From a virus, in the IMG/VR virus record IMGVR_UViG_3300029319_000243, positions 1 to 32,840 of that record: a stretch of DNA of 32,840 bases; one strand, 5' to 3'. Position numbers and translations under genes: made by a program. The notes beneath the pieces were generated by a model, which searched no databases, had not been told where the DNA came from, and saw only the letters and a list, made by a program, of their open reading frames with translations. This document shows positions 1-32,840 of the stretch, in pieces (positions within the stretch are counted from its first letter, which is position 1; every line of letters starts with the position of its first letter).

Positions 1-963
1 ATTTTCTCCAGAGTCAGCGTTAAATGCAATTTTAGTTGTTGAAGATTCATCATATAGTCTAAGCATACCAGCATCACTATCTTGTTGATGAATTAAAGCT
101 AAAAATTGACCACTTGAATTTTTTAATGATATTCCATCATCATTTCCAGTTGCTTTGACAGATAAAATTTTAGCTGGATCACTATCGCCTATGCCAACTT
201 CTCCAGACTGCATCGTCATTGTATTAATCAATGTACCAGCTTTCATTGTGAAAAAGTTTATTTCCCCATCTTCTGTACCATCTGTAATATCTGTTGATTG
301 TGAAGATATGTAAGCATATAATATTTCTTCTGGCGTACTAGCATCATTCATGCTTCTGAAATCTATTTGACCAATAAAATCATCATCATCTGGTGAGCTT
401 GTATTTCTAAGCATTTGAATAGAAACAGGATTTGAACCACCTTGCTCATTTTCTATTTTTAAAATTGGCTTGCTTGCAGATGTAGATTTTAAATGCAATA
501 AAGTATCTGGATTTTCAATTCCTATTCCAAGATTGCCACCATCAAGAATCATTTTTGTGCCACCAGAATCTTCAAACTTTATAGCATCATTACCCTTGAT
601 TGCTACATCATCACCAGATACCTCATTTGCTTCAATTCTTAATTCGTTATCTGAATTGTCGTATCGTATGCGACCACCAAATGTTCCATCACCATCTTTG
701 TCATTTAGTCGCATCTCACCAGCAAATAGCATTCTGGAGTTAGTGGTATCTAGTGTAAACAGGTCACCACCATCTCCATTCTTTCTAACCAAAAATGCTT
801 CTGTACTGGTTATGTCAATTACTTGTGTACCTTCGATTATTTCATCAAAGCTAAGTGAACCACCCCCAGAAACAGTTAAATCACCAGATATTGTAAGATC
901 ACCATCTATTGTGCCACCATTGCCAAGATTTTTGACATTGGTTTGCCCCATTCCCCCAAACAT
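1..963 (-). CDS. Tail fibre/receptor-binding protein, N-terminal part (continues across the window end)
   Basis: This is the first 321 codons of a fibre protein that is still open at base 1. It begins MFGGMGQTNVKNL and is rich in Gly, Asp, Ser and Thr, with short beta-type repeats (GDLTISGDLTVSG), as in phage fibre shafts. The reading frame joins without a shift to the minus-strand frame that is open at base 32840, giving a predicted 679-residue protein that ends in an S74 chaperone domain (see 31764-32840). The start is 2 bases from the stop of the upstream gene at 965. I infer that it forms a trimeric fibre at the tail tip or side; the receptor cannot be told. Confidence 0.85.
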   Translation of the reverse strand, partial: MFGGMGQTNVKNLGNGGTIDGDLTISGDLTVSGGGSLSFDEIIEGTQVIDITSTEAFLVRKNGDGGDLFTLDTTNSRMLFAGEMRLNDKDGDGTFGGRIRYDNSDNELRIEANEVSGDDVAIKGNDAIKFEDSGGTKMILDGGNLGIGIENPDTLLHLKSTSASKPILKIENEQGGSNPVSIQMLRNTSSPDDDDFIGQIDFRSMNDASTPEEILYAYISSQSTDITDGTEDGEINFFTMKAGTLINTMTMQSGEVGIGDSDPAKILSVKATGNDDGISLKNSSGQFLALIHQQDSDAGMLRLYDESSTTKIAFNADSGEN

Positions 964-964
964 A

Positions 965-1309
965 TTAAATCTCCACCATTCTTACAGAGCCAGTAGTTGT
1001 ACTGGTTGAGTTAAAATTAAAATAAATAGTGTTGCCTATACCTCTGGGAACTGTAATAAAAAATTGAGTATTTGCTGGAATAAGTAAATCATTACTAGAA
1101 TTTACGTTTGTTTCAGATGATGTAAAATTATAGTATATTTCAACTGCTGAATAAACACCTAATATTGATGTATTTCCTGCTAATAATTTATGTGATGTGT
1201 TTGCTACATCGGCTGAACTGCCTGCTGTTCCTGCTGTTGATACTGTCCATGTACCGCCAACTGTGGAGTTAAGTGCTTCCTGTACGGAATGTAAGTGTAA
1301 GTCTGCCAT
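965..1309 (-). CDS. Small virion protein, possibly head decoration or fibre-associated
   Basis: This 114-residue protein is rich in Thr, Ser and Asn, has no cysteine and few charged residues, and ends in beta-type sequence (TQFFITVPRGIGNTIYFNF). The composition suits an exposed virion protein. It sits between the capsid gene group and the fibre gene and stops 2 bases before the fibre start, so it belongs to the late minus-strand operon. I do not recognise a family. A capsid decoration protein, a head fibre or a fibre adaptor all fit the position; this is inference. Confidence 0.7.
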   Translation of the reverse strand: MADLHLHSVQEALNSTVGGTWTVSTAGTAGSSADVANTSHKLLAGNTSILGVYSAVEIYYNFTSSETNVNSSNDLLIPANTQFFITVPRGIGNTIYFNFNSTSTTTGSVRMVEI

Positions 1310-1365
1310 TTTTCTACCTCTCTAAGCTATGACACAAGCGTGAACGAGACTTGTGATTTGTAAAT

Positions 1366-1539
1366 TTATTCTTCTTCTGAAGATTCCTCAGTTGATTCTT
1401 CGTAAGAACTCCAGTCATCCTCGCTTTTTACTTGCTCGTAATCCTTCTTGAGTTCTTCCAACTTTTCGGGGTGTTCAAAGATAACTGTGGATTCAACTCT
1501 CTCAACCTTACCCGATTTTTTGTTTTTCCAATATTGCAT
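1366..1539 (-). CDS. Small acidic late protein, 57 residues
   Basis: Begins MQYWKNKKSGKVERVES and ends in a very acidic tail (SSYEESTEESSEEE). The start is supported by ATGAGGT upstream of the ATG at usual spacing. It lies between the major capsid gene and the 965-1309 gene and follows a strong stem-loop (1553-1585). The basic-to-acidic polarity recalls small head-associated proteins, but I do not recognise a family and give no function. Confidence 0.65.
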   Translation of the reverse strand: MQYWKNKKSGKVERVESTVIFEHPEKLEELKKDYEQVKSEDDWSSYEESTEESSEEE

Positions 1540-1552
1540 ATTAACCTCATGT

Positions 1553-1585
1553 TATTGGGGGCATAGAAAGCCTACACCCCCAATA
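1553..1585 (-). other. Stem-loop after the major capsid gene
   Basis: TATTGGGGG (1553-1561) pairs perfectly with CCCCCAATA (1577-1585) around a 15-base loop. It lies in the 63-base gap after the capsid stop. No U-run follows on the minus strand, so it is not a classical intrinsic terminator. It could protect the capsid mRNA 3' end or weaken read-through into the smaller downstream genes. Confidence 0.6.
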
Positions 1586-1602
1586 TTCTAAGAAAACACT
1601 AA

Positions 1603-2508
1603 TTAAGCGTTACGGATTTTAAGACCTTTCTTATTATCTGTATCGTCTATTCTCTTAACACCATAAAGCAAGTCTGCAACAACTTTAGTACCCAAAGCAT
1701 CTATCGAATATTCGCTTTGAACTCTAACGTCTTGCTGAGATGCAAAAGCTACCGCACTTTTGTGGAATATTGCACCACTAATTGTATTAGCTCCAGCACC
1801 GCCTTCATTTGCTGTATCTACAGTATTACTCATATATACATCGATTCCATAAAGTGATCCTACCAATCCAGAACGAAGTCCTCTATTTCCCTCGCCAACT
1901 GCATCATTTCTAATGAAATACTGTGCAATTCCAGCAGAAGGATTTAGAATGTCAGCAAACAATGTTGGATTAACAACCATTGCACACTCACCATCCATAT
2001 AAGGAATATCTGCTTCACCTAAAGTAGCCAAAGCTTCTTCAAATTTTCCAGCAGTTAGAGTATCATCATCAGCTAGATTTAATGAATCTTCCAAGCTTTG
2101 TAGCTCACTCCATATATCAGCATCAACTTGACGAGACAAAGCTTCACCCATCATCCTTGAGTATTTTTCTACCAAATCAGCTTCGGATTGGATCAAAGTC
2201 AAATCCTCAAAAAGTTTAGCGACATATTTGTGTTTATTAACTGTTAGCTGTGTTTCTGTGGTTGCTGTTGCATCGTAAGAAACATCTGCTCCAGCAGACT
2301 TGTCACTAGCACTTATTAAGCTCATTTCTGGAATATGAAGAACATCTCCATAGCCTTTTCCAGCAAAAAGAGCAGAATAATCATCAACTAAACCACGGAA
2401 AACGCTCTTACGCTCGAAATACTTATAGATTCCGTCTGCCCAGATTTCTGGAATAAAATGCTGGTCAGTAGTGTTGGTAACTGCATTACCTTGATAATGT
2501 TTAGACAT
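1603..2508 (-). CDS. Major capsid protein
   Basis: 301 residues starting MSKHYQGNAV. The N-terminal half has the look of the HK97-fold coat proteins of lytic phages: IPEIWADGIYKYFERKSVF, then KYVAKLFEDLTLIQSEADLVEKYSRMMGEALSRQVDADIW, which would be the spine helix. The C-terminal part (ILNPSAGIAQYFIRND, GIDVYMSNTVD, VVADLLYGVKR) fits the A-domain and the end of the coat family. It directly follows the scaffold gene (5 bases), the usual order. No prohead protease or crosslink motif is visible. The HK97 fold is inferred, not proven. Confidence 0.88.
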   Translation of the reverse strand: MSKHYQGNAVTNTTDQHFIPEIWADGIYKYFERKSVFRGLVDDYSALFAGKGYGDVLHIPEMSLISASDKSAGADVSYDATATTETQLTVNKHKYVAKLFEDLTLIQSEADLVEKYSRMMGEALSRQVDADIWSELQSLEDSLNLADDDTLTAGKFEEALATLGEADIPYMDGECAMVVNPTLFADILNPSAGIAQYFIRNDAVGEGNRGLRSGLVGSLYGIDVYMSNTVDTANEGGAGANTISGAIFHKSAVAFASQQDVRVQSEYSIDALGTKVVADLLYGVKRIDDTDNKKGLKIRNA

Positions 2509-2513
2509 TTATT

Positions 2514-3017
2514 TTACCTTTTCATGTATGACTCCAATATTGTACCCCAGTTTCTTCTACGCTCATCGCTTGACATTTGAGTCCAGTCCCCAATCTTTTC
2601 AGTTGGGATTGTTCCCTTTTTGTCTGGTGGATTCACCTTTTCTACCTCTGTAAACTCTTCAACGATATTTAAAAGAACCTCAGTATCAACACTGGCAAAT
2701 TTTTCTCGTTTTGATTCGGGAAGTTGAGATAAAGCACCTTCACGAAGTTTAGCATCCATCGCTTCCCATCGCTCTTTGTAAGGCTTATAGGAGTCAATTT
2801 TTTGTACAAGCTCTGCATTTAGCTCTTGCCACTTTTCTTCCTCAATAAGCTTTGCTCTTTTATCCTCTTCTTCCTTTTCCCTAAAAGATTCCAAAGACTT
2901 TCTAAGCTCATTTCTCTCTGAAATAACCTCGTTTAGTCTTGAAATTGGTACATTGTTTTCGTCTTTAGTGACGGCTTCCTGTTTTACATCTGGCTCGATG
3001 GTCTTTTCTTCTGACAT
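2514..3017 (-). CDS. Capsid scaffolding protein
   Basis: 167 residues, strongly charged, with a long predicted coiled coil (about 30-90, ISERNELRKSLESFREKEEEDKRAK) and a basic C terminus (SYMKR), a common scaffold plan in which the basic tail binds the coat. It stops 5 bases before the capsid start. AGAGG precedes the ATG. It is the first gene of the minus-strand late block and is driven from the divergent region it shares with terL. No protease domain is seen. Confidence 0.82.
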   Translation of the reverse strand: MSEEKTIEPDVKQEAVTKDENNVPISRLNEVISERNELRKSLESFREKEEEDKRAKLIEEEKWQELNAELVQKIDSYKPYKERWEAMDAKLREGALSQLPESKREKFASVDTEVLLNIVEEFTEVEKVNPPDKKGTIPTEKIGDWTQMSSDERRRNWGTILESYMKR

Positions 3018-3058
3018 TTTTACCTCTTCAGTGAGTTAATAATTATGCAAATTTTGCC

Positions 3059-3087
3059 TTGCATTAATAGATACCATAATGTAAGTT
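3059..3087 (+). promoter_or_regulatory. Candidate late promoter for terL
   Basis: TTGCAT at 3059-3064, a 17-base spacer and TAAGTT at 3082-3087. The predicted start is about 3094, only a few bases before the terL ATG at 3101, so the mRNA would be nearly leaderless; indeed no Shine-Dalgarno sequence is seen. It shares TTGCAT-N17-TA with the minus promoter that overlaps it and with one at 28907. Confidence 0.4.
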
Positions 3088-3106
3088 ATAGAACAATCTA
3101 ATGCAA
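3078..3106 (-). promoter_or_regulatory. Candidate late promoter for the scaffold/capsid operon
   Basis: On the minus strand, TTGCAT (3106-3101), a 17-base spacer and TACATT (3083-3078); the predicted start is near 3070, about 53 bases before the scaffold ATG. Its -35 box is the first two codons of terL. CTTGCATTA (3058-3066) and TAATGCAAG (3099-3107) form a perfect 9-base inverted repeat, so the two promoters face each other and share bases. Confidence 0.45.
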
Positions 3107-4414
3107 GAGAAAAATTACCAATTTAAAAAAAAGTGGTTTGAGTATCTTGGATACAAACCACACAAAGGTCAGTTGGCTTTGCACTACCCCAAAAAAACAG
3201 ATGCTAGATTTCAAGTGGTTGTCTGTGGAAGAAGATTTGGAAAGACTTGGGCAAGTGCGATGGAAGCAACCTTTATGGCATCACAACCAAACAAAAGAAT
3301 ATGGGTTGTTGGAATGTCGTATAAAAAAGCAAGGTTGATATTTCGTGAGATTTGGCAACGGATGGTCATCGGTCACTCGGAAGATGTGGACAAAGCATCC
3401 GAAAAAGATATGTTCATCCGTTTTAAGTGGGGAACAACAGTTGAGGGTATGTCTGCTGACAACCCTTCAAGCCTTGTAGGCGAGGGACTAGACCTACTTG
3501 TAATAGATGAGGTTGCCAAGATGAACAAAAAAATCTGGGATATGTATTTATCCCCAACAGTAGCAGGAAGAAAGGGAAAAGTAATATTTATTACAACTCC
3601 AGAGGGTAGAAATTGGATTTACGACTTGTATAAATTAGGTGAAACTGATCCTAGCTGGGAAAGCCACAGCTCTCCATCTTGGATTAATCAGTATGAGTTT
3701 CCTCTAGGTTTAAATGATCCAGCAATTATGGAGAGAAAAAGAAATATGTCCAAAGAGCTATTCAGCCAAGAATTTGGAGCAGAGTTCTCTGTATTTGAGG
3801 GAAAAGTGTGGAATTTCCACAGAGATTTAGATGTAGGAGACTTTAAATACGACTCAAACCTGCCAACTTATTGCTCAATAGATTTTGGCTATCGTATGCC
3901 AGCTTGCATATTCTTACAAACCTACTGGGATGGAGAAGTAGAGCATATCCGCATTTTTGACTCCATACTTCATAAGTCGAACATCAAAACTGAAGATTTA
4001 ATCAAAATGATAAAGACGAAAGGTTATCCTGTTTTATCATACTATGGTGATCCTGCTGGTTCTAATGTTCAAGGTCAAACTGGAGCAGGAGATATGGAAA
4101 TATTTAGAAGAAGCGGAATACGAATACTATCTACAAGAGACAAGATTAGCAGAAATATTGTAAACAGTGTTGCATACACTAGAGGATTTTTTGAAAGTGC
4201 AGATGGTGTTAGAAGGGTTCATGTAGATGAGAGATGCCTAGATGTTATAGAAGATTTTGAAGAGTATAGATACCCCGAAGCAGAAGATGGAAAGCCAATC
4301 AAAGAAGAGCCATTAAAGGATGGATACCACGATCACGGAAACGATGCTTTTAGGTATTTTATAATTAATAGATTTCCAATGAGGAATCAAGAGATGAAAA
4401 GGATACAGAGATGA
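3101..4414 (+). CDS. terL: Terminase large subunit (packaging ATPase and nuclease)
   Basis: 437 residues, normal length. N-terminal ATPase: Walker A CGRRFGKT (42-49), Walker B DLLVIDE (131-137) and the coupling motif TTPEG (165-169). C-terminal RNase H-like nuclease: CSIDFGY with Asp261, YYGDP with Asp317 and DHGNDAFRY near 411-419 as metal ligands. It pumps DNA into the prohead through the portal and cuts the concatemer. The ATG has no visible ribosome binding site, and the candidate promoter lies very close, so initiation may be leaderless. It overlaps the portal gene by ATGA. It diverges from the capsid genes, unlike the usual single packaging-head operon. Confidence 0.96.
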   Translation: MQEKNYQFKKKWFEYLGYKPHKGQLALHYPKKTDARFQVVVCGRRFGKTWASAMEATFMASQPNKRIWVVGMSYKKARLIFREIWQRMVIGHSEDVDKASEKDMFIRFKWGTTVEGMSADNPSSLVGEGLDLLVIDEVAKMNKKIWDMYLSPTVAGRKGKVIFITTPEGRNWIYDLYKLGETDPSWESHSSPSWINQYEFPLGLNDPAIMERKRNMSKELFSQEFGAEFSVFEGKVWNFHRDLDVGDFKYDSNLPTYCSIDFGYRMPACIFLQTYWDGEVEHIRIFDSILHKSNIKTEDLIKMIKTKGYPVLSYYGDPAGSNVQGQTGAGDMEIFRRSGIRILSTRDKISRNIVNSVAYTRGFFESADGVRRVHVDERCLDVIEDFEEYRYPEAEDGKPIKEEPLKDGYHDHGNDAFRYFIINRFPMRNQEMKRIQR

Positions 4415-5700
4415 TAGATAATATGATGAAGGAAAAGTTGTCAGAAGCAAAGCTGATGATGTCTCACGAAAGAAGAAAGGAAATACGAAAGTACCTAGAT
4501 TATTATTGTGGTATGTCCACAGAGCAATATGTACGCCATTTCTTCACTGGAGATGCTTTTCAAGAAATACCACCTACACTAACAAACTTCACTAAGAAGT
4601 TTATCAACAAAATGAGCAGGATATATACTCTTGGTGCTAAAAGAAATGTTGGTGACTCTACAGAAAGGTACGAGGAGCTTATTGTCAATAAAGACGTTCG
4701 GATGAAACACTCAGAAAGAATGACAAGACTTTTAGGCACTATAGCAAATCGTGTTTATTGGATGGATGGTATTTTCGACTACAGACCAATCTATTACTTT
4801 GAGGTTTATTTTAACGGCAATCCATTTCAGCCTACGTCTATAGTGTATCCTCTTTTAAACAGCACAGCAGACCTGTCAAATACAGATTACCTGCAATGGG
4901 AGTTCTGGGAAGAAGATAGCTATGGCATGATGAACGAAGAGGGAGAGGTAATCGAGAGATATGACAATCCTTATGGGGTTATTCCTTTCGTTTTTACACA
5001 CAGAGAAGATCAGATAGACTCTTTCTATGTAGAGGGTTCATCTGACATCATAAACTGCAACGAACAAGTAAATATTGCCCTTACAGAAATGAATCTAGGA
5101 ATGAGGTTCAATATGTTCGGACAGCCGTGGGTTACAGGACTGAGAGCAGACCAGAGTATGTTAAGAGCTGGTTCTAATACAATCCTAGACATGGGAGAAG
5201 ATGGTGCTTACAACATAACCAGTCCAAGTGGCAATATAATGGAAGCCATAGAAAATATTAAGTTTCAAATGGAGTTGGTTGCTCTGAACAATCACCTATT
5301 TATTCAGTTTGCTGAATCTGGTGGAGAAGTTCCTAGCGGAATATCACTAATGATTAAAGACTTGGATAGGAAGGAAGATTACTACGATGATATAGCACTT
5401 TGGAGAATGTATGAAAAAAGTTTCTACGATATAGAAAGAATTATCGCAGAGTACAACGGAATATCTTTACCAGAAGAATTTGGTGTTGATTTCTACGAGG
5501 TAGAATATCCAAAGACTGTTTCAGATCAAATAATGAAGGACACTTTTGATCTTCAGAACAATTTGACTACGAGAGCTAAAATAATGGTTAGAGAAAACAA
5601 AGACCTAACAATAGAGCAGGCTCAGTCAATTATAGAAGAAAATAGTGCAGTAAATGAGCAAGAATCACCACAGCAACAACCTGCTGGTGATAGTCAGTAG
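4411..5700 (+). CDS. Portal protein
   Basis: 429 residues, starting in a 4-base overlap with terL and directly followed by a neck gene. The N-terminal part (YLDYYCGM, PPTLTNFTKKFINKMSRIY) and the middle (NPYGVIPFVFTHRED, EGSSDIINCNEQVNIALTEMNLGMRFN) match the plan of SPP1 gp6-like portals. A long helical segment follows, and the C-terminal tail is Gln-rich (NEQESPQQQPAGDSQ). It forms the dodecameric ring at one capsid vertex that TerL docks on. The call rests on position, length and overall sequence feel, not on a catalytic motif. Confidence 0.85.
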   Translation: MIDNMMKEKLSEAKLMMSHERRKEIRKYLDYYCGMSTEQYVRHFFTGDAFQEIPPTLTNFTKKFINKMSRIYTLGAKRNVGDSTERYEELIVNKDVRMKHSERMTRLLGTIANRVYWMDGIFDYRPIYYFEVYFNGNPFQPTSIVYPLLNSTADLSNTDYLQWEFWEEDSYGMMNEEGEVIERYDNPYGVIPFVFTHREDQIDSFYVEGSSDIINCNEQVNIALTEMNLGMRFNMFGQPWVTGLRADQSMLRAGSNTILDMGEDGAYNITSPSGNIMEAIENIKFQMELVALNNHLFIQFAESGGEVPSGISLMIKDLDRKEDYYDDIALWRMYEKSFYDIERIIAEYNGISLPEEFGVDFYEVEYPKTVSDQIMKDTFDLQNNLTTRAKIMVRENKDLTIEQAQSIIEENSAVNEQESPQQQPAGDSQ

Positions 5701-6132
5701 ATGGAATTAAAAATATCAGTAAACTTTGACTTTGAAAAACTTGCAGGTAAGATAGACAGCATTATAGACTCTTATGTGGAAGAAACTGCTAAAAAATCTG
5801 CTATATTATCAAAGAAAACTATAGATAGCGGTAGATTAGCACCTTTAAAAGCATCAACTTTAAGATGGAGGCGTAGTAAGGGGTATCCTTTGATTCCGCC
5901 ACTAAAAGCAAGTGGATCACTGTATAATAGTATCAAAACAGAGCAAAACACTCTAGTAATGAATGATTATGGTAAGTTCCATAACGATGGTACAGTGCCT
6001 ACAACTGGTGCTAGACCATTCATAGCAGGATTAGCGTTTACAAATATCAAAGAAAGAGAAAAAATAAACAAAAAGTTTTTGAAAAACGTAAATAAAGCAT
6101 TATCATCAAAAAAAGTTATTGTATCATTCTAG
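5701..6132 (+). CDS. Neck/tail completion protein, HK97 gp10 or Mu gpG-like
   Basis: 143 residues. The ATG directly follows the portal stop with no gap. The segment LAPLKASTLRWRRSKGYPLIPPLKASGSLYNSI matches the signature of virion morphogenesis proteins of the gp10/gpG type (polar segment, then a substrate-like L-x-x-S/T-G-x-L-x-x-S-I), and HNDGTVPTTGARPFIAG is the second conserved block of that family. Such proteins join head and tail. It is separated from the other connector and tail genes, which are on the minus strand. Confidence 0.8.
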   Translation: MELKISVNFDFEKLAGKIDSIIDSYVEETAKKSAILSKKTIDSGRLAPLKASTLRWRRSKGYPLIPPLKASGSLYNSIKTEQNTLVMNDYGKFHNDGTVPTTGARPFIAGLAFTNIKEREKINKKFLKNVNKALSSKKVIVSF

Positions 6133-6152
6133 TTCTATAGTTAGTTTATAGT

Positions 6153-6413
6153 ATGAAACATTTTGACGATGAAGTGCTTAGACTGATACTTGAGTGTTTA
6201 GTTTCTTATGAGCATTCTATAGACTCGATAAACAAAAAGATCAACGAACTACAGGATGTATCCACATCAAACAACGAAATTCTGTATCATGTAAGCAAAA
6301 ACATAGCACCAATAGATCAATCCTTAAAGACACTCATGCTTTTTATGGAAGATGAATTTTTTGGAGAGCTAATAAAGAATTATGCTCACTTGTCTCCGTG
6401 GGGACAAGCCTAG
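6153..6413 (+). CDS. Small helical protein of unknown function
   Basis: 86 residues with a heptad-like stretch (SIDSINKKINELQDVSTSNNEIL) and an aromatic C-terminal end (FFGELIKNYAHLSPWGQA). No clear ribosome binding site; it follows the neck gene after 20 bases. Its stop overlaps the next GTG start (TAGTG), so it is part of the packaging operon. No family recognised. Confidence 0.6.
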   Translation: MKHFDDEVLRLILECLVSYEHSIDSINKKINELQDVSTSNNEILYHVSKNIAPIDQSLKTLMLFMEDEFFGELIKNYAHLSPWGQA

Positions 6414-6565
6414 TGAAAAAGATAACTGCTTTAAATTGTATATGTATGGCTTGTAAGTGGATATGGGTTGTTGTTGCTGTCAATCCAGACAGAAAAGAAC
6501 AGTGTCCAGAGTGCAAGTCTTTTGACGTTAGTTCTTTCGTTAGACGTTCAAAGCCTTCTCCCTAG
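6413..6565 (+). CDS. Small four-cysteine (zinc ribbon-like) protein, GTG start
   Basis: 50 residues with CICMAC near the start and CPEC at 31-34, a two-knuckle CxxC pattern for zinc, with hydrophobic WIWVVVAV between. It starts at GTG inside the upstream stop (TAGTG), a usual coupling arrangement. Its 3' end overlaps the convergent TerS-like gene by 26 bases. Function unknown. Confidence 0.6.
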   Translation: MKKITALNCICMACKWIWVVVAVNPDRKEQCPECKSFDVSSFVRRSKPSP

Positions 6566-7148
6566 CTACAATCTTTTCCTGCCAAGCTTTTCTATTAGCT
6601 GGAGTTTGCCTACCCCTCTTTGGTCTTGAGATGCCAACTTTTTTTGCCCTTTCTCTCCATTGCCTAGCTTCTCTTCTTTTTTTATTTTTTTTGTTCTTGG
6701 CTCGCAAATCTATCTGTGGAGTTGGGGTTGGAACTTCTGGTCTTTGCGGTAGAACCTCTATCTCAGCATCCATAATGTCTATTTCTTGTACGCTATCAGA
6801 TGTGTTTGTTAAGAACTTTTCAAAAGGACTTTTGTGATTCGCTACCTCTACACGCTTTATAAGCTTTCCAGAGTGTTCCAATATTAATCGACCTGCCTGC
6901 ACATTACCTGCTTCCGCTTCACGAATCATACTATTAAGAACAGTAGGTAACTTAGAACCAAAGGTAATCATGTATTTCTGATAAAACACTTCTACGAACT
7001 CTGGGTCTTTCATCCAGTTGTGTATCGTAGCTTTTGTTACACCTGCTTTCTCTGCAACATCCTTAATAAGAGCCTCTGGGTTAGAGACAAGTAGGTCAAT
7101 AGCTACAGCTTTTTCGGGTTTCCATTTAGTTGGTATGGTTATGCTCAT
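6540..7148 (-). CDS. terS: Terminase small subunit-like HTH protein
   Basis: 202 residues. The N-terminal helix-turn-helix LIKDVAEKAGVTKATIHNWMKDPEFVEVF (about 27-55) is typical of the small terminase/phBC6A51 group. A helical middle (SKLPTVLNSMIREAEAGNVQAGRLILEHSG) suits oligomerisation, and the C-terminal third is very basic (KNKKNKKRREARQWRERAKK). Small terminases bind the pac or cos site and regulate TerL. It is on the strand opposite to terL and convergent with that operon. A transcription regulator is the alternative; the middle domain and absence of another TerS favour terminase. Confidence 0.75.
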   Translation of the reverse strand: MSITIPTKWKPEKAVAIDLLVSNPEALIKDVAEKAGVTKATIHNWMKDPEFVEVFYQKYMITFGSKLPTVLNSMIREAEAGNVQAGRLILEHSGKLIKRVEVANHKSPFEKFLTNTSDSVQEIDIMDAEIEVLPQRPEVPTPTPQIDLRAKNKKNKKRREARQWRERAKKVGISRPKRGRQTPANRKAWQEKIVAREKALNV

Positions 7149-7153
7149 GGTAT

Positions 7154-7182
7154 ATTATACGGACTTTTTATTTATTATACAA
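7154..7182 (-). promoter_or_regulatory. Promoter of the TerS-like gene, probably leaderless
   Basis: On the minus strand: TTGTAT (7182-7177), exactly 17 bases, then a perfect TATAAT (7159-7154). Only five bases separate the -10 box from the ATG at 7148, so transcription would start at or next to the A of the ATG. No ribosome binding site is present. A second TATAAT lies at 7179-7174, and AAAGTCC precedes each TATAAT, forming a direct repeat. Confidence 0.7.
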
Positions 7183-7836
7183 GGGACTTTATGACTTTCT
7201 TTGGTATATTTTTGCGGAAATTGCGGTAAGACTTTGTTTTTAAATATTTTATGTGGAACACGGACTAACAAAACGTGCAAAACGTGCATCCGCCCCATAC
7301 CCCGAAAAAATCAATCAAATGAGCGTTATGAGCGATTAAGATTTAGAAACGCTCAAAACGGGCATCTAAAAATAATTTCATTTTGTACTTGCATTAAAGC
7401 GAGGGAGGGCGCACCACAAAACAAAATCCAAGATCATAAAATAAAAAAAAATAACACTTGCCATTCAAGAATTTACGCCAATTAAAAATTAGTGTTCTTT
7501 TCACTTTGTTCTTGCTTCATATAGTAATTTCTGTTACATAATAGATTACAGGTCGAATGTCAAGTTGTTTTTTGATACCTTATTGATAATGAGTCGCAAC
7601 AAGCTAAAATGTCACCGAGGGTAAACGCTCTAAAATAGCCCTAAAAAGCTGTAAAAAAAGTTTTTGATATGAATGTATGAATACTTAAAAACTATCCATT
7701 TTGGGTACATTTTGGGCGTTTTAGGGGTATTGTGACAGCCGACCACATAAAAATTTAGTGCCTAGTCTCAATAAGCCATTAGATCATAAAAAAACCATAA
7801 AAAACCCTCGTGCATATAATAAGGAGTAATTAAAAA

Positions 7837-7850
7837 GTTAAGATCTTAAC
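7837..7850. repeat. GTTAA palindrome, copy 1
   Basis: GTTAAGATCTTAAC, a perfect 14-base palindrome, 17 bases after a TATAAT and 100 bases before the first early gene. First of eight related sites. Confidence 0.85.
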
Positions 7851-7880
7851 AAACTAATTGAAATTAAATTGAAATTTAAC

Positions 7881-7910
7881 TTGACACATTAATATGGTTT
7901 TTGATAGATT
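7881..7910 (+). promoter_or_regulatory. Candidate early promoter
   Basis: Perfect TTGACA (7881-7886), 18-base spacer, TAGATT (7905-7910). The start would be about 7917, 33 bases ahead of the first early ATG at 7950. The -10 box is weak, but the -35 is consensus and the position is right for the large plus-strand block. Confidence 0.55.
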
Positions 7911-7949
7911 CAATCAACGGCATAAGCCATAATTAAAAGGATAAAGAAA

Positions 7950-8540
7950 ATGAAAACAAATACAAAAATAACAATGAAGAAGCCAACCAAAAAAGACATT
8001 GCAATGGTGTTAAAAAAAGGTTGTGAACTAAGTAACGACATGAAAAAGATCACCGATGTGATCAAAGCTGACTTACACCACAGAGACAGCAACGGACAAA
8101 CACAGCTTACAAAAGCCTTTGATAACATAATGAAAGGCAAGGATGAAGAAGTGAAACAAAAATCCAAAGCTTTCATTCGTAAGCAATTTCAAACACTTGT
8201 AAAGGAAAAAACAACACAATTTGCAATCCTCGGTGATGACTCAGAGACAACAACAGTAACAGTCAAAAAAGTAAATAAGCCAATGTTGGAAGATGAGAAA
8301 ATCCTAGAGGATAACAATTTTACTGCCGATGATCTCGGATCATATAGAGCGGTGATAATCCGTAAGGAAGTTAATGATCTTGGATTGGCTCAAGAACTTT
8401 GTAAATGGATGAGATCAAAAAAGTCTGACGGTCTTTTCACAGGCACAAAGGATAATGCCGGAGATCTTAAAGCCTACGACCTAAACGGTTTAAAATTCGT
8501 AATCGACCAACTTGAAAAGGGCATCGAATTGCCAGTCTAA
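7950..8540 (+). CDS. First early protein, unknown function
   Basis: 196 residues, Lys-rich, with AAAAGGATAAAG as ribosome binding site. The N-terminal half is helical and charged (MKKPTKKDIAMVLKKGCELSNDMKKITDVIKADLHHRD). The C-terminal half is mixed (YRAVIIRKEVNDLGLAQELCKWMRSKKSDGLF). It stands alone between the main early promoter and a strong terminator, so it is likely the most abundant early product; that would fit a host-takeover factor or a DNA-binding protein. It is also the nearest gene to palindrome copy 1. No family recognised. Confidence 0.85.
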   Translation: MKTNTKITMKKPTKKDIAMVLKKGCELSNDMKKITDVIKADLHHRDSNGQTQLTKAFDNIMKGKDEEVKQKSKAFIRKQFQTLVKEKTTQFAILGDDSETTTVTVKKVNKPMLEDEKILEDNNFTADDLGSYRAVIIRKEVNDLGLAQELCKWMRSKKSDGLFTGTKDNAGDLKAYDLNGLKFVIDQLEKGIELPV

Positions 8541-8562
8541 AACCCACCGCACGCCACCCTTT

Positions 8563-8588
8563 AAGCCTGCTCATATAGCAGGCTTTTT
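8563..8588 (+). terminator. Intrinsic terminator T1
   Basis: AAGCCTGCT (8563-8571) and AGCAGGCTT (8577-8585) form a 9-bp stem with loop CATAT, followed by a T-run to 8588. An outer CACCC/GGGTG pairing can add to it. The next gene starts only 20 bases downstream, so it needs read-through. Confidence 0.9.
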
Positions 8589-8608
8589 GGGTGAAAATAG
8601 GAGATGAA

Positions 8609-9157
8609 ATGGATCAAACTTATAACAATGTAAAAAAGGTAGCTTATCAAAAGGACACTAATTGTTGCACTGTGATTAGTGCATCAATAGCTTTTGACAA
8701 AGACTACCAAGAAACCTATGATTTCTTTAGGGCAAATGGTAGATTAGACAATAGAGGACTATCACCCTATAGAACTGATAAGATGTTCAGAAAATTTGCA
8801 AAATTACATAATTACACAGTTGAATCTTATGTCCCTAGATACAGCTCAAGAAAATGGAATTGGATTAATTTACAAGGAAGTCACTTTAATAGTGAAAAAT
8901 CTTATAAATGCATAGCTATTACTAAAACAAAGACAGCCATCACCATAAACAATTTTAACGATTACTTACCATTAGGAACGTACATTCTAGGTGTTAGCGG
9001 TCACGTTTTAGCCGTTAAAAATGGTATTATACATGACTGGTCATCTAATGTTTATGGCAAGACAAGCCAGAGAAGGGTAAACAGGATTTACAAGATTGAA
9101 AGCAATAAAAAACAAGAAAACAAAAAAGAGTCAGACTTTTTAAAATATGTATATTAA
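8609..9157 (+). CDS. Predicted papain-like fold protein (putative cysteine peptidase)
   Basis: 182 residues. I choose the ATG at 8609 because AGGAG stands 5 bases ahead; a GTG at 8591 is in frame but overlaps the terminator tail. The N terminus has DTNCCTVISASIAF (Cys19/Cys20), then YDFFRANGRLDNRGL, and the C-terminal half has SGHVLAVKNGIIHDW. This Cys...GR...GRG...GHxxAVxxGxxxDW layout is one I associate with phage proteins of papain-like fold, giving a plausible Cys-His-Asp triad. Substrate unknown; a role against host proteins is inference. Together with ArdA it lies between the two sister terminators. Confidence 0.7.
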   Translation: MDQTYNNVKKVAYQKDTNCCTVISASIAFDKDYQETYDFFRANGRLDNRGLSPYRTDKMFRKFAKLHNYTVESYVPRYSSRKWNWINLQGSHFNSEKSYKCIAITKTKTAITINNFNDYLPLGTYILGVSGHVLAVKNGIIHDWSSNVYGKTSQRRVNRIYKIESNKKQENKKESDFLKYVY

Positions 9158-9160
9158 AAA

Positions 9161-9173
9161 GTTAAGGTTTAAC
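9161..9173. repeat. GTTAA palindrome, copy 2
   Basis: GTTAAGGTTTAAC, 12 bases before the ATG at 9186; the ribosome binding site AAAGGGAG follows directly. Confidence 0.85.
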
Positions 9174-9185
9174 AAAGGGAGCAAG

Positions 9186-9368
9186 ATGAAAAAACTAAAA
9201 CTAAAAATTGGCGATAAAGTAGAATTAAATCATGATCTTGATTATGCCAAAGTAATTATCAAGGGATTTGATGTAAATGAGCGTGGCGAGATTGCTTACT
9301 CTGACGAGGTTTGGTTTTATATGCATCAGATTATAAGTATAAATGGCAGAAGGGTTAAAAAATGGTAA
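9186..9368 (+). CDS. Small basic protein, unknown
   Basis: 60 residues (MKKLKLKIGDKVELNHDLDY...). I take the ATG at 9186 because AAGGGAG lies just upstream; a longer form from 9147 would run through the palindrome. The pattern of short beta-like strands (LKIGDKVELN, AKVIIKGFD, GEIAYSDEVWFY) suggests a small beta barrel. No family recognised. It overlaps the next start by a few bases. Confidence 0.65.
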   Translation: MKKLKLKIGDKVELNHDLDYAKVIIKGFDVNERGEIAYSDEVWFYMHQIISINGRRVKKW

Positions 9369-9622
9369 AATTTACAAAACAAAAAAAGGAAACAAAAACA
9401 ATGGATACGTTTAATGATCTCGTGCTCTTCTTAAATGAAGAAAACGAAACAATAAAAGAACAGTTACAGCACTTACAAAATGAGATTGACAGCATTACAC
9501 TCGACAATATCGAGGACAACAATGATCCAAAAACAATAAAAAACCAATTCAATATCATTCGTGATAACATCAAAGATATTAGAAACGGCAAAAAACCATA
9601 TCGAACAAAAGAGGAGAAATAA
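9362..9622 (+). CDS. Small coiled-coil protein, unknown
   Basis: 86 residues, acidic and helical (FLNEENETIKEQLQHLQNEIDSITLDNIED). The start at 9362 overlaps the preceding gene; an internal ATG at 9401 behind AAAGGA is an alternative that gives 73 residues. It stops 2 bases before the ardA start, so the two are likely translated together. Confidence 0.6.
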   Translation: MVKFTKQKKETKTMDTFNDLVLFLNEENETIKEQLQHLQNEIDSITLDNIEDNNDPKTIKNQFNIIRDNIKDIRNGKKPYRTKEEK

Positions 9623-9624
9623 AA

Positions 9625-10185
9625 ATGAAAATATACGTAGGAACATATCATAAATATAATATGGGTAGTTCAGAGGGTGAATGGATTGACTTAAACTCTT
9701 TAGAGTTTATATTTCCAACTGTTCACAATATTCACGGTGGCAAGGACTTTGAAAAAATATTTTACAATATTTGTCACCGCATTCATAGTGATGAAGGATC
9801 AAACCCAGAGTTTATGTTTCAAGACTGGGAAGGAATCCCTAAAGGTTTAATTTCAGAATCTGAAATTGATTCTAGGCTATTTGATATTTTGGATTTAGAC
9901 CTAAACGAAGAAGAGCAACAGTCATTTATAGATTATATGTCAAACCAAAATTTCCATTGGGATGATATTGAAGAAGCCTATGAAAGCTATCAAGATAATT
10001 ATCGGGGTAATTATTTTAATTTGCAAGAGTTTACCGATGAGCTTTTTGATGAGCGGGTTTTACCAGAAATGCCAGAACATATCTGGAATTTAATCTGCGG
10101 AAATGAAGTATATGAAGCATACTACCACAACGTCAAACATGATTATTATATATTAGATAATGGAGATGTTTTTCTTAACTGTTAA
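9625..10185 (+). CDS. ardA: ArdA-like antirestriction protein (DNA mimic)
   Basis: 186 residues, strongly acidic. It starts IYVGTYHKYNMGSSEGEWIDL, the ArdA signature (IYVA..YNxGxxxGxWIDL), continues with FQDWEGIPKGLISES (the D-x-E-G-x block), a YxSYQDNYRGNYFNLQEFTDELFDE block and the C-terminal YYHNVKHDYYILDNGDVFL that matches the ArdA end with a FxxxDY-type motif. ArdA proteins mimic bent B-DNA and block type I restriction-modification enzymes. GAGGAG precedes the ATG. A terminator follows 24 bases downstream. Length fits the family (about 165-190). Confidence 0.85.
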   Translation: MKIYVGTYHKYNMGSSEGEWIDLNSLEFIFPTVHNIHGGKDFEKIFYNICHRIHSDEGSNPEFMFQDWEGIPKGLISESEIDSRLFDILDLDLNEEEQQSFIDYMSNQNFHWDDIEEAYESYQDNYRGNYFNLQEFTDELFDERVLPEMPEHIWNLICGNEVYEAYYHNVKHDYYILDNGDVFLNC

Positions 10186-10208
10186 TTACTAACTAATACG
10201 CCCTATTG

Positions 10209-10233
10209 AGCCGACTCATTTAGTCGGCTTTTT
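10209..10233 (+). terminator. Intrinsic terminator T2
   Basis: AGCCGACT (10209-10216) and AGTCGGCT (10222-10229), loop CATTT, then a T-run. It shares flanks and loop style with T1 (both end CTTTTTGGGTGAAAA), with compensatory changes in the stem. Confidence 0.9.
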
Positions 10234-10260
10234 GGGTGAAAAAACTAATTTAATTAAATT
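10232..10260 (+). promoter_or_regulatory. Possible promoter after T2
   Basis: TTGGGT (10232-10237), 17-base spacer, TAAATT (10255-10260). The predicted start falls inside palindrome copy 3 (10261-10273), which would then act as an operator over the start site. Boxes are weak; AT-rich sequence makes chance likely. Confidence 0.3.
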
Positions 10261-10273
10261 GTTAAGGTTTAAC
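10261..10273. repeat. GTTAA palindrome, copy 3
   Basis: GTTAAGGTTTAAC inside TTGTTAAGGTTTAACAA (7-bp arms), followed by AAAAAGGAT and the ATG at 10289. Confidence 0.88.
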
Positions 10274-10288
10274 AAAAAAGGATAAAAA

Positions 10289-10573
10289 ATGAAACTAATT
10301 TTAGCAACTGAAATGCTTTTGAAAAAAAGCAAAAGAAGAAACCAAAACGAATTAAATGATTTAATGAGCATTATATTACGTGAAAATGATTGGTTTGATA
10401 ATGCAGAAAATGAGTTTTTATGGTTTGATGAATTTGATAAATGTCTAGTGATTGACGTTGATGAAAAGTCTTTTGAATTAAATGGACTACCATTGGAAAA
10501 CTGGCTAAATGAAAATACAGATTGTGATACAAACAGTGATAAAAGATTCAGAGTTTTTGGTTTAAATAGATAA
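10289..10573 (+). CDS. Acidic small protein, unknown
   Basis: 94 residues with strong AAAAAAGGAT upstream. The N terminus is basic (LLKKSKRRNQNELND); the rest is acidic and aromatic (FDNAENEFLWFDEFDKCLVIDVDEKSF). It follows T2 and palindrome copy 3, so it starts a new early subunit. The acidic, aromatic part is like DNA-mimic or inhibitor proteins, but I do not recognise a family. Confidence 0.7.
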   Translation: MKLILATEMLLKKSKRRNQNELNDLMSIILRENDWFDNAENEFLWFDEFDKCLVIDVDEKSFELNGLPLENWLNENTDCDTNSDKRFRVFGLNR

Positions 10574-10595
10574 TAATAATAATAAGAGGTTAATT

Positions 10596-10907
10596 ATGAA
10601 AAGTGCATTGAAAATAGTTCGTTCTATTCGTGGAGCATCGGAATATTTACCACAAAGGGCAACACATTATTTGGGTTGGATTTCTTTGGTCGCAATTCAA
10701 GAGCTGTTAAAGGCAAGAGTCAGAGCCAGTGGTAATCAAAACAACATATATATGATAAAAAAATTAGACGGCAACGCTGACAATTACAGAGAGCTAAACT
10801 TATTTTTAGAACAAAACCCACAGTTTCAAGAGATGGATAACCCGATGGACAACGATATATATATGCTTGTTTATGTTGCTAAGAGACTGTTGAAATATGG
10901 GAGATAA
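10596..10907 (+). CDS. Small protein, unknown
   Basis: 103 residues starting MKSALKIVRSIRGASEYLPQ, with AAGAGG upstream. Mostly helical, basic N-terminal half, no cysteine, no motif that I recognise. It overlaps the small membrane protein gene at 10897. Confidence 0.7.
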   Translation: MKSALKIVRSIRGASEYLPQRATHYLGWISLVAIQELLKARVRASGNQNNIYMIKKLDGNADNYRELNLFLEQNPQFQEMDNPMDNDIYMLVYVAKRLLKYGR

Positions 10908-11013
10908 TCAATTGAATTTATTTGAGAAAATATTAATTGTATCAATCATGGCATTTTTTACAACAGCTTTAATAATTGGTAGTGCATTGTTAATTTTTAT
11001 AATGCTGACTTGA
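10897..11013 (+). CDS. 38-residue single-pass membrane protein
   Basis: Starts MGDNQLNLFEKILIV and has one hydrophobic segment from about residue 12 to 37 (IVSIMAFFTTALIIGSALLIFIML), with almost no soluble part. The ATG overlaps the end of the preceding gene by 11 bases; the ribosome binding site is weak. Likely an early inner-membrane peptide; superinfection exclusion or a membrane anchor are possible, both inference. Confidence 0.6.
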   Translation: MGDNQLNLFEKILIVSIMAFFTTALIIGSALLIFIMLT

Positions 11014-11017
11014 AATT

Positions 11018-11031
11018 GTTAAGGTCTTAAC
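11018..11031. repeat. GTTAA palindrome, copy 4
   Basis: GTTAAGGTCTTAAC, 5 bases after the stop of the small membrane protein, followed by AAAAAAGGAG and the ATG at 11048. Confidence 0.88.
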
Positions 11032-11047
11032 AAAAAAGGAGTAAATA

Positions 11048-11155
11048 ATGGATCAATCAACATCAAATTGTAATTTTATTCGTTGGTTCAATGAAGACTA
11101 TGACCAATGGATAAAAAGATTAACAAAAGAACTAAAAAAGAAAATTAACAAATAA
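11048..11155 (+). CDS. 35-residue protein, unknown
   Basis: MDQSTSNCNFIRWFNEDYD followed by a basic helical tail (KRLTKELKKKINK). It has a very strong ribosome binding site (AAAAAAGGAG) behind palindrome copy 4, which is the main reason to believe in it. No family. Confidence 0.6.
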   Translation: MDQSTSNCNFIRWFNEDYDQWIKRLTKELKKKINK

Positions 11156-11165
11156 AAGGATAACA

Positions 11166-11423
11166 ATGGAAAAAATAGAAATAAAAGGAGATTGTCAATT
11201 TTTAAAAGACATTGAATCAAAGCCAAATTATAATGGCGTGCCACTGGGTGTTTATAATCTAATAACTACAAAGGGAGCGTTAAAACTTTGGGTAAGAGGG
11301 ATAAAACCCAATAGAAATTTCAAATTAAAAACTGTAAGATTTTATTTTGGGATAGACGGCAACGCAAAAACACTACTTTATAAATTAGAAACTATACTAA
11401 AATGCTTAGAGGGGGATAAATGA
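11166..11423 (+). CDS. Small protein, unknown
   Basis: 85 residues, MEKIEIKGDCQFLKDIES..., with AAAAGGATAAC upstream. Middle part looks beta-rich (YNLITTKGALKLWVRG, LKTVRFYFGIDG). Overlaps the next gene by ATGA, so the pair is coupled. No family recognised. Confidence 0.7.
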   Translation: MEKIEIKGDCQFLKDIESKPNYNGVPLGVYNLITTKGALKLWVRGIKPNRNFKLKTVRFYFGIDGNAKTLLYKLETILKCLEGDK

Positions 11424-11821
11424 AATTTAAAAAATTAAATTGGGATGATCATCAGTATTTAAAAAAATATGATTGCTACTCATACAGTCATCAAGCATAC
11501 GAGATTTTGAAAAATCATTACTATAATTATGAGTATGTAATTACTGAGGTTTGCTTAATTGATTGTTCAGTGTCTGTGTTTAATAATTGTACGGTTTGCC
11601 AAGCAAAGATTAAAAAAATGATAGATTCTGGCGAATGGAATCAAAAAGAGTTGGAGATCGTACTTGCTGACTGTGAGAGGTTCTTATATCAACGATATAA
11701 AAAAGCAGAAAAGGAAAAAACAAGAGTACCAGAGCAATTTGTACCGCATATATTTTCTTGCGGAACTCGAATAAATGGCTCAAGATTACATAAACCATTG
11801 TATTATAAATTAGATAATTAG
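11420..11821 (+). CDS. Cysteine-containing protein, unknown
   Basis: 133 residues with seven cysteines, including CLIDC (46-50) and CTVC (57-60), then a charged helix (ERFLYQRYKKAEKEKTR) and CGTRINGSRLHKPLYYKL at the end. The cysteines could hold a metal. Starts inside the ATGA overlap. Closes this early subunit; a promoter-like element follows. Confidence 0.7.
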   Translation: MKFKKLNWDDHQYLKKYDCYSYSHQAYEILKNHYYNYEYVITEVCLIDCSVSVFNNCTVCQAKIKKMIDSGEWNQKELEIVLADCERFLYQRYKKAEKEKTRVPEQFVPHIFSCGTRINGSRLHKPLYYKLDN

Positions 11822-11836
11822 CCAACAATTCATTAC

Positions 11837-11863
11837 TTGACTATAAATCTAAGGGGTTATAAT
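11837..11863 (+). promoter_or_regulatory. Candidate internal early promoter
   Basis: TTGACT (11837-11842) and a perfect TATAAT (11858-11863) with a short 15-base spacer; a TTGACT-N17-TAATTT reading is also possible. It stands in the 80-base gap before the gene at 11902. Confidence 0.5.
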
Positions 11864-11901
11864 TTACACACCACTAAACACAGAGTATAACTAGGAGAAG
11901 C

Positions 11902-12087
11902 ATGATGAAAATAAGAATGTATGACTTTATAAAAGTAAAAAATGGCTATCAAGTCGTTTGGTATTGGGGCGGTAGCTTTATTAAAACTGGATATAAACCG
12001 TATAATAATTATGTAAAAAATGGTTTTTTTAAAAATAGAAAAGATGCTGAAGATTTTGCTAATAACCTACAACTGGAGGAGGTGTAA
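11902..12087 (+). CDS. Small aromatic protein, unknown
   Basis: 61 residues (MMKIRMYDFIKVKNGYQVVWYWGG...), rich in Tyr, Trp and Phe. Two ATG codons in tandem (11902, 11905); AGGAG is 7 bases from the second, which may be the real start. The stop overlaps the next start (TAATG). Shape suggests a small beta-sheet domain with a helix at the end (KNRKDAEDFANNLQ). Confidence 0.65.
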   Translation: MMKIRMYDFIKVKNGYQVVWYWGGSFIKTGYKPYNNYVKNGFFKNRKDAEDFANNLQLEEV

Positions 12088-12359
12088 TGTTACCAGAAAT
12101 TATAATATGTTTTATATATGCGGTTATGTTTGGAACGATTGCAAACTATAAAATAAAGATAGAGATGCTAGAGCGTAAAGTTAATTTTTACAGATCAAAG
12201 GCTTTAAAAAATCGTATTCATTGGATTGAAATATATCAAGATTTAGTTGGTAAGCCGATGAAAGCAAGAAGTTATAAAGATGCTATGAGATTATTAAGCA
12301 TGGTACAATCAATTATGGATGGAGAACCAACAACTACTAAGTCTTTAAAAAATGATTGA
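12087..12359 (+). CDS. Membrane-anchored small protein, unknown
   Basis: 90 residues. Residues 3-20 (PEIIICFIYAVMFGTIA) form one membrane segment, followed by a charged helix (KIKIEMLERKVNFYRSKALK). GGAGG stands just upstream. It overlaps the metalloprotease gene by 8 bases. N-out or N-in orientation cannot be told. Confidence 0.65.
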   Translation: MLPEIIICFIYAVMFGTIANYKIKIEMLERKVNFYRSKALKNRIHWIEIYQDLVGKPMKARSYKDAMRLLSMVQSIMDGEPTTTKSLKND

Positions 12360-12705
12360 AGAGCGAAAAATCAACAGTATAATAAAGAGTTATAATTTAA
12401 ACTCGACTTTTATAATTGATCCTTATTTAATGACCGCTCAAGGTCGCTATAACGCAGATGATGATGTCATTATATTAAATCCAAGACAAAGCACCAGAGA
12501 GTTTATTTTATCTTTATTACATGAGATTTGCCACGCTTTAGATTCAAAAAGATTAGGTCATAAAAAGTTTATGAAGAAGTATAATCAAGCTGGGACAGTT
12601 GCGGTTAATTTTGGATTAGATTTTTACGACAGTAATAAATGGGAACAAAGGGCAGAGAGATTTGCTCAAAGGGAGATAAAAAAACATGAATCAAAGATCA
12701 TATAA
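12352..12705 (+). CDS. Predicted zinc metalloprotease (HExxH, ImmA/IrrE- or SprT-like size)
   Basis: 117 residues. LLHEICHALD gives the zinc motif H57-E58-xx-H61, and WEQRAERFAQREI gives a third ligand, probably Glu102, as in gluzincins such as ImmA/IrrE. The short length and the N-terminal beta part (FIIDP, DDVIILNP) fit that minimal fold. In phages such proteases may cleave regulators; here there is no lysogeny repressor to cut, so the target is open. It is embedded in an operon of small unknown genes and overlaps both neighbours. Confidence 0.75.
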   Translation: MIEERKINSIIKSYNLNSTFIIDPYLMTAQGRYNADDDVIILNPRQSTREFILSLLHEICHALDSKRLGHKKFMKKYNQAGTVAVNFGLDFYDSNKWEQRAERFAQREIKKHESKII

Positions 12706-12958
12706 ACAGAGAGACAACAGTAATTACGAAGCTATGTTGGCAGATTCTACAATTAGATATTGTACTGGGTGTAGAATGTGCTGGGAGATTGTCAAAGAAG
12801 TTTCTAATAGCTGTGGTCAAAAATCAGCAAATAAGTATGTAAAATTTTATAATCATATTCCAAGTTGGGGTAAGCAAAAATTAAAATGCTTTCACTGTTT
12901 AAAGATGAAGGTTGAAAAGTTTGTAAAATTATACTACACAAGAAAGCTAGTTAAATAA
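12686..12958 (+). CDS. Zinc finger-like protein, unknown
   Basis: 90 residues with CTGCRMC (26-32) and CFHC (69-72), a CxxC...CxxC pattern that suits a zinc ribbon, plus a basic C-terminal tail (KVEKFVKLYYTRKLVK). It overlaps the metalloprotease gene by 20 bases. The mix of zinc knuckle and positive charge suggests nucleic-acid binding. Palindrome copy 5 follows directly after the stop. Confidence 0.7.
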   Translation: MNQRSYKQRDNSNYEAMLADSTIRYCTGCRMCWEIVKEVSNSCGQKSANKYVKFYNHIPSWGKQKLKCFHCLKMKVEKFVKLYYTRKLVK

Positions 12959-12959
12959 A

Positions 12960-12973
12960 GTTAAGAACTTAAC
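12960..12973. repeat. GTTAA palindrome, copy 5
   Basis: GTTAAGAACTTAAC, 1 base after the upstream stop, followed by AAAAAAGGAG and the ATG at 12991. Confidence 0.88.
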
Positions 12974-12990
12974 AAAAAAGGAGAAGTAAC

Positions 12991-13332
12991 ATGAATAAAA
13001 ATGAAATAGAAAAGTTAAATGATCGTTGCGATGAGTTATTTGATTATCTAAGCGATGGTTACTCTGAGTGGAGAGATAAGCAAGGCAAGGAGCTGGCTTT
13101 GAAATTCGATAATAAAGATGACTTTTATCGAGAACTGGGAGAGGTCGTAACTATGTGCGTGCAACCAGTATTATTAAGGTTTCTAGGTTCGCACTTTGTT
13201 CATCATTTTGAAGTATGTGATGAGAGCTTAGACTGGATTTGCGATAAGGTAAAAGAGGAAATATCAGATGCGTACAGAGAGAAGATAGCAGAATGTTGTG
13301 ATGATGTGCCAGTCGCACAGGGTGTTGCATGA
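12991..13332 (+). CDS. Acidic helical protein, unknown
   Basis: 113 residues, acidic throughout (LNDRCDELFDYLSDGYSEWRDKQGKELAL...), with five cysteines and all-helix appearance. Strong ribosome binding site behind palindrome copy 5. Overlaps the next gene by 4 bases. No family. Confidence 0.7.
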   Translation: MNKNEIEKLNDRCDELFDYLSDGYSEWRDKQGKELALKFDNKDDFYRELGEVVTMCVQPVLLRFLGSHFVHHFEVCDESLDWICDKVKEEISDAYREKIAECCDDVPVAQGVA

Positions 13333-13589
13333 GTAGACATTATATTGATGGGGACACCTTTGTAAAGTATGAAAAGGAATCTGGAAAGCTTAGAATGTCT
13401 GGCGGATCATGGACTATAAACCTAGATAAAATAAAGCTTGAAAGTGTCAAGTATATTCGTTATATTACCGAGCGGTTCGTATATCAAATATCAAGCACTT
13501 ATGCAACAGACAAAGGATACATCAGAAATTTTCGAGGAGAAAATAAACTGGTTGTTCCTATTAGTAATTGGAAAGTAAAGGAGAGATGA
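13329..13589 (+). CDS. Small protein, unknown
   Basis: 86 residues starting MSRHYIDGDTFVKYEKESG, beta-rich look (GSWTINLDKIKLESVKYIRYI). Starts in a 4-base overlap and ends in an ATGA overlap with the next gene, so it is the middle of a coupled trio. No family. Confidence 0.65.
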   Translation: MSRHYIDGDTFVKYEKESGKLRMSGGSWTINLDKIKLESVKYIRYITERFVYQISSTYATDKGYIRNFRGENKLVVPISNWKVKER

Positions 13590-13804
13590 TGTTACGGATG
13601 AATCGAGAAATCCCAAACACTCCACGAACACTTGTAAAGAATCACTGTGCTAATTATGACACTGGTTATATTTGCTCTGGTGTTATGATTCACTCAGATT
13701 TAAGAATGAGTGTTGATCAGAAAAAACAATCAAAACCATGCTTGGTGGTAAACAATAAGGAATGCGATTATTATAATAATTGCGTTAAACCATCAATCAA
13801 GTAA
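13586..13804 (+). CDS. Cysteine-rich small protein
   Basis: About 72 residues (start at 13586, or at 13589 where AGGAG spacing is better). Five cysteines in HCANYDTGYICSGV...KPCLVVNNKECDYYNNCVKP; the CxNYxxGxCxG...C...CxYF...VxP layout resembles the Cys_rich_VLP type of short metal-binding domain, a weak likeness. It is the last gene before the structured leader of the replication genes. Confidence 0.65.
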   Translation: MMLRMNREIPNTPRTLVKNHCANYDTGYICSGVMIHSDLRMSVDQKKQSKPCLVVNNKECDYYNNCVKPSIK

Positions 13805-13819
13805 TGGAAATAAAAAAGG

Positions 13820-13903
13820 AAATTTGTGTTATAAGTGGTAGGTTTTTTATATTTGTTTCCTACCACAAACAAGGGGCGGTTATCCTTTCCGCCCCACAAA
13901 TTT
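13820..13903 (+). ncRNA. Candidate three-way-junction leader element
   Basis: Three helices can form together. P1: AAATTTGT (13820-13827) with ACAAATTT (13896-13903). P2: GTGGTAGG (13835-13842) with CCTACCAC (13859-13866), 16-base AT loop. P3: GGGGCGG (13873-13879) with CCGCCCC (13889-13895), loop TTATCCTTT. Junctions are GTTATAA and AAACAA, with none between P3 and P1. The GC-rich stems stand out in this AT-rich genome. The ribosome binding site of the replisome organiser (AGGAG, 13907) starts 4 bases after P1. It does not match a riboswitch class I know. It could also be a double cruciform at an origin, or a weak terminator (no U-run). Confidence 0.55.
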
Positions 13904-13916
13904 AAAAGGAGAGAAA

Positions 13917-14705
13917 ATGGAAAGCGGTTATTTTGGCATTCTACCAAAAGAAGTCAGACACGATAAAAACTTAAAAGCTAATGATAAAGTATTATTTTCT
14001 GAGATCATGGCTTGCCTTGAAAGTGACGGAGTTTGCACCAAGAAAAATATTTATTTCAGCAAGGTATTAAATCTCAGTAAAGTAACAATCTCAAAGTCTA
14101 TTACAACTTTGCGGAGACAAGGCTATTTATCTCATGTAGAGGAGTACGAAAAGGGTACTCTTAAATTGCTCAAGAGATACCTTACCCCCCATATAAACTT
14201 TAATGGGGTTGCATCGAATAAAGAAAATACCCATACTCAAGAATTTAATGGGGTAAGTTCAGAAAACGCTGTTACAGAGCAGTTAGAGATAGATACGCCA
14301 TTAAATAACGCACAAACATTATCTAAAGATAATAATATAAAGAAGATATATAAGGATGTAAATGGGTGTGAAATAAATAAAAAGATCAATGAGAAAGAGT
14401 TAAAATTCCTAGATAAATTCATCAACAAGGTGTATGACACCCAATCAACCAACTTTCCACAAATAATAAAACCAAACTGGAGATCAGACCAGAGGTTACG
14501 ATCTCGTTCAATCAACACAGTTTACGACATCATATCAAAAGATAAGTTCGATTACCAGATAGTTCATAATGTAATTATCTGGGCGTTACAAGATGAGTTC
14601 TGGTCAAAGCAGTGTATTCGGTTAGACTCGTTGAGAAATCAATCAGTAAATGGATTGTCGAAGTTCAAAAATATGTTCCTAGCTTATAGTGGTGGCATGA
14701 AATGA
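13917..14705 (+). CDS. Replisome organiser / replication initiation protein
   Basis: 262 residues. The N-terminal winged helix YFGILPKEVRHDKNLKANDKVLFSEIMA...NLSKVTISKSITTLRRQGYL (about 5-78) is the usual start of phage replication proteins of the O/DnaD-like kind. A low-complexity linker follows (110-150). The C-terminal part (NWRSDQRLRSRSINTVYDII...DEFWSKQCIRLDSLRNQSVNGLSKFKNMF) matches the domain that loads helicase. Its job would be to open the origin and bring in the primase-helicase encoded next (4-base overlap). The strong ribosome binding site lies at the foot of the structured leader. AAGGAGAGAAA precedes the ATG. Confidence 0.8.
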   Translation: MESGYFGILPKEVRHDKNLKANDKVLFSEIMACLESDGVCTKKNIYFSKVLNLSKVTISKSITTLRRQGYLSHVEEYEKGTLKLLKRYLTPHINFNGVASNKENTHTQEFNGVSSENAVTEQLEIDTPLNNAQTLSKDNNIKKIYKDVNGCEINKKINEKELKFLDKFINKVYDTQSTNFPQIIKPNWRSDQRLRSRSINTVYDIISKDKFDYQIVHNVIIWALQDEFWSKQCIRLDSLRNQSVNGLSKFKNMFLAYSGGMK

Positions 14706-16384
14706 ATTTTATTGACTACGGCATATCAGTTACTGGAATTTCTGGAGAAGTAAAAACTACTTGCCCAGAGTGTTCATCTACAAGAAGAAAGAAAAATGAA
14801 AGATGCCTTTCAGTTAATTTAGACAAGGAGATATGGAATTGTTTTCATTGTGGATGGAAAGGGTCATTGAAAAAAGTTAAGAACTTAACAAAAATTGAAG
14901 AGGTAAAAATCGTGAAACCAAAGCCACCAAAAGAAGGATTGCCCGAAAACATTTACCAATGGTTTGAGGATCGTGGCATAACTAGAGCAGTTGTTGATAG
15001 TGCGAAGATAGGATACGACAACAAATGGATACAATTCCCATTTATAAAAGACAATGAGGTCGTGAACATAAAATCAAGAAGTTCTGATAAAAAGTTTAGG
15101 CAGTCTAAAAATGCAGAAAAATGTTTTTATAGATTTGACCACATGAAGGGAATGGAAACCATTATAATTACAGAGGGTGAAATGGATGCACTGTCTCTTG
15201 TCCAAGCTGGATTTACAAATGTAGTATCTGTTCCAGACGGAGCAACCGCACCTAACTCCAAACCTACCGATAGAAAATTTAGTTACCTACTGTCAGCAGA
15301 GGAACACTTGATGAACGCAAAGCAAGTTATATTATGCACAGACTCTGATGGTGCTGGGCAACATCTTCGTGATGAGTTATCTCGCAGGATAGGAAGAGAG
15401 AAATGTTGTAGAGTTCAGTATCCAGAAGATTGCAAAGATATGAATGATGTTTTAGTTAAGTATGGAGAAGAGAAGATTGTTGATATTGTTAGCAGTGCGT
15501 ACCCCTACCCTATAGATGGAGTGGTTTTAATTGAGGATATAGAAGATGATGCTATTGAGTTATTTAACAAGCCAGAGCATAAAGGTTTGTCTACTGGGTG
15601 GTCAGACCTAGATGATGCTTATAGAGTAAGTCTTTCAGAGGTAACGGTAGTTACTGGTGTTCCTAATATGGGTAAATCAGAATGGATGGATGCTCTTATG
15701 ATAAACTTGATACAGCAATATGGTTGGAACTTCGCAGTATTCTCAGCAGAGAATTTTCCAGTAAAACATCACTTACTGAAATTGATTGGAAAGTTTGCTG
15801 GCAAGCCTTTTTGGGGTGATGATAAAATGGATGAATCAACAGCCAGAAGCTCCATGAAGCTTTTGAATAACCACATAAAGTTTATAGGCACTCAAGAGGA
15901 TTCCGTAACGATCGAGTCCATCATGGAGCAAGCAAAGGTCTTGAATTACAGATATGGACTGCAAGGTCTTATAATTGATCCGTGGAATACTGTAGAGCAT
16001 AAGTATGGGGATGGAGAAAATGAGACACTTTATGTATCAAGGGTATTGTCTCAAATAAGTGCTTTTGCTAAATTAAATGAGATGCACATTTGGGTGGTTG
16101 CACATCCAAGAAAAATGGAAAATGACTCAAATAGAAAGCCAGTTGTCCCATCACCCTACGATATATCTGGGTCGGCTAATTGGTTTAACAAGTGCGATAA
16201 TGCAATAACAATACATAGACACAAATCAGACTTTGAAGATTATGTTGGGGTTCATGTTCAGAAAATTAGATTTCAATACAAGAATGGAAAGCCAGACACA
16301 GCAAAGCTTGGTTATAATGTAGGGAGTGGAAATTATGTCAGCTACATCGAAGAATCCGAAACAGATTTATTTGGAGATGCTTAA
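14702..16384 (+). CDS. DNA primase-helicase (T7 gp4-like)
   Basis: 560 residues, full length for the fused family. Zinc ribbon C21, C24, C47, C50 (CPEC...CFHC). TOPRIM primase domain with ITEGEMDAL (Glu159) and CTDSDGAG (Asp214, Asp216). DnaB-like helicase domain with GLSTGWSDLDD, Walker A GVPNMGKSE (319-327), Walker B LIIDPWN (Asp426), and the later WVVAHP motif. It unwinds the fork and lays primers. No phage DNA polymerase is present, so host polymerase must be used. A GTTAA palindrome (copy 6) lies in the coding sequence between the zinc and TOPRIM domains, encoding about residues 59-63. Confidence 0.96.
   Translation: MNFIDYGISVTGISGEVKTTCPECSSTRRKKNERCLSVNLDKEIWNCFHCGWKGSLKKVKNLTKIEEVKIVKPKPPKEGLPENIYQWFEDRGITRAVVDSAKIGYDNKWIQFPFIKDNEVVNIKSRSSDKKFRQSKNAEKCFYRFDHMKGMETIIITEGEMDALSLVQAGFTNVVSVPDGATAPNSKPTDRKFSYLLSAEEHLMNAKQVILCTDSDGAGQHLRDELSRRIGREKCCRVQYPEDCKDMNDVLVKYGEEKIVDIVSSAYPYPIDGVVLIEDIEDDAIELFNKPEHKGLSTGWSDLDDAYRVSLSEVTVVTGVPNMGKSEWMDALMINLIQQYGWNFAVFSAENFPVKHHLLKLIGKFAGKPFWGDDKMDESTARSSMKLLNNHIKFIGTQEDSVTIESIMEQAKVLNYRYGLQGLIIDPWNTVEHKYGDGENETLYVSRVLSQISAFAKLNEMHIWVVAHPRKMENDSNRKPVVPSPYDISGSANWFNKCDNAITIHRHKSDFEDYVGVHVQKIRFQYKNGKPDTAKLGYNVGSGNYVSYIEESETDLFGDA
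14876..14889. repeat. GTTAA palindrome, copy 6 (inside the primase-helicase gene)
   Basis: GTTAAGAACTTAAC, identical to copy 5, in the linker between zinc and TOPRIM domains. A site kept within coding sequence argues that the DNA or RNA motif itself matters. Confidence 0.88.
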
Positions 16385-16547
16385 AGACCTTGATATTAAT
16401 GCAAATAAACCCTTAAATTTAAGGCGTATGGAAAAAAGATTACATGAAGAGTTTGATGCTGTTTGGGTTAAATATAATAATGGCAAAGCCACCATTGTAG
16501 AGTGGGAGAAGGCTTTAAATGATTGGTTAGAGGTAAACAAACTATGA
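16335..16547 (+). CDS. Small protein, unknown
   Basis: 70 residues (MSATSKNPKQIYLEMLKDLD...). I chose ATG 16335 as GGGAG stands 8 bases ahead; an in-frame GTG at 16326 is too near that site. It overlaps the end of the primase-helicase gene by 50 bases and the start of the phosphoesterase gene by ATGA. Helical, weakly basic (LNLRRMEKRLHEEFDAVWVKY). Probably a helper of the replication module. Confidence 0.65.
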   Translation: MSATSKNPKQIYLEMLKDLDINANKPLNLRRMEKRLHEEFDAVWVKYNNGKATIVEWEKALNDWLEVNKL

Positions 16548-17308
16548 AAGTAAAAAGATACATTGTGACACCAGATAAGCACTTTCCTATTGCAGACATG
16601 AAAGCTATTAGTGTTGTCTGTAAAGCAATAGAGATTATAAAACCAGATGGTTATATTGATCTAGGTGATGTTGGGGAGTGGGCATCTGTTAGTCACTGGC
16701 AATGGAAGAAGAAGAAGCGACCACCACTAGAATATCAAATTCCCTTTGTTGAGAAAGAAGTACAAGAGGTAAATAAAGGAATGGATATAATTGATGAGTC
16801 ACTTGACAAGGCTAATGTAAAAGAAAAACATTTTATAGAGGGTAACCATGAGGACTGGCTTAATAGATTTGTTGAAGAAAACCCATACCTTGCTAAAGAA
16901 TTTCTGGTTAGAAATGCTATTAAGCTGGGAGATAGGGGTTATAAATATCATAAACTCGGTAAGATGCTCAAGATTGGCAAACTTAATTTCTACCACGGAC
17001 ACCACTTCGCTGGTATTAGTCATACTCGCAACCATTTGCTTCGTCTTGGTGGCAATGTTATGTATGGTCATCATCACGACATTCAGCAATCATCCGTAAC
17101 TCATATCGATGGAGTAAAGTCAGCTTGGTCGATAGGTTGCTTGAAGGATATGTCGTCAGAGTCAAATGAGTGGCTGGGTAATAGACAGCACAATTGGCAA
17201 CACGCTTTTGCCATTGTTGATTTCTATCATTCTGGATTTTTCACCGTTCACTTGGTACAGATAGTGAATGGCAAAACATCCCTTTGGGGAGAGCTAATAA
17301 AAGGATAA
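16544..17308 (+). CDS. Calcineurin-like metallophosphoesterase
   Basis: 254 residues from ATG 16544 (GAGG upstream, ATGA overlap). The metal-binding motifs come in family order: D11-K-H13 (VTPDKHFP), GD42 (DLGDVGEW), GNHED (100-104), YHGHHF (His151, His153) and GHHHD (175-179). Such enzymes cut phosphodiester or phosphomonoester bonds with two metals; relatives are DNA repair nucleases of the SbcD/Mre11 type and phosphatases. Position in the replication operon favours action on DNA ends or a nucleotide signal. The substrate cannot be read from sequence. Confidence 0.88.
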   Translation: MKVKRYIVTPDKHFPIADMKAISVVCKAIEIIKPDGYIDLGDVGEWASVSHWQWKKKKRPPLEYQIPFVEKEVQEVNKGMDIIDESLDKANVKEKHFIEGNHEDWLNRFVEENPYLAKEFLVRNAIKLGDRGYKYHKLGKMLKIGKLNFYHGHHFAGISHTRNHLLRLGGNVMYGHHHDIQQSSVTHIDGVKSAWSIGCLKDMSSESNEWLGNRQHNWQHAFAIVDFYHSGFFTVHLVQIVNGKTSLWGELIKG

Positions 17309-17310
17309 TA

Positions 17311-17502
17311 ATGAAAGTAGCAAACGCACCAGACAAAAGACCTGCAATTGCTTACGACAGAATATCAGAGATAATGATGACTGTTAATGCTTTGAGGTAT
17401 TATAAAACAACACAACCAGAATCAGCCATACATCATATAGATTCCCTAATTGACGAATACGAAAAGGTACTTGAAATGTTCAAAGAGCCTGCAAATGGAT
17501 GA
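17311..17502 (+). CDS. Small protein, unknown
   Basis: 63 residues (MKVANAPDKRPAIAYDRISEIM...). AAAAGGATAAT directly precedes this ATG. Helical, ends LIDEYEKVLEMFKEPANG. It lies 2 bases after the phosphoesterase stop. No family. Confidence 0.65.
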   Translation: MKVANAPDKRPAIAYDRISEIMMTVNALRYYKTTQPESAIHHIDSLIDEYEKVLEMFKEPANG

Positions 17503-17740
17503 TAATTTATATTGGGCAACTGTATCTTGGGATGGATATGACGAGTACACTGATGGGTCTTTTTCATTCTATAGACCTACAATAGAAGATTTAGTGGATA
17601 GCGTTCAAGACTATCTTCTAAAATGGAAGTCTAGGGGTGCTTACCTAGAGTTGGCATCCAGAGAGTATCAAGGTGTATCTGTGGAGATCACAGAGTACAT
17701 ACAGTCAAAAATAAACAACAAAAAGGAGAAAACTGCATGA
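17495..17740 (+). CDS. Small acidic protein, unknown
   Basis: 81 residues from ATG 17495 (MDDNLYWATVSWDGYDEYTDGS...); 8-base overlap upstream and 4-base overlap (ATGA) with the SSB-like gene. Acidic and aromatic in the first half, helical later (VDSVQDYLLKWKSRG). No family. Confidence 0.6.
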   Translation: MDDNLYWATVSWDGYDEYTDGSFSFYRPTIEDLVDSVQDYLLKWKSRGAYLELASREYQGVSVEITEYIQSKINNKKEKTA

Positions 17741-18255
17741 GCAATAAAGACACTTTAGTATTTGAAAATAACACCGATACTATTGTAACCCTTATGTATG
17801 ATCAGCCTAAAACTGGCACTAATAACTACGGTGCTTGGTATTTATATGGCGTTCAGCACAATGGTGAAGATACAAGCTTTTTTGCAACTGAAACACTCCA
17901 TTCTAAGCTAAAGTATTACCAGAATGGAGATGTTTTAAACATACGAAAAGAGCAATCAGATGGCAAGTTCAAGTGGAACATTATCCCACAAGAAGGTACT
18001 AAGGCTAAGACAAGTGCCTCGGATATTGTTAAGAAGATAGACGATAGAACCCACGACATACACAAGCAAGTATGTTTGAAGCTTGCCGTGGATATGGTGG
18101 CAAAGAAAGACAAGCATGAGCTTCTCACTGGAACTGAGCTTACAGTTATAGAAGCAAACATGAAGCAATTACTTGTTGTGCTTGAGGGTACTGGTGAGTC
18201 TGGACTTGAAGAAGAAACAAGCTCACCAAAGACTAACGATAATCCACCATTCTAA
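17737..18255 (+). CDS. Single-stranded DNA-binding protein-like
   Basis: 172 residues. An N-terminal beta-rich part (TIVTLMYDQPKTG, GAWYLYGVQHNGEDTSFFATETLHSKLKYYQNGDVLNIRKE) fits an OB fold with aromatic residues for base stacking. A helical middle follows. The end is acidic and finishes NDNPPF, like the C-terminal tip by which SSB proteins recruit partners. Placed among primase-helicase, phosphoesterase and recombination genes, a role in coating single-stranded DNA is likely. The OB fold is inferred; no strict family signature. Confidence 0.65.
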   Translation: MSNKDTLVFENNTDTIVTLMYDQPKTGTNNYGAWYLYGVQHNGEDTSFFATETLHSKLKYYQNGDVLNIRKEQSDGKFKWNIIPQEGTKAKTSASDIVKKIDDRTHDIHKQVCLKLAVDMVAKKDKHELLTGTELTVIEANMKQLLVVLEGTGESGLEEETSSPKTNDNPPF

Positions 18256-18257
18256 AA

Positions 18258-18270
18258 GTTAAGTCTTAAC
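18258..18270. repeat. GTTAA palindrome, copy 7
   Basis: GTTAAGTCTTAAC, 2 bases after the SSB-like stop and only 2 bases before the ATG at 18273. No ribosome binding site fits between them. Confidence 0.85.
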
Positions 18271-18272
18271 AA

Positions 18273-18635
18273 ATGAAAAAGCTGTTATCCAAAAAACTTG
18301 ACAAAGCTTGGTCTGATAAAGTGAAAGAATACGGAATGTGTGAGGTATGTAGAAAAACTAAACCACTAAATGCCCATCACTTTTATTCACGATCAATTAG
18401 AGCAGTTAGGTGGGATATAGATAATGGCTTTTGTCTGTGCGTAGGATGTCATGTCTTTTCAAGCAAATTTTCAGCACACAAAACCCCTGCTGAATTTGTA
18501 GAATGGGCAATTGAAAAGCGTGGCATCCAGTGGTATGAAGATTTGAAAGAGAGAAAAAATAGCATAATCAAACTCAGAGATTCAGACTATCAAGATATTG
18601 TAGATAAAATTACTGCAAAAAAATTTGACATTTAG
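18273..18635 (+). CDS. NinG/Rap-like or HNH-type recombination nuclease
   Basis: 120 residues. MCEVCRKTKPLNAHHFYSRS (C23, C26, H35, H36) and DNGFCLCVGCHVFSS (N51, C56, C59, H60) form the zinc-bound HNH-like core as in lambda NinG (Rap), with the following helix (TPAEFVEWAIEKRGIQWYEDLKER). Rap helps lambda recombination by cutting branched DNA. With the NinB-like gene at 19938 this suggests a lambda nin-like recombination set. A plain HNH endonuclease remains possible. The start has no ribosome binding site, only palindrome copy 7. Confidence 0.75.
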   Translation: MKKLLSKKLDKAWSDKVKEYGMCEVCRKTKPLNAHHFYSRSIRAVRWDIDNGFCLCVGCHVFSSKFSAHKTPAEFVEWAIEKRGIQWYEDLKERKNSIIKLRDSDYQDIVDKITAKKFDI

Positions 18636-18642
18636 GATTATT

Positions 18643-18723
18643 ATGTGTAAATTAAAACAATGTTTAGTGTCGCAGATTTTATTGAAACTTAACCTTTATG
18701 CAACAGATGGCTTAATAAAGTAG
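18643..18723 (+). CDS. Possible 26-residue peptide
   Basis: MCKLKQCLVSQILLKLNLYATDGLIK, with AGGA 6 bases before the ATG. It runs into the left arm of the inverted repeat at 18695. It may be chance in an AT-rich gap. Confidence 0.25.
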   Translation: MCKLKQCLVSQILLKLNLYATDGLIK

Positions 18724-18819
18724 ATGTGCCGAATTAAAGGAAGATAAAAACTACATGAGAACATTAAATATGATTATAGTAGGCTTAATACCGTAGCATG
18801 GTTCTTACTGTTGCATAAA
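18695..18819 (+). ncRNA. Candidate structured RNA closed by a 12-bp inverted repeat
   Basis: TTTATGCAACAG (18695-18706) pairs perfectly with CTGTTGCATAAA (18808-18819), enclosing about 100 bases. Inside are two direct copies of GGCTTAATA (18709-18717, 18782-18790) and a 13-codon ORF (MRTLNMIIVGLIP) behind AAAGGAAG. No larger gene fits the 228-base gap. No tRNA fold found. It could be a small RNA, an element remnant or an operator pair. Confidence 0.45.
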
Positions 18820-18863
18820 AGTTATAAGTATTAAAAATTTTAACATTAAAAAAGGATAAAAAT

Positions 18864-19100
18864 ATGAATATTGAAAATATACAAAACAAAGTTACAAATA
18901 TATGGAACTACACAGAGCTAGAAATGTCTGACTTTTCATCTTCGGGTCTTAGAAAGCACCTATCGAAAATCAGCGATATAGTCAATGATGTTCTATCTGA
19001 TCTACAAGAATTAAAGACTTGCACTGTTTGTCAAACAGATGTATGTGAAGATTGCCTAGATGATATGGCACAAGAATTTGCCCCTAGTAAGGAAAGTTAA
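18864..19100 (+). CDS. Small protein with a cysteine cluster, unknown
   Basis: 78 residues, acidic, helical (LRKHLSKISDIVNDVLSDLQELK), with CTVCQTDVCEDC (53-64), four cysteines in 12 residues that could bind zinc. Strong AAAAAAGGATAA upstream. No family recognised. Confidence 0.7.
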   Translation: MNIENIQNKVTNIWNYTELEMSDFSSSGLRKHLSKISDIVNDVLSDLQELKTCTVCQTDVCEDCLDDMAQEFAPSKES

Positions 19101-19206
19101 AAATCAGTTGCTCGAAGAACTCAATAGAGGGAGAGAACTGGATAGGTCTTACTTGTGGTTGGCTACCAAGAGGGGCAAAGTTTTACAAAAGAGCAATGCA
19201 GGGTGA
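19060..19206 (+). CDS. Possible 48-residue basic protein
   Basis: MIWHKNLPLVRKVKNQLLEE... in the +1 frame, overlapping the previous gene by 41 bases and directly after a stop in its own frame (TAGATG). The sequence looks like a real amphipathic, basic protein (ELNRGRELDRSYLWLATKRGK). The ribosome binding site is weak and it ends inside the stem region at 19202, so both a gene and a structured RNA are possible. Confidence 0.4.
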   Translation: MIWHKNLPLVRKVKNQLLEELNRGRELDRSYLWLATKRGKVLQKSNAG

Positions 19207-19279
19207 GAACAGTAGATGACTTATTTTCATCTCCTTTCCTATCTTGATATACGTTTTCGACCTTCTCACCTAAGTTGCT
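19192..19279 (+). ncRNA. Candidate long imperfect hairpin
   Basis: AGCAA (19192-19196) with TTGCT (19275-19279), then GGTGAGAA (19202-19209) with TTCTCACC (19263-19270), then an inner hairpin AGATGA/TCATCT (19214-19219, 19227-19232). A rival pairing exists between GATAGG (about 19141) and CCTATC (about 19239). It ends 24 bases before the next small gene. Confidence 0.4.
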
Positions 19280-19302
19280 GATAGAGTAGGAGATTAATAA
19301 TA

Positions 19303-19434
19303 ATGTTAGGATATACAGTTATGGAAATAATAGAAACACAAGCATTTGACGTTTTAATTAACACTTTTTTCTGGATTATACTCTGGTCTTTTATGATCAT
19401 AAGATTAAATAGAATAGAGGACAAGATAAAGTGA
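19303..19434 (+). CDS. 43-residue single-pass membrane protein
   Basis: MLGYTVMEIIETQAFDVLI followed by one membrane segment (residues 17-33, VLINTFFWIILWSFMII) and a charged end (RLNRIEDKIK). TAGGAG lies upstream; a second ATG at residue 7 has AGGA at good spacing. Its TGA overlaps the next GTG start (GTGA). Early membrane peptide of unknown role. Confidence 0.6.
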   Translation: MLGYTVMEIIETQAFDVLINTFFWIILWSFMIIRLNRIEDKIK

Positions 19435-19748
19435 GAGTCTCTGATTTCTTCAAGTGGTCTGAGTCAATGCAAAAAGAAGAAAACAGATTGATGCAGGTTA
19501 AAGGCGAAGAATACACCGTTTCAGATGAAGATAAGTTCAAGAACTTTAAAAGCATTGCAGAGAGAATGTCCTTAAAACCAGAGCAAGTATGTCTTATATA
19601 TCTACTAAAGCACATGGATTCAATAAGAAACTATGTACTTACTGGTAGTGAAGTATCAGAAGAACCAATTACAAGCAGAATACAGGATGCACGGAACTAT
19701 TTACTATTGCTAGGCGGAATAATTGAAGAAAAAAGAAAGAAAGTATGA
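19431..19748 (+). CDS. Nmad1/DUF1599-like protein
   Basis: 105 residues, GTG start in a 4-base overlap. The pattern EYTVSDEDKFKNFKSIAERMSLKPEQVCLIYLLKHMDSIRNYV, then SRIQDARNYLLLLGGIIEE matches the nucleotide modification-associated domain 1 (K..Y...D...NF...A......V....KH..S, then E.I.DR..D..NYL.L). The family is tied to modified-nucleotide or nucleotide-pool metabolism in phages; exact reaction not known here. Confidence 0.7.
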   Translation: MRVSDFFKWSESMQKEENRLMQVKGEEYTVSDEDKFKNFKSIAERMSLKPEQVCLIYLLKHMDSIRNYVLTGSEVSEEPITSRIQDARNYLLLLGGIIEEKRKKV

Positions 19749-19962
19749 ATCAATACAATGGGTTATTGATGCACTATCGAACCCTGTACCCCCAAAAAAC
19801 TACAACGACAATCATAAAATAGATGCAATTAAGGCAGATGAAACTATTTCATGGTGTCCTAAGTGCGAAAGAAAATGGAATATTTTTGAAGGTCGTGTCT
19901 GGGGTTCTTACGATATGAGACTATGGAAAGAAAAAGTATGTCCAAACTGCGATTCCCAGTAA
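19723..19962 (+). CDS. Small zinc ribbon protein, TTG start
   Basis: 79 residues, overlapping the previous gene by 26 bases. The only start available in frame is TTG at 19723, behind GGCGGA. CPKC (45-48) and CPNC (73-76) make a zinc ribbon. It overlaps the NinB-like gene. No family beyond the ribbon. Confidence 0.6.
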   Translation: MKKKERKYESIQWVIDALSNPVPPKNYNDNHKIDAIKADETISWCPKCERKWNIFEGRVWGSYDMRLWKEKVCPNCDSQ

Positions 19963-20288
19963 AGATAAAAGATGGTAAAATGTCTTTGCTAGATAGAGAA
20001 GTATTTGACAATGCTATATCTAAGTTGCAAGGTCAGTATTATATGGAGTTAAAAGAAACTGGAGTACGCTCTGCACAGCAAAATAATTATTACTGGAATA
20101 TAGTTGATCTGCTGTCCGAGGAACTCGGCTATACGCAAAGAGAAATGCACCAAGTAATCAAAGATCATTTTAAAATACAGAGTACAAAAACTCTTACCCC
20201 AAAAGAATTTGGAATGTTCATAGAAAGATTAGTTAGATGGTGTGCTATAGATTTAAACATTGTTGTTCCAGACCCAAATAATTGTTAA
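19938..20288 (+). CDS. NinB-like recombination protein
   Basis: 116 residues from ATG 19938 (GGAAAG upstream); ATG 19923 gives 121. GVRSAQQNNYYWNIVDLLSEELGYTQREMHQVIKDHFKIQSTKTLTPKEFGMFIERLVRW fits the NinB (lambda Orf) family: RSxxQNxxYW, then GYTxxExHxxxKxxF. Lambda Orf binds single-stranded DNA with SSB and helps load RecA-type recombinases. This is the last plus-strand gene; its stop codon is inside palindrome copy 8. Confidence 0.72.
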   Translation: MSKLRFPVKIKDGKMSLLDREVFDNAISKLQGQYYMELKETGVRSAQQNNYYWNIVDLLSEELGYTQREMHQVIKDHFKIQSTKTLTPKEFGMFIERLVRWCAIDLNIVVPDPNNC

Positions 20289-20296
20289 ACCTTAAC
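20284..20296. repeat. GTTAA palindrome, copy 8 (reverse orientation)
   Basis: GTTAAACCTTAAC, the reverse complement of copies 2 and 3, inside AATTGTTAA-ACC-TTAACAATT (9-bp arms, 20280-20300). It holds the stop codons of both convergent genes (20286-20288 plus, 20301-20299 minus). Confidence 0.88.
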
Positions 20297-20298
20297 AA

Positions 20299-21351
20299 TT
20301 AAAACTCCTCTTCAATTCTCATACTAACATTGAAAACATCTGGAGCAACTTGGTTCATTTCAAGACTGTCTTGACCAAATCTAGCAAATAGATAATCACT
20401 TTCAGAAGTTGAGGTAGAGTCAGTTGTAAAAATAAAAGGAATCATCCTTCCGTTTACCCTTGACCAAAGATCAGCAACAACTGTATCTGATGAAGTTTGC
20501 TCAACAGAATAATCACTAGGCATAATATCACTACTGGCTAGATATGAAAAACTCATATCGTATGCAATGCGACCATTATAAACATAGTAAGATTGATTAG
20601 CCAGTGTAAATGGAGATTTATTACTAGAGCTTAACCAGTTCCTGCCAAGATTGGTAGCATTTGAGTATCTTTGCCCACCCATTGACTCGTTTACACTAAC
20701 ACTGTCGTAAATTATTGTTCTCTTGACGTTCAAATCTGGGGCAACAGGCATCGTATAATGCTCTCCTACCATTATGCAACCAATTTTTAAATCTGTAGAA
20801 CCATCAAAATCTCCATCTCCAGCAGTATCGTTAGTTTGTCCATTTGTACCCTCAAATTGTATTCCTATGTATCTATTTGTTGTAGCAGTAAATGTAAATA
20901 TAGTTGATCCGTTTGATGTTGGAGTTGCGACATTTGAACTAGATGATGAATCATTAAAATTCACAACTCCGCTTAGTGAAGAGGAAATAGAACCACCAGA
21001 CATATCAGCAGAACTTACATTGCTTTCTGTTGAGCTAGAGGTGATTCGTACCTTTGCCTGTGCATCAGTCATGTTGTGGTTTAAAATAGCTACAAAGTCC
21101 GTTCTAAAACCTCCACCAGTATCGACATTAATTAAAACATGACCATCATCATCACTCGATGTATCAAATTCAACTTGATTCATTGGTCGCATATCAAAAA
21201 GCTCTGCTTCTGATTTTCCAGAGTTAATTGTGTTAATTAAATTTGTTCCAGACATTACATCCGCATTACCATCCTGTGCTGTTCCACTAGCAATCCTGTG
21301 GTTTATATTATCTACAAAAAATTTTGGTGTTCGTATGTTCATGTTTGCCAT
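20299..21351 (-). CDS. Distal tail/baseplate structural protein
   Basis: 350 residues, rich in Ser, Thr, Asn and Gly, beta-type (FRTDFVAILNHNMTDAQAKVRI, TFTATTNRYIGIQFEG), no motif of an enzyme. It is the last gene of the late minus block and starts in a TAATG overlap with the 710-residue protein. Position after tape measure and the large tail protein fits the tail tip or baseplate. No named family. Confidence 0.7.
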   Translation of the reverse strand: MANMNIRTPKFFVDNINHRIASGTAQDGNADVMSGTNLINTINSGKSEAELFDMRPMNQVEFDTSSDDDGHVLINVDTGGGFRTDFVAILNHNMTDAQAKVRITSSSTESNVSSADMSGGSISSSLSGVVNFNDSSSSSNVATPTSNGSTIFTFTATTNRYIGIQFEGTNGQTNDTAGDGDFDGSTDLKIGCIMVGEHYTMPVAPDLNVKRTIIYDSVSVNESMGGQRYSNATNLGRNWLSSSNKSPFTLANQSYYVYNGRIAYDMSFSYLASSDIMPSDYSVEQTSSDTVVADLWSRVNGRMIPFIFTTDSTSTSESDYLFARFGQDSLEMNQVAPDVFNVSMRIEEEF

Positions 21352-23483
21352 TATAATTCCCTTGATTCAATTTTTAATTTACCTACGCTTCTTTGCAAAG
21401 ATGTTATCATAAAATTTAAACCAGACCAGTTAGCAGAGTTATGACCAAATGGTGTATCTGGATACATATCGCTGAAGCTTATTATATCTCCCACTTCCAA
21501 AAAGTAGAAAGATGGATTTACAATCTCACAAGAAACTATAATTTTTACATCTCCAAATATATTAAAGTAATATGTCCAAAAATCATCATTTCTATTAGAA
21601 GTTGCTGTTGTGGGAATGTCATTTTCAGAAGAAGTATCCCCTATGTAAGCCTCTAAACTTACTTCTTGTATATTTTCTTTTTCCTGTATATTGTATTTAT
21701 TTCTAATAGTGTTACCAGAAGATGAGGTTACGTTGGTTATATATCTATCGTTTGTAGGATGTTTCCTGTAAAAAATATTCATTTTTGTCAATAGCTCAGA
21801 AATAGATGTAGGTTTTACTGTAATATTTCTAATATCTCTCTTGGTCAAAGTAGCTGAAGAAGAAATAGAATCTGGTATGTGTATATACTGAGGTGTACCA
21901 TCAGACTTGTATCTAAATATAAAACCACCCTCATATTGTAGTTTTTCCAAAACATTTATTAAATCATCTGGCTCAAGTAACCAGTATCGTATATTCCAAT
22001 CATTTGATCTTGCTTTAACAGCACTGTACCCATCAACTTGACTGCTACTTGTAGGGTCTGTTATGTCGTTACCATTTTTTTGCTTAACACCAGCATATCT
22101 CATAAGAAGATCAAGATGGGTGTCAAGTATTTCTGTTATAGCTGATCCATTCCAAGAATTAACATAGCCATCAGCTCCACAATAAACTTGCAAACCATCT
22201 TTTTCCTCGTTAAACATTTCAGCAGTCATAACAATATCTTTGATTCTAACCCTAACAACAACCTGCAATTCATTTCCAGATGCTATTGTATCATCATGTA
22301 TTCTTATGTATACTCCAATTAAAATATTATCTGGGTGCGAGTCTCCTTCACTATAAGTTTTTGTAATGGTGTGATTGTTTGTAGAGCCGTCAATGTCTGT
22401 ATGGTCTTGATCTATTACTTTTTCAAAGCTACTTCCTATCCCTGTGTAGTCAACAAAAGTTTCAATATCAACAGAGTCTCCAGCATTAAAATTAGCACCA
22501 CTATGTTGTGTTTGAAATTCTATAGCTAGACTTCCTTGACTTAATTTTCCAGTTGGAATGGTAAAAAAATATTGTATATCATTATCTTCTTTATTTATAG
22601 TAACTACGTTATTTCCAGAAGAAGATGCAACAGTTTTTTCGTAACTAGCATAAGTTCCAGTGCTTGTATCGTAAGCATTTGTTTCATTTGACCATTGCCC
22701 ATGAAGATCATTGTGAGCATTTGTTCTATGCTTAAATCCACGCTTGTACAATAAATTTTCTATTCTTGCTACAAAAATAGAACCCCTAGCAGTAGTAGAT
22801 GTTTTTGGAGAATCTAATGGTAAAAAAGTATCTAAAGCATCATCATAAAAAGCAACTTCAGCATTAGAAGATAAGTTAAAATCTCCTGTTATAAACTCGT
22901 GATGTCCACTCCTAACATCGTGAAAAGGAACTGGAAAATAATCCGTACTTGTTAAGTCCGTAACAAATTGAGGAGATGAAAAAGAACTATCTGGATTCTT
23001 TGTATAATTACCATAAGCTATTGGAGCATAAATATTTCTACCAGAAGTAGATTGCGGTATGCTAATAAAATCCCACGGCATTTTTGTTACCATAGAAAGT
23101 TTTATTTTGCTTCCATCAGACGATATATCTGTAAGCCTAAAAGAACCAACTTGTTGCTTTGTTCCAGAGCCAACCTTTATATAAACAGAAACAGTGTGAT
23201 TGATATAACTATTTGATCCACCAAAAAGTTCTCTGCTTACAGGATTTGCACCATATTTAAAATCTGGAATATCAATTGAAATATTTGATGACTGTGCAGT
23301 AGAAGATGCTAAATTGATAGAATGTCGTATGGTAGGTCTATTTAAAATAACTCCATGATAAAAATTTGAAGAATCAACAATGTCTTGAAAGGATAGTCTT
23401 AGAAACCCAGAATTATCATTTTCAAAATCAAATAGCCAATTTTCTACTATATTACCTTGCTTTATTTCGTTTCCAAATGCCAT
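21351..23483 (-). CDS. Large tail tip / baseplate hub-like protein
   Basis: 710 residues. The N-terminal third looks like a tail-associated beta domain (RLSFQDIVDSSNFYHGVILNRPTIRHSINLASS, MPWDFISIPQSTSGRNIYAPIAYGNY). The later part (DLLMRYAGVKQKNGND, LINVLEKLQYEGGFIFRYKSDGTPQYIHIPD, ISFSDMYPDTPFG) resembles hub proteins that close the tail tube. It follows the tape measure gene with a TAATG overlap, the usual distal tail place. Enzymatic motifs not seen. Confidence 0.7.
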   Translation of the reverse strand: MAFGNEIKQGNIVENWLFDFENDNSGFLRLSFQDIVDSSNFYHGVILNRPTIRHSINLASSTAQSSNISIDIPDFKYGANPVSRELFGGSNSYINHTVSVYIKVGSGTKQQVGSFRLTDISSDGSKIKLSMVTKMPWDFISIPQSTSGRNIYAPIAYGNYTKNPDSSFSSPQFVTDLTSTDYFPVPFHDVRSGHHEFITGDFNLSSNAEVAFYDDALDTFLPLDSPKTSTTARGSIFVARIENLLYKRGFKHRTNAHNDLHGQWSNETNAYDTSTGTYASYEKTVASSSGNNVVTINKEDNDIQYFFTIPTGKLSQGSLAIEFQTQHSGANFNAGDSVDIETFVDYTGIGSSFEKVIDQDHTDIDGSTNNHTITKTYSEGDSHPDNILIGVYIRIHDDTIASGNELQVVVRVRIKDIVMTAEMFNEEKDGLQVYCGADGYVNSWNGSAITEILDTHLDLLMRYAGVKQKNGNDITDPTSSSQVDGYSAVKARSNDWNIRYWLLEPDDLINVLEKLQYEGGFIFRYKSDGTPQYIHIPDSISSSATLTKRDIRNITVKPTSISELLTKMNIFYRKHPTNDRYITNVTSSSGNTIRNKYNIQEKENIQEVSLEAYIGDTSSENDIPTTATSNRNDDFWTYYFNIFGDVKIIVSCEIVNPSFYFLEVGDIISFSDMYPDTPFGHNSANWSGLNFMITSLQRSVGKLKIESREL

Positions 23484-25612
23484 TATGCTAAATTCATCCT
23501 TGTTGCTTTTTCGATTGCTGGTATTATGGTATCAACTACAGTTTCATCTACTAATGGTGCTGAAATGTTTACCGTTACACCAGTATTTCCATTTGCATTC
23601 ATTTGATTTAGTGTTTCAACCCCGATAGACTGAACTGCACTTCTTGACATTACAAATTCACCACGCTCCGCCTCTATAATAGTGCCACCTTGAGAATGTC
23701 TTTGACCGCCAACTAAACCACCTGCTTGAAATGTTGGTGGTTGTTCGGATGCTATAGTTGCTAACTGAGCTGAACCCATTGCTCCAACTATAGTAGCTAA
23801 AGGTATATTGGGTAATGCCTCTGCTACTGCACTAGCTGTATCTATAACAACTTGCCCCATGCTCGACATTTTTTTCAACATAAATAATCTTTTTTCTTCA
23901 CTAGCAAACTTTCTATTTAGTTCATGCTCCATATTTGCTCTTTGTTCTGCACTTGCTTGTTGAAATTTTGCAGTGCTTCTCAAGGCATTAAGTTCATTAT
24001 TTTTTCTGGACTCTATACCAGCCTCCATTGCACCTGTCATTGAGTTAAATGAACTTAAAAATAAAGAAGCTCCTTCTAATTGTGCCTGTATTTTTTTCTC
24101 TTGCTCTTCCTTTATAATTCTTACCCTTTCATCTGCAAAAAATTGTTCAGATTCAAGAGTATGCTCATTAGATATTAAAAAAGCATCTTCAAGTTTTTTT
24201 AATTCTGCTAGCTGGAAATCAACAGTTGATCCAAAAATTTTTTTCCTTGCATTTTCAGATGATTGTAAGAGTGCATCTTGCTCTTTTACAAAGTCATCAA
24301 GAACATCTAATCCACTAAATATACCTTCTTCTAGGCTTTTAGAAAAATTTTGATCATCAATAAAATCACCTAAGTCAAACAACTCACTAGGTATTGGAAT
24401 ATCTGGTCGTTCAACATTTGGAAGTGCTGTAGCTTTTTCTTCTGCATCTCTTTGTTTTTTTAAATTATCAATCTTTTCTTTTCTTTTATTCTCAAGGTCT
24501 GTTATTGCTTTTAGTTCTTCTTTAATTTTTTCAATAGAAATTTCTTTTAATCTTATATTTTGCTTTGTAATTTCTACTTGCTTACTAAATCCCTTAAACA
24601 TAGATTCTTCTTGCTCTACTAGCTTATCTTGAAACGTAGCTAAATCTTCTTGAGCTTTTGCTAAATCCTGTGTAAGTTTTTCTTGCCTGCTTACTGGCAT
24701 TATAAAGTCTGATGCATTTTGAATAAGCTCTCTAAGACCTTCATTTACAAAAGATAAATGAAACAAAAATCTACTACCAATAGCACTTGCAAGATTAGAA
24801 AAAGATGCTCCAAGACCATCTATTTTATCTTGAGATGTTAAAACTTCTTCACCAAAAATTTCAATTGTTTCTCTTGCAGATTTCATTGTAGCTTCAAAAA
24901 ATGCTTGTTTTTTCTGAGAATTTGTTAATTCGCTAGCTACTAATTTATTAGCTTTTGCAAATTTTTCATACGCATCTTCTGACTTAACAATAATACCAAT
25001 ATTATCAAGCATTAGTCTCGACTGTCTTCCAATACCAGTAACTAAAGATTCTACAGAGCTTGCTGTGTCTCTACCCAAAGCTCGCCCAAGTCTTTGAGCA
25101 ATATCAAATAATTCAGACATTTCATCAGAATTTTTAGAAACGCCAAGAACTAAAGCGTTGTTTGCTTGCTGTAATAAGTCAAAGTCAGACATAGTGTTGT
25201 TTGTAGCACTTCTAAGTTTTTCTATTGATAGGCTAGCATTATCTGCACCACCAGAAAGATTATTAAAAGCTCTTTGCATAGAATCAAGCTTTGATGCTTC
25301 TACAGTAAATCTTGCTAACTGTCTTACACCTAGACTTAAAGCAAAACTTACCAAAAGCATTTTTGATCTAATTGTAGCAAAGGTATTGTCTAACAGCCTA
25401 CCAGAATTATTTAGCTCAAAAAAACCTTTTTCAGTTCTTTTGGTAGTTCTAGTTAATTTTTCTTGAACATCCCTAACTTTTTTGCCTTCTTTAGCTAAGT
25501 TACTTTGAGATTTAAGAAGAGACTTAGTTGCCTTATCTAAAGAATTAATAGCTTTTTTTAACTCACCTGCCTTAACTGCTTTAAATTCTATTTCTACTCT
25601 ACTTTTTGCCAT
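23483..25612 (-). CDS. Tape measure protein
   Basis: 709 residues, nearly all helical. Starts with long coiled coil (KKAINSLDKATKSLLKSQSNLAKEGKKVRDVQEKL), hydrophobic segments at about 84-100 (KMLLVSFALSLGVRQL) and near the end (VVIDTASAVAEALPNIPLATIVGAMGSAQLATI), and a second coiled coil (290-400). The order after the tail chaperones is the classic one. At about 1.5 angstrom per helical residue the tail would be near 100 nm, so a siphovirus or myovirus of medium tail; no sheath gene is seen, which favours siphovirus. Confidence 0.92.
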   Translation of the reverse strand: MAKSRVEIEFKAVKAGELKKAINSLDKATKSLLKSQSNLAKEGKKVRDVQEKLTRTTKRTEKGFFELNNSGRLLDNTFATIRSKMLLVSFALSLGVRQLARFTVEASKLDSMQRAFNNLSGGADNASLSIEKLRSATNNTMSDFDLLQQANNALVLGVSKNSDEMSELFDIAQRLGRALGRDTASSVESLVTGIGRQSRLMLDNIGIIVKSEDAYEKFAKANKLVASELTNSQKKQAFFEATMKSARETIEIFGEEVLTSQDKIDGLGASFSNLASAIGSRFLFHLSFVNEGLRELIQNASDFIMPVSRQEKLTQDLAKAQEDLATFQDKLVEQEESMFKGFSKQVEITKQNIRLKEISIEKIKEELKAITDLENKRKEKIDNLKKQRDAEEKATALPNVERPDIPIPSELFDLGDFIDDQNFSKSLEEGIFSGLDVLDDFVKEQDALLQSSENARKKIFGSTVDFQLAELKKLEDAFLISNEHTLESEQFFADERVRIIKEEQEKKIQAQLEGASLFLSSFNSMTGAMEAGIESRKNNELNALRSTAKFQQASAEQRANMEHELNRKFASEEKRLFMLKKMSSMGQVVIDTASAVAEALPNIPLATIVGAMGSAQLATIASEQPPTFQAGGLVGGQRHSQGGTIIEAERGEFVMSRSAVQSIGVETLNQMNANGNTGVTVNISAPLVDETVVDTIIPAIEKATRMNLA

Positions 25613-26000
25613 TTTTTAGTGCCTTTGCTTTTTCTCTCTCTATTAAATTACTTAACAGAAAACTTTTTTCGATCCATTTTTTTGGTTGCTCTCCATAGCT
25701 TCCCTTGTAAGGCGATATATTAAATTGCCTAGAATACATAAACCTTGATATGTCTTTTTGAGACTCTTCATTGTAAATAATGTTCTTGCAAGAAAAAAAG
25801 GGCAGTTGAACCATTACTGAACCAGCAACATTCAAGCTTCTGCCCTTTTCCATTTCTTCTTTTGTTTCGCTTATTAAAAGCTCAATTACATCCCAAACAT
25901 CACTATCTGATGTAAATGTTCGAGTTTCATATTTTCCATCGATTAAGATAGGAATTTGAGCCTCGTAGGGGTATTTATGATACATACACCCACTACACAT
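25599..26000 (-). CDS. Tail assembly chaperone, frameshift extension (GT-like)
   Basis: 133 residues if begun at ATG 26000, but the frame is open back past the stop of the upstream gene at 26039 and lies in the -1 frame to it. So it is probably made as a fusion through the GGGGG run at 26044-26048 (15 extra codons before MCSGCMYHKY). It overlaps the tape measure start by 14 bases. Internal Cys residues (MCSGCMYH) may bind metal. This matches lambda gpG/gpGT and similar tail chaperones, which hold tape measure before tube assembly. Confidence 0.78.
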   Translation of the reverse strand: MCSGCMYHKYPYEAQIPILIDGKYETRTFTSDSDVWDVIELLISETKEEMEKGRSLNVAGSVMVQLPFFSCKNIIYNEESQKDISRFMYSRQFNISPYKGSYGEQPKKWIEKSFLLSNLIEREKAKALKNGKK

Positions 26001-26038
26001 TTCATCTAGTAAGAAGTTTGTTTCCAGTGTAAGGGATT

Positions 26039-26293
26039 CTACTCCCCCAAGCGTTGATGCTCCTGCACAGCTAAAGATAGTTCATTTTTTTCAGCCTCAC
26101 TCAAAGACTTAATAAAACTATCATCTGATCCAACAACACCTCTACGAATCCAAGCAGTTCTTGCTTTTGCTAAATTTAGAATACCGACAACTTCATCACC
26201 CTCATATCTCATTTGAGGAATATCGTTGCAGTAGTCAATATCATCAACAGACATTTCTTTTAATTTAACCTCTTTACCTGTAGATAATTTCAT
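26039..26293 (-). CDS. Tail assembly chaperone, short form (G-like)
   Basis: 84 residues (MKLSTGKEVKLKEMSVDDIDYCNDIPQM...), in the standard place between major tail protein and tape measure and of the standard size. It ends RLGE with a run of five G two codons before the TAG, the proposed slip site. The KLSTGKEVKLKEMSVDD start is like other tail chaperones that begin with a short beta hairpin. Confidence 0.8.
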   Translation of the reverse strand: MKLSTGKEVKLKEMSVDDIDYCNDIPQMRYEGDEVVGILNLAKARTAWIRRGVVGSDDSFIKSLSEAEKNELSLAVQEHQRLGE

Positions 26294-26295
26294 AA

Positions 26296-27330
26296 TTAAG
26301 CCTTATCAACTGTTAGTACGCTTTCTGCACCTGTATGAGCTAACGCTTTCATTTCAACATCTAACATCATAATATCACCTTCATTATAAGCAACATTGGT
26401 TAATGCTGATCTAGCTATTGCAAGAGAATAGTTAGATGCTGTTCCTTGAGTTAGGGTGAAAGAGCCTGCTGTATCAACCGTTCCAGCATGAAAATTACTT
26501 AAAATATCTCTTGTAACTGAATCTAATTTAATTGTAGATGATGCAGTTACTGAAGTTTCTGCACCCCTAGCAAAAGATTGAAAACCTCTGTATCCACTAG
26601 CATTAGACACTCCTGTATAAACAACAGGACTATCTATGGTTACACTAAAGCTTTGCATTACTGCCGTAACGCTATTAACTGTTTTTGTACTTGCTGTAGA
26701 AAGAGATATTGGAGTAGCTACAAAACCACTTGCTTCTGCTGGGGTTTGGGCGTTATCCAAAATAGGAGTTAATCCACTTGTTATTGTAGCATCAAACCTA
26801 TATATTCCTCCATCACTCATATCAGCAGATATTACGAAATTACTGCACAAACAACCCCTTAAAACAATATTATAACCATCTGTAGTATCTGGCGATGCTA
26901 AAACAGTTGTAAATGTAGCATTATCAACGCTTGTTACTCCATATTGACCAGTAGCTCCAGTATGATTATAGACAATAGCTAATGGATCAGCGGTGCTATT
27001 CATAATATTTTCTAGCAGTAAATTGTGACCAGCACTATTTGAAAGTACGCCAGAAACAGAAATTTCTATAGCACTATTCTTATTGTCATGGAAAAAATCT
27101 ACCTCTTTTGCAACCCTTCCAGCTCCAGCTCTTACTTCCATCACTTGATTAAGATTAAAAGATGGAAAACTAATTGAATCTACATTTAACTTTAATAGAT
27201 CAGCAGTAATTGCTGGGGCATTTGGGTTCACTTCTCCGCTAGCAAATCCATTTCCATTTACAGCGGTGCTTGCTCCCTCTAAAATAACGTGTGCTTTAAA
27301 ATCTTTAGGTGAAAAAACTGCATTAGCCAT
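26296..27330 (-). CDS. Major tail (tube) protein
   Basis: 344 residues, Ala/Ser/Thr/Val rich and beta-type, starting MANAVFSPKDFKAHVILEG. Tube-like strands at ISFPSFNLNQVMEVRAGAGR and SFSVTIDSPVVYTG. It stands between the tail terminator and the chaperones and stops 2 bases before the chaperone start. Its length, greater than the 200-residue core of tube proteins, leaves room for a decorating Ig-like domain. Starts in TAATG overlap with the small gene upstream. Confidence 0.85.
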   Translation of the reverse strand: MANAVFSPKDFKAHVILEGASTAVNGNGFASGEVNPNAPAITADLLKLNVDSISFPSFNLNQVMEVRAGAGRVAKEVDFFHDNKNSAIEISVSGVLSNSAGHNLLLENIMNSTADPLAIVYNHTGATGQYGVTSVDNATFTTVLASPDTTDGYNIVLRGCLCSNFVISADMSDGGIYRFDATITSGLTPILDNAQTPAEASGFVATPISLSTASTKTVNSVTAVMQSFSVTIDSPVVYTGVSNASGYRGFQSFARGAETSVTASSTIKLDSVTRDILSNFHAGTVDTAGSFTLTQGTASNYSLAIARSALTNVAYNEGDIMMLDVEMKALAHTGAESVLTVDKA

Positions 27331-27494
27331 TATTTACTTCCTTTTACAATTTCTAGTTGATTTTTACAAATTAATGGCATAGAATCAAGTTCAACTGTTT
27401 TACCTTGATTTAATGCAATCCAAGCTTCCATATCTAATCCTTGATAGCTTTGATTAGAAGAAAGTTTTTCTCCTTTTTTTAATTTAACTTTCAT
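27330..27494 (-). CDS. Small protein between tail genes, unknown
   Basis: 54 residues (MKVKLKKGEKLSSNQSYQGLDMEAWIALNQGK...). Strong AGGAG before the ATG and a TAATG overlap with the major tail gene. Its basic start and short fold suggest a tail assembly helper. No family. Confidence 0.65.
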   Translation of the reverse strand: MKVKLKKGEKLSSNQSYQGLDMEAWIALNQGKTVELDSMPLICKNQLEIVKGSK

Positions 27495-27512
27495 ATCCTA
27501 CTCCTTATTACT

Positions 27513-27947
27513 TTAAGATATATTACCTACATAAGAACCTCGCCACTCCCATCTAATAACATTTAGTCCTTCTATGGCTTCTTCGGCTTCTTCTTTTTCA
27601 TTGATTCTCGATGTTTCAAATCTTCCGTTATGAAACACATTACTATTATTGTTAAAAAACAAAGCTTCTATATGTGATACTTGTCGAAATATATGTTCCC
27701 AAGTATCTTTTTTTAACATTTTTTCTTTAAATGTATATGATACATCTAAAATATACTCTCTAGTTTCTGCTGTAGAATTAAACTCCAGCAAATTTGTTCC
27801 AACTGGATTTAGGCGTATAGATTGATTGCCCATATCCTTAAAATTTCCTGTATAAACTGGGATACTACCTGCAAACTCATCATTTAGAAAAGTTCGGATA
27901 GTATCCAAAATCTTTGTTTCCCATATATTGACAAAAGTAATTGGCAT
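27513..27947 (-). CDS. Tail terminator protein
   Basis: 144 residues. IWETKILDTIRTFLNDEFAGSIPVYTG, LNPVGTNLLEF and TREYILDVSYTF give the alpha-beta plan of tail terminators (lambda gpU-like): N-terminal helix, then strands that carry the Y/F-rich sheet. It lies between the connector and the major tail protein in the canonical order. Starts in a TAATG overlap with the connector gene. Confidence 0.72.
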   Translation of the reverse strand: MPITFVNIWETKILDTIRTFLNDEFAGSIPVYTGNFKDMGNQSIRLNPVGTNLLEFNSTAETREYILDVSYTFKEKMLKKDTWEHIFRQVSHIEALFFNNNSNVFHNGRFETSRINEKEEAEEAIEGLNVIRWEWRGSYVGNIS

Positions 27948-28897
27948 TATCTACGAGTCATCCCTATAGAATATGGCATACCTGCATCATTGAGAGATTC
28001 ATTTTTACCATGAAACTCTATTTCCCACTTGTCATTTAATGTAGCTGTATCTGCTGTATCACCTGCAAATCTAATAGTAACCCCACTTGCAAGCGTTTGA
28101 TACTGACCATTTACTGTATCAATGTAGTCAGCATCCTCGCCATTGTTCATTCTTTCTGCTCCAAGTTTATCTGCATCCTTTAACCACACAGAATACTTAG
28201 CAGTTCCTATTGCACCAGCAGTTGTAATCTTCACACCAACCCTGTCGTACACATCGTAGTAATGCCCTCTGGTATCTACAATCCTCAAGTTTCCACTTAC
28301 AGATATTTCTCTAAGAACACCTTGAGAAGAGTCTCCAGATATTTGAAATGATAGCTTAGCACTTCCCTCATTTAGTGCATTTACGTTTGCCTCTGCTTCA
28401 GCAAACAAAGCATCTGCTATTTCAGATGTAGGTTGAGATGCTCTAATAAGAAAAGAAACTGCAAAGAGTGCAGTTGTTCTAACTATCATGTAATCGTAAT
28501 TACCATCTTTGTCTTTAAATTGCTTTCGGGGCAGTTTGCCGTCTAACCTAGAATCAAGGTATTTCTCGGCATTAGATATATAACGTGATCTAAGCGAATC
28601 CCAGTCATCACCAGACTCCATCAACATATCATTGGGATTTGTGGCACTGTTAAAGTAATAAACGGCATCATTTGCATCGTCATAATACCATTCATCGTTG
28701 GCATCTACATCAGATATACCACTTTGCCCTGCCCCTAAATTTTTACCATTAGCAAACAACTGAGTAACTAATCCCACATTATTAGCTTTGTATCTACTGC
28801 CACTATCTACTACAAAACCATATAGAGCAGTTTTTGTGTCAAATTCATCTATTGCTGGGTAAATATCTTTTAAGTCTCTTGTTGTAATGTAAGCCAT
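27947..28897 (-). CDS. Head-tail connector (gp6-like adaptor with extra C-terminal domain)
   Basis: 316 residues. The N-terminal half holds the helical adaptor signature: LKDIYPAIDEFD, DSLRSRYISNAEKYLDSRLDGKLPR, DYMIVRTTALFAVSFLIRAS. The second half is beta-rich (VLREISVSGNLRIVDTRGHYYDVYDRVGVKIT, WEIEFHGKNESLND), unlike the short HK97 gp6. It would bind the portal and pass DNA to the tail. A candidate late promoter (28907-28935) precedes it. Starts the tail cluster. Confidence 0.75.
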   Translation of the reverse strand: MAYITTRDLKDIYPAIDEFDTKTALYGFVVDSGSRYKANNVGLVTQLFANGKNLGAGQSGISDVDANDEWYYDDANDAVYYFNSATNPNDMLMESGDDWDSLRSRYISNAEKYLDSRLDGKLPRKQFKDKDGNYDYMIVRTTALFAVSFLIRASQPTSEIADALFAEAEANVNALNEGSAKLSFQISGDSSQGVLREISVSGNLRIVDTRGHYYDVYDRVGVKITTAGAIGTAKYSVWLKDADKLGAERMNNGEDADYIDTVNGQYQTLASGVTIRFAGDTADTATLNDKWEIEFHGKNESLNDAGMPYSIGMTRR

Positions 28898-28906
28898 AAT
28901 GTTCCT

Positions 28907-28935
28907 AATTTAATTTTGCATTTGATTTGATGCAA
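28907..28935 (-). promoter_or_regulatory. Candidate late promoter for the connector/tail genes
   Basis: On the minus strand TTGCAT (28935-28930), 17-base spacer, TAAATT (28912-28907); the start would be near 28900, 3 bases before the connector ATG. TTGCAT/ATGCAA (28918-28923 and 28930-28935) also forms a 6-bp hairpin. It shares its form with the two promoters at 3059-3106. Confidence 0.42.
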
Positions 28936-28958
28936 TACCAAAGTATGTTTATTTATAA

Positions 28959-29339
28959 TTATTCTCGCAACTCTATGTGGACAAGATCATCAAAACTATT
29001 GTCTTTGGTGTCTCCATCACTATCCCAATCTCCACCAAATCTAACCTTAATGCCAAGTTGTTGAGCTATTCCTCGTATCATTCCGCCCATGTAATAAAAC
29101 GTATCCCGATCTTCCCAATCTATTGGATAAGGTGCTATATCAACAGCCTTTCCTTCCATGTGCTTAGAATACTTTACCTTTGTAGCTCCTTTTGCTAAAA
29201 GCTCTTGCTGGCGTTCAGCAGTACGGAGTCCCTCAATAACTGTTACATCCATCATCTTTATCAACTGCATGAGAATCTTTACCAATCTTGGATCAACACC
29301 TCTGAGCCTTCGCAGACTCCGACTACCGAACTTATACAT
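28959..29339 (-). CDS. Endolysin: M15 peptidase (L-alanyl-D-glutamate/VanY-like)
   Basis: 126 residues, one domain, no cell-wall-binding domain. Metal motifs SKHMEGKAVDIAPYP (His60, Asp67) and DLVHIEL (His121) match the H-D-H zinc triad; VIEGLRTAERQQELLAKG is the substrate-side helix of this family. It would cut the peptide of peptidoglycan at the end of infection. No signal peptide, so a holin is needed; the candidate lies at 30515-30655. AAGGAAAT precedes the ATG. Unusually, it stands in the middle of the structural block. Confidence 0.92.
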   Translation of the reverse strand: MYKFGSRSLRRLRGVDPRLVKILMQLIKMMDVTVIEGLRTAERQQELLAKGATKVKYSKHMEGKAVDIAPYPIDWEDRDTFYYMGGMIRGIAQQLGIKVRFGGDWDSDGDTKDNSFDDLVHIELRE

Positions 29340-29341
29340 AA

Positions 29342-29425
29342 TTATTTCCTTTTCATCCTTTTCATTTTTTTCTTGCCGTTCTTCTTTTTCTTCTTCTTCA
29401 TTTTATGTCCGTAATGATATGGCAT
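29342..29425 (-). CDS. 27-residue very basic peptide
   Basis: MPYHYGHKMKKKKKK..., with 15 Lys or Arg in 27 residues. It starts inside the stop of the upstream gene (TAATG). It is one of several highly basic small proteins at 29.3-30.3 kb and may bind nucleic acid; real existence rests on the coupled start and neighbours. Confidence 0.5.
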   Translation of the reverse strand: MPYHYGHKMKKKKKKNGKKKMKRMKRK

Positions 29426-29673
29426 TATCTTGCTCTCCTTACTTTTCTTCTTACTTTTTTAGAATATCTTGCCCTCTGCTTTCCTTTTGCACTAGCTTTT
29501 CTTTTCTGCCTATTAGTATAGGCTTTTTCACTAGCACTAAGACTTTTTCTTACTGACTTGGGTAAATATCTACCACGTTTTCTTCTTGGTTTTTTTTCAT
29601 CACCTTTTGTGACGTAACCCCATTCCTGCTTTGTCCATTTCTTTAGACTTTTTTGTGTTTTTTTCAAAGCCAT
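29425..29673 (-). CDS. Basic protein, C-terminal half of a split WSARKAQ/SLKKWTK family
   Basis: 82 residues, 35% Lys/Arg. SLKKWTKQEWGYV and GRYLPKSVRKSL are blocks that, as I recall, follow the WSARKAQ block in a family of small phage and virus proteins (DUF5872-like). Here they lie in a separate ORF that begins in the stop of the WSARKAQ ORF (TAATG). The end is very basic (KGKQRARYSKKVRRKVRRAR). A role in packing DNA in the virion or binding RNA is possible. Confidence 0.7.
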   Translation of the reverse strand: MALKKTQKSLKKWTKQEWGYVTKGDEKKPRRKRGRYLPKSVRKSLSASEKAYTNRQKRKASAKGKQRARYSKKVRRKVRRAR

Positions 29674-29861
29674 TATTTATATCCACCGCCTGCTTTTTTA
29701 TACGCACGAGCAAGCATTTGAGCCTTTCTTGCAGACCACTGCCCAGCTCTTCCACCTTTACTGCCAGCCTTGATTCTATAGAAAAGTTTTTTTCTCATGG
29801 CAGGTTTTGTATAGTTACCTGCTTCATTTACCCTTGATTTTTTTCTTTTCTTTCTAGCCAT
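29673..29861 (-). CDS. Basic protein, N-terminal half of the same family (WSARKAQ block)
   Basis: 62 residues: NEAGNYTKPAMRKKLFYRIKAGSKGGRAGQWSARKAQMLARAYKKAGGGYK. The GQWSARKAQxLAxxYKKxGGGY block is characteristic of the DUF5872-like group, DNA- or nucleoprotein-associated by its charge. It stops at the start of the next gene (TAATG), so the full-length protein of other phages appears as two coupled cistrons here. Confidence 0.75.
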   Translation of the reverse strand: MARKKRKKSRVNEAGNYTKPAMRKKLFYRIKAGSKGGRAGQWSARKAQMLARAYKKAGGGYK

Positions 29862-29997
29862 GACTCTTCATCAGTTTAAAATTTGCATATAAAGAAGCAC
29901 CTTTGTGCTTTTTATATCCGCCCTTTGGATTTTTCATAAGCATTTTTGTTTTGCCTTTCTTCATCCAGTGATAACCTTTTGGTGCTTTTACTCTCAT
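29854..29997 (-). CDS. Small basic protein, unknown
   Basis: 47 residues (MRVKAPKGYHWMKKGKTKMLMKNPKGGYKKHKG...). It overlaps the next start by 8 bases and stops 2 bases before the gene to its right begins. The short GYHWM and PKGGYKKHKGAS pieces resemble segments of other small phage proteins. No function known. Confidence 0.6.
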   Translation of the reverse strand: MRVKAPKGYHWMKKGKTKMLMKNPKGGYKKHKGASLYANFKLMKSHG

Positions 29998-29998
29998 A

Positions 29999-30289
29999 CT
30001 ACCACTTTACCTTATTTGCCCACCATGCTGGACTCATCTTGCCCCTAGCAATATTTTTCCTGTGGCGAGCCTTAAATGATTTACGCTTTGCCTTCATCCT
30101 AGCAGACTCACCCTTCTTTGGCTTACCTGCTGTTCTAGCTCCTTGTTGTCCAAATCTAATAAGCTTTATCTTACTTCCTTCTTTAGCAAGAACCACATGA
30201 CTTTTTGTTTTGTGTCGTGGGGTTCTTTTTGGCTTATTATAGCCACTTAGCCCATATCTTGCTAATCTTGGATCACGTTTACGAGCCAT
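29999..30289 (-). CDS. Basic protein, DUF6321-like
   Basis: 96 residues, strongly basic. KEGSKIKLIRFGQQGARTAGKPKKGESARMKAKRKSFKARHRKNIARGKMSPAWWANKVKW is a run I associate with a phage and giant-virus family (IRFGQQG...FKARHxKNIxxGKMSxAxWAxxVKW, DUF6321-like; name to be checked). Starts in the TAATG of the upstream stop. Likely virion- or nucleic-acid-associated by charge; no reaction known. Confidence 0.7.
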   Translation of the reverse strand: MARKRDPRLARYGLSGYNKPKRTPRHKTKSHVVLAKEGSKIKLIRFGQQGARTAGKPKKGESARMKAKRKSFKARHRKNIARGKMSPAWWANKVKW

Positions 30290-30513
30290 TACTTCTTAAA
30301 CACGCCTTCTAAAATATCTGTTACAACATCGACAACTTTTTCAAAAAAAATCTGTTCTTTTTCTTCCGAAACAAAAGGTATGTCTATTTTTTCGTTAATC
30401 TTAGTTGCTATAATCTCAGACATCTCATCTGATGCTAAGTGCTTTACAGCTTCTTCTTGCATTTTTTCAGCTTGTTCTTCCGCAAGCTTTACTAACATTG
30501 ATTTTATATCCAT
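30289..30513 (-). CDS. Small helical acidic protein, unknown
   Basis: 74 residues (MDIKSMLVKLAEEQAEKMQEEAVKHLAS...), two acidic amphipathic helices. It may partner the basic proteins that follow. 2 bases after the holin-like gene stop. No family. Confidence 0.65.
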   Translation of the reverse strand: MDIKSMLVKLAEEQAEKMQEEAVKHLASDEMSEIIATKINEKIDIPFVSEEKEQIFFEKVVDVVTDILEGVFKK

Positions 30514-30514
30514 G

Positions 30515-30655
30515 CTATTTCCTTATATTATTTATCTTGTAAGTTAAATATACAATGCTCATAACCGCTACGATGCATTGTAATAGTAAATTTATTTCTG
30601 CTAGGTAAACTCCATAGTTTGTAAATGAAACTGCTGAAACTTTTACGCTATCCAT
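30515..30655 (-). CDS. Holin-like small membrane protein
   Basis: 46 residues. MDSVKVSAVSFTNYGVYLAEINLLLQCIVAVMSIVYLTYKINNIRK has one membrane segment (about 22-38), a short N-terminal part and a basic C-terminal end, the plan of small type II holins in marine podo- and siphoviruses (an EINLLLQ...IVYLTYKI pattern). TAATG overlap with the gene to its right. It lies in a lysis-like cluster with a TM/coiled-coil protein; the endolysin is 1.2 kb downstream. Confidence 0.72.
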   Translation of the reverse strand: MDSVKVSAVSFTNYGVYLAEINLLLQCIVAVMSIVYLTYKINNIRK

Positions 30656-30990
30656 TAGTGTTTTCCACCCCCATTTATTCTACCAGAAAGATAAGAAACC
30701 TTATCTGATAAGTCATCTACCTCTTTCATTAAACTCTCATGCCTTCGATTGCGTTCATCACTTTGCATCTCAGACTCTCTTTGTATCCTATCTACCAACT
30801 TTAAAACAATAGACTGGGTATTGCTCATTACTTCACTCATTGCACTTGCATTTTCACGGATTGCTTCTAGTTCGCCATCTTGGTGCTTCTGACTTTTTAT
30901 TAGGTTTGTAATCATAAATCCAAATAATAATGAAATTACACCTGTAGCTCCTAGAGTTCCGTACGCTTCTAATATTGTCGAAGTATCCAT
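30655..30990 (-). CDS. Membrane-anchored coiled-coil protein (holin accessory or i-spanin-like)
   Basis: 111 residues: a membrane segment at about 9-30 (YGTLGATGVISLLFGFMITNLI) followed by a long coiled coil (ELEAIRENASAMSEVMSNTQSIVLKLVDRIQRESEM ... LMKEVDDLSDKVSYLSGRI). This matches the XhlA-like helper or inner-membrane spanin plan. The neighbour upstream has a signal peptide and a cysteine, so a spanin pair is possible. Adjacent stop and start (TAG ATG) with that neighbour. Confidence 0.68.
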   Translation of the reverse strand: MDTSTILEAYGTLGATGVISLLFGFMITNLIKSQKHQDGELEAIRENASAMSEVMSNTQSIVLKLVDRIQRESEMQSDERNRRHESLMKEVDDLSDKVSYLSGRINGGGKH

Positions 30991-31200
30991 CTACCTTACC
31001 TTTACAGTCTCCCATTGAAAATGTAGCACGCAATAGTTTTCACCATTAACTACTTTTTCCTTATACCAGTGGTCAAATCCCCTAGTGTCTTTTATTTCTA
31101 CATACACTGTGTTTTCTATTGCTTGCATCTGATAACAATTTATGCTTGTTATAAGCAACAGGAACATCATAACTCGTACTAACGACTTCAAAATCTCCAT
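30991..31200 (-). CDS. Small exported protein, possible outer partner of a spanin pair
   Basis: 69 residues with a signal-like start (MEILKSLVRVMMFLLLITSINC) and Cys22 right after the hydrophobic stretch; the residues before it (SIN) do not fit the consensus lipobox, so lipidation is not certain. The rest (YVEIKDTRGFDHWYKEKVVNGENYCVLHFQWETVKVR) is beta-type. No clear ribosome binding site. Directly before the TM/coiled-coil gene. Confidence 0.6.
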   Translation of the reverse strand: MEILKSLVRVMMFLLLITSINCYQMQAIENTVYVEIKDTRGFDHWYKEKVVNGENYCVLHFQWETVKVR

Positions 31201-31228
31201 TTTTTAACTTCTTAATTACCTTATTCAT
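31082..31228 (-). CDS. Possible overlapping 48-residue ORF
   Basis: MNKVIKKLKNGDFEVVSTSYDVPVA..., starts in an ATGA overlap with the upstream stop (31225-31227), but lies out of frame over the 30991-31200 gene for 119 bases. The coupled start is the only support. It has no membrane segment. Confidence 0.25.
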   Translation of the reverse strand: MNKVIKKLKNGDFEVVSTSYDVPVAYNKHKLLSDASNRKHSVCRNKRH

Positions 31229-31515
31229 CTGTTTAAAACTTTATTGTTAATAATTTTATGCTTGACAATATCAATCCGCCCATGATCATCAGAATCATTT
31301 TTTTCACTGCACTTATCAACGTAAGCTTTCTCAATGGTTTGAAATGAGTCTGACTTCTGAGAGATTTTTCCATCTACCAGTAAAAAATACTTTTTTGAAC
31401 TGGGGTATGTAATCTGTTTTCTTTCACCACTTTTTAATTGTATTGTCTTTTTTAAACTTGAAGGTTTATTAAGACGTATTTCAATATCGTAGTCATGGGC
31501 GGTTCGTATAAGCAT
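31225..31515 (-). CDS. Small protein, unknown
   Basis: 96 residues starting MLIRTAHDYDIEIRLNKPSS. The first half is beta-like (LKKTIQLKSGERKQITYP, YFLLVDGKI); the second half is charged. It is 1 base after the 31517 gene. No family. Confidence 0.65.
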   Translation of the reverse strand: MLIRTAHDYDIEIRLNKPSSLKKTIQLKSGERKQITYPSSKKYFLLVDGKISQKSDSFQTIEKAYVDKCSEKNDSDDHGRIDIVKHKIINNKVLNR

Positions 31516-31516
31516 T

Positions 31517-31741
31517 TTATTCTTCCTCTACGCTCTCCTCAAGAGACTTCTCGAACATATTTATAAATGCTTCTTTGCCAACTTCAAGTTGATCTGCCAT
31601 AAACTTATTTGTATTAATTTTATTCTGTAGATCATTAATATGATTTAGCATTGTTTTCTGTTCGCCTGTCATCGACTCAATATCGTATTCAGTTCCTTTG
31701 AAATTCAATACAGACTTTTTTTCTTTTTCTTTTTTAGCCAC
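31517..31741 (-). CDS. Small DUF6447-like protein
   Basis: 74 residues. SVLNFKGTEYDIESMTGEQKTMLNHINDLQNKINTNKFMADQLEVGKEAFINMF is like the DUF6447 small phage proteins (a KG-x-EYxIE-xMTxE start followed by a helix-turn-helix coil); the name is from memory. Lys-rich start, Glu-rich end. It lies 22 bases after the fibre stop. No function known; may bind the fibre. Confidence 0.62.
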   Translation of the reverse strand: MAKKEKEKKSVLNFKGTEYDIESMTGEQKTMLNHINDLQNKINTNKFMADQLEVGKEAFINMFEKSLEESVEEE

Positions 31742-31763
31742 TATTGACTCCTTATGTTAGTTG

Positions 31764-32840
31764 TTATTTACTTTCTAATTCTTCTACCCTTGCAGATAAC
31801 TCCTGTATGGCTTTAACGAGCATAGGAACTAAGGCTCCATCAGATACGGCTTGTGTTCCATCTTGCCATTCTTGCCACATTGAAAAACCTTCTTTGACTT
31901 CACTATGTTTATCAATAGCAGATTTTACCTCTTGAGCAACAAAACCATGCATTATTTTACCATAAGTTCCTTCTCCACCTAAAGCTGGTTCTTCTGAGTC
32001 TTGATACTGACTCATACTTTTATCGACATCTTTTGCTTTTTTCCAATTAAAGGTTACTGGTCTAAGTTCGTTTATAAATGACAGCCCAGCAGTAGAAGTC
32101 TGGATATTTTCTTTTAATCGTTCATCTGATGAACCCGACCAACTTGCAGAACTTGAAGTTAAATCAATAGATTTTATACTTGTGCTTAATCCTAAAGTAG
32201 CAAATGCATTATTGGCTCCTGTTACATCTTTACCTATTACTATTTGACCATTAGCATTGCCAACAGAAGCATTTGCATTAGCACCAACTATTGTATTATT
32301 AATGCCATTATCTAGATTTAAACCAGCATTATTGCCAATGGCAATATTCTCATTTTCAGCACCATCGCAGTTTCCAAGTGCATTTGTTCCTATGGCGATG
32401 TTACAACAGCCTGTTAGTATTTCATCCAATGCACCATGTCCGATTGCTATATTACTTCCAGAACCTGTTGCAAGAACCTTTAATGCTTCATAGCCAACTG
32501 CCACATTACTTGCACTTGACGTCAATTCACTCATTGCCATATAGCCAATAGCCGTATTTTGCGCACCATCTGTAAGGTCATTAAGAGCAGAAAATCCTAC
32601 AGCAACTACACCATCTGTATCCACATCTCCATTTTCACAAGCTAATGCACCAATAACAACACATTGGTCAGCATCTGTAGAATCTTTTAAGCTATTCATT
32701 CCAATAGCCACATTTTTTCTGCCGGTTACAATACTTGTAGTCGAATCATAGCCTATTGCAACGTTGTCATCTCCACCACCGGTACTACCAGTAATATCAG
32801 TTAATGCTCTATAACCAATAGCTACATTACCCTGTGAAGC
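31764..32840 (-). CDS. Tail fibre, C-terminal part: YadA-like AIG repeats plus S74 intramolecular chaperone (5' end lies across the window end)
   Basis: The frame enters open at base 32840 and runs 358 residues to the stop. The first two thirds hold about ten degenerate repeats of the form NxAIGxxAL, typical of left-handed beta-roll adhesin heads and trimeric phage fibres. Then comes GSSDERLKENI followed by INELRPVTFNWKK, MHGFVAQEV and LVKAIQEL, the signature of the Peptidase_S74 (endosialidase chaperone) domain. In that family the domain trimerises, drives folding and cuts itself off at the Ser before Asp, here about residue 558 of the joined 679-residue protein. A heptad helix (LSARVEELESK) closes the protein. 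Family assignment is firm; the receptor is unknown. Confidence 0.93.
   Translation of the reverse strand, partial: ASQGNVAIGYRALTDITGSTGGGDDNVAIGYDSTTSIVTGRKNVAIGMNSLKDSTDADQCVVIGALACENGDVDTDGVVAVGFSALNDLTDGAQNTAIGYMAMSELTSSASNVAVGYEALKVLATGSGSNIAIGHGALDEILTGCCNIAIGTNALGNCDGAENENIAIGNNAGLNLDNGINNTIVGANANASVGNANGQIVIGKDVTGANNAFATLGLSTSIKSIDLTSSSASWSGSSDERLKENIQTSTAGLSFINELRPVTFNWKKAKDVDKSMSQYQDSEEPALGGEGTYGKIMHGFVAQEVKSAIDKHSEVKEGFSMWQEWQDGTQAVSDGALVPMLVKAIQELSARVEELESK

Follow-up and report, generated by a model that had tools for sequence, protein, structure and literature searches.

The window, by which we mean the whole stretch of 32,840 nt analysed here, carries eight GTTAA-N3/4-TTAAC dyads, each with exactly the position and sequence first reported for it (Table 1). 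As had also been noted, AA directly follows every copy, copies 3, 4 and 5 continue as AAAAAAGGA, one copy (site 6) lies in coding sequence, and another (site 8) marks the end of the early block, where it overlaps the NinB stop codon. As for the original prediction of a dyad restricted to the early region, perfect copies in the window bear it out, but it does not extend beyond them: a one-mismatch copy is found in a tail gene, and in 14 relatives, unlike in the window, the late arm carries a copy, located between the homologues of the lysin and of 27947.

Table 1. Sites and associated features in the window (strand "." for the dyads)
Feature	Position	Strand	Remarks
Site 1, GTTAAGATCTTAAC	7837..7850	.	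Upstream of e1 promoter-like sequence; same place in most relatives
e1 promoter-like sequence, TTGACA-N18-TAGATT	7881..7910	+	10/12 matches; 30 nt downstream of site 1
e1, first early gene	7950..8540	+	196 aa, basic (pI 9.1); candidate site-binding protein
e2 (PHROG 3754)	8591..9157	+	Conserved neighbour of e1; C, H, D-W invariant
Site 2, GTTAAGGTTTAAC	9161..9173	.	Immediately upstream of SD and ATG
Site 3, GTTAAGGTTTAAC	10261..10273	.	Followed by AAAAAAGGA
Site 4, GTTAAGGTCTTAAC	11018..11031	.	Followed by AAAAAAGGA
Site 5, GTTAAGAACTTAAC	12960..12973	.	Upstream of 12991 gene; same place in many relatives
Site 6	14876..14889	.	Within primase/helicase gene, codons 59-63, linker
Site 7	18258..18270	.	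Between SSB-like gene and NinG
Site 8, GTTAAACCTTAAC	20284..20296	.	Where convergent early and late genes meet
One-mismatch copy, GTTAAGTCCGTAAC	22951..22964	.	Late (tail) gene; may be chance

Dinucleotide shuffles of the window yield 0.18 dyads by chance, and under a second chance model, a second-order Markov process, the maximum was two in 200 simulated sequences. The comparison with shuffled sequence, proposed at the outset as a way of refuting the pattern, thus leaves it standing. No copies with other gap lengths (0 to 11) were found in the window, and relatives also have copies with a five-base gap. A better definition is GTTAAR/YTTAAC, two half-sites of 6 bp separated by 1, 2 or 3 bp, in a dyad that often reaches further outward.

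Cultured phages yielded no near DNA relative, and the genome collection no terminase relative. In 17 genomes that bear e1, the window included, there are 99 sites where 3.2 are expected (4–9 per genome), while four relatives without e1 have one, against 0.9 expected. When other orderings of the same five arm letters are compared, GTTAA is by far the commonest with its 99 copies, the next having 26 and the median being 7. Sites lie mostly between genes (73 of 107 are outside ORFs, versus 13% of random positions) and recur at matching places across genomes, so that their loss in close relatives, another proposed ground for refutation, is not what we see. The site inside the primase gene is present in 21 of 25 e1-bearing and in none of 11 e1-less relatives (p 2e-6, a Fisher value that overstates the association because relatives are not independent), and it is kept although two reading frames occur and the residues encoded differ, that is, conserved at the nucleotide level. 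The coding copies encode VKxLT, but a peptide-level cause was rejected, since the majority of copies fall between genes and the coding ones are read in two frames. Some relatives have sites within the SSB or e2 gene.

The version of the site differs by genome, in its spacer (1–3 bp), its sixth base (G or A), its outer base (A or T), or in the use of TTTAAG/CTTAAA, and it changes together at all sites of a genome, coding sites included. The whole set has switched to TTTAAG/CTTAAA in L008 and L083, at primase and intergenic places alike, and G020 has GTTAAAyrTCTAAC at five places; AGTTAAACGTTTAACT and TTTTAAGGACTTAAAA exemplify the site types of L007 and L083. Agreement within genomes is 0.77 for the spacer, versus 0.39 after shuffling, and 0.80 for the outer pair, versus 0.40. 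The centre is symmetric in 50 of 53 sites with a four-base gap (31 after shuffling, maximum 42). Such concerted, genome-wide changes are what characterises operators of a dimeric DNA-binding protein encoded by the phage, not RNA hairpins, and we regard it as very probable that the palindromes are operators of this kind.

The alternative that the sites act as hairpins in mRNA leaders, on translation or processing, appears highly improbable, even with many copies lying immediately upstream of a Shine-Dalgarno sequence. Six of the eight sites fold no better than shuffled sequence, the arms keep one sequence throughout a genome and show no compensatory changes, and sites also occur upstream of −35 boxes. 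In 21 of 24 sites with a three-base gap the outer centre bases are symmetric, which cannot be loop pairing. An Rfam search of the window gave no match. The suggested likeness to T4-type elements, in which an early promoter is combined with an RNA stem-loop, is not supported either: the intergenic sites do adjoin variable early genes, as those elements do, but the dyads operate at the DNA level, their RNA folds are weak, those at promoter-like sequences lie upstream of the −35 box, and at most early places, within the operon, no consistent promoter follows downstream.

Promoters are considered here as promoter-like sequences, predicted from sequence alone. In most relatives a site lies 7–13 nt upstream of TTGnnn-N16-18-TAnnnT at both the e1 and the late promoter-like sequences, and its distance to the former is 8–13 nt, versus 30 nt in the window. 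The dyad centre falls at about −50 to −56 of two promoter-like sequences in most relatives; the window, G011 and G024 show other distances. A position upstream of the −35 box, not over it, suits activation as well as repression. One rival reading is that e1 or another phage protein is an activator which, bound just upstream of −35, brings the host RNA polymerase to both early and late promoters, in the manner of P2 Ogr at about −55, the in-operon sites being secondary or used for looping. We consider this unlikely: the recurrent −50 to −56 placement speaks for it, but the distance varies (1–13 nt, and 30 in the window) with no constant helical phase, the promoter-like boxes look reasonable even where no site is present, the late one persists in genomes that lack e1, and the majority of early sites are not followed by a promoter.

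The original prediction saw no known regulator gene, which is correct for known families, but the comparison of genomes points to e1, which belongs to no known family. It is the sole family present in all 16 genomes with GTTAA site sets (plus G020) and in none of the four without, and when IMG/VR loci were retrieved by e1 alone, 37 of 44 had sites. The sixth base of the site changes four times on a tree built from 28 distinct e1 proteins (8.8 when shuffled, p 0.001), compared with seven times (p 0.57) on a primase tree of 21 of the same loci. The e1 tree signal on the 17 genomes alone is weak (p 0.05–0.10), six genomes with a non-W-type e1 have G-type sites, and correlating distances with site type over all genes, genome-wide, was uninformative, e1 not being singled out. 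On balance, e1 is probably the protein that reads the sites.

A different phage protein, such as e2 or the product of a gene evolving too fast to be grouped as one family, is a rather unlikely reader. The distribution of e2 is nearly that of e1 (14 of 16 site-bearing genomes, none of the four others), and for few genomes the agreement of its tree with the sixth base is about equal to that of the e1 tree. Against this, G005 and G009 lack e2 despite full site sets, and no further family approaches the distribution of e1. Moreover, e2 resembles an enzyme; it is a probable papain-like cysteine protein, its single fold matches being weak (E > 0.1). A small Cys4 protein, 12686, was dropped as a candidate reader because the site-less genomes G002 and G007 carry it.

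Instead of operators read by a phage protein, the sites might be linkers at module boundaries, small mobile repeats that recombination maintains, or targets of a host DNA-binding protein, and variable small early genes are indeed often flanked by sites. The repeated part is, however, the short dyad alone, without its surroundings, and the concerted genome-specific changes, which extend into the primase gene, argue with the e1 link for a phage-specific reader, so that we hold this explanation to be very unlikely.

The reading that we favour, at a probability of about 0.6, is that the palindromes are dispersed operators read by a dimeric phage protein, most likely e1, a global regulator that would control its own expression and damp early transcription. 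The operators would be DNA dyads of 13–15 bp (half-site GTTAAR, spacer 1–3 bp), to which we infer that e1 binds, and binds as a dimer. Produced early in infection, e1 would accumulate and occupy its own promoter's site 1 as well as the copies spread over the early operon, which lie ahead of ribosome-binding sites, inside the primase gene and, in certain relatives, inside the gene for SSB or e2. The bound sites would act as roadblocks in the manner of mycobacteriophage stoperators, at which the bound protein halts elongation, and would block initiation and elongation so that early transcription is damped or stopped; in most relatives e1 would also control the late-arm promoter. As to the sign of regulation, we infer a mainly repressive net effect only tentatively, at somewhat less than even odds. 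Spacers are mixed within single genomes, 1–2 bp in the window and 1–3 bp in G013, a variation unusual for a rigid dimer and speaking against this view of e1. Alternatively, e1 or another protein could use the sites to organise DNA rather than transcription, by bridging, condensation, partition or replication control. Their spread along the genome, some within the primase and SSB genes and some distant from promoters, would suit such a role, but the strong bias to intergenic places adjoining gene starts and to two promoter-like sequences makes it quite unlikely; in addition, an incidental look at the families found noticed no par genes.

Literature searches for similar phage palindromes found nothing closer than the stoperators of cluster A mycobacteriophages (L5, Bxb1), which are 13-bp, asymmetric sites oriented with transcription, present in 20–30 copies per genome of temperate phages whose HTH immunity repressor reads them (PMC6550527). 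Stoperators are mostly away from promoters, with some at an early promoter, and their motif is genome-specific and tracks the binding protein (PMC6550527). This comparison, the best lead of the original prediction, is apt in part. The sites described here are likewise dispersed along operons, mostly intergenic and mostly not at promoters, and their motif differs by genome. It may track a phage gene, with e1 as the candidate: the sixth base follows the e1 tree and not the primase tree; spacer length does not track e1. They differ in being symmetric dyads, in numbering only 4–9 per genome, in lying partly at two promoter-like sequences and within genes, and in having as candidate reader a protein of unknown fold encoded by the first early gene rather than a lysogeny gene. 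Nor did searches of 21 genomes, whose contigs may be incomplete, find any Phage_integrase or HTH_3 (cI-type repressor) above the cut-off.

Two other systems invite comparison. The dyads of phage P2 Ogr and P4 Delta are centred near −55 of promoters; Ogr sites are TGT-N12-ACA and occur at late promoters only, and Ogr is a small Cys4 zinc protein. The position of the dyad at two promoter-like sequences may be comparable in most relatives, but inspection of the e1 sequences revealed no Cys4 motif, and most sites are not at promoters. As with lambda Cro-type repressors, an early gene adjoins its operator and early shut-off is proposed; Cro operators sit over promoters and not along the operon, however, and e1 was unrelated to Cro in all searches.

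These findings describe a regulon common to a group of uncultivated phages without a cultured close relative, in which a probable regulator can be named from sequences only and operator sets switch specificity together, including those within genes. Should the phages be strictly lytic, operators of this dispersed, phage-specific kind would have to serve an end other than lysogeny, for instance shutting off early genes or combating related phages that share the cell. It is conceivable, if doubtful, that e1 represents a new family of DNA-binding regulators, unlike known folds and tolerating a dyad spacer of 1 to 3 bp, with immunity-like dispersed operators of specificity diverging phage by phage, partly in essential replication genes, in phages without detectable lysogeny genes, and that e2 may inactivate e1. 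Comparison of e1 with cultured-phage and plasmid collections gave no match, that with Pfam, PHROGs, PADLOC and PDB sequences gave nothing of note, and no DNA-binding domain was recognisable, which counts against e1 as the reader of the sites. Its structure model (pLDDT 87) likewise had no significant match in fold searches against the PDB, from which novelty of the fold does not follow; one viral model, A0A516M4L5, was matched, at 34% identity.

All eight GTTAA-N3/4-TTAAC dyads of the original prediction lie exactly where they were claimed, against 0.18 expected both from dinucleotide shuffles and from a second-order Markov model (maximum 2 in 200), and a scan of the window for other gap lengths between the arms, 0 to 11, gave none. 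Our search found no close cultured phage relative; 80 related IMG/VR loci were retrieved with the primase, about 25 of which hold several sites, and 20 related contigs were read whole. Seventeen genomes, the window included, encode e1, the first early gene, and these hold 99 GTTAA-N3-5-TTAAC sites versus 3.2 expected, while the four genomes without e1 hold 1 versus 0.9 expected. Among the orderings of the arm letters, GTTAA scores 99, the next 26 and the median 7. The sites recur 5' of the first early gene, near the following gene (e2), 5' of the homologue of window gene 12991, inside the primase gene, near the SSB, NinG and 19431 genes, and where the early block ends. Confinement to the early region holds for this window but is a trait of it, since 14 relatives have a late-arm copy between the lysin and 27947 homologues. 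We infer that the eight palindromes form a genuine operator set, one that the sources searched do not describe and that a new regulator probably serves.

Features of the window (IMG/VR virus record, 32,840 bases)
Feature	Position	Remark
Major head protein	1603-2508	late gene
Terminase large subunit	3101-4414	late gene
Portal	4411-5700	late gene
Terminase small subunit	6540-7148	late gene, leftward
Long stretch without evident genes	7150-7900	from terminase small subunit gene to e1; GC-skew change nearby
Site 1	7837-7850
Early block	7950-20288	replication-initiation protein, primase/helicase, metallophosphoesterase, SSB-like protein, NinG, NinB
e1	7950-8540 (+)	196 aa
Second dispersed element	8543-8597, 10188-10243	intergenic
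e2	8591-9157 (+)	PHROG 3754
HExxH metalloprotease-like protein	12352-12705	PHROG 87; early block; in some relatives, both site-bearing and site-less
SSB-like protein	17737-18255	unannotated
Site 8	20284-20296
Tail and lysis genes	20299-32711	late
Promoter-like TTGyAT-N17-TAAnTT	28880-28960 (-)	conserved

The symmetry of the sites extends beyond their arms. Of 53 four-base-gap sites, 50 have complementary bases at the two ends of the centre (shuffled mean 31, maximum 42) and 46 have complementary bases immediately outside the arms (shuffled 29). The centre of three-base-gap sites is symmetric in 21 of 24 (shuffled 16.6; reached by 73 of 5,000 shuffles), which would be of no use to an RNA triloop. 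Together with the weak RNA folds of the window sites, six of eight being no better than shuffles, this speaks against the RNA hairpin that had been considered; judged by their sequence, the dyads act as DNA, not RNA, and are selected as DNA. The primase-gene dyad, with a gap of 4 or 5, is located in a poorly conserved stretch downstream of the GWKG motif. It is translated in frame 0 in most genomes (VKHLT, VKNLT, VKDLT) and in frame 2 in one locus, L028 (KLSNLT); the remaining frame would yield a stop codon. A site is also contained in the linker of the SSB-like protein in G008 and G020-G023; relatives of this protein, probably the phage SSB, have an acidic C-terminal tail of DDMPF type.

The version of the site is particular to each genome: AGTTAAACGTTTAACT in L007, TGTTAAAGTTTAACA in L022, GTTAAG-3-CTTAAC in L012 and L027, TTTTAAGGACTTAAAA in L008 and L083, and GTTAAAyrTCTAAC at five places in G020. 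As versions differ by genome, agree between site pairs within a genome (spacer length 77% versus 39% shuffled; outer base pair 80% versus 40%) and change at intergenic and coding places alike, the simplest cause is that each phage encodes its own reader. The predicted link between the sites and a phage-encoded DNA-binding protein is strong.

Among all gene families common to at least five of the 21 genomes, which are non-independent relatives, only e1 is present in 16 of 16 genomes with GTTAA site sets, as well as in G020, whose sites are of the variant form, and absent from all four site-poor genomes. Primase loci of at least 12 kb have two or more GTTAA sites in 20 of 24 cases with e1 versus 1 of 17 without. 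The four e1-bearing exceptions have variant motifs instead, and the odd e1-less locus, L018, is a fragment that extends only 2,985 bases 5' of the primase gene, the e1 region falling outside it. The primase-internal site is found in 21 of 25 loci with e1 versus 0 of 11 without, and an IMG/VR search with the e1 alignment alone gave 44 loci, in 37 of which the patterns used detect sites; some of the others are short or have near-copies. The sixth base of the half-site GTTAAR needs four changes on a tree of 28 distinct e1 proteins (shuffled 8.8, p 0.001); with 21 of these loci, it needs seven on the primase tree (p 0.57) versus four on the e1 tree (p 0.02). It is G in all 11 cases where e1 has a WMRS-type C-terminus. 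The outer base tracks both trees and spacer length neither. Because of the non-independence of relatives, a distance correlation across all genes that did not single out e1, and a weak e1 tree signal on 17 whole genomes alone, we regard e1 as a good and indeed the best candidate for the reader, not a proven one.

The e1 protein is mostly basic across relatives (pI 7.7-9.8), has invariant K, Q and T positions, and matched no known family in our family search. Its AlphaFold2 model is confident (pLDDT 87), with helices at 14-43, 52-62, 66-85 and 87-99 and thereafter two strands and two helices; a search of the PDB gave no significant fold match, and by our own reading three helices and then two strands could form a winged-helix arrangement. 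The e2 protein, whose C-terminal tail includes a site in several relatives, is possibly a cysteine enzyme acting on e1, given that C, H and D-W are invariant in it and that several of its fold matches, all weak (E > 0.1), are to papain-like proteases.

Dyads accompany two promoter-like sequences, one preceding e1 and the other preceding the 27947 homologue. In most relatives the dyad ends 7-13 nt 5' of TTGnnn-N16-18-TAnnnT at both, so that it is centred at about -50 to -56; the gap at e1 in the window is 30 nt, and a CATATATAAGG-like stretch 5' of site 1, common to several genomes, could be a second -10. Activation from a dyad near -52 is the main rival to repression. In-operon copies often lie directly 5' of a ribosome-binding site with no evident promoter downstream, and 73 of 107 sites fall outside ORFs (13% for random positions). 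Promoter-proximal dyads, in-operon copies and this intergenic excess suit a repressive scheme, held with no more than moderate confidence, in which the dyad-binding protein would control its own promoter and impede elongation within the early operon, in the manner of stoperators. The late promoter-like sequence is kept in e1-less genomes, one of which (G007) retains a half-site at this place, GTTAAACATTACC, which would fit a joint loss of e1 and sites. A lysogeny role finds no support, since no Phage_integrase or HTH_3 repressor scored above cut-off in the 21 genomes, whose contigs may be incomplete; weak HTH_3 matches are in frames of 210-218 aa, taken to be the terminase small subunit.

The repressors of cluster A mycobacteriophages have 20-30 binding sites spread over the genome, asymmetric and oriented, of which some coincide with promoters and most do not; bound there, they block elongation, and the motifs vary between phages (PMC6550527). 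The suggested likeness to these stoperators holds for layout and genome-specific motifs, but not for asymmetry, number or orientation, nor probably for repressor type; the present system would at most work like stoperators, and membership is not claimed.

Other intergenic elements were noted. The second dispersed element, also seen in G001, G005, G009, G012 and G013 and often between e1 and e2, consists of a hairpin, for example GCCGACTCATATAGTCGGC, with TTTTTGGGTG after it, and CACCC/GGGTG may pair on the outside; an Rfam search of the window gave no match. A tRNA-like minihelix with acceptor stem and T arm GGTTCGATTCC lies between early genes in G006 (near 12802), G025 (near 11400, between e1 and e2) and G024 (near 18101), with CCA in the first two, where ARAGORN called no tRNA. 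The start codon only about 9 nt downstream of the minus-strand promoter-like sequence suggests a nearly leaderless late transcript.
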